Positions 1 to 64,000 of a stretch of DNA of 64,000 nucleotides are shown piece after piece (the first letter of the stretch is position 1; every line of letters starts with the position of its first letter). This stretch comes from Rhododendron vialii (lineage: Eukaryota; Streptophyta; Magnoliopsida; Ericales; Ericaceae): the NCBI RefSeq assembly GCF_030253575.1, contig NC_080561.1:3959001-4023000 (forward strand), given 5' to 3'. Under the pieces are notes generated by a model. It was given only the letters and a program-made list of their open reading frames with translations. It made no database searches and was not told the DNA's origin. Both the position numbers and the translations under genes were made by a program.

Positions 1-377
1 GACTTGTGGGTTGCTAATAACAAATTGATGGTCATCCCATGGTTTCCCGTCTCCTAGGTTTTGGAATAGAGTTGGAATATATAGCAGTGATTGTAGAGTA
101 CTGATGAAACGGTTGAAGAGAGATCGATGCAGTAGAAGAAAAGATGTGGTAGCTGATCGAAAAGATGTACAGTAGCTAGTTGCGCCGGCGCAGGAATCCA
201 AATACTCTATTTTCATCGATACCTCTCTATTTAAGAGTACCAAAATATTACTAAAATTTTCCAAAAAGAAGACTTAAAAGATTCTCCTATCCAATTCAAG
301 CCAATTTCAACAGAAACTTTACAACATCGTAACAATGGAGATTCACACAAATAAAGAAGATAAATCAAACTCTCAAT
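1..377. other. Left flank, no gene seen
   Basis: No open reading frame with recognisable content, RNA gene or element end is visible here. The stretch ends at the target duplication of the hAT-type element that starts at 378. Confidence 0.5.
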
Positions 378-880
378 TAGGCCTGTCAATGGACCGGATC
401 TAATCCGGATTCGATCCGAAAAATCCGATCCGGATCCCGATCCGATCCGAAAAATCCGGATCCGATAAAGTCGATCCGATAATCCGAATCCGGTAATTCA
501 ATACGGATCCGGATCGGATCGGATTAAATCCGTTATCAATCCGAATCCGAACTTTATTTTTTTAAATTTTTAAATTTTTTTAAAAAAAATAGTAATTTAA
601 AAAAAAATGTTTAAGAAGTTGTATTTTTTTTTTTTTCGGAAAATATTTTTTTTTTGAAAAAAAAAAATTGTATTTTTTTGAAAAATATATATTTTTTTTT
701 TGCTAAAATTTTTGAAGTAAAAAAAGTTTCCAGTTCGGATTCGGATCGGATCCGGATTTTTCGGATCCGGATTACCACTATCGGATTTGAGTCTTATCGG
801 ATCTGGATCGAATTGGGTTTTATCAGATCCAGATCCGGATCTGTCGGATTCGAATCGGATCCGGTCCATTGACAGGCCTA
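378..880. mobile_element. hAT-type non-autonomous element (MITE)
   Basis: The ends are inverted repeats: TAGGCCTGTCAATGGACCGG on the left and its complement on the right (CATTGACAGGCCTA). They are flanked by the near-identical 8-bp repeats CTCTCAAT (370-377) and CTCTCAAC (881-888). An 8-bp target duplication is the hAT hallmark. The interior is an AT-rich core between arms packed with GGATCCGAT/ATCCGGAT motifs, probably subterminal transposase-binding repeats. No transposase is encoded; open frames here are composition artefacts. One mismatch between the target duplications suggests moderate age. Confidence 0.8.
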
Positions 881-2388
881 CTCTCAACACCTTTTATCGT
901 CCACCAAACACATCACGGCAAAAACTGCATATACACATACTAGAAGAAAACCCAAAAAGAAAAGAAAAAAAAAATCACGAGACTCCGTGCAGAACTAGTC
1001 TTTTGACGGACGAATAACAGGTAACGCAAATGTCAATACATCCTGTTGGAACATTTTTAATAAAATAAATGTAAATATTAATTATGTTTATATTATCATC
1101 CTCATTATTCTTCCGTTACACAATTATGTTTATATTAAACCAAAATCGGTTACAAGATTAAAGGGAATTAATTTATGATTGTTATTATGTCGATATTAAT
1201 ACCTACAAGTGCGATGTTATGGAAAATAGAGAGATTTTTACCTCTAAGTATAGAAAAGTGACACTTAATTCCCATTAAGGAGAGATGGAATTCTTAATTA
1301 CAAGGTCTACTTTTACAAAAATACATTTTCCATTAATGAAAGTATCACCCTTGGGTTTTATGGTACCGTAGTACCCTTGGGAACCTTAGGATTTTTGGGT
1401 ACCTTAAGGTTTTAGGTTTTAGGATATCCTAGGGTTTAAGCTCTTTCATAGAGCCCTGAAGTTTAAGTTTAGACACTTTCATAGAGGTTTTAGGGTGTAT
1501 TTTCCTATTATAGGGTTTTAGTAGTTTAAACATTTTCATAGGATACCTTAGGGGTTAAGCACTTTCAGTATTTAGGGTTTTAGACACTTTCATAGGGTTT
1601 TAGTATTTCGTTAATTAGAGGAGACTTGGTGGACCTAGAGGTAAAATGCCAATAGAGGAAGCATATGGAGAGTATACACAAAAAATGAAAGAGAGTTTCA
1701 GAGTATTCATAAACTATTCTCTATAGAATTGGGCAACTCGGTTCGTGACTCATTCAAATGATCTCTCGGTGGTCGTGAACATTGGATGAGGAATGCTTGT
1801 GAGCTCTAGGGTTTAATATTCTTGGGGCTAGTACACTCCGGTGGAACCTTCACGAGGAGAGGAATATTAGCCTTAAGACAGTGATTAGCTACATGACTCT
1901 CATTCTCACAGGTAACATATTTCCTACTTTCTTTACTTGTATATATTCTCTCGTATCTACTTGTTGAGTTTTTAGGTTTATGTGTACCGATATATGACTT
2001 ATAACAAACTCGCAGACCTGTTATATATATGTGAAATTGTTTATCTGTGAATCCAGAGTAACACGGCTACGAAATTGTTCATATGAATAAAAATAAGACA
2101 ATTTCGCAAACCTATGTATGATAATTTTCCAGTGCAACGGAATGAGAACTGATCAGTTCAAGACCTTTGTATGGTAATTGTTCAGTGCTAAGGAATGAGA
2201 ATTGCACATTTTTTAACTGATGTGTGACGTATTCAAAGCTATCTAGATCTTAAATCTGGATTTTATATCCGCATTATATTTTCTTCTACATGAAACAAAT
2301 TCGCAGAGATGCCTCATTGCATTATGCTATAATAATCCAATTTCTAAACATCTCAAACATCATTATCTACAATATACAAAGAAAAGAA
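881..2388. other. Intergenic; degenerate TAGGGTTTTAG repeats
   Basis: No gene is supported. Positions about 1345-1610 hold a degenerate series of GGGTTTTAG/CCTAGGG words interleaved with CACTTTCATAG, spaced about 45-60 bp apart. It resembles a decayed minisatellite with telomere-like words, not a true telomere array. The remainder is unremarkable AT-rich sequence. Confidence 0.45.
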
Positions 2389-2590
2389 CATCAACACAGG
2401 GGCCCAATTAACTCTCCTGGAATACAAATTACAGTGTTTTGGATAAACTTTTTTGTATAGAAATTCAATTTTCTCGAATATTAGTTTCAAAGGCACTAGT
2501 TAAATGGCATAAATTAGCCTGATCGAATCAAAGACTAGTAGATCATCAACACAGGAGCCCAATTAACTCTTCTGGAATACAAATCAGAGA
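2389..2590. repeat. Dispersed direct repeat pair of about 40 bp
   Basis: Two copies of a block beginning CATCAACACAGG and running through CCCAATTAACTC to GGAATACAAAT occur at about 2389-2430 and 2546-2588. They lie downstream of the F-box gene on the minus strand, possibly in its old 3' flank. No function is visible. Confidence 0.5.
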
Positions 2591-2778
2591 TTACATCACA
2601 GCAATAAGAAGTGGATAACAAAACAGAGCAATGAAGGCAAATCAAAATTGTAACTTCGTAGAGGTAACTAGACTAAGATGTAAATTAAAACATGATTAAT
2701 CCTTAACGGGAATTTTACACACTTTTTTAAGACCGGCCGGTAAATCACTCGTAAATCAATGGACCCTAAACGTAGTTA

Positions 2779-3017
2779 GGCTCCGGTCCAGAAACCTTCT
2801 TAAAAAATAAGCAGCTTATTTTACATTTTCAAATTCAAAAATAATGTAAATAAAAAATATTTTTTTGATTTTTTTTGTTCCGTATAAAAGATCTTGATAA
2901 GATCTATTAAACAAGATCTATATTGGTAGGAAAATTATTTGTGTAAATACATTATTTTTTAGCTTAAAATTGTCTTTTTAAAAAATAAGTACTTATTTAA
3001 AGTTCTGGAACGGGGCC
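2779..3017. mobile_element. Tourist-like MITE (PIF/Harbinger type)
   Basis: A 239-bp element with inverted ends GGCTCCGGTCCAGAAAC and GTTCTGGAACGGGGCC (complement GGCCCCGTTCCAGAAC), flanked by TTA at 2776-2778 and 3018-3020. A 3-bp TTA duplication is diagnostic of PIF/Harbinger MITEs. The interior is AT-rich with AAATAAGTACTTATTT palindromes. A second copy in the opposite orientation lies in pieces at about 5121-5318 and 6577-6618. This copy is inserted in the last exon of the F-box gene and supplies its stop codon. Confidence 0.8.
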
Positions 3018-4780
3018 TTAAAAGATAACCTGGTCCATGGACCCCCATCGTTGAGCATAAAATGCTCGGGCATATGTTTCATGTGCAGCGGAGGAATAGT
3101 TGCCAAACCGGACCCCTTATATTCAAATGCTTTAAGGTGCAAGAGACTGATTTGAGGATTCTCGAGTCCTTCAACCCCAATTAAATTGAGAATCTGCAAA
3201 GATGGGAAGCAACTGTTCACCTTGTCTAGGTTTTCATCATCTAGTTTTACGAATGCAAGTGTCAAACTAGTGAGCTTGAGCATTGGACTACTCAAGCCAT
3301 TGGTTGACAGCCATGCATTCTTCAGCACTAATTCATGCAAATTTTTGCTGCCTGCATATAGATAGAAGAGGACGAAAAAGTATTGTTTAGATACATAAAG
3401 TAACAATGCAAGTGTTCTAATGCTGAATTTGGAGCACAATTACCAAGAAGTTTGTGATTTTATAAATGAAAGTCAACGTTTTTCAAACAAATTCTACGCT
3501 AAATCAACAATTAAAGTGATAAACATGGAAAAGTAGCAAACTCTTCCATATTCTGCAGCCAATGCCTGAAAATCAAACTCATTTTGCATAATTAAATTTA
3601 AAAAAACTTCATAGAAGCACCACTCGTGCCATTCTAAAATGCATAAACAAGAATCAACTTCTCTCAGCCAAATTCTAGGGCTAAGCCAATATTCTACCCG
3701 AAAAGGTACAATATATTCCGAAGTTCCTAAAACATAGAGCCTAATTCAAATTTTTCTGCAAACATAGAGCCTAATCCAAACAACTTTCTTTCCTAGAATT
3801 AAATTAGAAATCAGTCGAAGTTATAGTAACTCAATCAATATATCCCTGCAGATACGAGAAAAAATTATTCTTCTGAATAAGGGATAACTCTTTAATTTTT
3901 ATAAATTTATTTTTGACACGAGGACATGATGAGTTATCTTTGTAACCTATTTATGTCAATAGATAAAATTATCTTTGTAGTAATTCGGTTAACAGTTTTT
4001 TTTGTTCTCTATGGAGTATTATTAGAACAAATGCATATACAAAATCATATCGTGATATTGAGATTGTGATTTGATTGTAATTGATTACAATTTTTTTATA
4101 ATTAGGATGATTTTCTTCCCTAGTTAGACTCTTTTCTCTTGTATAAATAAATGTCTCATGTTTCATATTATTTAAATCAATAAAATATTTCTTCTAAGAC
4201 ATCACACTTCCAAAAGAAAAAACATAAATCTAAGAGAACCATTTGTAGATATAAACAAACGCGCAAGTAGTAACTTACAGTGAAAAGAAATCAAAGACAG
4301 AACCTCCGACCGTTTCCGACGAGAATGCCCCCGGTAATCCGAAATCGAAAGCGAAGTCAACCCTCCACGTACTTCTCTCAACCACCCGCCCACAAAACTT
4401 ACTGCCGTCAAATTCAGATCGTCCACTTTTACATCTAAGCACTTATGGTTGGCCCGCTCCTCCACGCCGATCGAGATGGAATGCACGTGTTTGAAGCTCA
4501 AAATGAACTTCGTTGCGATTTTCTTGAACGGAGTGATTGGTCGTCCGGAGTTGGTGTAGCGGTCCAAGGAGCAGAGGAGGTTGACTGATTGGACTTCAGT
4601 GGAGATGTCGGAGAAGGTTTTCGAGACGATTCGGCTGCGGGCGAGGTGATCTGGGGGGAGTCTACTCAGGATGTCGGCGTTTAGCTCTACAGGTAGGTTG
4701 TATATATGATGAGAGGGAGAGGGAGAGGGAGAGGGAAAGGGAGAGGGCGAGGTGATTGGCAGCGCAGGTAGGTCGTCCAT
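2993..4780 (-). CDS. F-box/LRR-type protein, two exons
   Basis: Exon 1 runs 4780-4279 and exon 2 3351-2993. The donor (CACT|GTAAGT) and acceptor (ATATGCAG|GCAGC) join in phase 1, restoring one frame of about 286 residues. After a low-complexity Pro/Ser stretch made by a GAGAGG repeat near the start, residues about 28-60 give an F-box (NLPVELNADILSRLPPDHLA). Later residues show LRR-like segments (LHELVLKNAWLS, LTSLTLAFVKL, FPSLQILNL). F-box proteins bring substrates to SCF ubiquitin ligases; the substrate is unknown. It is short for the family (usually 350-500 residues). The last dozen residues and the stop come from the MITE at 2779-3017; without it the frame would have closed a few codons later anyway. 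The intron is 927 bp. Whether it is still expressed is uncertain. Confidence 0.7.
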
Positions 4781-5120
4781 GAGAGAGAGAGCTTGCTTTG
4801 GGATGAGCTCTGGGGTTTATTATTTTGAAGATGCGTACAAGAACTGAATGAAATTGTTCCTCTTCTTTTCAAAGACTTCTGAGGTCCCTAAGAACGGGGA
4901 AAAAAAAAAAAAAAACAAACACTATGGTTCAGTAATGAAATATTTGCAAAAATTATTCGTAACAAACAAAGATTTCACATAGCGAGTGAAATCAACAACA
5001 GAACCAAGGGTTTATATACAGATCCAACAAACTATTTAAAAGAGAGTATATAAAATTGCTGTTTTTCCAGTTTTTCGAAACACATCGATTGTTGTTCACA
5101 GAAAAAGGTTTCTACCCGCT
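4781..5120. other. Upstream region of the F-box gene
   Basis: This lies immediately 5' of the minus-strand F-box gene. It contains an A-rich run at about 4899-4915 and no recognisable gene. No clear TATA element was identified. Confidence 0.4.
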
Positions 5121-5642
5121 CCGCTCCGGAACTCATATTAAGTATTTATTTTTTAAGAAGGCAATTTCAACCTCAAAATAATGTGTTTACGCAAATAATT
5201 TTCCTACCAATATAGATCTTATTTGATAGATCCGATCAAGATCTTTTATATGGTGCAAAAAAAAATTTAAAAAAATTTCATTTACATTATTTTTTAGTTT
5301 GAAAATGTAAAATAAATAGGGATGGCATTCGAGGTGTTCGGGCCCGATCCCCAAAACCGATACGCTACCCATATCCGCCCTCGATAACCGAACGGGGAGG
5401 GGGGAATTGAACCATAACCAAACCATTCGGTTTTCGGGTAATCCTCGAACCGAATGGGTAACCGAACCGAATCAACAAAGGAGAAAAAAAACCAACATTT
5501 CAAGAAAATTTCAATTACAGATTCAGCACACACACACACAGAAATTAACTAGAGACGATGAGTCAACTGGACCCGAAAAAGTGTAACGGCGGACTGCACA
5601 CTAGCCTGCAAAAACCGAGTTATAGAGTCGATGAGAGACGAG

Positions 5643-5643
<1 letters not shown>

Positions 5644-5696
<53 letters not shown>
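5644..5696. repeat. (GA)n microsatellite
   Basis: About 25 uninterrupted GA dinucleotides inside the nested element, with shorter GA runs to 5880. Confidence 0.9.
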
Positions 5697-5701
<5 letters not shown>

Positions 5702-6121
5702 CTACCTTCAATCGTACAGGCTATGGAGTTATGCTTCTACCGATCGTACGAGCTATGGAGTTATGCTTCTTCTACCTTCAATCCAAATGGAGAGAGAGAA
5801 AGAAACCTCGGATCGGAAATCGAACGAAGAGGGAGAGAGAGAGAGCGCTCGAGCTCTAAGAGAGAGAGAGAGCTCTTTAGGCGTGGAGACCAGAGGCGAG
5901 AAAGGGTAAAAAGGCGTTCTAGTTGATGTGAACCCTAGTTACCTACTCACTGATTAAATATATCAATGATTATCACAATTTAGGTCCTTAGACCTTAACA
6001 CATGCAACAAGCTGGTTCCTAAAATTTTTGGAAGTTTGCACTTCCACCCTTGGTCACTTTTATTATATATATTTATACATGTATGTGTGTGTATATATGT
6101 ATATATATGTATAAACAAATA

Positions 6122-6392
6122 CTCCCTCCGTCCCTTTTTAAGTGTCTTGCTTCGTAATTCCAACTTATTAAAAAGACATCATCATTATACCTTTCACATT
6201 AACTTTTTCCTCCACTTTCCCTACTTACCCATCATCATTACACTTTTACTCACTTACTTTTTAAAATGGAATCTACTTTTAGGGACAAAATAGACAATTC
6301 ACCAACTTTTACCTACTAACTTTACAAAATGGACACTTATTAAGGGACAGCCCAAAATGGAATACCGGACTATAAATAAGGGACGGAGGGAG
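6122..6392. mobile_element. Stowaway MITE (Tc1/mariner type)
   Basis: The ends are CTCCCTCCGTCCC and GGGACGGAGGGAG, flanked by the dinucleotide TA at 6120-6121 and 6393-6394. Length is 271 bp. This is the classic Stowaway structure, with no coding capacity. It lies inside the element that splits the MITE at 5121-6618. Confidence 0.9.
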
Positions 6393-6699
6393 TATATATT
6401 ATGGTTTCGGTTCGGTTCGGTTCGGTTCAGGGATCGGTTCGGGGGGTCTGCTAAACCATACCCGCACCGATACCCGTTCGGTTATCCAAGGCCTCAACTA
6501 TACCCATACCCACGGGGAATTTTTCGGTTATTGTTCGGGGAAAATTTTCGGTTACGGTTCGGGTACCCATCGGTTCAGTTAAGCTGCTTATTTTTTAAGA
6601 ACATTTTCGAAACAGGGCCTAATATTTGTTAAAATATAAATACTGATTGTTCTACATCGGATTGGACGTACTATTTTCCCGAAACAATTTTCGAGAATT

Positions 6700-7630
6700 A
6701 CATTTAATCGTTTTGGTATTTGCTTAGATTCTGAACGAATATCCGTCAGAGTATTCTGAAAAAACTGACACGGTCACAATCATCTACAAACAAACACAAA
6801 CATTATATAAATCAACTCGTAAGAGGGTTTGAGATCTCACTCTCGTGTGTTAAAGAGAGGGGGCGTAGGTTGGACGAATACGATCTGCCTCTGAAAAACT
6901 CGAAGGTGGAGTTCTTGTTGCCGTGTAGGGTTCGCAATCGGAGGGAGGGTGATGCCGGAGTTTCTGCGCCTGATGGGATTTGGAGATGGACGGAGAATTT
7001 GCTGGGTGGAGGAGATGTGGGTTCTGTGGAGAGTCGGTTACGAGGATCAGAGGGGGGTGATGCTGGAGGAGGCGTCTAAAAGTGGAGAGTCGGTGAGAGG
7101 AGAAAAGGGGTTGTGTGCGGCTACGGTGAGAGGAGAAAATAATAGGGTTAGATTCTGAACGAATATCATTAAATCGTTTTGGTATTTGCTTAGATTCTGA
7201 ACGAATATCCGTCAGAGTATTCTGAAAAAACTGACACGGTCACAATCATCTACAAACAAACACAAACATTATATAAATCAACTTGTAAGAGGGTTTGAGA
7301 TCTCACTCTCGTGTGTTAAAAAGAGGGGGCGTAGGTTGGACGAATACGATCTGCCTCTGAAAAACTCGAAGGTGGAGTTCTTGCTGCCGTGTAGGGTTCG
7401 CAATCGGAGGGAGGGTGATGCCTGAGTTTCTGCGCCTGATGGGATTTGGAGATGGACGGAGAATTTGCTGGGTGGAGGAGATGTGGGTTCTGTGGAGAGT
7501 CGGTTAGGAGGATCAGAGGGGGGTGATGCTGGAGGAGGCGTCTAAAAGTGGAGAGTCGGTGAGAGGAGAAAAGGGGTTGTGTGCGGCTACGGTGAGAGGA
7601 GAAAATAATAGGGTTCTGTTGGGAAGCCAG
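6700..7630. repeat. Tandem direct duplication, period 466 bp
   Basis: The block starting near TTTAATCGTTTTGGTATT (6703) recurs from about 7169 with an offset of 466 bp and only a few substitutions, for example CGTAAGAGG versus TGTAAGAGG. Each copy carries the same G-rich open stretch (about 6870-7155 and 7336-7610), containing GGAGATGGACGGAGAATTTG. That could be a duplicated first exon or pieces of an element; no family was recognised. The very high identity suggests a recent event. Confidence 0.8.
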
Positions 7631-8436
7631 AAAAGAGGAATAGTCAGGGTATTTTGGTAATTTTTGTCCTCTGCAGGGGCCTACATGGAATGCTCTGTTC
7701 TGAGTGTGGCTTTTTTAGGCTTAGCTTTTTTAGCCGAAGTAGCGTGGCTTTTTTAGCCAGAATTAGCGGGAAAGCTGACTCAATTTTTTAGCCGAACAGC
7801 CTCTAAGGCCGCGTTAACTAGATTATTTTTTATCTTTATTCAAAAAAATTCGTATTTGTGAGTATTTTGTTAATTTTTTTGGAGATTATTATATCGTCGT
7901 GACAAGAAGAATTTAAAAAGTTAAAAATTATGATTGAAATCCAAAATAATTTTTGACCTTTTAGATTACTCTTGTTATGATGATGCAAAAATCTCCAAAA
8001 TATTGACGAAAAATTAACAAATATAAAAAAAATTAAATAAAAATAAAAAAATAAGCCAATTAACTTAATTAGCCAAACGGAGCCTAAGCCTGTAGAGACA
8101 GATTTTAATACTAATTTTATACATACAGATATAGCTGAAGAAGTCGTTAGGTAGTATTGTTTATTCAATGATGAAGCGTAGTTTGGACGCATAGAGTTTC
8201 TCTCTCTAGACAGACTTTTCTCTCATGTTCTTCTCTTCTTCTCCTACGCTCTCATCTTTATGGTTGTGAGGTGGTTGTATTAGCAATAATTAATTTTAAT
8301 TATGTTTTATTACAAAATTTATTTACGAAAAGCACTGCTTTTGAACAACAATCACTGTAGCTTTTGAAAAGTGAACACCGTGGCTCTAGAAAATTCTTTT
8401 ACTAGACACATTGCTAGCCCATGAGTTCTTTTCTAA
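7631..8436. mobile_element. Old MITE-like repeat and flank
   Basis: Positions about 7805-8093 form an AT-rich repeat ending AGCCAAACGGAGCC. A related shorter copy occurs at about 9485-9662 (ends GGCTTATTTAGCAGAACGG). Both share the core ATGATGCAA/ACGATGCAATAATC followed by AAATTAACAAATA-type sequence. Ends are too decayed to define target duplications. No gene is seen between the 466-bp duplication and 8436. Confidence 0.5.
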
Positions 8437-9216
8437 AGCCATCCACAGTGGTATAATCAAATGCCAATTGTTTTTAAAGTTAATAATATTGGTGCAAAAG
8501 ATTACTCACAATTGTATAATCAAACTTAGCAGCATACTTAGAAATAATCAAATTTTGGGCTTTGGATAACCAAAACTAACAACCTTTTTCAATAATCAAA
8601 ATTTGTGGATCCTACACCACATAAGTTAACTAGTTCCAAAATTTGTATACACATGTGTTTCAACTAGTATTTTCTTCTTCCCTTCTTCGCCCACTCTTTT
8701 TTTTTTTTGGTTAAAAAAATAAAATTGAAGAATAAAAATTTTATGTAGCCAAGCTTTTTCGCTACTCTATATCTTTTTCACTTCGCCAACAAATTATTTC
8801 TCTTTCTTTTCCTCCAAAAGTGAAACTCATATCTCTCGATCATTTACAATTCAATCCATCGTCGCCGGATTAAGGTGTTTCACTCTTTTTTCCTGTTTCT
8901 ACTACCCACTCCCGAAAAAAAAAAGAAGGAAAAAATCATAATAGGAGGCAAGGAAGTCACCGATTTTTTTTTCAAAATTAAGAAAGGGAATCGATATATT
9001 TTAACTCATAAAAAACGTAAATGGAGGGAAGTGAATGACGGGAAACAGGGGGGAGAGAGAATGAAATTGTAGTGGACCCCATATTTTGATTATAGACTAG
9101 AAGTGACCATTGTGAAATTTAACATTGTTAAGCTTAACAACCTCTTAAGTGAATAATCAAAAGCTGATGTGTCAGCTTTTGGTTATCATTTTTTGATTAT
9201 ACCACTGTGGATGGCT
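8437..9216. mobile_element. 780-bp Tourist-like element (PIF/Harbinger derived)
   Basis: The terminal inverted repeats are about 25 bp, perfect or nearly so: AGCCATCCACAGTGGTATAA on the left and TTATACCACTGTGGATGGCT on the right. TAA is duplicated at 8434-8436 and 9217-9219. The end sequence resembles that of the autonomous Harbinger element at 41586-45946 (GAGCATCCCCAATGG), in keeping with the superfamily. There is no transposase; the small frame at 8875-9072 is not gene-like. Confidence 0.85.
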
Positions 9217-9219
9217 TAA

Positions 9220-10159
9220 ATAAATAGAGTTAATTCTTAGCCGGTCCTAATATTGAATTTCATAATCCACCAAGTTCTATGGGTAAAAGTGTAATGCTCG
9301 CTAAGTCTTGTGGGTGTGGTGGTGGTTAATCGTAAATTTAGACAGAAATTAACATTGTTAATAATAAATTTAGACAGAATTTAACATTGTTAATCGTGAC
9401 AACGGTGGTGGTGGTGGTTATGGTGGCGACATGGTGGTGGTAGTCATTGTGGTGGCGGTGGCAGTGGTGGTGAGGTGGTGGTGTTGGCTTATTTTTGTCT
9501 TTATTCAAAAAATAGGTTTCGATCGTAATTTTTTACTTTTTAAATTCTTCTTTTCATGACGATGCAATAATCCTAAAAAAACTGATGAAAAACTAACAAA
9601 TACGAAAAAAAATTGAATAAGGACCAAAAAAAATAGCCACTTGGCTTATTTAGCAGAACGGTAGTTTTTTCTCGGTCAATGATAATGTCACTCCCCTTTT
9701 CTCTTTTTGTTAGGTGAATTTACTAATTTATCCCTCAATGCAATAAACTTTCACAAAATACATGAATTATTGTGTCAATTCATACGCTACAAGATAAAAA
9801 GGGCAATGGTATTGGTAAAAAAAGAAGGGACATTTATCATTCCCTTTTTTTAAACTCAATTTTGTCTGTGTTATCGCCAAAAAAGTCTCCGGCCAACTGC
9901 ACATATTGGCCACTTAACCTACCGCATCGCTACGTTGCGGTGGGGCCCATCATTAAAAAAACGCAGAAAAAAATAGTAGTTAATGATTTCTCCCAAATCA
10001 AAATCCTGCGCCTTTTATGAGGAGTGAGAGGGGTACTACGGCGGCTCGAACCCAGGTTCAGTTAGGAAAACCACCACGAGTGCCGGGGAGCTCAGAGCTT
10101 TGGTTCTTGCGCCTTTTGGTTCCACGAGAGAGATCTGGGGGCGGTCACCGCGCCTCACG
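9220..10159. other. Intergenic with (GGT)n tract and old repeats
   Basis: A GGT-rich imperfect microsatellite lies at about 9400-9487, followed by a decayed MITE-like repeat (9485-9662) related to the one at 7805-8093. On the minus strand near 10043-10052, GGTTCGAGCC resembles a pol III B box, but no convincing A box or tail accompanies it. No gene is supported. Confidence 0.4.
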
Positions 10160-10520
10160 TAGGACAGGAATTTAGGAGATTTCAATTATATGAAAATTTT
10201 ATTTTGAGAATTATTTATTTTAAGAATTCTTTTCTTAATGCCGTTTGTTTAGGCATATTTTTATCAATCTTGTAATTTTGTTAGTCTTGGTTTCCAAGTA
10301 TTATTTTACTTACTTTTGGTCTCCATTCTAAGTAACCTTATTATTAGGACTCATGCTAGTATAAATAGGGGTGTAAGTTATTCAATTTTAAGTTTTAATT
10401 AATAATATTTCAGAGTTTCTTTCTTTTTTCATTGTGCGCAAGGTTTGTTTGTGGCTACGAGTTGTTTATCTCATTAGGATTAGTATGCTAACTAGTCTAT
10501 TGTGAATTCCGCTACGTCAA
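10160..10520. mobile_element. Probable LTR remnant (fossil)
   Basis: The composition is that of a plant LTR: a TATA-like word in GTATAAATAGGGGTG, then TTCAATTTTAAGTTTTAATTAATAA, then a pyrimidine-rich stretch. No internal coding domain adjoins it and no partner LTR was found, so it is a broken remnant of an unassigned LTR element, likely old. Confidence 0.35.
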
Positions 10521-11779
10521 CCGCTATCGAGCCCCATCACCACCTCCGACCAACACGTACGCAGCTCCAATCCGTCGACCACCTCCACCTCGTGAGAATC
10601 GCCAAAACCGACATGCACGATTAAATCACGACACACTTCAAATTTTGACATGAATCCATTTCGGCATAAAGTGGCAACATATTTCCTGATGAAGATTGAA
10701 TATAAAATCATCTAAAGCGGAAATCAAATTTTTACATATATGATTCATACATAAAAATTCCCAAATAAGTACAAAAAAATAATACACCTTGCAAAATGAG
10801 AATGCAAGAACAAGAATGTAACTTTCATAAAAAGTCAGGAGTAATTTCATCTTTCAGTACGTAGGAAAAAACGATCATGCAAAACCTTCTTCCATGTTGA
10901 TTTTCAAAATATGTCTTTATATATAGTTTGGTACTGAGAATAAATTATGAGAGAAATTTTTTTAGTTCGGGTATCGTTGTACCATTTAGTGTGGGAAGAT
11001 ACTGTCTTTAGTAAAACGACGCTATAACACACCTTGAAGTTTTTTTCTGTTTCATGTTTCAAAGGACAGACGACACCATTTTCCAGTTCAAGAAAACAGA
11101 TTTGTGTAACAATCTAAAGAGCATGCTTATTTCTCTCATTTGACCCAAAAAAAAAAAAAACACATGCTGACTGACACATGCGACAATTTTTACAGTTCCA
11201 GCTTCTTTCATTTTTTCGAATGCCATCGCTAGAAGAAAATATAGAGATTCAAATTTTTACCAAACCAAAGAGAGAAGATAAAACAAGAGTAAATAAAGAT
11301 TCGTGGCTTATGCTATGGGTTACAAGAAAGACTTGTTTCCTGGAAGTAGAATTGCTCGAATCCACATGAAGGCAAATTAGGCCTCGTTCCACTAATGTTA
11401 CAGTATTATTTTTAAATATTTATTTTATGTTTCACGAGACAGGCCATTCTCTCATATTATATCACTTTCAATTAAAAATAAATATTTATTTAAAAAATAA
11501 GTAACTTATTTTAATGAATATAATTTGGGTTATTCGTGTGAGACCCAATCCAAGCTTCAAGTTTAAATTTAAAATTCAGGATTCTAAATTTCTGAATGAG
11601 AAATTACAAGATTGGATCAATCATTTACACATCCAATTGAATTGATTTTTTGCACTACCACTCGAAAAAGTCTCTTAAAATTAATAAATGGCTCTCGGGT
11701 TATTCGTTGAGATCCAAAAGTGGGCCTCAAAAGCGATTGTACATTTTCGGTACCCTTGGCATTTTGTGATACTTCAATA
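10521..11779. other. Intergenic, no gene seen
   Basis: AT-rich sequence without supported genes. Positions about 11380-11520 (GGCCTCGTTCCACT to AAATAAGTAACTTATTTT) resemble a badly decayed copy of the Tourist-like MITE at 2779-3017. Confidence 0.4.
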
Positions 11780-12435
11780 TAGGGCTGTAAATGAACTGAG
11801 CCATTCGCGAACTATTCGAGGCTTGGTTCGGTAAGAGCTCGTTCGAATTCGATTCGTCTGCTAAACGAACTGAATCTGAACCTCAACTCTAGGCTCGTTC
11901 CGTAAATGAGCCGAACCTGAGCCTAACGGTATTCGGCTCGGTTAGGTTCGTGAACCTATACTTAAATTTAATTAATAATTAAATAGGGGTCTATTTGTAA
12001 ATGTAAAAAATTTTAAGGTTGTATATATAATTCAATACTTATTTTTCTCCCAAATTCTATACGATCAATGAGAGAGTTTGGGTTCGCTTGAGTTTAATGA
12101 GCTGAGCCGAATCAAACCTGAGTCTTGGCGAGCTCAATTCGAGCTTAGATTTGGCTCGGCTCGATTCATTTGAGTTTAACGAGCCAAACTCGAGCCAAGA
12201 TGTTCAAGTTCAAATCGAACCCGAGCCGAATCCGAGCCGAACTCGAGCCAAACTAGTATCTTAACGAACCCAACCGAGCCGAACCCGAGCCTTGAAAAAT
12301 TTTAACGAGCCGAACTCGAGCCAAGTTGTTTAGGCTCGAATCGAACTCGAGCCGAACCCGAGCCGAACTCATACCTTAACGAACCCGAGCCGAACTTAAC
12401 AGGGTTCGGCTCAATTCGGTTCGTTTACAGCCCTA
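11780..12435. mobile_element. hAT-type non-autonomous element, 656 bp
   Basis: The ends are TAGGGCTGTAAATGAAC and GTTCGTTTACAGCCCTA, with a perfect 8-bp target duplication CTTCAATA at 11772-11779 and 12436-12443. Both arms carry many copies of GAACCCGAGCC/GGCTCGGTTCG. This is the same architecture as the element at 378-880 but a different sequence family. Perfect target duplications point to a fairly recent insertion. A one-ended relative lies at about 47215-47308. Confidence 0.88.
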
Positions 12436-12482
12436 CTTCAATATACCAGCAATGTATATAGAACCTTCGTAATGAAACGGAA

Positions 12483-12492
12483 ATAAAAAAAA
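12483..12492 (-). terminator. Pol III oligo-T terminator of tRNA-Pro
   Basis: Just downstream of the tRNA on the minus strand, the sequence reads CTTCTTTTTTTTATTT. A run of eight T is the usual stop signal for RNA polymerase III. Confidence 0.75.
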
Positions 12493-12496
12493 GAAG

Positions 12497-12568
12497 GGGG
12501 CGTTCCGAGAATCGAACTCGGGACCTCTCGCACCCAAAGCGAGAATCATACCACTAGACCAAACGCCC
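12497..12568 (-). tRNA. trnP-UGG: tRNA-Pro (UGG)
   Basis: The minus strand folds as a complete cloverleaf: acceptor GGGCGTT pairing with AACGCCC plus a discriminator base, D-arm with the A-box word TGGTCTAGTGG, anticodon stem CTCGC/GCGAG around loop TTTGGGT (anticodon UGG), and T-arm with the B-box GGTTCGATTC form (GAGTTCGATTC). Length is 72 nt, with no intron. A proline UGG tRNA decodes CCA/CCG/CCU codons. It is transcribed divergently from HAG2; only about 160 bp separate its 5' end from the HAG2 start codon. It appears functional and is followed by an oligo-T terminator. Confidence 0.96.
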
Positions 12569-12646
12569 TCCTTGTCAATGCTCTCGTAAATTTAATAGTT
12601 CACTCATCTTTCCATTCAAAACAGCATATCCGTATATGTACATGCC

Positions 12647-12716
12647 TATATATACACTCTGACACTCTCAGCATTTCCCGCTTCACTCACAATTTCCCGC
12701 TCCGACGAAACCCTAA
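12647..12716 (+). promoter_or_regulatory. HAG2 core promoter: TATA, two E2F sites, telo-box
   Basis: TATATATA lies at about 12647-12654. Two copies of TTTCCCGC, the consensus E2F/DP site, occur at 12674-12681 and 12693-12700, and AAACCCTAA (telo-box) at 12708-12716, all within 80 bp of the HAG2 start codon. E2F sites mark S-phase genes. HAT1 enzymes acetylate newly made histone H4 for chromatin assembly, so cell-cycle control is plausible. The transcription start itself is inferred. Confidence 0.6.
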
Positions 12717-12726
12717 CCGCCGAAAA

Positions 12727-15700
12727 ATGGGGACCAAAAACCAGTCCTCCTCCTCTGCCCCTGCCACCGAGCCCAAGAAACGACGCCGCGTCGGATTCTC
12801 CAAGACCGGTGAGTCAACTCGGATCCTCCTCCTCCAATTTCACTTCGAATTCCACCTGTTTTTTCCATAGTTTTTGCCCTTTTTTCGAAGCATGAATCTC
12901 TCGGTCCTTAAGTTTTTCTTCTTTTTTTTGGGCTTTTTGGGTGCAGATCCTGGAGTCGAAGCCAACGAGTGCATCAAAATTTATCTGGGTATGAGGTTTA
13001 TGCTCGTTAATTGTGATTATTATAGGATAATTTGTGGTTTTTTTAGCTGAAATTAATCGTAACTAGCTTGATTTTGAAGAACCCATGTCCATTTTGGCCT
13101 AAAACGGTCTCTCTTTTGTTTGTTTGGGTTAAGTGGGTGGTTGGCGTTATTACATGATACAACATGATATTTCAACGAGGCTTGAGACTTACTGTGTTTC
13201 TTCTTCTTAAGAAGCAACACAGACCAGTTTTTGGCATTTCGTATCTGCAAAATAATGTGGAAATGCCATCTCACGCCAGTGACGGCATACCTACATGACA
13301 AACGTTTGTCCATGTACAAGATTCCGGGGCACGCGATGTGTGTGCAAATCATGTTATGCAAAAAATGAAATAGAAAAGTCGCAAATTGAGATTAATCTTT
13401 AATGAGACTTAGGATGTGAAAGTAGGAATGAGGGAAGACTTTAGACCTAAACTGACTTTGGATGACGTGATACCGAATGATTTGGGATTATATAATCTAA
13501 GTGAATAGGTAGCCTGTAGCCATGAACAGAGCTCAATGGAAAAATAGGATTCATGTAACCGAACTCAATTGATTGGGACACAAGGCTTAGTTTGGTTTCG
13601 TTAGTTTTTTAGACTATCATGGTTAACGGAAATGGTGAATATTAAAGTTGGTTTGAGCTGAAATTTGTTGAATTTGGGCCATGTTCTGTAGCTGTGGGTT
13701 CAGGTGTGGGTTAGTGATGCTTGAGGTGGAGGTTGAGAGTGCACACTGCCTACTGGGTTTGTTACTAGGTTTGAACCCCAATTGAGCCTTGGTTGTTCAT
13801 CTATGGGTTTACAGTTGGCAGCAAGGTTTAGTATGCGGTCGATTGGCTACTATGAATTTATTGTTACGTATTTACACGATCGTAAACTTTAATGTCTATG
13901 TATGGATTTAAGCTGGACCTCTTGATTTCATGCTTGGTGAAGTAAGTAATTTGGTTACACAGTTTCCTATCAATCGCGATTACCTTATGATAAGTTGTCT
14001 TGCACTGATGACCAGCAGTAAGCATGGATGAGCATTGTTGTAGTAGCTTTCTTTTTGGTTTTCTGATTTTCTCCTTTATCGTTCACATGAATCTCATCTT
14101 GCTTGCATTTTTCTTGTCATTTGGAGTCTAATTTTTTATTATTTACGTGGTATCTGTATTTTAGTTTCTAGCAAAGAAGAAGTGGATGCTCCAGACAGTT
14201 ATTGTATCCAACCCGTTGACTTGAACATTTTTTTTGAAGAAGATGGGAAAATTTACGGATACCAAGGGTTGAAGGTAATGTGCATTCCATTTGGATTATT
14301 ATTTTGGGATTAATTAATAATCAAAACCCAGATCATTGTGCACAACAAGCTCTAAGATGAAAATTCCAATCGTTTAATTAGCCTGCCCAGCTGTATCTAT
14401 TGTGGTTCTTGCTATACTTGTAACTATGGCACCATTAATATTTGTACACCTCCCATTTTTTGGTCTCTTTGAGTTGTTCATTTACAGCTGAGAGGTTTTA
14501 GTTTTACTCACTCTAAACTATCTTCATTGCAATTGATGCAGATAACCGTCTGGCTCAGTAGCATATCATTTCATGCATATGCTGATATTACATTTGAGAG
14601 CACATCCGATGTAAGTATCTGCACTAGCCTTTAGAATGGTAAAGATGTAGATGGTGGATTTGTGTTTTGAGCAATTCATTCTTTTGTATTCTTGCGTCAT
14701 TTAGCTATGTCTTCTGATGGCTTGTTAATGGTTTATGTCTTGTGACTGTACAAGGGTGGCAAAGGTATCACAGATTTGAAAACTGCTCTCCAGGTATTAA
14801 GGGACCATCCATTTTAGTCTTTTGTGTTTGTATCCTATTTCCTTAGGTAATAGGTGCTGATTATTTTCTAATTCCTTCCAGAATATCTTTGCTGAGAATC
14901 TTGTCGAGAAAAAGGAAGATTTCCTTCTAACATTTTCGACAGAGTCTGATTATGTTCAGTATGTGTCATCAATAACTTACCTTAGCATTTGTTGCTATTT
15001 TCTCATTCATTTCTTCTTAAGTTGTGTTTTTAAGTTGGTGGTAGTGTTTTTAAAATTGTGGATGGTTTTCCTTTCCTTTACACAGATCTATTGTCTCGAA
15101 AGGGGAGATATTGCAGTTAAAGGCCCCAAATGGACACAACAGTGATTCTATTGATCAATTAAAAACAGATTCTGATGTGGAGGTGTTCTTTAGCTCCTTT
15201 GCTATATTTTTTCTTGGTGAATGTCGTGCTTGCCTATCTTGCATTTTCATTTGGACTCTGCATAGTGTGTATTTTGGTACGGACTAGATTCTATTTCCTT
15301 TGGATTGCCAATGTTTATTTTTTTGTCTTTGGCCAGGTTATTCGGGTTGTGGGTACCATGCTTGTTGGGCACCTCTATAGTCGATTGATACCTCTTGTTC
15401 TTCTCCTAATAGATGGTAATTCTTCACGTGTTTCGGACTAATTGACTTGGTATTATCCCATACCTTGGGTAAAACTAAAATGCACTCTTTAACCAGTCAT
15501 ATCATTGTACCAGGTAGCAATGCCATCGATATTACTGATCCAGGATGGGAGATTCTTCTCATAGCTCAGAAGAAAAAAGAGGAGCTGGGGGAAAACCAAC
15601 TTAAATTGCTTGGATTTGCCGCAATTTATCGTTTCTACCATTACCCTGACAGTTTGCGGTTGCGGCTTGGTCAGGTTTGCTCTCCTTTGCATTGATTCCT

Positions 15701-16710
15701 TGTTAGACTGAATCAAAGAGGATTTAGATTGATATTGATGATGACATAGCCATGGGGTGGTTAGACAAGTGTCCTACATCAATTTATCTTTCCCAAATTG
15801 TACATTAAGGACCTGTTTGTCAGTGGAATTGCATATCATGTGTTTGGTTAGAACTTTTGCGAGTGGGGTTAGATGCCTAGCGCACATTAGATCCCTGTAA
15901 ATATGGGATATACAGGACCATAGCAGTGTGGTTTTATTAATCCCCCGATATTATTCTGACAGAATTAGTTATCACACAATTTCTTTATTAGTCCGGTCAA
16001 ACGACAGGGCCTTGATGCGTTGCCTGGTTATGTCTAGCTGTTGATTATATTTCTGTTGATGGCAGATACTTGTGTTGCCTCCATACCAGCAAAAAGGTTA
16101 TGGCCGCTGCCTTCTAGAGGTGCTTAACAATCTTGCGATTGGCGAAGATGTTCACGACTTGACAGTTGAAGAGCCATTGGACGCCTTACAACATGTGCGA
16201 ACTTGTATCGATGTGCAACGCCTTCTTGTCTTTACACCAATCCAGGAAGCCCTTGATTCAACAATTTTGCGTCTGAAGCAAGAAAATCTCTCAAAGAAAA
16301 CCCAAACATGTCATTTTGGGCCACCTCCCAGTGCTATTGAAGAAGTCAGGAAAAGTTTGAAAATTAACAAGAAACAGTTTTTACAGTCTTGGGAGGTGCT
16401 CATCTATGTTGGGCTCGAGTCTGTAGACAAGTACATGGAGAATTTCAGGACCATCATTTCGGATCGCATTAGGGCTGATGTCATAGGAAAGGACTCGGGG
16501 GCTGCAGGGAAGCGGTTGGTTGAGTTTCCAACAGATTATGATCAGGAAATGGCGTTTGTCATGTTTAAATCCAAGAATGTTGAAGCTAGTAGCAGCATTG
16601 AGATGGATGAAGATCAAGCTAATCAAGAGCAACAGCTGAAGCAGCTAGTTGATGAAAGGATAAAACAGATCAAGTCAATTGCACAGAAGGTTTCTCCTAG
16701 AGGCTTGTGA
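12727..16710 (+). CDS. HAG2: Histone acetyltransferase type B catalytic subunit (HAT1/HAG2)
   Basis: Ten exons join in frame: 12727-12808, 12947-12988, 14165-14274, 14542-14610, 14755-14793, 14882-14958, 15086-15182, 15337-15415, 15514-15674 and 16066-16710. Together they give 466 residues, the usual size for plant HAG2. A basic cluster KKRRRVGF (residues 17-24) looks like a nuclear signal. The HAT1 N-terminal domain includes residues such as DLNIFFEEDGKIYGYQGLKI. The GNAT acetyl-CoA motif A is QQKGYGR (260-266), followed by DLTVEEP, where E287 matches the catalytic glutamate of yeast/human Hat1. The enzyme acetylates Lys5/Lys12 of new histone H4 with an RbAp46/48-type partner before deposition. 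The last exon encodes nearly half the protein and ends in a Glu/Gln-rich tail. The 1.18-kb intron 2 shows no gene. No disruptions are seen. Confidence 0.95.
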
Positions 16711-18420
16711 GGCCGGTCCACAGTCTTTCGCGGTATTTGTGTCCGTGCTTTTAACTTCTGAGTTTAGATTATTAGGTTTTGCGTTTGTTGGAAGCTGTGG
16801 CAAAAAGGGCCTATAACTAATTAGTGATATCCCTGCCGTAGCGCTTGGTTATTTCATGAAGTTAACTGAGAACAACCTTCTTAATGATCATTGATCAATG
16901 CATAGACTGATAGACTTCTAATTTCTGCAGAGAGCATAGAGGATGGATAATGCTTGTTTTGTGTATGTTAATTGTTGCTTTTGCTGTATGATAGTCGGCG
17001 TAATCTTTCCAGCGTCTTGTTCACTGGTATTTCTGTTGTGAACGAAGAGAGCTTATAACATTGTACAATCATGCCAACTGCAGACTATTGTTCGTTGAGG
17101 TAAAATTATGAAATGCATTTAGCGGGTAATTAGTACTCTTACATGTACAAATTGAGACCTATGCCGTGGCCTGTGGGTAGCGTTTCAATTGATGTAGTGT
17201 TTTGAGTCTTAGATGCATGGTTGCCTTCCAAAGGTTATGTTTTCCTGTTTTCGCTTAACCAAAACCACATAAATGATTACTTGATGGTTTTCAAACTTGT
17301 TTTCATGGGATTTTTTGAAAAAGATCCCAATTTTGGAAAACTTCATAAAGATGTTTTCGAGTCTTAGAACCATTTCTGTTGAAAATGAGAAGGATGCAAT
17401 TGTAAAGAGTGTTTTTTTTGTTTTTCTAAAACAGTTTCTGAAAAATGCTTTCAAAAGAATGATTTTGGTAATGGCACGACGGTCTGCTATAGTGAATAGT
17501 TGCTACTCTAGTGACTGATGATGCCATGCTAAGATTTGTAACTGGCTTTTTCCTTTGGCATTTGGTGAGGATATAAAAATACATTTATGCTATTAGAGCA
17601 ACATTGTTTAGATTATGATTATACTTTATTGACATTTTCTCTTCAAAACGAAAACCTTCGCGGGCGGGATGTTATAGGGGTGACACTGATAAAGATAAGA
17701 GGGGAGAGAATGGATTAAGATGGCTTTAAAATGTTACAGAAAATGTATTCTTTATGATAAAATGTAGAAAAAGTGGGATCTAGCTTTGCGTGACATCTAG
17801 AAGACGTTCAAACTAAAACACAATAATACATTCATGGGAGCACCAAAAAATTGCTAAATCTTAGTTTATGCCACCGAAACAAAAAAAAAAAATTAAAAAT
17901 CGGTGCCGGGTGGGTTACGTGAGTATATCTCACGTGGTGTCCGCTCGGCATATCTAGGTCATCCAATACGTTTTTAAACGGTTCAGATTGAAATCTTCTC
18001 TCTCCTCTCACCCCAACACTTATTCTCTCTTTTCTTTTTTTCCAAATTCGAGCCGTCCAAAAATACAAAGGATGGCTTGGATGTGTCAAGCGGGCACACT
18101 TGATACCCACCCGGCACGGGAAAAATTTGCCTCCGAAACACACATTGCAAATGCTCTGATGGAAAGAGAGTTTTTTTTTTTTTCTCAACAAGGCAAATTT
18201 TGCAACCATTCGATTCCCAGGGAAAGGAGTGGGGGAGAGGATCCCGTTCAGTTTTTCTTCTAACCAGTCCGATCCAATATTGAATCATTTGTGGACCCTT
18301 TCCAAGCTCATAATAATGATCAGAACCATTCATTTTTTAGAGTTTGTCGAGAACATTGAACATGCCAAAGTTGATCGGATATGATATCAAAATATCAAAC
18401 AAAAAGTACAGGCTGTGTGA
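16711..18420. other. HAG2 3' region and intergenic
   Basis: The first few hundred bases are the probable HAG2 3' UTR. Further on, a small inverted repeat has arms GTGCCGGGTGGGT (about 17903) and ACCCACCCGGCAC (about 18102-18118), and may be a decayed foldback element. The small overlapping frames on both strands at 17832-18333 are not gene-like. Confidence 0.4.
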
Positions 18421-18540
18421 TGGGCTTTACCCGAAATAAACCAGATCGGGTGCCAACCCAACCCAAAAATATGGTCCGAAACCAGAATATGCAGGCCCAG
18501 TTGTCTTAAAAGTCCGTTTAGGGAATACAACTAGGGTTTT
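18421..18540 (+). promoter_or_regulatory. RPL31 promoter: site II elements and telo-box
   Basis: TGGGCT (18421-18426) and GGCCCA (18494-18499, complement TGGGCC) are site II motifs. ACTAGGGTTTT at about 18530-18540 contains a reverse telo-box (AAACCCTA). The pair of site II plus telo-box is the characteristic plant ribosomal-protein promoter, bound by TCP and telo-box factors. A pyrimidine-rich leader follows, as expected for translation-machinery mRNAs. Confidence 0.65.
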
Positions 18541-18599
18541 CTTTATACTCGTCTCTTTTGCTTCTTCTCTCTCATCGTCAGTTTCGGCTCGAAACCCAG

Positions 18600-18602
<3 letters not shown>

Positions 18603-18644
<42 letters not shown>
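18603..18644. repeat. (TC)n microsatellite in the RPL31 leader
   Basis: About 21 TC repeats lie roughly 100 bp upstream of the RPL31 ATG, probably in the 5' UTR. Length variation here could affect expression. Confidence 0.85.
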
Positions 18645-18647
<3 letters not shown>

Positions 18648-18707
18648 GATTTGAGTAAAGAAATTGAGCTTGACGTTTTCTGTGTGGTTGAGTGCAGGAA
18701 TCGCTGA

Positions 18708-20249
<1,542 letters not shown>

Positions 20250-21699
20250 GTTCCCAATATCTTCCTGTCATATGCTGTCTGAACAATACATGAGAGTTTT
20301 GGGTAGTTTTTATTGTTACCAGACTGATTCAGTTTTCCATTATTGCCTCGAGCATAGACTTTCCTATCTTTATTTTGGTTGTGGTAATTCAATTGTGCTT
20401 CTCTTCTTCCCACCCGCATTAGTCAATTCATCTCTTCTTCTTCTTCTGTAGTGATGTGCTTGCTAAGCAGCAAGCATGAAATTGTATTCTTTGATTAATT
20501 TTAGTTATAGATGGTGAAGCACACCATTAAGCAGCAGTTACTATTGATCGACCTTGGAGGAAGTTCAGCTAAATGTGGGTCGGTGTTTATCCGGATCTCT
20601 TCCTCTCTTTTGGCCATTGGATCTGGACTGTGAAGCTCCGCTTTCACCCAGACCCACAAAATTAGACTACACACTAAATTAGACCACTGTTAGTGCCTAA
20701 CTAGCTGTTGATGAACGGTAGCAAGCACTCCGATGGCTAGGCCTGTCTTTGAGTGAAGGAAAATACAGAGCTAAGATGTGACAAGGACGGCATACCTCAC
20801 CAGGATTTGGTCCTTTACTTTTTATAAGATATAAACAAGAACGGCGTACAGAGCTAAGCCTGCTCGTCCCAAGCTAGTAGGCATCACGGATAATCGTTTA
20901 TGGTCATGATGTCATGCTGGATTTAGGTACCAAGTATTGGATATATGGCGTGCCACAATAGCACAATCCATGAGCAGTGCGTTGGGATTTTCCATTGTAT
21001 GGAAAACTCAAGATATGGCAAAATCGACTGAATTGCCGGATACTTTCAACCAACAATGCAGGTATCCAAACGCAGTCGAAGAGTAGTTATCTTTTATATA
21101 GAGGATGATTTGTTGAGAATTTTATAGAGTTCTTTCTCCAATCAAGGTTTAACTTGAGTGGTAGAATTCTTACGGAATGCATTGGTCTTGTGAGGGACCC
21201 TTGTAAATGTTTTTGTAAGTAATTTTGAAGCCTCTTAGGTTCTATCACGTACTCTGTTGGGGCCAATCTCTACAAAGCTTTGCTCTGATTTTAATTGGGC
21301 CTCTTGCTAATGAACGATAATTAGTTGAGGTGCGCATAAGCTGATCTGAACACCTAAAGAATCCAAAAGCGTAGAAGATTTAAATGGTCATTTTAACTTC
21401 TAAAAGGAATGATGTGAGTGTATCAAGTTACCATTGACTAGTTCAAAAACATAAACTACCATGTTGTGTCATCTCGATGCTTTGTGTTTTGTGCATTCCA
21501 TGTCCGCATATGTGCTTCTTAGATTATAAGAAACCTATATAACTAACCTGTACCGCGTTGGCAATCTAGGACGGATGCATGATATCAAAACCAAAAAGGC
21601 AAATGTACATGTACTTACAAGTACAACCAAAATGATATGAAAATTTGTTGTTAGGGGTGGGTAGTAATTTTCTTAAAAGGAATGACCTAGGGGGTCAAA
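20250..21699. other. Intergenic; carries a fragment of duplicated module M
   Basis: RPL31 3' UTR, then no gene. Positions about 20926-21112 (AATCCATGAGCAGTGC, AAGATATGGCAAAATCGACTG, GTAGTTATCTTTTATATA) match the 3' part of module M at 32530-32710 and 51870-52060. This is the most upstream trace of the duplicated array that dominates 24-62 kb. Confidence 0.6.
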
Positions 21700-22016
21700 T
21701 CTATATAAAGAAGTTCTTTAAAATTTGGGCTGGCGGTCTTCTTTTGTCCATTTGATCAATTCTGGTGATAATAATCTGGCAACATTGAAATATCTTATGT
21801 GCACCTACTAAAAATATTCACAAATGGATGGTCCTCCATGTAGACGATTTAGAAAAATCTATATAAAAGAGTTCTTTGAAGTTTGGGCTGGCGGTCATTC
21901 TTTTGTTCTTTTGGTCAATCCTGGTGATAATAACCTGGCAACATTGACATATCTTATGTGCACCTACTAAAAATGTTCACAAATGGATGGTCCTCCATGT
22001 AGATGATTAAGGAAAA
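21700..22016. repeat. 158-bp tandem duplication upstream of the glycine-rich gene
   Basis: Block 21700-21857 recurs at 21858-22016 with an offset of 158 bp and about 10% differences. Each copy begins with a TATA-like word (CTATATAAA at 21701 and 21859) and ends GGTCCTCCATGTAGA(C/T)GATT. The gene at 22096 therefore has two nearly identical candidate core promoters. Confidence 0.8.
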
Positions 22017-22095
22017 ATAGCAATTGTTAAACCATGCGGCCTATAAGAACTCTCAAAATGTTCAAGCATGTACAACACAAAGGATCCTCAAGAAA

Positions 22096-22839
22096 ATGGG
22101 ATTCAAACTTGAAAAAGTTCTCTTGCTCATAATCGTATCATTTGCCACTCAAACATTTGCAACCTTAGCCGATGAGAACTTGTTCAATGAAAGGGAAACC
22201 TTCTCTGGGGCTCGTGTAAATGAAACACGAGAAGAATACGCAAAAGTAGGCAAGGACTCATCTCATAAACTTCGCCTGAGAGACCACTTTAGGTTTCTCA
22301 AGGGATTTAAAGGAGGATTTGGTGGAGGCGGATTTGGTGGAAGCAAAAGTTTTGGAGCAAGCGGAGGAGGAAGTGGAGCAGGCGGAGGAGGTAGCGCAGG
22401 AAGCGGCGGAGGAGGTGGAGCAGGCGGAGGAGGTGGCACAGGAAGCGGAGGAGGAGGTGGCACAGGAAGCAGAGGAGGAGGTGGCGCAGGAAGCGGAGGA
22501 GGTAAAGGAGGAGGCGGAGTCGTGGGAGGAGGAGGTAAAGCCACAGGAGGAGGAGGCATTGGAAGCGGAGGAGGTAAAGGTGGAGTCGGTGAAAAAGGAA
22601 AAGGCAGTAAAGGCAAAGAAGTTGAAGGAAGTAAGGGAAAAGAAGGTAAAGGAATTAAGGGCAAAGGAGGCAAAAAAAGTAAATCTCGCAGCAAAGGCAA
22701 CAAAGGAGTAAAAGTAGCAGCCGTCACCGGCACCGGAGGAACGAGATCGGGTGGTCTAAGGGCTCATGTTCCCACCATCCTCTTACCCCTGACGAGCTTC
22801 ATTGTCGTGACACCAGTTCTTCTTGTTTTCCTGCCATGA
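22096..22839 (+). CDS. Secreted glycine-rich protein
   Basis: I chose the ATG at 22096 over the in-frame one at 22024 because it starts a clean signal peptide (MGFKLEKVLLLIIVSFATQT, cleavage near residue 22). The result is 247 residues in one exon. After a short charged segment (residues about 25-65) comes a Gly/Ser-rich domain of GGGG(A/T)GSGG-type repeats (about 70-170), then a lysine-rich KGKGSKGKE part (about 170-215). The hydrophobic C-terminal tail (VPTILLPLTSFIVVTPVLLV) resembles a GPI-attachment or membrane-anchor signal. Glycine-rich proteins of this kind are usually cell-wall structural or signalling proteins; the specific role is unknown. The long Pro-rich and Glu-rich frames over the same span are shadows of the GGN repeats. 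Expression is not shown by sequence. Confidence 0.75.
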   Translation: MGFKLEKVLLLIIVSFATQTFATLADENLFNERETFSGARVNETREEYAKVGKDSSHKLRLRDHFRFLKGFKGGFGGGGFGGSKSFGASGGGSGAGGGGSAGSGGGGGAGGGGGTGSGGGGGTGSRGGGGAGSGGGKGGGGVVGGGGKATGGGGIGSGGGKGGVGEKGKGSKGKEVEGSKGKEGKGIKGKGGKKSKSRSKGNKGVKVAAVTGTGGTRSGGLRAHVPTILLPLTSFIVVTPVLLVFLP

Positions 22840-23890
22840 TTCTCTCAAACCTTGTAATTTAGACCCAGATTCGCGAGGACATGGTATGTTGTTTGTGTGT
22901 TGTTTGAAGGGTCCAAACTTGTACGAGGTTTTCTAACGTAAGATATAAGAAATGGCAAATGAATGTATTAAGTTTATGGTCGATGTTTCATTGCTGAATG
23001 GAGAGCGGCCGCAACTATACTAGTTTGCTCAGTCTTTTATTTGATTTTAATTCAAACATGATGGGTTTTTTTTTTTATCCGATTCAAACATGATGTTATT
23101 ACCTGAATTTCTATGGTATTACCAAAGCATTAACATCTTCAGAATCAGCACATGGATCTGACCCGTGATCCTGCCCCACCCGTGACGTTACGGGTTGCAT
23201 GGCCTGTTTGGGCTTATATCAACCATTTTATTATTTCCGACAATGGAAATTCCGAGCATTTTCATTTTAATGGCGTTCTTTATGTTTGAGCACTGCGCTA
23301 ACTACTTCTACATCGCTTGAGAAGATTGCAAAGTCCTCTTCGTTGAGGCAAAAAAGGGTACCAGCGGTGGATTTCATCTACTGTGCACAAGTCGTCTGTT
23401 CAAAAGTTAGTCCATCCACACTCAGACCAACTATGGTCCTGGAACATTTGCGCATCTCAATCACGCGGCCAAGGCATTTGTTTCTCCTTTTCGAGGGAAA
23501 CAAATACTCATGAGGTTAATCAATCTCAGGTAATTTTAAATCTTGTCTACATCAAAAACCGAACGAAATAAAACTAGCTTGATCGAGTTTGATATATAGA
23601 TGCTCAGTAAGATTTAATAAAATGTTCAAGCTTGATTTGTTTATGTAAAAAACCAATCTTGAACGCATTGTTGGATAACCTCCCTTCTAAGCTTTATGAG
23701 GTAGTTTTGTCTGATTTGGGTATTGTCCCTTTGTTTTGTAAACCCATTTTCTTTGAAACACTTGCATGCCCTTTTGAGAACAAGACAAATGCAGTCATAA
23801 TAATAATAATATCAAATACAGATTACGAGGGCGAGGCCTTAAAAATAAAAAACTAAAACAACGAGAAAATTAAAAGATCATACAGAGATT
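22840..23890. other. Intergenic, no gene seen
   Basis: The first part is a likely 3' UTR of the glycine-rich gene. Short frames at 23286-23571 have no recognisable content. Nothing else is supported. Confidence 0.45.
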
Positions 23891-24416
23891 TTTATTCGAG
23901 AATTTACATAGTTTGTTCTGATCAAGGTTCGAGGTCGGTCCATATGTTTGACAGTCGGGCAAATCACGGCCATACTTCTCAAATCCCCACAAGCCATGAA
24001 TGGTGAATGATCTGTTGGGGGAGGGTTTGATTTTGAACACGGCTTCGTAAGTTTCATGTCATGCAGAAGGAAGAAGGCCGCTGGACCACAAGTTTGAAAT
24101 AGGCCGGTTGGACTTGGAAGGTTTGAGGCGGTTGTCTCCAAGTCCAACCAGCCTATTTCAAACTCGCAGTCCAATCCCATCAGTTGGACAACCGCTCAAA
24201 CCTTCCAAGTCCAACCAGCCTATTTTAAACTCGCAATCCGATGGCCTACTTCCTTCTGCAATGATGCTCTGCTCGAAATCAAACCCTCTCCCCAACAGAT
24301 TCACCATTCATGACTTGTGGGGATTTGACAAGTATGACCGTGCTATGCCCGACTGTCAAACATATGGACCGACCCCAAAACTTGATTAGAACAAACTATG
24401 TAAATTCTCGAATAAA
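23891..24416. mobile_element. Foldback element, arms of about 235 bp
   Basis: The left arm (23891 to about 24137) pairs with the right arm (about 24186-24416). Both share TTTATTCGAGAATTTACATA, GACAGTCGGGCA, CAAATCCCCACAAG and GGTTGGACTTGGAAGGTTTG in inverted orientation, at roughly 85-90% identity. The roughly 50-bp loop also contains a short direct copy of AAGTCCAACCAGCCTATTT. No transposase is encoded. A transcript would fold into a long hairpin. The element abuts the downstream end of the defensin-like gene. Confidence 0.75.
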
Positions 24417-24438
24417 CTAAATAAGTTGCACTGAACGC

Positions 24439-24796
24439 CTAGGTTCGAATCGGGCAAGGATGAAAACAAGAACACTGAGACCCCGAGCAATATCCACGAC
24501 CACCACACTGGGATTTTCCATTTGATGGAAACTTCTTCAAGCATTCTGCATTGCAGATATCTTCCTTGCATGGCTGTGGAACTTGGAGGACTTCTCCGCA
24601 GATCCTTTCCTTTCCGCTGCAGCCGTCGTTGACCCTGATTTGCCGCTTTCCTTCAACACGTACATGGAAAAAAACATTAAAGTCGTATCCCTCGTACGCG
24701 TGTGGAAAAATTCATATTCTCATATAGATCTTCTGTCTCTAATATGATCCTCTAATATATATTTAACTTGAATTTCTTTCATCGGAAATATGTATA

Positions 24797-24832
<36 letters not shown>

Positions 24833-25135
24833 GAAGAGCTTTCGCCGAGCCAAAAAAAAATATTGATAACCATAACCTTCTCCTTGAATATCGGTGATCA
24901 ATAAAAATGACATGTACTAATCATAACAATGCCAATGATTATATATACAATAATAGTAGTAATAAGGTTCTCCATTTGTCTGGTGACGGAGGAGGTTATT
25001 ATTTTCAGCCAAAAAAAGGCAAAAAACAAATAATATAGCATGAAAAGAAATAGAAAAATCAAACATGAAAGATGTACCATTAGTAATATCGAAGAGGCAG
25101 AGCACCAAAATAGCAGCAATGAAGAGTCCCTTCAT
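24439..25135 (-). CDS. Defensin-like cysteine-rich secreted peptide (copy A, intact)
   Basis: Exon 1 is 25135-25078 and exon 2 24650-24439, with a 427-bp intron that contains a (CA)n run. Splicing AATG|GTACAT to TTGAAG|GAAAG in phase 1 gives 89 residues. Exon 1 is almost exactly the signal peptide MKGLFIAAILVLCLFDITN, the typical layout of plant LCR/DEFL genes. The mature part (KRQIRVNDGCSGKERICGEV and on) holds ten cysteines, including the CSalphabeta signature CKEDICNAEC (C-x3-C), a GRGYC gamma-core-like turn and a final CSC...C. Such peptides act in the apoplast as antimicrobials or as pollen/seed signalling ligands; which applies here is unknown. The ATG directly abuts the truncated synthetase exon at 25136. 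Three broken relatives lie at 32923-33592, 52266-52345 and 59880-60298. Confidence 0.78.
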
Positions 25136-27235
25136 GCCTCTCTTTCAATGTTTCCTCAAGAATTGCAACTGCTTCTGTGTAAGAAATACGGACAAATTTG
25201 GTCGAAGAAACCATTCTTGGACGATCAATTGCACTTTTGTCCAAGTTCTTAACCATAAATTCCATATCATCACGGCAATTGTCAAGTAACCATTGACACA
25301 AGGATCTAACATACGCCACCGCACAGTTCATGTCATCCTGCAATAATGTAAGAACGAAGCATCTTTTTGAACATGTTGAACAAGTTCACATATTTTAGGC
25401 TCCATCATCTGGAGCACTCTCAAAAACCTAAATATTTACTTCCTAATGTAATAAATAAATAATTCGTCTCTTACCTGAATATCTGCAAATGCTATTTCAG
25501 GCTCCAACATCCAGAACTCTGCCAGATGCCTTGAGGTGTGTGAGTGTTCTGCTCGAAAAGTTGGACCAAATGTATAGACACTACTGAGGGCACATGCAAA
25601 AGTTTCAACATGAAGCTGTCCAGAACCAGTCAAAAATGCTTGTCGGGCAAAGAAATCTTGGGAGTAATCAATCTTCCCGTCCTTGTTAGCTTAAATCTCT
25701 CTTCCAGCTTTGAGAGACTTTCTTAAGCTTGCTAGTTCCGTGACAACAGCACTTATTGTTTCCTTATTGGCTTTGGTGGATTTCAGTTGAACAACAGCCT
25801 CTCCTTTCTCCGTGACAAGTAGCTTAGCCGACATCAGCTTCAGATGGAGGAGGATTCTTAATCAACTCCTTCTCCAACCTTTCAGCATTGCTAATCAAGG
25901 TTGTGACTTGGAACATTTCTCCTGCACCTTCACAATCACTGGTGGTGATTAGAGGAGTGTGAACGTAAAGAAAACCGTGCTTCTGGGAGAATGAATGGGT
26001 TGCATAAGGCGAAGCATTGCGGATGCAAGCAATTGCAGAAATCTGAATACAAAGACAAAACATTACTGTCACCATAAGCTAAGTTCAAGAAGATGGAGGC
26101 ACGACGGGAAACATATGATGATTTTACATGCGAGAATGCTCGTGTATGTCTGTGAATGAGATGAAACAACCACCAATTTCTACCCAAGTTCTTAGCAGCA
26201 GTTATTTGTTACAGCCAATCAAGGCCGCAATTCGTTACCGGCATCCACAATCTGATTTTATGATTTCCAAAATTCATCACTCAGAACTATCAAACCAACA
26301 AAAATCTTCAGTTAAACATAATTTATAAAAAAAAGTTAATTTACGTACAAATACATGGGAAGATGGGCATATATAGTGTCGGTTTTTGGTTGAACATGAA
26401 TTTAATCGTATCAGCACCATACTTAAGAAAATTGCAGGCACCTGTAATGACATGAATTTACGAGGAAAAATGTGTAACAAAAATGATAGGGACACAGACA
26501 TCTGTGCACATATCCATGCGTTGTCACAGCTGTGTCTGAACCGTCTGATGCATGTGTACCCCCGTTTACTATGCAAGATCCAAGTGTAGCCAACGGTCCT
26601 AAACACATTTGTGTTCCAATCTGTGCACGGACATTTATATCCGAAGCATTGCTCAATTTGTGAATACTGTGTTGCTTCATCATGATATCAATTCCACTTA
26701 ACTAATCATGGTATCAATTGTCAAATTCCAATCACTTCAATACCACATTTTTCAGCCTAAAGAACGTAACTTTTAGAAAATGAGGCGCGTTCGGAGGTGG
26801 ATAATATGCATACATGATGATAAGCTAGAATTTCAATACACGTCTCATAAATATCAATGCATATCTCGGTTCCAGTTATTGATGCAACTTTTACACTAGG
26901 CGGTGTTTAGCATTTTCCTTCCAAAATTCCTATTACTTAGCAATATCGATCTACAACCGAAATATAGTAATCAGAGTAAAAATTCGCAAATACCGTATTG
27001 GTTCTAGGTCGAAGATGAACGTAATCCCTGAGAGACTCAAGGGTAAGCCTAGTCTGAGGCAACGGGTACTTAGCCGGATCCACAGTCCCCAAATCGAGAA
27101 TCATCCGAACCCCAATAAGCTCGACCCTCTGCTTCGCCTCTACCGGCGGCACCTTCAACTCTCTCTCCACGTGCACGCACGTGCCGGTCGCCACCAGCTG
27201 GCTCAGCTGTCCCACGGCCCCTTCGACAATTACCC
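25136..27235 (-). pseudogene. Cytosolic-type asparaginyl-tRNA synthetase fragment, copy A
   Basis: Three exon blocks in gene order on the minus strand are recognisable. At 27235-26994 is the distal half of the OB-fold region (GTCVHVERELKVPPVEAKQR, TVDPAKYPLPQTRLTLESLR). At 26042 to about 25475 is the start of the class II catalytic domain, with [20 protein letters not shown] and motif 2 ([20 protein letters not shown]). At 25337-25136 is DDMNCAVAYVRSLCQWLLDN to ETLKER. The 5' exons and the whole C-terminal part including motif 3 are missing. Small deletions and a stop lie in the middle block (after PPPSEADV, and near LKAGRE). The last block ends exactly one base before the defensin-like ATG, on the same strand. 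It cannot make a synthetase; it may serve as a promoter or transcribed leader. Confidence 0.82.
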
Positions 27236-28100
27236 CTGCCGGAATTTCCAATCGCAGGATCCAAGATTTGATTAAAATTACTAGCATTTAGGACAGATTA
27301 CGAGCTCGAATAACGAATACTCCCTCCATCACAAATTGCTAGACTTTTTAGAGAGAGAGAGAGCGAGAGCGAGAGAGTAAACGACGACATTCTTCCCCAC
27401 CTTGGGCGGGTCGACATTTGGGGAAGACTGAAACGACGTGGACGGGTTTTCTTCATGCCTCGCATCTTCAACACCGGAAGTTCATGAAAACGACGTCGGT
27501 TGACTTCATTAGGACTTCTCATCTTGCAGCTGCGAAGTCCATTAAAATGGCGTAGCGACGTCTAATTGGTAAATTTTGAACACGTTCTTGGTTTATTTCT
27601 TGATCTAATCTGGTCAAGTTGTAGATCCTATCAATAATATTGAACCTGGTAAAGATCATTTGAATCGAATTCAGATTATTAAATGATCGAAGATGATAAG
27701 TACGAATTTAATTTTTTGTAAATAGAACTGGCCGCACTTGATCAAACAAATCCTCGCATCATTTACGTGCGAGGTCATATAAAACGACGTCGTAACCATT
27801 TTAGTTTCCCATTACAGGAACTTCGATGGGTAATTGGTAAATTTCGAGCTCACGCTGAATTTATTTGTTGATCGGAACTGTGGAAGTTGTAGATCATGTC
27901 AAGAAGATAAATCCTGATGAAGATTATGTTAATCGAATCCCGATTAGTACGTCATCGGAGATGATTTGTGTCAATTTTTTCTTGTAAAAATAGATTTGGC
28001 TGCACTTGATCAAACCCCTTTTATTGCGGAATAAATTCGCGCCTCCTGGGGCGGGAGAGAGAAAATGTGGGTGGTGGTTCGTTCGGTTCGGCAGAGGAAG

Positions 28101-28171
<71 letters not shown>

Positions 28172-28340
28172 TTGGCATAGTAAGTGGAGTAACAGAGGTA
28201 TCTCTTCCAATCTTCCATTGTTTCATGTTCAGCCCTAATAACTCATTGATTTTCCCCCATTGACTGGTTTTTTCTGCACAGGACGGTGCTAGTCTCGAGG
28301 CTGCACTCGATAAGATTGGCTATGCTTGAAGAAGGCAGGT
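27236..28340. repeat. Array spacer A, with internal duplication and GA tract
   Basis: This sequence recurs beside the synthetase fragments at 38744-39561 plus 40396-40650, and at 62227-62580. It starts with a one-ended Stowaway remnant (ACTCCCTCCATCACAAATTG at 27319) and holds several AAACGACGT(C/G)G words. It also contains an internal, diverged duplication: GTAATTGGTAAATTT ... ACTTGATCAAAC occurs at about 27560-27745 and 27825-28015. A (GA)n run lies at 28105-28165. No gene is supported, although the start of the HISN1 pseudogene segment follows at once. Confidence 0.65.
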
Positions 28341-28521
28341 GTTAGATTTTTCAAAAGGCTAAAGTTGAGTATCGCTTGGGTTCAATTCACCCCTCCATTC
28401 GTTCTTATTAGATTCTCTACATGCATTTGGTTTCCTTCAGCCACATGAATTCTATGTAGCATCACATAAAAGTAAATGTCATTCAACTGCTAATTGCTTT
28501 GTTTGATGCTATTTATGACAG

Positions 28522-31500
28522 GATTGTCAATTGTCAGTCAGGCAAGTGAATCCTCGACAGTACGTGGCCGAAATTCCTCAGGTCTTGTGCTCTGAGCTGA
28601 TTTATTATGTAAATTCGTACCTTGATTATCTTGATTGCATGGTGAGATGAAGGTGGGAAATGACGAAAACGATTTAAGTCACGTAATGCTAACACTCCAG
28701 TTGTGCAGTTTTCAAACTCCAATTGTTTGTAGAATCGTCAGATTACGCAGGTGGGAATGCGAATGAGTTTCGGATATAAGAACTGAACTGCAAATTTCTA
28801 TACTGCATTTGAACTATTATTCTATTTTGTGTAAGCAGCCACATCCGTGAGCATATGGCACAATCACAATTGCAGTTATAAGCTGTTTTTTAGATAACTA
28901 GATAACAAGGTGGTAACCAGCCTGTTTGGGCTTCGCCGCTTCGGTCTTTTAGGTGGGTTTCGGCCCAATGGGAGTCCTTGTTTTGGTTTCTTGCCAAAAT
29001 GTAGGGATTGGATCTCGGATTGGGCAGATGAATGCTTGTTGAGCATGATGTCATTTCCTTGATCCTATTAGTCTTATAACAATTTCAAGATTAATGAAAT
29101 TTTTTTGCTATTAAAAAAAAAAAGGTGGTAACCAGCCTATCTGATAGTGTGCTGTCATTCTCGTCCCAAGTTTTACACTCTGGAAATTCTGAGACTTACT
29201 AGGTTTCGCCTATGTACGTTGTATTTCAATTTTGTCATGTCATATTTCTGCTTGTGTTCAACTATTCCTTCTCTATATCAGTTTTCTTTGTGAGTTGTTG
29301 ATAACAAGTTTCAGTTATGATTTAGCTTCTATTCCATTTTTGTGCACAGCTGGCCCCTAAGTTTATGAAGGATAACGGACTGATGCATGTCACTCTCTCG
29401 ACCGCAGATGGAGCAATAGAGGCAGCTCCTGCGGTGAGATCGAGTTACTTCTTTCTGCATCTTAATAGCTTTCATAATTTTGTACAGCTATGGAATCCCT
29501 GCATCTGAAGTTCTTGCTTTGGGTAGGGGGGCGGTCATGCTGATTTTGCTCAGTTGAACAACTAGACAGTAGGGTAAGGGTATCAATGGATATTTGTATA
29601 TTTTCCAACAAATGTCAAGCAACAGAAGCTTACATGTAACATGCAATGGGCTACGCCAAGTCGCTCACAACATTAAATGTAGATAGTATAATACATGTTA
29701 AGTCTAATAGTTCCTGCTGGTTTTGATGTTATCTGGCTTCTTCTTAATCTAGATGGGCATAGCTGATGCTATCAAGGACCTTGTGAGTAGTGGAACCACA
29801 TCGCGAGAGAGTAAATTTAAAAGAAATCGAAGGTGGAGTAATATTGGAAAGTAAGGTGAATTCTCTTTTGACTTACCAAGCATTTAAAACCAATCTCTTC
29901 GAGAATTTATAAAAAAGGAGGGTCTTTGTTCTATCAAATGGAAGTTGTCTGTACATGTTCTTACCTTGTCTTCAGGCTGTTCTTGTTGCTAGCAGGAAAT
30001 CCTTGACCCAACGGAAAGGTGTATTGGACATCACTCATGAAATCCTTGAAATATTGGAGGCACATTTGAGGGCAGCTGGCCAGCTCACGGTTTGCAGAAT
30101 TTGTTTCTTGTGTTATGGTTGCAGTTTTCCTTTACTGTCATTGTCTCACTCTGTTCATTTCAGGTTACTGCAAACACAAGGGGAACCAGTGCAGAGGAGG
30201 TGGCGGAAAGAGTACTGTCTGGACGTCCCCTTGAATTGAATGGACCCATGCACTTTTGATGCATTTGAATTGCATGAAATGGGGTCACTAAAGGAAATTG
30301 GTGGGTTTTATCGTCTTTATTAGTGCATGAGATCGTTCTAATCTCCATGTGTTAGACCTGTTGTCATTAGAGACATGCCTAGGATTTCCAAATGTAGGTT
30401 GTTGAACACTTCACTCTATGATCTGGTCAATAACATAGGAGGATTTTTGAACACTTCACTCTGATCTGGTCAATTACATAAGAGGATTTTTGAACACTTC
30501 ACTAGAGTGTTGAGCCCAATAATTTCATGTCGGGAACAAAACCCTGTACTTGGATGGAGTGATTTTTGAATTTCACTTGTGATTTTTGAGTGAGGCGTGG
30601 GAGGCTACATTTGAATTTCACTTTCAATGAATTTCCACCTATTGACCTTGCCACCTTGTCAACCAAGCTATGTATTTATTATTAAGTGTTGATGTTGGTC
30701 TTCTCCATTTTAAGAATTGCATTAACCCTTTCATGTTTGTACACGCAGGGAACCACCGTTAGTCCAGTTTTTTTGCAAACGTGATGGGAGAATAGCAGCA
30801 GATTACTATGCCGATAGTCATATGTGTACCCAAAAAGCTGCTTTATAAGTCTACTCAACAACTGAGAGCTGTAAGACAATTTTCTTTCTTTACTATGCCA
30901 TAGCCATCTGTCTAGCCCAAACTTGTGGGACCAACCCTGGGTTACAATTTTTCATGTCAAGTGTTTTTTACATGAAGTTTCCTAAGGCACCTCCCAGCAG
31001 CTTCGATAACATTCCACGCAAAAATGTAAGTTTGAGTCTCCTCAACCCCTTGTAAAAGGAAGGGCATAAGAATTTTATGGATCGATGAAGACTCAAAAGT
31101 ATGATTTTGGAACTACTTGTATAATTTCTCGCTCAGTAGGCCTGTAGTTTCAGTGATTCGCAGCTTGTCGATGGTTTTCTAGCAAAAAACCATGATTCAA
31201 GCAAAAAATGCCCGGAAAATGGTTAGTTTTGTTTGAACTCATTGTTTCCATTCTATGTTGTAATTGGTTCTGAATCTTCACCATTCCCTCCTTCTGGATC
31301 TAAGTGTACATTTCAGGACTGCAGCTTCATCTTTCTTAGCTTTTCCATTTTTCCTGTATCTTCGTGAAAGTCTGGGAATATCATAATGGCTTTTTGGAAC
31401 TCGTTGCTTGACTACTTTTGTAATGCAGATCGGAGGCAGTGGAGTTCTTATTCTCCTCTTACATATATTTTTGATGAAGAACCCCTCGATGCCGCGAACT

Positions 31501-31530
31501 CCTTTCAAAACATGGCATGTACTAGTCTTT
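28522..31530 (+). pseudogene. HISN1: ATP phosphoribosyltransferase (HISN1) pseudogene, copy A
   Basis: Exon-like blocks keep splice sites and plant HISN1 sequence. They are 28522-28581 (DCQLSVRQVNPRQYVAEIPQ), 29350-29433 (PKFMKDNGLMHVTLSTADGA), 29755 to about 29852 (MGIADAIKDLVSSGTT), 29976-30089 ([20 protein letters not shown] and on), 30164 to about 30217 ([18 protein letters not shown]), about 30751-30870 (RDGRIAADYY) and 31429 to about 31515 (IGGSG, YIFDEEP). The enzyme catalyses the first step of histidine synthesis in plastids. The transit peptide, the exons for the segment between VAEIPQ and GPKF (which carries most of the active site), and the middle of the C-terminal domain are absent. 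Frameshifts occur in the 30751 block (extra T, then displaced frame) and in the last block. It is not functional. Confidence 0.85.
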
Positions 31531-31689
31531 TGGGGATGCCTTGGGTGGTTTTTGCAATCTATAGCATTAGCGTATCAAAGAACTCACTGCAGCTAGTGCT
31601 AGAAGACAATTCTGCTCAAGAAGTTGTATACTTGCATGTATTTCGGCGTAGTGTATTTTTTTTTCCCTGGAATAAGTTGTCATAGATTG

Positions 31690-31762
<73 letters not shown>
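31690..31762. repeat. (TC)n microsatellite, unit A
   Basis: About 36 TC repeats. The tract occupies the same place, between HISN1 and the SINE, as the TC run at 51362-51408 in unit B. Confidence 0.9.
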
Positions 31763-31765
<3 letters not shown>

Positions 31766-31794
31766 TAGTGCAACTGTGCAAGTATCACACCCCT

Positions 31795-32300
31795 AACCAA
31801 TGAGCTTTTAGCGCTGTTGGTATGCCTCCTTCAGTGGACGCATGGTTCGAGCCCCGCGAGGGGCGGTTTGGGGTTGAGAGTTATGGACAAGCCAGCTGGC
31901 TATCGCCTGCATTATTTTTCCAATTTTTGGTACCTCCACGGGTTTTTAGGATAAATTTTTTTAGTTCTAGCCCCATAGAACTAAAAAAATAGATTTTGCT
32001 TATTATATATAATTCAAAAGATTACTGTATAAGGAAAATCTTGAATTTGGATCCAAAATTAATGTCTGAGTGTGACTTTATCCATGTGCTTATGCTCTTA
32101 AGCATTCTTTTTTTGATCTTCTGTTTTCTTGGGTCTTTCACTGACTTATTCTTTCCATTACATTACACATGGTTCGAGCCCCGCGAGGGGCGGTTTGGGG
32201 TTGAGAGTTATGGATAGCCTCTGAGTTCCTTATGAACTAACATGCTAACATCCCGTTACCCTCCGATGTATACAATTAATATTGGCAAAAAAAAAAAAGT
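31795..32300 (+). mobile_element. tRNA-derived SINE, unit A copy, interrupted
   Basis: The head at about 31797-31890 has an A-box-like TAGCGCTGTTGGTATG and a B-box GGTTCGAGCCC. The tail (CTAACATGCTAACATCCCGTTA, GATGTATACAATTAATATTGG, then poly-A) lies at about 32215-32300. Between them is extra sequence, and the 47-bp stretch CATGGTTCGAGCCCCGCGAG... is present twice (about 31843 and 32169), as if a fragment was inserted with local duplication. The uninterrupted version is at 51432-51600. Confidence 0.7.
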
Positions 32301-32399
32301 ATCGGGCCGGGCCAGGCCGCCAACTCACTACCCAAGCCCGCCCATAGGCTGGGCCATTCGGGCTTTTTTTTTTTTTACGGGCCGGGCTACATACCTCAG

Positions 32400-32710
32400 A
32401 TCACTCTATTGCTTCTGCTTTGAGCACTCTGGTAGTTGCTTATTTATTCGAAGCTATTATTGGTGGTCCAGTGGTTTTGGGGTGGGGTTTCTTGACAACA
32501 TTGTTACGATAATTATCACAATTTGGGTACCAGGTAATTGACATACGATGCACCGCAACCGCAATAGCGTAATCCATGAGCAGTGCAATGGGAATTTCCA
32601 TTGTGTGGAAACTCAAGATATGGCAAAATGGACTGGAATTACCTGATTCTTTCACCCAACGTTGCGGGTATCCAAATTAAACGCAGTCGTAGAGTAGTTA
32701 TCTTTTATAT
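32400..32710 (+). other. Module M, copy in unit A (unidentified gene remnant?)
   Basis: This block recurs at 51740-52062 with high identity and in part at 20926-21112. The plus strand reads a hydrophobic stretch (LLVAYLFEAIIGG in the unit B copy, then WGFLTTLL), an apparent AG/GT boundary, and a second stretch (SMSSAMAISILWKLKIWQNG, RCGYPSQ). That looks like two exons of a small membrane or secreted protein, with stops between. I do not recognise the family. It lies directly upstream of the defensin-like copy in each unit. Confidence 0.45.
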
Positions 32711-32922
32711 ATGTGAAGGACAAGCAAAAAATTCTTCACAAGCTCGAATAAATCCATTCTAACTTCGATAGTTTTCACTGGGAAAACAACTATCAAAAGA
32801 TTAAGATAGATCCAAAAGCATTAGTTTTAATGCAAAACTAAAAAAAAAAAATCTAAAAACTTTGATGTAGATGTAACAACAATGAAATACAAATTCAAAA
32901 CTAAATAAGTTGCACCGAAAGC

Positions 32923-33592
32923 CTAGGTTCTAATTGGTGGGCAAGGATGAAAACAATAACACTTAGACCCTGAGCAATATCCACGACCACCACACTGGGA
33001 TTTTCCATTCGATGGAAACTTCTTCAAGCATTCTGCATTGCAGATATCCTCCTTGCATGGCTGTGGAACTTGGAGGACTTCTCCGCAGATCCTTTCCTTT
33101 CTGCTGCAGCCGTCGTTGACCCTGATTTGCTGCTTTCCTTCAACACGTACATGGAAAAAAAAAAGGAAGAAGTAAGAGTCCTATCCCTCATACGCGCGTG
33201 GAAAAATTCATATTCTCGTATCGATCTTCTGTCTCTAATATGATCCTCTAATATATATTTAACTTTAATATCTTTCATCGGAGATATGTATACACACACA
33301 CAAAGAGGTTTTGCCGAGCCAAAAAAAAATACTGAAACCATAACCTTCTCCTTGAATTTTGGTGATCAATAAGAATGATATGTACTATTCATAACAATGC
33401 CAATGATTATACAATAATTGTAGTTATAAGGTTCTCCATTGTCTGGTGATGGACGAGGCCACGAGGTTATTCTTTTCAGCGAAAAACAAATAGTATAGCA
33501 CGAAAAGAAATAGAAAAATCAAACATGAAAGATGTACAATTAGTAATATCAAAGCGACAGAGCACCAAAATAGCAGCAATGAAGAGTCCCTT
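32923..33592 (-). pseudogene. Defensin-like peptide pseudogene, copy D (unit A)
   Basis: Exon 2 still encodes an intact mature peptide nearly identical to copy A (KQQIRVNDGCSRKERICGEV and on, ten cysteines, ending CPPIRT). The exon 1 signal sequence KGLFIAAILVLC is also present. The start codon is gone: the sequence before AAGGGACTC is GGCAC, leading into a (GA)n tract. The donor context reads AATT|GTAC, which would create a TGA across the splice. The gene is dead as it stands unless another start and splice site are used. Confidence 0.75.
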
Positions 33593-33598
33593 GTGCCG

Positions 33599-33599
<1 letters not shown>

Positions 33600-33661
<62 letters not shown>
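33600..33661. repeat. (GA)n microsatellite
   Basis: About 30 GA repeats replacing the sequence upstream of defensin-like copy D. The break with the duplicated unit lies at its edge. Confidence 0.9.
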
Positions 33662-33662
<1 letters not shown>

Positions 33663-33789
33663 CAAATACAAGTGGTGCAAGTATGACAAGATTTTAGAGG
33701 AATTGAGGAGGAGAGATTTATAGAGAAGAGAATTTACAGGCCAGATTTTCAAATCATCCAAGAAAGGAAAATGTTTTAAAGTGTTACAG

Positions 33790-35650
33790 TGGCATTGGGC
33801 AACTTCTTTTAACGTCTAACTTATTAAATTCCTTTTGCCCTTAAAGGGCTAAGTTTTCAAGTGGGGTTGAATTTGTAGAAACTTTATGTCCATCTCAAAA
33901 CCAATTGGCAATGAGTGGAGAGGTCCCGAATGTTATTAAGTGATCACTCATTCCACTCCCAAGCAATGTGGGATTCATTTCCTTAACATCCCCCCTCACG
34001 TGCAGCCGCGTTTGAGGTCTGTCACGTGTGGCCACTTTTGGGTCCTATCATCGTGCAGCCTTTTTGCTGGGTCTGATATATGTGGACGACATCTTGGTCA
34101 CTGGTAGTAGTTCTTCTTACATTACAGAATTGATTTCTGTGTTGAACTCTAAATTTGCTATGAAGGACCTGGGTTCCTTGAGTTACTTTTTGGGCGTTGA
34201 AGTTCTGTATCATGGCCTTTCTGTCATCCTGTCTCAAACCAAATATGCCTCTGATTTGTTGACAAAAGCTGGGATGCAAGACTGTAAACCAAGCTTGTCT
34301 CCCTCTTCTGCTAAACTTGCTCAATTCACTCCTGATCCTGATTTTCAAGATGTTCACTGGTTTCGCACCATTGTGGGATCACTTCAATACCTTACTCTTA
34401 CTAAACCTGAGATTGCCTTTGCTGTTAATCTGGCATGTCAACACATGCATAATCCCAAATACAGTCATTTTGTTGCTGTAAAACGTATTCTGAGATATAT
34501 CAAGGGCAGTTTACTTCAAGGTCTTACCTTTTCTCCTGGCCCTTTGCAACTCACTGCCTTCTCCGATGCAGACTGGGCTGGCAATCCTTTAGATAGAAGA
34601 TCAACAACTGGTTTCTGTGTGTTTCTTGGTTCCAATCTTGTCTCTTGGTGTGCCAAGAAACAGCATACGGTTGCACGTTCTTCCACTGAAGCTGAGTATA
34701 GATCCCTAGCACAGACAGCAGCAGATGTCACTTGGTTACAACAGTTACTTGTGGAGTTGTGCGTTTGTACTTCTCAGCTTCCTGTCCTATGGTGTGACAA
34801 TCTTTCTGCTATCGCCCTTGCTTCCAATCCTATTTTTCATGCCAGGACCAAACACGTAGAGATTGACTATCATTTTATAAGGGAAAAAGTGTTGTCCAAA
34901 CAGCTTATTGTTCAACATGTGGGGACTTTTGATCAAGTAGCAGACGTCTTCACTAAATCTCTGTCTGTGGCACGTTTTGAATATCTTAAGGCCAAACTCA
35001 AGGTTATTGACATACCCATGAGTTTGCGGGGGTGTGTACAGCAAAGCCATTAGAAGGGTATATAAGTCTTTTACTGAATATCTTTAACCTTTACGTTTAA
35101 AGTGAGATTAGTGGTTAATCAGTTAGAGTAAGTCGAGCTGGCATGTGCTAGCATTCTGTTGAGATCAGAGTGGAGTATAAAAGGGGTTTTGGCTCCTCAT
35201 TTGTAATCAAGTAAGACAGATATATTCAAGATTCAAGAAGTTACGAATTGTGTTTTCTCTCTCTCTATCTTCTCTGGTTTGGATTTCAATCTTCGTCAGA
35301 ATTCATCTAAGTTACGTTGGGCCAAAGTAATGTGGCGCACTCTCTACAGTTACTCCCATGACATTGGGCCTTGAGCAAGTAGTGGCGGGTCGATGTGCTG
35401 TACAAACTCTCAAAAAGTGGTATCAAAGCAAATGGTACAATCTATGGGTAGACACTCGGCGCACCTTGAATGGGCTTGCACGAAGAACACTCAGTGAAGC
35501 GGGAAAAATCAAAGGTGACTACCAATATAACAAGGTGGCTCGATGTTGAAGTGCTGTCAAGGATGGTTTTATATCGATGGAGGTGACTTCTGATGAAGCA
35601 AGATGGCTCGATGATAGAGTTCTGTGATGGGTGGGCTCTGAATCGATGGA
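33790..35650 (+). mobile_element. Ty1/copia retrotransposon fossil with other LTR-type sequence
   Basis: A truncated Ty1/copia element spans about 34028-35310. It consists of the C-terminal part of the reverse transcriptase region, the RNase H region, a purine-rich tract near 35022-35031, and a probable 3' LTR from about 35032 with a TATA-like word. The 5' LTR, gag, protease, integrase and the first part of the polymerase are absent, so it is broken. The 341-codon open frame that remains suggests a fairly young copy. Flanking sequence at about 33790-34030 and 35310-35650, including a TGGTATCAAAGC primer-site-like word, looks like another LTR-type element into which the copia copy may have inserted. 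Confidence 0.7.
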
Positions 35651-36325
35651 GTGGGTGCGAAATAAGTCTACTTAGGGAGATAATGTTAGAGAGTAGATGC
35701 TCAAGGAAGTCCAGTGTAAAAGGAATAAAGTCACAGCTACAAGATTCTGATTATTCTCTCTCCACTCTTCCAAACATGGCAATGGTAACTTGAGGCAGAA
35801 AATGATCATTTAGGAGAACACAAGAAAACGCATCACTTGTTCTATAAACTTGAACTACTTTCAGTACTTGGCCGTTGATAATTTTTATCATGCAAGTTTA
35901 GAAACAAAAAATACTCGGGATGAATTCACACATGAGTTGGTAGAAGACCCAGTGGCCATGATACACACATTGTTCAATCTATCATAGTAATCTGACATCA
36001 ACATCAACATCCAGGCATCAAATAGGGTTTACATAACTGATTCTCTGTGCAATGAGTCCTGGAAAATCAAACAACAAATACAAATTCATAGGCAAAAGAA
36101 TCCACAGCAATTCTGCACCCCAACATGACCCTTAAACTGCAAACGGCAATTCACAAACAGATGATAATCTTAGGCAAACACAATAGCCAACAATGGTTGC
36201 AAAAATATACTCTGGAAGTTTTCTCCCTCTACAGGCAACTTACAACAGTTGTATGGTTTACAAGGGAACATTAAAGCAGAAGCAAGAACGTAAGCATCTC
36301 AGACGTGGGTAGCAAAAGATCATAC
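35651..36325. other. Intergenic, no gene seen
   Basis: No supported feature. The right end merges into an intron of synthetase copy B, so part of this may be further, unrecognised intron sequence of that gene. Confidence 0.4.
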
Positions 36326-38743
36326 CTTCGGTACAAGCACATCCATAGCAGCAACTGTTTTATCACCAGGGTTGACCTTCATGTAGAATGCTTTAATCCC
36401 TTTGAGGTAATCATAAACAATAACCAGGGATTTAAATTTCACTTCGGTCAAGTATCTACAAGATTACACAACCATGCCATCAGCAGCAAAAGGGCATTTA
36501 AATGAACACATCAAAGAATGCAGAACCCCTGCAACCTTTCATGTTCAGATGATAAATCAATCCCCCACTCTACTATATTCTCAAACTGCCTCTCTTTCAA
36601 TGCTTCCTCAAGACTTGCAACAGCTTCCGTGTAAGAAATACAGACAAATTTGGTCGAAGAAACTGTTCTTGGACGATCAATTCGGTTTCTTTGATGATCA
36701 ATTGCACTTTTGTCCAAGTTCTTAACCGTAAATTCCATATCATCAAGGCAATTGTCAAGTAACCATTGACACAAGGATCTAACATATGCCACCGCACAGT
36801 TCATGTCATCCTGCAATGACGTAAGAACGAAGCATCTTTTTGAACATGTTGAACAAGGTCACATATTTTAGGTTCCACCATCTGGAACACTCTCAAAAAC
36901 CTAAATATTTACTTCCCAACGTAATAAATAAATAATTCATCTCTTACCTGAATATCTGGAAATGCTATTTCTGTATTTCAGGCTCCACCATCCAGAACTC
37001 TGCCAGATGCCATGAGGTGTGCGAGTGTTCTGCTCAAAAAGTTGAACCTAAGGTATAGACACTACTGAGGGCAAATGCAAAACTTTCAACTTGAAGCTGT
37101 CCAGAAACAGTCAAAAATGCTTGTCGGGCAAAGAAATCTTAGGAGTAGTCAATCTTCCCGTCCTTGTTAGCTTAAATCTCTCCAGCTTTGAGAGACTTTC
37201 TTTAGCTTTTGTTAGTTCCGCGACAGCAGCACTTATTGTCCTTATTGGCTTTGGCGGATTTCAGTTGAGCAATAGCCTCTCCTTTCTCCGTGACAAGTAG
37301 CTTAGCCACTTCCACATCAGCTTCAGATGGAGGAGGATTCTTAATCAACTCCTTCTCCAACTTTTCAGCATCGCTAATCAAGGTTGTGACTTGGAACATT
37401 TCTCCTTCACCTTCACAATCACTGGTGGTGATTACAGGAGTGTGAACGTAAAGAAAACTGTACTTCTGGAAGAATGTATGGGTTGCATAAGCCAAAGCAT
37501 TGCGGATGCGAGCAATTGCAGAAATCTGAATACACAGACAAAACATTACTGTCACCATAAGCTAAGTTCAAGAAGATGGAGGCATGATGGGAAACAGATG
37601 ATGATTTTACACGCGAGAACGCTCGTGTGTGTTTGTGAATGAGATGAATCAACCACCAATTTCTACCCAAGTTCTTAGCAGCAGTTATTTGTTACAGCCA
37701 ATCAAGGCCACAATTCGTTACCAGCATCCACAATCTGATTTTATGATTTCCAAAATTCATATCACTCAGAACTATCAAACCAATAAAAATCTTCAGTTAA
37801 ACATAATTTATAAAAAAAGTTAACTTACATATAAATACAAGGGAAGATGGGCATACATAGTGTCGGTTTTTGGTTGAACATGAATTACAGCACCACACTT
37901 AAGAAAATTGCAGGCACCTGTAATGACATGAATTTACGAGGAACAATGTGTAACAAAAATGATAGGGACACAGACATCTGTGCACATATCCACGTGTTGT
38001 AACTGCTGTGTCTGAACCGTTTGATGCATGCGTACCCCCGTTTACTGTGCGAGATCCAAGTGCAGCCAACGGTCCTAAACACATTTGTGTTCCAATCTGT
38101 GCATAGACATTTATATCCGAAGCATTGCTCAATTTGAAAATACTGTGTTGCTTCATCATGATATCAATTCCACTTAACTAATCATGATATCAATTTTCAA
38201 ATTCCAATCACTTCAATACCCCACATTTTTCAGCCTAAAGAACGTAACTTTTAGAAAATGAGGCTTGTTCGGAGATGGATAATATGCATACATGATGATA
38301 AGCTAGAATTTCAACACACGTATCACAAATATGAAATATAAATGCATATCTCGGATATCATAATATCAATACACTGGTTCCAGTTATTGATGCAACTTTT
38401 ACACTAGGCGGTGTTTAGCATTTTCCTTCCAAAATTCCTATTACTTAGCAATATCGATCTACAACCGAAATGTAGTAATCAGAGTTAAAATTCGAAAATA
38501 CCGTATTGGTTCTAGGTCGAAGATGAACGTAATCCCTGAGAGACTCAAGGGTAAGCCTAGTCTGAGGCAACGGGTACTTAGCCGGATCCACAGTCCCCAA
38601 ATCGAGAATCATCTGAACCCCAATAAGCTCGACCCTCTGCTTCGCCTCTACCGGCGGCACCTTCAACTCTCCCTCCACGTGCACGCACGTGCCGGTCGCC
38701 ACCAGCTGGCTCAGCTGTACCACGGCCTCATCGACAATTACCC
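36326..38743 (-). pseudogene. Asparaginyl-tRNA synthetase fragment, copy B (longest)
   Basis: Blocks on the minus strand are 38743-38502 (OB-fold part), 37525 to about 36950 ([20 protein letters not shown] to motif 2), 36810 to about 36538 (DDMNCAVAYVRSLCQWLLDN to QFENIVEWGIDLSSEHERL) and 36455-36326 ([20 protein letters not shown] to MDVLVPK). This copy continues past the point where A and C break, so it represents the parental arrangement without the defensin junction. It keeps the helix [20 protein letters not shown] lost in part from A and C. The first exons and motif 3 are missing, motif 2 is partly damaged, and frame breaks occur after KANKDN and in the motif 2 block. It is non-functional. 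Confidence 0.82.
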
Positions 38744-40450
38744 CTGCCGGAATTTCCAATCACGGGATCAAAGAATTGATTAATATTACTAGCATTTAGG
38801 ACAGATTACGAGCTCGAATAACGAATACTCCCTCCATCCCAAATTGCTAGACTTTTTAGAGAGAGAGAGTAAACCTCGGGGGAAACGGGACGACGACCTT
38901 CTTCCCCACCTTGGGCGGGTCGATATTTGCGGACGACTGAAACGACGTGGACGGGTTTCCTTCAGGCCTCGCATCTTCAACGCCGGAAGTTCATGAAAAC
39001 GACGTCGGTTGACTTCATTAGGACTTCCCATCTTGGAGCTGCGAAGTCCATTAAAATGGCGTAGCGACTTCTAATTGGTAAATTTTGAATTCGTTCTTGG
39101 TTTATTTCTTGATCTAATCTGGTCAAGTTGTAGATCCTATCAATAATATTGAACCTGCTAGAGATCATTTAAATCGAATTCAGACTGCTAAATAATCGGA
39201 GATGATAAGTGTGAATTTAATTTTTTGAAAATAGAACTGGCCGCACTTGATCAAACTTATCTTCGCCTTATTTACATGCGAGGTCAAATAAAACGACGTC
39301 GTAACCATGTTAGTTTCCCATTACAAGAACTTCGATGGGTAATTGGTAAATTTTGAGCTGACAGTGGATTTATTTGTTGATCGGAACTGTTGAAGTTGTA
39401 GATCAGGTAAAGATGATAAACCGTGTTGAAGATTATGTTAATCGAATCCCGATTAAGATGTCATCGGAGATGATTTGTGTGAATTTTTTCTTGTGAAAAT
39501 AGATTTGGATATACTTGATCAAACCCCTTTTATTGCGGAATAAATTCGCGCGTCCTAGGGCGGGACGCGGGGGCTCTGCTGCCCAGGGGTGGGCAGCAGC
39601 CCCTGCCCACACTCACACACACTCACACACGGCACCGTTTCGTTAAAGAAAAAAAAAAAACTCTTCCGCTTGCAATCCTAAGGAGCAGAAACGTGATTAT
39701 GAGAGCCTTAGAGTTAAAATTTAATTATGTCTCTTTAGAATAATATGATCAGAATAATAAGATCTTCACGTCAATTCAAACGGATTGAAAATTGGAGCAC
39801 TTAATTTTTTAATCATATTTTTTAATATATAAACGGTCTAAAAAATTAAGTGTGCCACTTTTTAATTCATTTGAACAAGTACGAATATCTTATTATTCTA
39901 ATCATATTATTTTAAAGAGATATAATTAACTTTTGTCTATAGGACTCTCATAATCACGTTTTTGATCTACAGGATCCTAAATAAAGAGCAGATACTTAAT
40001 TATGAGAGTCTTAGAGACAAAAATTAATTATATCTGTTTAAAATAATATGATTAGAATAATAAGATATTCTTACTTGTTCAAACGAATTAATTAAAAAGT
40101 GGCACACTTAATTTTTTAGACCGTTTATATATTAAAAAATATGATTAAAAAATTAAGTGCTCCAATTTTCAATCCGTTTGAATTGACGTGAAGATCTTAT
40201 TATTCTGATCATATTATTCTAAAGAGACATAATTAAATTTTAACTCTAAGGCTCTCATAATCACGTTTCTGCTCCTTAGAATTGCAAGCGGAAGAGTTTT
40301 TTTTTTTTTTTTAACGAAACGGTGCCGTGTGTGAGTGTGTGTGAATGTGGGCAGGGGCTGCTGCCCACCCCTGGGCAGCAGAGCCCCCGCGTCCCCTAGG
40401 GCGGGAGAGAGAAAATGTGGGTGGTGGTTCGTTCGGTTCAGCAGAGGAAG

Positions 40451-40482
<32 letters not shown>

Positions 40483-40650
40483 TCATTGGCATGGTAAGTG
40501 GAGTAACAGAGGTATCTCTTCTAATCTTCCATTGTTTCATGTTCAGCCTTAATAACTCATCGATTTTCCCCCATTGACTGGTTTGTTCTGCACAGGACGG
40601 TGCTAGTCTCGTCTCGAGGCTGCACTTGATAAGATTGGCTATGCTTGAAT
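38744..40650. repeat. Array spacer B, split by a foldback element
   Basis: Positions 38744-39561 and 40396-40650 together match spacer A (27236-28330), including the Stowaway-like CTCCCTCCATCCC remnant, the AAACGACGTCG words, the internal duplication and a GA run (40456-40482). The insertion between them is the foldback at 39562-40395. After 40650 the match to unit A stops and resumes only at about 47821. Confidence 0.75.
39562..40395. mobile_element. Large near-perfect foldback element, arms of about 400 bp
   Basis: The ends GGGACGCGGGGGCTCTGC and GCAGAGCCCCCGCGTCCC are perfect complements, and the inverted arms run almost to the middle (about 39975) with only scattered differences. CTAGGGCGGG occurs at 39555-39564 and 40396-40405, overlapping the ends; the unit A sequence (CTGGGGCGGG once) shows the empty site, so the repeat is a target duplication of about 7-10 bp. 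Each arm has a GC-rich tip with an ACACTCACACAC tract and an AT-rich remainder. There is no coding capacity. The duplication length fits a MULE- or hAT-related foldback. High arm identity implies a recent insertion, after the units were duplicated. Confidence 0.85.
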
Positions 40651-42030
40651 TTGCCCGGGAATGAGCTTCCGCTCAAGTTTTCTACTGGGACTTCTCTCTA
40701 TACAAATGAAAGGTATTGTTTAAGCAATAGGATCGACATATTTAGTGTTTCTTAGAAATGTAACGTACAAATGAAGGTATTCATGAAGTTGTAGATCATG
40801 TCAAGAAGATAAACAATAGGCTCATACATATCAGTGTGGGAGATGGAGAATTGTGCTTTAACATAAGTTCCTTAATATCGATCATATATGCTAGGAGGTG
40901 CTGTTGGGATCATATCCGCTTCAAGAAAGGATTGGAGTATTCATTTATCTGCCAAGATTGAGGAGAAAACGCCTGAACTTAATGCTAGAATCAAGGGGCG
41001 TTCAGATGATGATAATACTCTGGATTCCTGCCAGCCGTCTCAATTAAGCAGATTGGATACGGAGATATCTGGAACATCAGGAAGAGGTAAACAAAATTCT
41101 TTGGGCAACTTTTATCTCACTGTTTTTAGTTGTGGAAGTTAAGATAATATTAGTCCCTTCATCTGGATCTCCAAAAACAATCGAAATAAAGTTGAATGCC
41201 TAAGCATGCAATATTATTTGTGTATAGAACCTTAGTAGCAGATCCTTCCAAAATGGGGGCGCTCCCTAGACAGGAGCTCGAATCGGCGCTCCCAATATGG
41301 GAGCTTGACGGAACTCGGAAGGTTGCTCCTAACTTAGATGGGAGCTTATCGGGCCGTTAAGGCATTTATTCTCTTACTTTTAAGGGAGCTATGCCATTGT
41401 GGAGATAAGAATATGAGTCAAGAAGTTTTGCAAATTGAGAATATCTTACTTCCAATAATTAAACTTTAAGATCGGAAAAATTTTCAGTAAGTATCACTTT
41501 TCCTTTAATGGAAAAGTATTTAACTATATTTTATATATGTGTTTTTATATAACCTATATATGCTCCTTAGGCGCTCCCAACCTTAGAGCATCCCCAATGG
41601 GGATGTAAAAGCAGGTGCTATACTTAAAATAGCACCGGATGCAAAAAAAAACCCCTCCAATGGGGATGTAAAATGGAACAAATCAGGTTGTAAAATGGCA
41701 GAGATGGAAAAGGAGATGGATATTTCCATCCCCACATAACTACAGCTATAATTGACAGGTCACCACCCAACTGAAAATACCAGAATTTTGGACAATCGGA
41801 GGTCACCTGATTTCGTCGAAAAGTCGTCGGAAAATGGAAGAACTCGCCGGAATCTGGTAGAGTACTCCGGAATCCGGAGATGACCGTCCCTCACCCCGAT
41901 TCTTGACGATCCATGGACGGCGCAGATGCATGCCGCCGGCGTGCCCTTCTGAAACCCTCGCCGGCCATGCCCTTCCGGCTGTGATTCCCTTCGGTTCAAA
42001 GAAAGGGAGAGGAGGGCTGGGTTCTACAAA

Positions 42031-42075
<45 letters not shown>

Positions 42076-42160
42076 AGGGGGGTGCGTCTGCTGCAGTAGA
42101 GAAAGAGAGAGAGAGAGAGGGTCATCTGGTTTTTTTTGGGAGGAGGCGTGTTCTGGGTTC

Positions 42161-42197
<37 letters not shown>

Positions 42198-42502
42198 AGA
42201 TAAAGAAGAAAGATTAGAAAGACTGAGAGTAAAGTTGGGCCTGGGTTCGGGTGTGGGAAAGCAAATTCTGACCGTTTGTTTTTTTTTTTTTTTTTCCCTT
42301 AATTAGGATCCGACCGTTGGTCACCACCAACGGATGAAAAAAATTCCAACGATCCGACCGTTGGTCACCACCAACGGATGAAAAAAATTCCAACGGTCAT
42401 TTTTTTTTTCCTTGCTTATAAATGTGTGTTAGTAGGATTTTAGACAACAAAAAAAATTTTCATTCTCCACAAACACCCTCCAAAAAAAATAGTGTATCAA
42501 TT

Positions 42503-43678
42503 ATGGCAGAAGGAAGTCGTAGTGCGAGAGGAAAATCGTTCAACTCCGATCAAGATGAAGCAATTTGTAATGCTTACTTGTGCGTTAGTCAAGACCCGAT
42601 TATCGGTACCAACCAACCATGATCTAAATTATGGGATCGGGTTGCAAAAAAATATACCGAATTCACAGGAGGTGATGTACGATCGGATGCTTCTATCAAG
42701 TCTCGATGGCAAGTCATCCAGCAAGCTTGCAACAAATATCGTGGACATTTAAGGCAAATTCAAAGGCAACATCAAAGTGGAATGACAGAACAAAATGAGG
42801 TATTATTATTTTGTTAATAATATTATTTTGTTTTCATAAGAATTAGTTAATATTATTATTTTGATATTTAATTAAATTATTTTGTTAATAATATTATTTT
42901 GTTTTCATAAGAATTAGTTAATATTATTATTTTGATATTTAATTAAATTGAATTAGTTAATATTATTATTTTGATAATTAATTAAATTATTTTGTTATTA
43001 TTTGTATAGATTGATCTAGCGAAGAGACATTACAAAGATACTGAGACTAAACCTTTCGCCAATTTGGATTGTTGCTGGGCAATCTTAGAACACAGTATGA
43101 AGTGGGCGGATTTAACCCCACCCCGGTCCGACCCAAGATCTTCACAAATGGATACAAGTTCGGTCCCGCTATCTCCTGATTTCTCTCAAAATCCAAACTT
43201 AGACTCTCCTGATTTCTCTCAAGTTCCAAACACATCGACTACATTGGAAGATAGCAATCCTACGAGTGGAGGTAGTGTTCAGTCTCCAAGAAAGAGGCCT
43301 CCTGGATGTAAAGCATCAAAGGCAAAATTATTGAAGACCAAAAAATCAGGAAATGAGGAACGTGAATGGATCAACTTGATGGAAAAATTCAACCAAACTA
43401 TATCTGACAAGGAAAGTAGGAGAGCTGAAATGGAAGCAAGAAGAGTCGCGGCTTTGGAAAGGAGTACAACAAATGATGAGAGAAGGGTGGCGCTTGAGGA
43501 GAGGAAGGCAGCAATAAAGGAAAAAGAGATGGAAGATAGGATTATGCAAATGGACTTGGATTTGGTTCAAGACCCCCAAATGAAGGCTTATTATCAGTAT
43601 CGCAAGGGTGAAATCTTGGCTAAATGGACGGCTAGCTCAAGTTCGAACGGTTATTTTCCTGATTTTCCTGATTATTGA
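42503..43678 (+). pseudogene. Harbinger ORF1: Myb/SANT-like DNA-binding protein
   Basis: Exon 1 is 42503-42799 and exon 2 43010-43678, joining in phase 0 for a 321-codon frame. Residues about 10-95 form the trihelix-type Myb/SANT domain (SFNSDQDEAICNAYLCVSQD; LWDRVAKKY, SIKSRWQVIQQACNKYRG). The C-terminal part is the NAM-associated-like coiled coil (EREWINLMEKFNQ, ERRVALEERKAAIKEKEM) ending in QYRKGEILAKW. This protein partners the transposase and helps it into the nucleus and onto the ends. Codon 40 (42620-42622) is TGA, the only disruption seen. The intron holds about two and a half copies of a TTATTTTGTTAATAATATTA-type tandem repeat. The plant-typical annotation 'glutathione S-transferase T3-like' for such proteins is a misnomer. 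Confidence 0.85.
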
Positions 43679-43794
43679 TTGTAATAAATTTTTATTGTCA
43701 TATGTAATAGTCTTTAGCAATTATGTAATAATCTTGACTTTGATGTAATCGTTGAGTACTATTCGATAATAAAATGCATTTTATTTAGCTAATG

Positions 43795-44005
43795 AAGTAC
43801 AAGACTCGAAAATGAAATACAAGACTCGATAATGAAATACAAGACTCGAAAATGCAATACAAGACTCGATAATGAAATACAAGACTCGATAATGAAATAC
43901 AAGACTCGAAAATGCAATACAAGACTCGATAATGAAATACAAGACTCGATAATGAAATACAAGACTCGAAAATGAAATACACGACTCGATAATGAAATAC
44001 AAGAC
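43795..44005. repeat. 20-bp minisatellite in the Harbinger element
   Basis: About ten copies of AAGACTCGATAATGAAATAC, alternating with AAGACTCGAAAATG(A/C)AATAC, lie between the two convergent genes and just past the transposase stop. Open frames here (43781-44018 on the minus strand) are products of the repeat. Confidence 0.9.
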
Positions 44006-44014
44006 ACGGGAACC

Positions 44015-45312
44015 TCATTCTTCATCTCCATTACGGGCCCATAGGTGTTCAATAAGATCATTGCGGAGCGAATGATGTGCCTCATTTGATCGAATCCTCC
44101 GGTTATTTTTAAAGAAATCAACCAATGCAGGAGTGATATCTCTCGAAACTTGAATTGGGTTGGAAGAAAGAAGTTCAGTAATTTCATCACTAGCATCATG
44201 ATCACGTTGGTCTTCAATTATCATGTTATGCAAAATGACACATGTTTCATGATGTAGCCTAGATCCACCTCATTCCAGAATCGCGCCGGTCCTCTCACAA
44301 TTGCCCAGCGTGCTTGGAGTACGCCAAATGCCCTTTCAACATCCTTGCGACATGCCTCCTGCATCCTCGCAAAGTGTTGCTTCTTTCTTCCTTGTGGTTG
44401 AGAAATGGTTTGGACGAGAGTCGCCCATTTTGGATATATACCATCAGCAAGGTAGTACCCCATGTCGTACTGACTCCCGTTAACAATAAAATGGGCTGGA
44501 GGGGCACGACCTGCACTGAGATCATCAAAGAGATGAGATTGATCAAGCACGTTGATATCATTGAATGAACCTGGCATGCCAAAGAAAGCATGCCAAATCC
44601 ACAAATCATACGATGCAACTGCTTCAAGTACGATAGTGGGTTTTCCGCTGCGGCCACTAAAGAAGCCATGGTAAGCAGTTGGACATTTGTCCCACTGCCA
44701 ATGCATACAATCCAAGCTGCCTAGCATTCCAGGAAAACCACGTTGATTGCCCACATGTAGGAGCCTTGCAGTATCTGCTTCATTTGGTTTTCTCAGGTAT
44801 TCTGCTTCAAAAATAGAGATAACGCTTCTACAGAAGCTTTGAAGAGACTCAACTGCTGTACTTCCCCCAATCTTGAGATACTCATCAAGACTATCAGCAG
44901 GCGTCCCGTATGCCATCATCCTCAGAGCTGCTGTCATCTTTTGGATACCAGAAAGACCTACAGCTCCCGTCGCATCATTCCTTTGGACGAACGTCACGTC
45001 ATGCTCTTGGAGTTTGCCCAAGATCTTGTGAAATAAGGGTCGACTCATTCGAAAACGTTGCTGAAACAATTTTTCGTCATAGAGCGGATACTCACAAAAA
45101 TAATCATCATTGAGTCGTTGGTCGGCAGCAACTCTGTCACGGGGGATCCAGGCTCGACCGCTTGTAGAACCAACATGACCTCCTTTTTGGCGTCTTCTTT
45201 GAAATTTTTGGTATTGCCTGGCCATGATCATTTGCACCATTGTAATCTCATCATCATCGGAGGAAGATCCGTCAAATTCTCCCAGTAATATTCTGTGGGT
45301 TAAATTGCTCAT
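44015..45312 (-). pseudogene. PIF/Harbinger transposase (DDE, HARBI1/ALP1-like)
   Basis: The main frame (45312-44221) gives 363 residues with an acidic N-terminus, an RFRMSRPLFHKI helix region and the DDE core: SLDCMHW (D201), GSFNDINVLD (D252) and DVERAFGVLQARW (E326). The family C-terminus, TCVILHNMIIEDQ to LIEHLWARNGDEE, follows in another frame to 44015. A single missing A near 44250 (ATGAAACATGTG where ATGAAAACATGT is expected) separates the two. Otherwise the protein has the expected length (about 430 residues) and all three catalytic acids. Harbinger transposases cut at the terminal repeats and insert at TTA/TAA. Confidence 0.93.
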
Positions 45313-45966
45313 GATGATTTTTTTGGAAAGAGAAGACTGTATATAGATTTGAGTGTGAGAATGAATAATGGGGAGGATAGTATATATAGATGGTAAGTAA
45401 ATGGTGTAGTTGAGAGTAGATAAGAGTAAATGACTGAAGTAAATGGTGTAGGTGAGAGTAGATGAGAGTAAATGATGTAGGTGAAAGTAGATGACAGTAA
45501 ATGATGTAGGTGAGAGTAGATATAAGTAAATGACTATAGTAAATGGTGTAGTTGAGAGTGTGGAGTAAATGGATCAATTAAATGACGTGGTTGAGAATTG
45601 ATGGGAGTAAATGGATGAAGTAAATTGTGTTACTGAAGTGGATGAGAAGTAAAAAAAAAGAAAAATGAGAAGGAAGTTTTTTTTTTTTTCCGAAATTTTT
45701 TTTTTTAAAGTTCTCGATTACCGGATACCAAAATTATTTTTCAACGGAAGTAGTATTTAAATTAGGATTAAGAAAGTTAAGGAAAATTAAGGAGGATGGA
45801 AAGTTAGTTAATTATCCATCTTTTTTTTACATCCCACCATTGGATAGGCATGGGTTCTATTTTACATCTAACCAACTTTTAACTACTTTTTACATCTAAA
45901 ATAACTATACAACCACTTCTAAAATGCATCCCCATTGGGGATGCTCTTAGGAGCTTCTATAGAACC

Positions 45967-46706
45967 ATGATTTTAGTCAACCTAATTTTGATAGGTAATC
46001 ACTCAAAACACGTCAGCCTTGCTAGAAATTCTTTTGACACCTCTTTCAATTCCTTGCTCACCAGCACTCTCTATGGAAAAACGACTGTTTGTGCTTCACA
46101 AGCCAAGCCCATGCACCTACTGCCTGTCTACTAACCACTATATATCTAGGTTCTTGTACCTCTGGTTCTCTGCCCTAGTTTTATTCTCATAGACTCGTTT
46201 CTATTGGCTTGAGAAGTTTAAGTTTTGCAATCTTGAAGGAACTCATTAATTTTTTTTTTTTTTATAGAGGTAAAACTTTCATCTCTCACTCATCTACTAT
46301 ATTGACACATCATAGCTCCCACCCTTAGTCTTGTTGTGCATATTGTGTGTGTGTTGTGTACTATAACCACGTATGTATGTGTGTTGTATGATTCTTCTCT
46401 TTCATGCTTTTTACTTGCCTTTGTTTGTTTGATAGGGTGTTTTATATGTTTTTACGATTTGTTTTTGTTTTTTTCCCTTATGCTTTGGTGGCAAGCCTAT
46501 GAAAGTCCGCATGAATGACATTAGGGCACCCTTTCCCTGTGCTTTACAGTCATCGATAATAGCACAGTAATTTTAAGTAGTCAAGGTTGCAATTTTAATC
46601 CTTTGGCACTTCATTACTCTTTCGGATTTTCTTTGTATCAGCGCGGGAAGTGCCAAAACTTTTGTTTTCTAATGCTTGAAATTTTTACTACTTTTTCGCC
46701 GCACAG
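45967..46706. other. Right flank of the nested transposons, no gene seen
   Basis: AT-rich sequence, probably intron of the unidentified gene remnant described at 40652-46824. A TGTGTGTGTTGTG-type run lies near 46345-46390. Nothing else is supported. Confidence 0.4.
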
Positions 46707-47034
46707 GGAGCTTGTTGCGAGCATGATTAAAGCTTTGAATGAATGAGTTATAGTCGTTTGTCGATTCCAGGATGAATCTGAAACTTGGGAAGCTGACTCA
46801 ATTAGCAAGCATTTGGTTGAGGAGGTAATTTCTTTTTGTATTGTTTCTAGTACTAAGAAGATATTAGGTGTTTTCAGTTTGGTTGACAGGTTGAGGAGGT
46901 AACTCCTCTGTCTTTTTAGCAGTTTAATCTTGTCCAAAATGTTGGGTTATATGCAACGCGAGGCTAGATTATCAAGAATCACGTATGCTCAAAACAAATG
47001 GCTTGTTTCCCTTGCTGGATAGGCAAGACACCGA

Positions 47035-47160
47035 AAATACGTGTTGGGATTTGTCCCACATTGGTTAATTATCTCCTCCAATACTAGTATATGAGCCTGG
47101 GCGGCCTCTCCACTCTTTGCCAATTGGTTTGGAGTTGGATGCTTTAACAATACGCATAAT
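47035..47160. mobile_element. LTR-type fragment (fossil)
   Basis: TGTTGGGATTTGTCCCACAT, then GGCCTCTCCACTCTTTGCCA, is a common start of a plant LTR-type repeat. Only about 120 bp are present, with no internal region. Broken; family unassigned. Confidence 0.4.
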
Positions 47161-47214
47161 GAGTTCAGTTATGACTTTGTGCTTTGGGCTCGTTTACTAA
47201 ATTAAACGAGACTA

Positions 47215-47308
47215 AAACTCGAGTTCGAGCTCGGCTCGATTACTAAACGAATCAAGCCGAGCCCTAACAAGCCGAGCTTCACGAGCAGCTTGGTTCATTT
47301 GCAGCCCT
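47215..47308. mobile_element. Truncated hAT-type element
   Basis: One end of the family seen at 11780-12435: GGCTCGATTACTAAACGA, AAGCCGAGCC words, and the terminal GGTTCATTTGCAGCCCTA. The other terminus is missing and no target duplication is visible. Confidence 0.6.
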
Positions 47309-47445
47309 ATCCAAAAGCATTCGCAGATTCATTACTTAATTTGAACACAGTTTACTGGAGTTTATAATTGACAATTCCGAATCCATATTTTATTTCAAAA
47401 GTGGCTCCCAAACACCCCCAACCGGATTGAACTATTACAATAATA

Positions 47446-47672
47446 CTCCCTCCGTCTAGTCCCTTTTGGGAGTCCGTGCCACTTTTAAATTGATTATATC
47501 TTGCAATCTATAATTTTTTAGGTGATTTTGAAAACATCGTTTAAAAGAGCTCATTGAAATCTATCAAACAAGATCTATATTGCATATAAATAGTATTACC
47601 AATTAAAAGTTATAATTAATTTTTTATCCGGTTGGGATAGGACGAGGGACAAAAGAATGGGGACGGAGGGTG
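47446..47672. mobile_element. Stowaway MITE
   Basis: The ends are CTCCCTCCGTC and GACGGAGGGTG, with TA on both sides (47444-47445 and 47673-47674); 227 bp, AT-rich, non-coding. Confidence 0.8.
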
Positions 47673-48042
47673 TATGATTATATGCAACTAAGATGCATAC
47701 CATTGTGTGGATCGACATTGATTTCAAACGGTATATATTGCACCAATTGTTAGATTTTTTTATGGATGATTATAGTCTTAGGATGGGGTAATTAATGTTA
47801 CAAAAAAAAAAAATTGGATGGCAGGTGTTTGATTTTTCAAAAGGAGAAACTTGAGTATCGATTGGGTTCAATTCACCCCTCCATTCGTTCTTATTAGATT
47901 CTCTACATGCATTTGGTTTCCTTCAGCCACATGAATTCTATGTAGCATCACCTAGGACATCATGGAAAGTAAATTTTGGCTCGTTTAGTTGTATTCGGTT
48001 TATTTAACTGCTAATTGCTTTGTTTGATGCTATTTGTGACAG

Positions 48043-49643
48043 GATTGTCAATTGTCAGTCAGGCAAGTGAATCCTTGACAATATGTGGCCCAAATTCCTC
48101 AGGTCTTGTGCTCTGAGCTTTATTATGTAAATTTTTACCTTGATTATCTTGATTGCATGGTGAGATGAAGGTGGGAAATGGCAAAAATGATTTAAGGCAC
48201 ATACGTAATGGCGGTAATGATAACACTCCAGTTGTGCAGTTTTGAAACTCCAATTGTATGTAGAATCGTCAGATTACCCAGGTGGAAATGCGAATGAGTT
48301 TCGGATATAAGAATTGAACTGCAAATTTCTATACTGCATTTGACATAAATCGTTTTTTATTTTATTTTGCGTAATCTGCCACATCCGTGACCATGTAGCA
48401 CAATCCTTTTCTGTAACAATGACCGTTTTGTTGTATTAGCTTATCAATCACTGCACAATTGCAGTTCCTCCACCATGATATGCACTTGGACTTGTATCTA
48501 TGCACACACTCCCACATAAGCTGTTTTGTAGATAACTAGATAGTAGATACCGAGGTGGTAACCAGCCTATCTGATAGTGTGCTGTCATTCTCATCCCAAG
48601 TTTTACACTCTGGAAATTCTGAGATTTACTAGGTTTCACCTATGTACGTTGTATTTCAATTTTGTCATGTCATATTTCTGCTTGTGTTCAACTATTCCTT
48701 AATTTTCTTTGTGAGTTGTTGATATCAGGTTTCAGTTACGATTTAGCTTCTAAGTTTATGAAGGAAAACGGACTGAAGCATGTCACTTTTGGGACGGCGA
48801 ATGTAGCGTTAGAGGCAGCTCCTTTCTGCATCTTAATATATTTCATGATTTTGTTCAGCTATGCGATGCCTGCATCTTAAGTTCTTGATTTGGGTGGGGG
48901 AGCGGTCATGCTGATTTGGATCAGTTGAACAACTAGACAGGAGGGTAAGGTTATCAGATGTGTAGACATGTATGGTTGGATATTTTCCAGCAAATGTCAA
49001 GCAATAGAAGTTTACATGTAACAGGCAATAATGGTCTACGCTGAGTCGCTGACAACATTAATGTAGATAGTATAATATATGTTAAGTCTAATAGTTCCTG
49101 CTGGTATTGATGTTATCTGGCTTCTTCTTAATCTAGATGGGCATAGCTGATGCTATCGTGGACCTTGTGAGTAGCGGAACCACATTGCAAGAGTAATGTG
49201 GAGTAACATTGGAAAGAAATCGAAGGTGGAGTAATATTGGTAAGTCAGGTGAATTCACTTTTGACTTAACCAAGCATGTAAAACCAATCTTCGAGAATTT
49301 ATAAAAAAAAGGAGGGTCTTTGTTCTATCAAGTTAAAGTTGTCTGTACATGTTCTTACCTTGTGTTTAGGCTGTTCTTGTTGCTAGCAGGAAGTCCTGGA
49401 CCCAACGGAAAGGTGTATTGGACATCACTCATGAAATCCTTAAAAGATTGGAGGCACATTTGAGGGCAGCTGGCCAGCTTACGGTTTGCAGGAATTTGTT
49501 TCTTGTGTTATGGTTGCAGTTTTCCTTTACTGTCATTGTCTCACTCTGTCCATTTCAGGTTACTGCAAACATGAGGGGAACCAGTGCAGAGGAGGTGGCG
49601 GAACGAATACTGAGCCAAACATCATTGTCAGGGCTTGCAGGCG

Positions 49644-49715
<72 letters not shown>

Positions 49716-51110
49716 TGTGTGTGTGTGTGTGTGGAAGTGGTGCCAGTGGACCAACATTGCTTGTTGGATAAAAAAAAGTTAAAAAAAGTTAGGTAGGGTG
49801 TCTGGACGTCCCCTTGAATTGAATGGACCCATAATTACATGAAATGGGCCACTAAAGGAAATTGGCGGGTTTTATCGTCTTTACTAGTGCATGAGATTGT
49901 TTTAATCTCCATGTGTTAGACCCGTTGTCATACCAGACATGCCAAGGTTTTCCAAATGTAGGTTGTTGAACACTTCACTCGATGATCTGGTCAATCACAT
50001 AGGAGGATTTTTGAACACTTCACTCGAGTGTTAAGCCTAATAATTTCATCTCGGGAGCAAAACCTTGTACTTGAATGGAGTGATTTTTGAATTTCCCTTG
50101 TGAATTTTGCGTGAGGTGAGGGAGGCTACAATTGAAGTGATGGATATTTCTGTGAAACTGGTTATTTGGATTGAATTCTTAAGAAAATGAATTCAAGCAG
50201 CTACTTTCAGTGAATTTCCACCTATTGACCTTGCCACCTTGTCAACCAAGCTATGTATTTTATTGTTAAGTGTTGATGTTGGTCTTTTCGATTTTAAGAA
50301 TTGCATTGACCCTTTCATGTTTGTACATGCAGGGACCCACCGTAAGTCCGGTTTTTTGCAAACGTGATGGGAGAATAGCAGCAGATTACTATGCGATAGT
50401 CATGTGTACCCAAAAAGTTGCTTTATAAGTCTGTTCAACAACTGAGAGCAGTAAGACAATTTTCTTTCTTTACTATGCCATAGCCATCTGTCTAACCCAA
50501 ACTTCTGCGACCAACCCTGGGTTACAATTTTTCGTGGCAGGTGATTTTTTACATGAAGTTTCCTAAGGCACCTCCCAGCAGCCTCGATAACATTCTATCC
50601 AAAAATGCAAGTTTGAGTCTCCTCAACCCCTTGTAAAAGGAAGGGCATAAGAATTTAATGGATCGATGAAGACTCAAAAGTACGATTTGGGAACTACTTG
50701 TATAATTTCTGGCTCAGCAGGCCTGGAGTTTCAGTGATTCGCAGCTTGTCAATGGTTTTCTAGCAAAAAAACATGATTCAGGCAAAAAATGCCCGGAAAA
50801 TGGTTAGTTTTATTTGAACTCATTGTTTTCCGTTCTATGCTGTTCACAATGATTGGTTCTGAATCTTCACCGTTACCTCCTTTGGGATCAAGGTTTACAT
50901 TTCAGGACTGCAGCTTCATCTTTCTTAGCTTTTCCGTTTTTCCTGTATCTTCGTGAAAATCTGGGAATATCATAAATGGCTTTTTGGAACTAATTGCTTG
51001 ACTATTTTTGTAATGCAGATCGGAGGCAGTGGAGTTCTTGTTCTCCTCTGACATACATTTTTGATGAAGAACCCTCTCGATGCCGCGAACTCCTTTCAAA
51101 ACATGACATG
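48043..51110 (+). pseudogene. HISN1: ATP phosphoribosyltransferase (HISN1) pseudogene, copy B
   Basis: The blocks are as in copy A: 48043-48102 (DCQLSVRQVNP, stop, QYVAQIPQ), about 48750-48822 (KFMKENGLKHVTFGTANVAL), 49137 to about 49235 (MGIADAI), 49370-49483 ([20 protein letters not shown] and on), 49559 to about 49640 ([20 protein letters not shown]), 50333 to about 50455 (GPTVSPVFCKRDGRIAADYY) and 51019 to about 51104 (IGGSGVLVLL; YIFDEEPSRCRELLS). Like copy A it lacks the transit peptide and the central exons. It shares with A the frame break just before YIFDEEP but has its own stop in the first block, and a (TC)n tract follows the fifth block. Copy A lacks the LSQTSLSGL end of that block, so the two decayed partly independently. 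Non-functional. Confidence 0.85.
49651..49733. repeat. (TC)n(GT)n compound microsatellite
   Basis: About 30 TC units then a GT run. It sits inside the HISN1 copy B intron position and is absent from copy A. Confidence 0.9.
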
Positions 51111-51360
51111 TACTAGTCTTTTGGGGATGCCTTGGGTGGTTTTTGCATTCTATAGCATTAGCGTATCGATCGAAGAACTCCTTTAGCTAGTGTAAGAAGG
51201 CAATTCAGCTTTGAATTTTTTCTAGTTTAAAAATCTCTGAGCTTGTTCCCTCTCCCTTATGGGCCCCCTCCTGTTGTAATCATTACATTTGGAATGCTAT
51301 TAATTTTTTTTTTGGAATAAGTTAATTTTTTCCCCTGGAATAAGAAGTTGTCATAGATTG

Positions 51361-51361
<1 letters not shown>

Positions 51362-51424
<63 letters not shown>
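51362..51424. repeat. (TC)n(CA)n microsatellite, unit B
   Basis: TC run of about 23 units followed by CA. It corresponds to the tract at 31690-31762 in unit A. Confidence 0.9.
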
Positions 51425-51426
<2 letters not shown>

Positions 51427-51431
51427 ACTAA

Positions 51432-51600
51432 CCAATGAGCTCTTAGCGCAGTTGGTACACCTCCTTCAGTGGACGCATGGTTGAGTCCCGTGAGGGACAG
51501 TTTGGGGTTGAGGGTTATGAACAGCTTTTGAATTCTATGTGGACTAACATACTAACACTCCGTTAATCCTCGATGTATACAATTAATATTGACACAATAT
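51432..51600 (+). mobile_element. tRNA-derived SINE, unit B copy
   Basis: The head has an A box in CTTAGCGCAGTTGGTACA and a B-box region CATGGTTGAGTCCCGTGAGG, with the spacing of a tRNA promoter. A tRNA-unrelated body follows (GGGTTGAGGGTTATGAACAG, ACTAACATACTAACAC), ending in a GATGTATACAATTAATATTG tail before TA/CA repeats. About 165 bp. The unit A copy (31795-32300) is the same insertion, so it predates the duplication. Confidence 0.75.
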
Positions 51601-51739
51601 ATATATATATACACACACACATATACATCACACCCCTACCTCTCTTTCTGTTTCCCCTTTGTCTTCTCTTTTTTGTTTCTCCTCTTTTTTGTTTCTCCTT
51701 TATCCTTCTCCTCCTCAGTCCTCCTGGGCATTCCCTCCA

Positions 51740-52062
51740 AAACCACTCTATTGCTTCTGCTTTGAGCACTCTGCTAGTTGCTTATTTATTCGAAGCGATT
51801 ATTGGCGGTCAAGTGGTTTTGGAGTGGGGTTTCTTGACAACATTGTTACGATAATCACAATTTGTGTATTCCAGGTAATTGACAAACGATGCGCTGCAAC
51901 CACAATAGCGCAATCCATGAGCAGTGCAATGGCAATTTCCATTTTGTGGAAACTCAAGATATGGCAAAATGGACTGGAATTACCTAATACATTCACCCAA
52001 CGTTGCGGGTATCCAAGTCAAACGCAGTCGGAGAGTAGTTATCTTTTATATAAAGGACAAGC
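51740..52062 (+). other. Module M, copy in unit B (unidentified gene remnant?)
   Basis: Matches 32400-32710. It reads IASALSTLLVAYLFEAIIGG and WGFLTTLL, then after an apparent splice acceptor KRCAATTIAQSMSSAMAISI and LKIWQNGLELPNTF. The two parts are in different frames with a stop between. No family was recognised. The partial copy at 20926-21112 shows that M preceded a defensin-like gene in at least three places. Confidence 0.45.
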
Positions 52063-52265
52063 AAAAAGTTCTTCACTTGCTCGAATAAATCCATTCTAAA
52101 CTCTGATAGTTTTCACTAGGAGAGAAAACAACTAACAAAAGAAATAACATAGATCCAAAAGCATTAGTTTTAAATGCAAAACTGAAAAACATAATCTAAA
52201 AACTTTGATGTAGATGTAACAACGATGAAACACTAATTCAAAACTAAATAAGTTGCACCGAATGC

Positions 52266-52345
52266 CTAGTTTCTAATTGGCGGGCAAGGATGAAAACAAT
52301 AACACTGAGACCCTGAGCAATATCCACGACCACCACACTGGGATT
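52266..52345 (-). pseudogene. Defensin-like peptide fragment (unit B)
   Basis: Only the last 26 or so codons of exon 2 remain (QCGGRGYCSGSQCYCFHPCP, ending PPIRN then stop). Homology ends abruptly at 52345, where unrelated sequence begins. This marks the right edge of unit B. Confidence 0.7.
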
Positions 52346-52822
52346 GAAAGAACTGTAAGCAAAGAGGCAAAGTTTGGAGAGTTATATTTCCGAAGTACCA
52401 AAAAAAATTTTAAAAAAAAAGGGTTTGGAGCGTTCAATGGTAAATATGTGCATTATCATTGTTGCTGATACACCTGTGGCCAAAAAATGTGATTGATAGG
52501 TAGTACTTTTTTGTAGTAACTAATCTACCTAATAAAACACAAGGGTGTCGGGACCACACAAATACAAATTGAAAGAATGACGCGTTGGAAAGGTCAGGTG
52601 AGACCCTTCTCCGGGCTTCTGTTATCGCCGAGCCTGGGCTACAAGGCACTAGGACCTCCTTCGGCGTAGCCTCGGTCAACATCCGTCGGATACGTGGTCC
52701 ATGACATTTGGTTCGGCCTACTACACCTACTAACTTTAAAAAATAGATACTTATTAAGGGAGATTTCAAAATAAAATACTAAACTCTAAAAAATGAATGG
52801 AGGGAGTAGTAAGTAAGTAATA
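52346..52822. other. Unrelated sequence with a half Stowaway
   Basis: No gene is supported. Positions about 52727-52807 (TTAAGGGAGATTTCAAAAT to GGAGGGAGTA) are the right half of a Stowaway-type element without its left end. Confidence 0.45.
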
Positions 52823-53033
52823 CTCCCTTTGTCCCTAAATAAGTGTTCCGTACGCAAAATTAAGCTTTACAAAACATGCATATTTTTATTAAAAATTTTA
52901 ATTTTTTTTCACAATCATAGAACTCATTGCTATCTATTGATTTGTGAAAAAAATTAATTTTTTGAATAAAACAAATGTATTTTTTTGAAGTCCTAATTTT
53001 ACGTGCCGAACACTTATTTAGAGACGGAAGGAG
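52823..53033. mobile_element. Stowaway MITE
   Basis: The ends are CTCCCTTTGTCCCTAAATAAG and CTTATTTAGAGACGGAAGGAG, with TA at 52821-52822 and 53034-53035; 211 bp, non-coding. Confidence 0.85.
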
Positions 53034-53370
53034 TAGGGTACTAACTACTCCAATACTAAGAGAGACAAAAGGAAGAGGACCCACTAATACTAAGAGAGAC
53101 AAAAAGAAGAGGACACAAAGATGGGGCAAATAGTCCCACTTAGTGCGCTGGTAGATAGTACTGGCTTGAGTAGTATTCATTCACGTGGGCCTTCTCCTAA
53201 CGTTTTGTGGTCTTTGTGTAATTGTCTCTTTTATTTTCCTCCTCTCATTTCTCTGCGTGTCAATTGATTTTAACCACCCCAGTGTTCGATATTAATCTCC
53301 TTAAGTCAAATACAACTGTGCGTGGGTCCGACCACAAGGACATGTGAGACCCACTAAAAACAAAGCTAAA

Positions 53371-53469
53371 TGATTTTGTCACTCTATTTTTTGTTGACGC
53401 CACTCTTCTGCAAGTGTATTTTTCACTTGCAGGAAAGTGGTGTTAACAAAAAATAGAGTGGCAAAATCA
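53371..53469. repeat. Short inverted repeat / hairpin upstream of the LIN-like gene
   Basis: Arms of about 45 nt (TGATTTTGTCACTCTATTTT ... CTGCAAGTG and its near complement CACTTGCAGG ... GGCAAAATCA) surround a TATTTTT loop. A transcript would form a long, almost unbroken stem of miRNA-precursor size, but a tiny MITE is an equally good explanation. It lies about 420 bp before the LIN-like start codon. Confidence 0.65.
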
Positions 53470-53887
53470 GCAGCCTACTTAAATCAATTTTCTCCAACAT
53501 TTTTTTCTGATCACATGCTGACATGGTGTTCTTGGCCTCTTAAATAATTTGTCATTCGTCGAGGCTTCCAAACGACGATGACTGTATGTACCGAAATAAG
53601 TTCAGAACTAGTTTTGGATTGACCACATGGTCCACACACACTGAACCGGCCATCCCGGTCCAAACCGATTTGCAAACAGAAAAACTACTCCAAATGGTTA
53701 AAAAGGTTAGTGGGAAAACAAAAAGGAAAATACCAAAACCAATCTTTGTCCTCATTCCTCTGTCTCTTCATCACCACCTGTTGCTCTTTCTTCCTCCCAA
53801 CAGCTGTTATCTTTGTACCTTTGAAAGAATGTTTCTGGCTCATATTTTCCTTTATCATCACAATCTCTAAAACCCATCAGAAAAGGA

Positions 53888-56848
53888 ATGGCATCTCTTC
53901 AAGAATTGCTGTCAGAGGAAGGATTCGAGAAAGGAAAATTCCTCAAAAACCAAAGACGAGTAAGATTCAGAGACAGAAACAAAAGACCAGAAAATGAGTT
54001 CATTACCTTGCCTATATACATTTGCCATGACAAGAGAAGCTTTGATAGCTCCAAGCACAAGGCATTAGAGAGAATTTTGCCAAATGGGCATTCAGTAATT
54101 TCATCCAACAGAAGGAGTTCATCAGATTCTAAGAGTGTTGGTTCAAGGAAAGATGAACCAGCAATTGATGAAGTTGCCATTAGAGCAATTGTTTCCATTT
54201 TGAGTGGCTACATCGGAAGGTACTTAAAAGATGAAACTTTTCGCGAATCTATTAAGAGAAAGTGCTATTCTTGTTTGGAAAGAAGGAATAATGAAGATTT
54301 GGACGATGGGATTTTTGCAAACATGGAACTAGGTATTGAGAGTACTGAGATATTGGTTGAAAACCCAAGGAGTAAGAGTGCATTAATGACGAAGTCATTG
54401 AGGAACTCAATTAGGCTTTTGAGCAGTGTTTCTGGTTCTACTCGTGGAAAACCAAATTCCCACTTCTCTGCTTGTGCACAGCTCTACTTATCAATAGTGT
54501 ATAAGCTTGAGAAAAATGATGAGGTTTCCTCAAGTCATTTGCTTCAAGTTTTCTGTGATTCCCCGTTTATTGCTCGAACGCACTTGCTTCTTGAACTCTG
54601 GGAGCATTTTTTTCTTCCCCACCTTCTGCATATCAAGATTTGGTATAATAAAGAACAAGAGTTTCTATCGAACTTTGAGTATTTTGATAAAGAGAAGAAG
54701 ATGAAGGACTTGAGCAAGGCTTATAATGATCAAATGGACATGGGAACTACTCAGTTTGCTTTGTACTATATGGAATGGCTTAAAGTTGGTGCTCAAGCCC
54801 CTCCTGTTCCTACTGTGCCTTTGCCTTCTGGAACCAGTTATGGATTTTCAAGGAGGAGATCATTAGATTCGTTTACTTCCCGTTCATCCGTCAATAAATC
54901 ATTGTAAGTTTTTAAGATTGACTTGCTCTTTTGTCTAGATAGTGTATGAAAAATTTATCTAAAGTTTATGCATGTGTTTTCGGTATTTTTTTCCTTTAAT
55001 TTTGGAAGATATAGAACTGTTTTTGGCTCCACACGGGTCGAGAGGAGGTCTATGGAACTGGATAACAGAAGTCGAGGTTCGATAAATCCATGGGATCTTG
55101 AGGAAGCAGATAAAAAAGCGTGCACACATGAAGATAATGTCAAGCAACATTGTCATCCTAAAGTGGGTACCTATTTCATCTCAAAATATGTTGGTTTTGA
55201 TATGACCATAGGGAAATTTTACCAATTTTTTAACCTCTTTTCAAACCTTGACAGGACAGAACTATGTCACATAGAAGATTATCAAGACAAAACTGTAGAA
55301 ACACGAAATCTGAATTGTGGCCTCAGACACATAAGTCAGACTCTTTTCGGTGTTTTACCTGCAAAAATGAACCAACACAATGCTTGGTGCATGACAATCG
55401 TATGGGGATAAATGACCTAATTATGACAGGAAAAACACATGTTCCTCCTAGTGATCTCAAAAGGGCAATAACGACCATTTGCTCTTCAGAGAGCCTAGCC
55501 GACTGTGAAATGGCAATCCGTGTGATCACCCAAACTTGGCTTGATTCACATGGAGATCCCAGCATTGAGAAAACGTTGTCAAATGCACAAGTAATGGAGG
55601 GAATGCTACAGGTTTTGTTCATTTCCAATGATGATGAGGTTCTAGAATTGACTATCTCAATGTTAGCAGAATTTATAATGAGGAATGACGCTAATAGGCA
55701 CATTATACTAGATTCAGATCCGCAGCTTGTTATCGTCATGAGATTACTGAGGAGTAGCAGTCTGTTTCTAAAAGCAGCTATTCTTCTTTATCTAGTGAAG
55801 CCAAAGGCAAAACAGATGACATCAATCGAGTGGATTCCACTAGTGCTTCGAGTGTTGGAGTTTGGAGATCAGTTGCAAACTTTATTAGCAGTTCAGTGCA
55901 GTCCACAAGAGGCTGCCTATTACTTTTTGAATCAACTTGTTACTGGTTTTGGCGAAGACAAGAATTTTGAGAATGCTAGGCAAGTTGTTTCTATTGGGGG
56001 GTTGAGCGCGTTGGTGAAAAGGATGGAGAGTGGGCATGTTAGTGAGAAGACTAAAGCTGCTTCAATTATTTTCTGTTGCATTCATGCTGATGGAAGCTGC
56101 CGGCACTATTTAGCCACAAATCTGAACACGGGTCCTATTCTTGAATTACTTGCTTCGGGAAAAGAGAGGAATTCTCAATCGCTTGCTTTTGCGCTGCTAA
56201 CTGAGTTGCTATGCCTTAATCGGTATAATTTTTATTGTTTACATGAGTTCAATACTTTCATTTTTCATTTCATTACCCAATTATCCTTGATCCAAATACA
56301 GCTTAGCATCTCATTGTTATATTAGTAAAGCGGAATTATATATGACAGAAGGACACAGGCGATAAGATTCTTACATGGTTTACAAAGTGGATGGGGAAGC
56401 TTGAACACCATGCATATCTTGTTTGTCAATCTGCAAAAGGCTCGAGTTGAGGAGCGACCATTGCTTGCAGCCGTATTGCTACAGCTTGATCTTCTGGTAA
56501 TTTTATTCCCAGGAATATATGAGTGCATAAAACTCTGATACTCTGATTGATAACAAAAATATTTCAGCTTCAACAATTTACAAAAAGGAACAATAAATAA
56601 ATCAAAAGGTAAATGTCATCAGGAAACGGAACTGATCAAATATTGTCTTATACATTTCGAATGCGCGTTGACATAGCTTTTGTTATGATGCGTTCCTTGA
56701 TTCATTGTGCTTTTGCCATATTGTGTTGTCTTCATCAGAAAAGCTGGATTCCTGTGTTTGTTTTAGTCTCTTAGGAAACAGAAACGTTTCATCTATTTCA
56801 ATGGAAAAAAAGATTGTAACTTCGGCTCTCATTGTTTGGGGTGGTGAA

Positions 56849-56932
<84 letters not shown>

Positions 56933-59280
56933 TACATTAATGTGTGTCCCACTTCGAAGTTTCTATGGTCGTGCTGGAACATTTTTATCAGAGTTCAAAG
57001 CTCTGTTTTTAAGAACTCACCAAACACCCAAAAACAGAAGTACAAAAATTATTTTACATGTAAAAGATTTTGCATGAAAATGTTTTCTTGTTTGTAAAAT
57101 ATTTTATTTAATGTCAAAACAAAGGGCCTTGCTCAAACAAATGGTTTACGAGAGGGAGATCCTTATCTAGTAGCAGTTATGTTGCAGGGAGATCCTCTGA
57201 AGTGCAGTGTATACAGACAAGAAGCAGTAGAGGCAATAACTGCAGCTTTGGATTGTCAAGTGTGTAGTGAATTAGTCCAAGAACAATCAGCCAGAGCTCT
57301 ATTAATGTTGGGAGGACATTTTTCTTACACAGGAGAAGCGACAACAGAAAAATGGCTTTTGAAAGAAGCTGGTTTTGATGAGAACTCAGATGATTCATTC
57401 CAGGGAAAGGATATTATTGTTGCAGAGTTGATGAATTCGGTAATTTTTCCTTATTGCTAGAAAGATCAGAATATTCTCGTAGTTATTATCAGAATCTATA
57501 GATTAGAGTTTGAAAATGTCTGAAGTTGGTGTCTCAATTGATTGCTAACTAGTAGGAACAAAAGGCCTAATCCATGAAGTGAAAGCTTCGACTTATGTTA
57601 AACGAAGAGGATTTCAATTTAATATAACTTCTAATTTTTATCTGCATTCTGCACTAAGATTCAGTAGGTCTCCGAATCATGGACTACTTCTCAAGTGTTT
57701 TCATTTGCTTTACCTTTAGTCAGTTTCTGAAATCAGGTCTGTTCACTGTTTGGTAGTGCTTCCAGTTTTCGTTTCCATTTTCTTGTTGCGGAAATAAAAT
57801 CAATGAACAGTGTGAATGCACGTGCAAAAACAGACTACAAATTTGTAAGCTTTTTTTTTCTTGTGCTCTTCATTTGCTTACTTCACAAGTTTTGGATGGG
57901 AATGTCATCTAAATCTTCATATCAAGAGCAATAGACATAATAACATAGACATGTAACATGACACCAATGCTGACATGTAAAATTTCAAAAATTGTAGGAT
58001 GTCTCACATGGGGGACACATGCAATATGTTAGGGTAAACAAATATTGTATGCCATTTGTAATGAAACGATCATAACAAAATATAATGTAACACTACTTAG
58101 TGAAGTCTAAAGGAGGAGAATATGTAAGAAACAATACTTGTATTCTTTCATGTGTATCTAATTCATAGGCATATTCTTGAAGCGTATGAAGCTTATTTGA
58201 GTTTAGAAAGTTCTACAAAATAGCAGGGTACCTTCTTTAGAGGTGTCTGTGCTTCCCAGTTCAACTCTTCAAGTCTTCAAGGAATGTAAAGGAATCTCAA
58301 TCTCAGTTATAACTTTTCCCCTACAATCCTATATGTTGTATGACAATGGTGCAGAATGAAGAGGACGAAGAAATGCAAAATTGGCATAGGAAAGCAGCTA
58401 TAGTCTTGCTTACAAGCGGCAAGAAGAGATTCCTATCTGCACTTTCTGATTCCATAGCAAATGGTATTCCGTGTTTGGCACGAGCAAGCCTAGTCACTCT
58501 GTCATGGATCTGCAGTAATCTCCATTCGGTTAGCGATGAAAATCTTCAATTGGAAGCATGCTCAACCATTGTTCCATGTTTGATCGAATCGTTGAATCAT
58601 GACAGAGCTCCTGAGGAAAGGGTGCTTGCTTCGTTCACTTTGCTAGCTCTCATAAAGAGTTCAGGTAAACTTTCTTTTGGATCTTCATTAAGCAATAAAG
58701 AAGAGCTTGAACGAAAATAAATTTTCTTGGTATAAGTCTACCTTCAGAATTGGGAAACATCAGTAGCAAATAAACTTCATAAAAAGTTGCCTGCAAAATG
58801 TAGTGCAATCGAATGCTTCCTTTTAGACACCAAAGGGGTACTCCACATTTGTTTTACTAATCTAAAGTTAGATTTCCAGGAAAACCCTCAACAGTGATGT
58901 TATTTTTTCACTCATATATTGATATAAGCCAATACTCATATTTGGGAAGTTATTGGATCTGGATTTTGTCACCAGAGAGTGGTGTTTGGTCACTTTAAAG
59001 AACATGAACCAAATAAGCATGTTTGGCGTCATTTCTCCTAACAAGGGTTGAGTAAAGATGTGGTGGTAACTTTTTCTTGACGAGTTTTGGACGATAACTT
59101 TCTCTTACAGGATGTTTTTCTGAAATCTCATTCGCGGATAAAGGGCTGATGGACCATCTTTGGAATCTATCCCAACTGACATGGACTGCTAAAGAGCTCA
59201 TTTCAATCATCACAAGCAGTTCGAGGCATCAGTTTCTCGAGTTTGGAAATCTACCTAATGAAACTCAGATTCATCAGTAG
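53888..59280 (+). CDS. LIN/CERBERUS-like ARM-repeat protein (no U-box seen)
   Basis: Seven exons join in frame: 53888-54903, 55009-55162, 55255-56222, 56349-56496, 57188-57439, 58355-58664 and 59111-59280, giving 1005 residues. The sequence matches the plant family annotated as 'putative E3 ubiquitin-protein ligase LIN'. The N-terminal conserved region includes MASLQELLSEEGFEKGKFL and IWYNKEQEFLSNFEYFDKEK. A helical ARM-like region from about residue 430 on includes VEERPLLAAVLLQLDLLGDP and ARALLMLGGHFSYTGEATTE. LIN/CERBERUS, needed for rhizobial infection in legumes, has a U-box and C-terminal WD40 repeats. Neither is visible here: no CPI...DPV U-box core, and the protein ends at NETQIHQ. 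It is thus better called a LIN-like ARM protein; ligase activity is doubtful. Intron 4 holds a (TC)n(CA)n tract and intron 5 is 915 bp. It lies between units B and C of the duplicated array, and no disruption is seen. Confidence 0.85.
56852..56931. repeat. (TC)n(CA)n microsatellite in LIN-like intron 4
   Basis: About 28 TC units followed by about 11 CA units, wholly intronic. Confidence 0.9.
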
Positions 59281-59879
59281 AACTCAATTCTTTCTCGATG
59301 CTTGAAAGTCTTCTTGCCCTAGATATATTAAATAATAAATCTTCACCCAATCTGTCAACTGCGGCTTTTTCCACCTTCCTCCTCTAATCTTGTGTGTGCC
59401 TGTGTGTGTGTGTGTGCCTGTGTGTGCGAGGGGTGTTTAAGTACATATAGTGCAGAGTTTCTCTAGGCCGCATTTTCCTTTAAAGCATGGATTTGTTCTC
59501 TGTAAGTAAAGAGATTATTGTCCTTATGAAATTGATCACTATTGCTTCCACGTTATGCTGCAGCCATTTTCATTTACATCTTCTCTTTGAAGTAAAGTCC
59601 AAATATACTTCAATGGTTGAGTAGATTCAAAAGAATAAAGTTTCTGGTGCAATAACATAAACATGCCGAAGATTGGCTGCAATTTGCTTCTCAAAAGATA
59701 TACCCATAAGGCAAGTGTGATTGTGAAACTATGTTAAGGAAGGATCAGAGAGATATAGGATAAAGAATGGAAAGAATTGAGAGATATAGGATAAACATGC
59801 CGAAGATTGGCTGCAATTTGCTTCTCAAAGATATACACACACACAAAAGAGCTTTCGCAGAGTCACAAAATGTTAGAAT
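59281..59879. other. 3' region of the LIN-like gene and junction with unit C
   Basis: A probable 3' UTR with a GT-rich run (about 59395-59430). ACATGCCGAAGATTGGCTGC with its flank occurs twice (about 59662-59700 and 59794-59832), a local direct duplication. ACACAAAAGAGCTTTCGC (about 59837) is a short displaced piece of the defensin-like intron and marks the left edge of unit C. Confidence 0.5.
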
Positions 59880-60298
59880 CGTATCAATCGTACGTGCATG
59901 GAAAAATTCATGTTCTCGTATCGATCTTCTGTCTCTAATATATATCTAACTTTTCTTTCATCGGAGATATGTATAGACACACACACACACACACACAAAA
60001 AGAGCTTTCGCCGAGAACAAAAAAAAAATTTGAAAACCATTACCGTCTCCTTGAATATTGGTGATCAATAAAAATGATATGTACTAATCATAACAATGCC
60101 AATGATTATACAATAATAGTAGTAATGAGGTTCTCATTTGTCAGGTGATGGAGGAGGTTATTATTTTCAGCGAAAAGAAAAGGCGAAAAACAAATAGTAT
60201 AGCACAAAAAGAAATACAAAAAAACAAACATGAAAGGTACCATTAGTTTTATCGAAGAGACAGAGCACCAAAATAGCAGCAATGAAGAGTCCCTTCAT
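59880..60298 (-). pseudogene. Defensin-like gene remnant, copy C (exon 1 and intron only)
   Basis: Exon 1 (60298-60241) is intact: MKGLFIAAILVLCLFDKTNG followed by GTACC. The intron resembles copy A, including the (CA)n run at about 59977-59997. Exon 2 with the cysteines is missing, the intron being cut near 59880. As in copy A, the ATG abuts the synthetase fragment. Confidence 0.75.
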
Positions 60299-62226
60299 GC
60301 CTCTCTTTCAAATGCTTCCTCAAGAATTGCAACTGCTTCTGTGTAAGAAATACGGACAAATTTGGTCGAAGAAACCATTATTGGACGATCAATTGCACTT
60401 TTGTCCAAGTTCTTAACCATAAATTCCATATCATCAAGGCAATTGTCAAGTAACCATTGACACAAGGATCTAACATACGCCACCGCACAGTTCATGTCAT
60501 CCTTCAATAACATAAGAACGAAGCATCTTTTTGAACATGTTGAACAAGTTCACATATTTTAGGCTCCACCATCTGGAACACTCTCAAAAGCCTAAATATT
60601 TACTTCCCAATGTAATAAATAAATAATTCATCTCTTACCTGAAAATCTGCAAATGCTATTTCAGGCTCCACCATTCAGAGCTCTGCTGGATGCCTTGAGG
60701 TGTGCGAGTGTTCTGCTCGAAAAGTTGGACCAAATGTATAGACACTACTGAGGGCACATGCAAAAGTTTCATCTTGAAGCTGTCCAGAAACAGTCAAAAA
60801 TGCTTGTCGAGCAAAGAAATCTTGGGAGTAATCAATCTTCTCGTCCTTGTTAGCTTAAATCTCTCTTCCAGCTTTGAGAGACTTTCTTAAGCTTGTTAGT
60901 TCCGTGACAGCAGCACTTATTGTTTCCTTATTGACTTTGGCGGATTTCAGTTGAGCAACAGCGTCTCCTTTCTCCATGACAAGTAGCTTAGCCGACATCA
61001 GCTCCAGATGGAGGAGGATTCTTAATCAACTCCTTCTCCAACTTTTCAGCATTGCTAATCAAGGTTGTGACTTGGAACATTTCTCCTGCACCTTCACAAT
61101 CACCGGTGGTGATTATAGGAGTGTGAACGTAAAGAAAACCATGCTTCTGGGAGAATGTATGGGTTGCATAAGCCGAAGCAATTGCAGAATCTGAATACAA
61201 AGACTAAACGTTGCTGTCACAATAAGCTAAGTTCAAGAAGATGGAGGCACGACGGGAAACATATGATGATTTTACACGTGAGAACGCTCGTGTGTGTCTG
61301 CGAATGAGATGAAACAACCACCAATTTCTACCCAAGTTCTTAGCAGCAGTTATTTGTTACAGCCAATCAAGGCCGCTATTCGTTACCGGCATCCACAATC
61401 TGATTTTATGATTTCCAAAATTCATATCACTCAGAACTATCAAACCAATAAAAATCTTCAGTTAAACATAATTTATAAAAAAAAGTTAATTTACGTATAA
61501 ATACAAGGGAAGATGGGTATATATAGTGTTGGTTTTTGGGTGAACATGAATTTAATCGTATCAGCACCATACTTTAGAAAATTGCAGGCACCTGTCATGA
61601 TGTGAATTTACGAGGAAAAATGTGTAACAAAAATGATAGGGACACAGACATCCTGTGCACATATCCACGTATTGTCACAACTATGACTGAACCGTCTGAT
61701 GCATGATGACCCCTATTTATTGTATGAGATCCAAGTGCACCCAACGGTCCTAAACAAATTTGTGTTCCAATCTATACACGGATGTTTATATCCGAAGCAT
61801 TGCTCAATTTGTAAATACCGTGTTGCTTCATCATGATATCAATTCCACTTAACTAATCATGATATCAATTTTCAAATTCCAATCCCTTCAATACCACATT
61901 TTTCAGCCTAAAGAACGTAACTTTTAGAAAATGAGGCTCGTTCGGAGGTGGATAATATGCATACATGATGATAAGCTAGAATTTCAATACACATCTCACA
62001 AATATCAATGCATATCTCGGATATCAATACACTGGTTAAGCCTAGTCTGAGGCAACGGGTGCTTAGCCGGATCCACAGTCCCCAAATCGAGAATCATCTG
62101 AACCCCAATAAGCTCGACCCCCTGCTTCGCCTCTACCGGCGGAACCTTCAACTCTCCCTCCAGGTGCACGCACGTGCCGGTCGCCACCAGCTGGCTCAGC
62201 TGTCCGACGGCCTCATCGACAATTAC
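60299..62226 (-). pseudogene. Asparaginyl-tRNA synthetase fragment, copy C
   Basis: Blocks are 62226 to about 62036 (OB-fold part; GTCVHLEGELKVPPVEAKQG, cut before RDYVHLRPRTNT by a deletion that also removes the donor), about 61190-60640 ([20 protein letters not shown] to the motif 2 region) and about 60502-60299 (DDMNCAVAYVRSLCQWLLDN to AIL). It ends at the same defensin junction as copy A, one base earlier in the lysine-rich part. It has several small deletions, and the motif 2 exon is interrupted. Non-functional. Confidence 0.8.
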
Positions 62227-62580
62227 CCCTGCCGGACTTTCCAATCATGGGATCAAAGATTTGATTAATATTACTAGCATTTAGGACAGATTACGAGCTC
62301 GAATAACGAATACTCCCTCCATCACAAATTGCTAGACATTTTAGAGAGAGAGAGTTAACCTTGGGGGAAACGGGACGACGATCTTCTTCCCCGGCGGGTC
62401 GATATTTGGGGACGACGGAAACGACGTCGACCGGGTTTTCTTCATGCCTCGCATCTTCAACACTCGAAGTGTATGAAAACGACGTCGGTTGACTTCATTG
62501 GACTTCTCATCTTGAAGCTGCGAAGTCCATTAAAATGGCGTAGCGACGTCTAATTGGTAAATTTTTAACTCGTTCTTGGT
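62227..62580. repeat. Array spacer C, truncated
   Basis: Matches spacers A and B (CTCCCTCCATCACAAATTGC, GAAACGACGTCG, AAAATGGCGTAGCGACGTC) up to GTTCTTGGTT near 62580, then homology stops abruptly. Confidence 0.75.
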
Positions 62581-64000
62581 TGGAGGAAGCTATGGTACAC
62601 AGGGTATACCGTATGTCTAAATTATGACAATTTGTGATTTTCATTATGCCAATTTTTGGTTTTCTAATGCATATTTATGATTTTAGTTACGACTTGTACA
62701 TTAAAATTTACTTGTTGAACAGGTCATTAGCAGGTTACCCATAATTAAAAAATATTGTTATTATGTAACCATAATTATTCGTACTGAAATCCATAATACT
62801 TGTACCCTAACCAAATATATGCGTACAATATCAAAAATTAAATAATGTTACCACAAATGTTATAACAACACCATAAATTGGCATTATCTTACCACAATGA
62901 ATCGTACCAAATTTTTTTGACTCGTATGATATTCCGTAACAAAATCAAAATATGTCGTACCAGAATCAACAATTGTTATACCCAAGCCAAAAATATTTGT
63001 AAAATGTCACAAATTTTAGAAAATAACCACAATTATTATGACAACACCTAAAATTGTCATTTTCTTAACACAACGTGTCATATCAAAAGAAAACATATTT
63101 AAATACCACAAATTTTATAACAAACCATAATTATTATGACAATACCATAAATTGACGTTTTCTTACCACAATGTGTCGTACCAAAGGAAATTAATTAAAA
63201 TATTCCGTAATAGCACATGTCTAAAATACCACAAATTTAATAATATAACCAAATTTGTTATGACAACACCATAAATTGACGTTTTCGTATCCACAACGTG
63301 TCGTATAAAAAAATTCAATCAGAATGTTCAATTAACGGTAGTTATAATCAACAAAATATCATACCTCAAATTCAGTAATATAACCAAATTTTTTATAACA
63401 ACACCATAAATTAACGTTTTCATACCCACAACATATCGTATAAAAAAATTCAATTGAAATGCTCAGTTAACGATGGTTATTATTAGCAAAATATCATACC
63501 GCAAATTCAGTAATATAACCAAATTTGTTATGACAACACCATAATTGGCGTTTTCATACCCACAACGTGTCGTATAAAAAAATTCAATCGGAATGTTCAG
63601 TAAACGATAGTTATAATTGACAAAATACAATACCACTAATTGTTTTCAATTCCCGCCACATTATTTTTTCAAATTTTAAAATTTTCACCATATTATCTTA
63701 ATTTTCGATTCCCTCTACACTAATTTTTCAAATTCTTATTTGTCCCTACACAATACCTCAATAATTTAAACTAAAAATGAAGTTTTTGCACAAAATTTTC
63801 ATCCAAGAAATTCACCAAAAAAGTAAGTACTATACCCAAATTTCGAATACAACTACAATTTCCTCTCAAAATATTAGTCTAAATCAAATTCTTTTTCTAC
63901 AAAATTTAATTCAAAAAATCAAAATTCCTTTGCGGAAAAATGAGAGGTCACGAAAAAATAATTATCCAACTGTCTTAAATGTATACACTTTCAACACTAA
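62581..64000. repeat. AT-rich region with 135-bp tandem repeats
   Basis: No gene. From about 62840 to 63640 a unit recurs with the words TAATATAACCAAATTTGTTATGA, ACACCATAAATTGACGTTTT, CCACAACGTGTCGTA and AAAAATTCAAT. The last three copies start at 63241, 63376 and 63511, exactly 135 bp apart; earlier copies are shorter (about 105-120 bp) and more diverged. This looks like a local satellite or the subterminal region of a large transposon that extends past the window. Confidence 0.7.

Follow-up and report, generated by a model that had tools for sequence, protein, structure and literature searches.

Tandem duplication of a defensin-like peptide gene together with an asparaginyl-tRNA synthetase gene, and HISN1-bearing sequence between the copies, in Rhododendron vialii

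The closest described systems are three. Pollen-coat peptides of the PCP-A class have eight conserved cysteines in the mature peptide (PMC5217362). PMC5557327 describes clustered copies of plant cysteine-rich peptides (CRPs) that arose by tandem and segmental duplication. In maize there are transposon-associated tandem direct duplications with a repeat at the junction that may be missing at a duplication end (PMC3744419).

The locus considered here lies in, and to the right of, a window of 64,000 nucleotides (NC_080561.1, positions 3,959,001 to 4,023,000), and it departs from each of these systems. Its peptide has the signal peptide, the short mature peptide and the core cysteine spacing of SLR1-BP (PF07333) and PCP-A, but it has ten cysteines rather than eight and is a putative family member. 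As in the CRP clusters the copies were made by duplication, but here they include a housekeeping neighbour that was co-copied and left an intact copy at one edge. As in maize a repeat sits at the junction and is missing at the end, but unlike in the maize cases no transposon termini or target duplications could be defined here.

Layout of the array

A pair of minus-strand genes, one encoding a defensin-like peptide (DEFL) and the other an asparaginyl-tRNA synthetase (AsnRS), is present in four copies in the array. Between the pairs are three HISN1-bearing stretches, each about 5 kb without inserts. The identities of AsnRS and HISN1 are backed by PDB sequence matches. The features are as follows, in window coordinates.

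20940..24438, minus: left array end, 3' flank of DEFL_A; homology begins at about 20940-20953
24439..25135, minus: DEFL_A; exon 1 25135-25078 (MKGLFIAAILVLCLFDITN), intron, exon 2 24650-24439; open ORF
25135..27362, minus: AsnRS_B, decayed; cut inside exon 4 at a junction common to AsnRS_D
27358..32402, plus: HISN1-bearing stretch B; 185-bp-pair module, decayed HISN1, SINE-like insert inside
32402..32559, no strand: 157 bp common to B, C and D, absent from A; no match in the seven fetched HISN1 loci
32559..33592, minus: DEFL_B, a pseudogene without the ATG; the splice-junction codon is TGA, the mature frame is open over 32926-33137
33593..36152, no strand: spacer B-C, homologous to spacer D-E
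36153..38870, minus: AsnRS_C, decayed, without the last two exons
38866..51743, plus: HISN1-bearing stretch C with inserts; palindromic element 39562-40395, ~7.2-kb insert 40650-47816
51900..52345, minus: DEFL_C 3' part, reduced to the 3' flank and the end of exon 2
52346..59866, plus: insert in DEFL_C; LIN-type E3 ligase gene (ARM_LIN domains)
59867..60298, minus: DEFL_C 5' part with exon 1 and the intron; its ATG abuts AsnRS_D, as at A|B
60298..62350, minus: AsnRS_D, decayed copy
62351..64000, plus: start of HISN1-bearing stretch D; 2.9-kb insert from 62582, runs past the window to about 70.0 kb
78015-73908 (73.9-78.0 kb), minus, outside the window: AsnRS_E, intact, open from ATG to stop

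A first-pass annotation had read this as recurrence in fixed order and orientation, brought about by tandem segmental duplication of a block that was already chimeric. Self-comparison bears out the recurrence, with collinear repeats on the same strand at 20953-25132, 25135-33592, 36587-52345 and 59867-62581 and E-values from 1.3e-24 down to 0 for the blocks between copies. Tandem duplication holds as well, since the copies are collinear, adjacent and on one strand and one deletion junction is found at two places. The array extends beyond the window, to 77297 (77.3 kb). Right of HISN1 copy D come an open DEFL_D (70353-70996), a spacer and the open AsnRS_E. The HISN1 filler is absent from both array ends. 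The unit AsnRS-HISN1-DEFL is rejected, and we redraw it as a DEFL-AsnRS pair plus HISN1 filler because the array ends fit that pattern. The chimeric reading is right for the HISN1 stretch, which is foreign and recurs elsewhere. It does not suit DEFL-spacer-AsnRS, which looks like a native gene neighbourhood with a whole AsnRS still at its right end.

AsnRS_E is uninterrupted, with 7 exons, 569 aa and GT...AG at 6/6 introns, and no single AsnRS match in the genome scores higher than the one within it. There is a second AsnRS locus on C13, an apparent tandem pair, so AsnRS_E is not the sole live candidate. The peptide had been called the only part of the array still coding. This fails on both counts: AsnRS_E is open, so the peptide is not the sole coding part, and the peptide itself is open in just two of its four copies, A and, outside the window, D. 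The intact genes are two peptide genes and one synthetase gene, and most copies are decayed.

HISN1-bearing stretches and other inserts

Stretch B contains a dispersed 185-bp-pair module (27443-28015) and a decayed HISN1 (28331-31616), in which exon 1 of the HISN1 locus on C11 has no match. Beyond the array the HISN1 part occurs at 7 other genome places, one of which is perhaps its parent gene. The 185-bp module adjoins HISN1 in 5/7 of these loci, and at one of them inverted arms of about 950 bp surround a HISN1 copy. One can imagine from this that pieces of AsnRS, HISN1 and DEFL travelled together in a Helitron-like or Pack-type TIR element that inserted repeatedly. We regard such an element as highly improbable. 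A query of 801 bp from AsnRS, most of it intron, had 6 matches, none outside the array (copies B, C and D, and E in three pieces), though a lack of matches elsewhere is no proof of rarity. The relatives of DEFL elsewhere, at the 17 other family places listed, do not exceed 36% identity over 34 or more residues. The dispersed HISN1 copies extend beyond the ends of the array filler, so the filler is a truncated piece, and when termini of a HISN1 element were sought, no termini or target duplication could be defined. On that single AsnRS query, independent dispersal of every module is rejected.

A SINE had also been listed as part of the repeated unit. The single SINE-like insert found is in copy B (28924-29121), with a 16-17-bp target duplication and poly-A, and its site is empty in C, D and the C11 HISN1 locus. 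No further match to this 192-bp insert turned up across the 214-kb region or among the fetched loci that were compared. The listing does not stand, though another stretch may have been meant. We tried 27443-28015 as a SINE and rejected it: neither a tRNA nor an Rfam hit at gathering score lies there, and it recurs beside HISN1 elsewhere.

Other insertions have enlarged the array. The 3' flank of DEFL_A carries an insert of 3.3 kb, in which lie a glycine-rich ORF (22096-22839) and an inverted-repeat element (23891-24416). Spacer B-C has an RVT_2 piece (34016-35050), which we take to be Copia-like, within the stretch missing from spacer D-E. Two ORFs lie in the ~7.2-kb insert of stretch C, one for a transposase (44224-45573; Plant_tran, DDE_Tnp_4) and one that is NAM-associated (43010-43675). 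DEFL_C is split at 52345|59867 with about 155 bp of DEFL gone at the insertion site; termini of the LIN insert were sought there and none established.

Junctions and a probable order of events

The junction between the DEFL ATG and AsnRS is identical at 25132|25135 and 60295|60298. With E as outgroup, shared derived sites beside the deletion number 9 for BD, 5 for BC and 1 for CD among 1290 sites; B and D, which those sites join, are the two AsnRS copies carrying the deletion. In the next AsnRS stretch the counts are BC 5, BD 2 and CD 0 of 712 sites. Three HISN1 stretches, with the C11 locus as outgroup, give 1/6/4, 0/2/0 and 0/2/2 for BC/BD/CD. A pattern of shared sites that changes along the unit is hinted at by these counts rather than proven. 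It must be noted that three copies without an outgroup cannot show a mosaic, and a mosaic reading is weakened by outgroup counts that are small and mixed. These counts also make the direct evidence for exchange between copies thin.

We argue that the array is probably the product of a tandem duplication of a native DEFL-AsnRS pair with HISN1 filler, then a deletion and further duplication, with two DEFL copies kept. The native neighbourhood, both genes on the minus strand, would have been duplicated in tandem, with one breakpoint within AsnRS intron 1, some 30 bp into MITE-like sequence, and the other in the 3' flank of DEFL. The junction would have been filled by a piece of the dispersed HISN1-bearing repeat. 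Because the filler is missing at both array ends, recombination between two filler copies fails to explain the first duplication. A later deletion would have fused the ATG of one DEFL copy to AsnRS exon 4. Further duplication, most likely by unequal exchange, would then have brought the array to three fillers and four pairs of genes. Of the AsnRS copies, the rightmost, the likely parent gene, stayed intact, and the other three would have decayed. DEFL would have been lost twice and kept twice under purifying selection.

Fates of the peptide and synthetase copies

The peptide appears from its sequence to be a divergent ten-cysteine match to Pfam SLR1-BP. DEFL_A (89 aa, with splice sites as we read them) scores 23.6 bits against a cut-off of 22.7, a small margin, and a genome profile search gives places A, B and D 23.7, 23.6 and 24.4 bits (E 0.02-0.04). 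All ten cysteines are conserved in A, B and D; eight align with the family and two are extra (C10 and C54 of the mature alignment), and this number suggests a fifth disulphide. A place in the pollen coat, or binding to SLR1/SLG, is the functional mark of the SLR1-BP / PCP-A class. An AF2 model from three sequences, of low confidence (mean pLDDT 67, pTM 0.51), gives E16-22, H29-39, E51-55 and E58-64. The CSalpha-beta defensin fold has the order beta-alpha-beta-beta. A PDB sequence search with the peptide gave 4 weak matches only, the best at E 0.053.

Between DEFL A and D 13 aligned codons differ, with 9 synonymous changes and 4 nonsynonymous ones (4/13 nonsynonymous, P = 3e-4), with dS 0.176, dN 0.019 and dN/dS = 0.11, a small sample of 13 substitutions. 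Among the differing codons of AsnRS B, C and D, stops included, 39/45, 31/36 and 38/46 are nonsynonymous, and from this we see no constraint. The ratio between the open copies supports the claim that purifying selection kept DEFL, and the decayed AsnRS copies, which serve as internal control, lack such a pattern. AsnRS E differs from B, C and D by 0.106-0.117 in introns and 0.060-0.065 in exons; among themselves these three differ by 0.052-0.068 and 0.040-0.053. Their exons are slightly less diverged than their introns in 3/3 pairs, which full neutrality would not predict.

The likeness of the DEFL copies could instead come from recent gene conversion, and some stretches do have conflicting shared sites among array copies, few in number. 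Conversion would depress both classes of divergence, so it does not suit copies that in the same exons have high synonymous (0.14-0.18) and low nonsynonymous (0.019-0.045) divergence, and we hold it to be very unlikely. Conversion could likewise hold DEFL A and D alike. The DEFL 3' flanks differ by 0.179 (A-B), 0.172 (A-C) and 0.101 (B-C); against D the values are 0.289 (A), 0.181 (C) and 0.133 (B), from 83 poorly aligned sites only.

To the first-pass annotation the array was an amplified chimeric block and perhaps a birth ground for secreted cysteine-rich peptides. In favour are its four DEFL parts, of which two are open, and further close pairs in the peptide family (e.g. C4 13.699/13.706 Mb and C6 31.479/31.494 Mb); the array copies are 3/20 family places listed in this genome. 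AsnRS_E, however, shows that the AsnRS part was once a whole gene. No new peptide is seen, the open copies are kept alike and 2/4 are decayed, so this is ordinary birth-and-death. A birth ground is unlikely.

Purifying selection on the two open copies, our preferred reading, leaves the control of DEFL_A to be considered. Its 5' flank is cut exactly at the ATG, and from there on AsnRS_B sequence stands in its place. When A, B and D are compared three ways, private changes (synonymous, nonsynonymous) are 4, 0 in A, plus one in-frame codon loss, 5, 3 in D and 2, 6 in B (its stop included). By these counts A is the best kept copy despite the loss of its own promoter. DEFL_A may even be a working gene under the new control of decayed AsnRS sequence, though we think this rather doubtful. 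Since the start codon falls exactly on the rearrangement junction, promoter replacement of a defensin-like peptide is testable here by expression data.

The array is a clean internal-control case: copied together, a housekeeping gene and a gene for a secreted peptide can be followed through one and the same set of duplications. The outcome is two surviving peptide copies and one surviving synthetase copy. Array growth of this kind looks like an ordinary route for such peptide families to expand.

Layout of the repeat array

The first-pass annotation described a repeated unit made of a synthetase fragment, a HISN1 fragment, a SINE, a module and a peptide gene. The array is real. We searched the genome (532.6 Mb, 13 contigs) and read the window (C5:3959001-4023000) together with its flanks (3909001 to 4123000). 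Self-BLAST of window plus flanks finds collinear blocks on the same strand where that annotation placed its copies, and farther on. The copies are lettered A to E from left to right. A defensin-like peptide gene (DEFL) is found in A to D and an asparaginyl-tRNA synthetase gene (AsnRS) in B to E. DEFL_D and AsnRS_E lie outside the window.

Self-BLAST blocks (window coordinates) and gene pairs of the array, both genes on the minus strand
A tail, 20953-25132
B, 25135-33592
C, 36587-52345 plus 59867-60295
D, 60298-70993
E, to 77297
Pair 1, DEFL_A-AsnRS_B
Pair 2, DEFL_B-spacer-AsnRS_C
Pair 3, DEFL_C-AsnRS_D
Pair 4, DEFL_D-spacer-AsnRS_E

Copies directly abut at A/B and C/D, where the junction is identical, and homologous spacers part B/C and D/E. 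If DEFL-spacer-AsnRS is taken as the native pair, the best reading is four pairs and three HISN1-bearing fillers (in B, C and D), and the unit has to be redrawn in this way. Pairs 1 and 3 have one deletion in common, which fuses the DEFL ATG to AsnRS exon 4. The SINE is not part of the unit, as the SINE-like insert is private to a single copy. Elsewhere, 6701-7615 is a tandem duplication of 466 bp with copies 98% identical.

Several copies carry inserts. DEFL_C is split by 7.5 kb (52346-59866) carrying a LIN-type E3 ligase gene with ARM_LIN, ARM_LIN_2nd and ARM_LIN_C domains and long open exons. About 155 bp of DEFL is missing at this site, and no terminal inverted repeats of the insert were found. 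Two ORFs lie in the insert at 40650-47816, one for a transposase (44224-45573, Plant_tran/DDE_Tnp_4), presumably PIF/Harbinger-like, and one that is NAM-associated (43010-43675). Units of 20 bp form an array beside them (43790-44005). An insert in copy A holds a 247-aa glycine-rich ORF (22096-22839) with a leader-like start and no Pfam match. The 2.9-kb insert in copy D (62582-65472) contains tandem repeats, with units of 98 and 135 bp in its part within the window, and is also matched at L036, a HISN1 locus elsewhere in the genome.

The synthetase copies and the HISN1 filler

PDB sequence matches identify the AsnRS part (6pqh, 1.3e-15) and the HISN1 part (6czl, 3.6e-24). Introns are retained in both, so these are genomic and not processed copies. 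AsnRS_E is complete, with seven exons (78015-73908) encoding 569 aa and GT...AG at all six introns. An exon-by-exon genome search with TIGR00457 gave 44 matches, none above the whole-family cut-off. The highest single score is that of AsnRS_E (170.4 bits); pieces of the broken C5 copies come next. There are weaker matches on C6, C7, C12 and C3, part of which may be related synthetases. TIGR00457 also matches what looks like a tandem pair on C13, at 5.683 and 5.692 Mb; this second AsnRS locus (G000:C13:5682676-5693928) has a spacing of ~8.5 kb. AsnRS_E, at the right end of the array, is apparently a live AsnRS gene. Therefore the view that coding capacity survives in the peptide alone fails for the array as a whole.

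The HISN1 piece does recur in the array copies, but it is not confined to them. PF01634 has at least eight matches in the genome, at least seven of them elsewhere and one in the array. A 10-kb stretch around every outside place was retrieved, and all seven match the array's HISN1 DNA. Five (L032-L036) also have the module, a dispersed 185-bp-pair sequence found at 27443-28015 in copy B. L030, on C11, has a HISN1 exon 1 that matches nothing in the array, and the module is absent from the 10 kb fetched there. L030 may be the parent gene. HISN1 divergence is 0.044-0.071 among array copies; measured against L030, two stretches give 0.053-0.111 and another gives 0.172-0.187. Dispersed copies share sequence past the ends of the array's filler, which makes the filler a truncated part of some longer repeat. 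At L034 (C4:1865300-1875299), taken with L037 and L038, inverted arms of ~950 bp made of the module enclose a HISN1 copy. More HISN1 pieces lie outside the arms, and no element termini could be defined. L033 (C11:36275600-36285599) holds a tandem duplication (period ~6 kb) that includes the module, and a repeated ORF there looks by eye like a 2OG-oxygenase.

Proposed order of the duplications

The left breakpoint is near 20940-20953. The right one falls within the first AsnRS intron: B, C, D and E have in common there an end of ~30 bp that we take to be MITE-like, and then diverge. E is the outlier in the AsnRS introns (0.106-0.117 from B, C and D, which differ among themselves by 0.052-0.068). 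In the DEFL flank A is distant from B (0.179) and C (0.172), and B and C differ by 0.101; comparisons with D are unusable here (83 sites, D truncated). This is what a single first duplication with later internal duplication predicts. We argue the array would have grown by one first duplication, then by further duplication within itself.

With E as outgroup, shared derived sites beside the deletion number 9 for BD, 5 for BC and 1 for CD; farther along AsnRS they are 5 for BC, 2 for BD and 0 for CD. Three HISN1 stretches with L030 as outgroup give BC/BD/CD counts of 1/6/4, 0/2/0 and 0/2/2. Such sites speak for a link between B and D at the place where the deletion they share leads one to expect it, and array copies may also have exchanged sequence. 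Both outer ends of the array lack filler, an argument against the simple case in which two filler copies recombined. The duplication may have arisen by a template switch in the course of repair or by alternative transposition (compare PMC3744419).

Evidence for constraint on the peptide gene

DEFL has two exons, the first for a hydrophobic leader, MKGLFIAAILVLCLFDITN, and the second for the mature part; the intron between them is in phase 1, with splice sites predicted from the sequence. The reading frame is open in A, with 89 aa, and in D, with 90 aa. DEFL_B has lost its ATG, and its splice junction creates a TGA. The match to PF07333 (SLR1-BP) is narrowly above the cut-off (23.6 against 22.7 bits). 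At least 20 places in the genome are above it in a search at E up to 0.1, three of them in the array. We fetched the other 17 listed and compared them with DEFL_A. Identity is at most 36% over matches of 34 or more residues; L043 reaches 43%, but over just 7 residues, and L048 and L055 give no BLAST match to DEFL_A. The array peptides have ten cysteines, whereas the shared core has eight. A low-confidence AF2 model suggests strand-helix-strand-strand.

The proposed retention of the peptide is supported by its codons. DEFL A-D has 9 synonymous and 4 nonsynonymous changes (dN/dS 0.11, P = 3e-4), A-B has 7 and 5 (P = 0.005), and B-D has 8 and 9 (P = 0.016). The binomial test ignores transition bias, part of which is covered by the AsnRS control. 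Nonsynonymous fractions among the decayed AsnRS copies B, C and D are 0.87, 0.86 and 0.83, and by this measure they are under no constraint. Even so, their exons diverge slightly less than their introns (0.048/0.052, 0.040/0.064, 0.053/0.068). DEFL A-D differs from AsnRS B-C by Fisher test (P = 2e-4). AsnRS_E against the decayed copies gives 0.68, 0.61 and 0.61 (P = 0.083, 0.002 and 0.007, for an assumed neutral fraction of 0.77). DEFL exon 2 is only modestly less divergent per site than the intron (A-D 11/212 against 28/357; B-D 14/215 against 40/363), so the case for selection rests on the codon pattern.

Assigned by majority of A, B and D, private synonymous and nonsynonymous DEFL changes are 4 and 0 in A, 5 and 3 in D, and 2 and 6 in B, its own stop counted. 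Codon 62 is different in each of the three. C shares with D the nonsynonymous state T>N, and with B the nonsynonymous state S>Y as well as one synonymous state. Literature searches that were not aimed at this locus, and that covered few subscription journals, listed no paper on the array. The best reading of the array is that the DEFL gene has gone through birth-and-death, with tandem segmental duplication as the means, which is a known kind of process.
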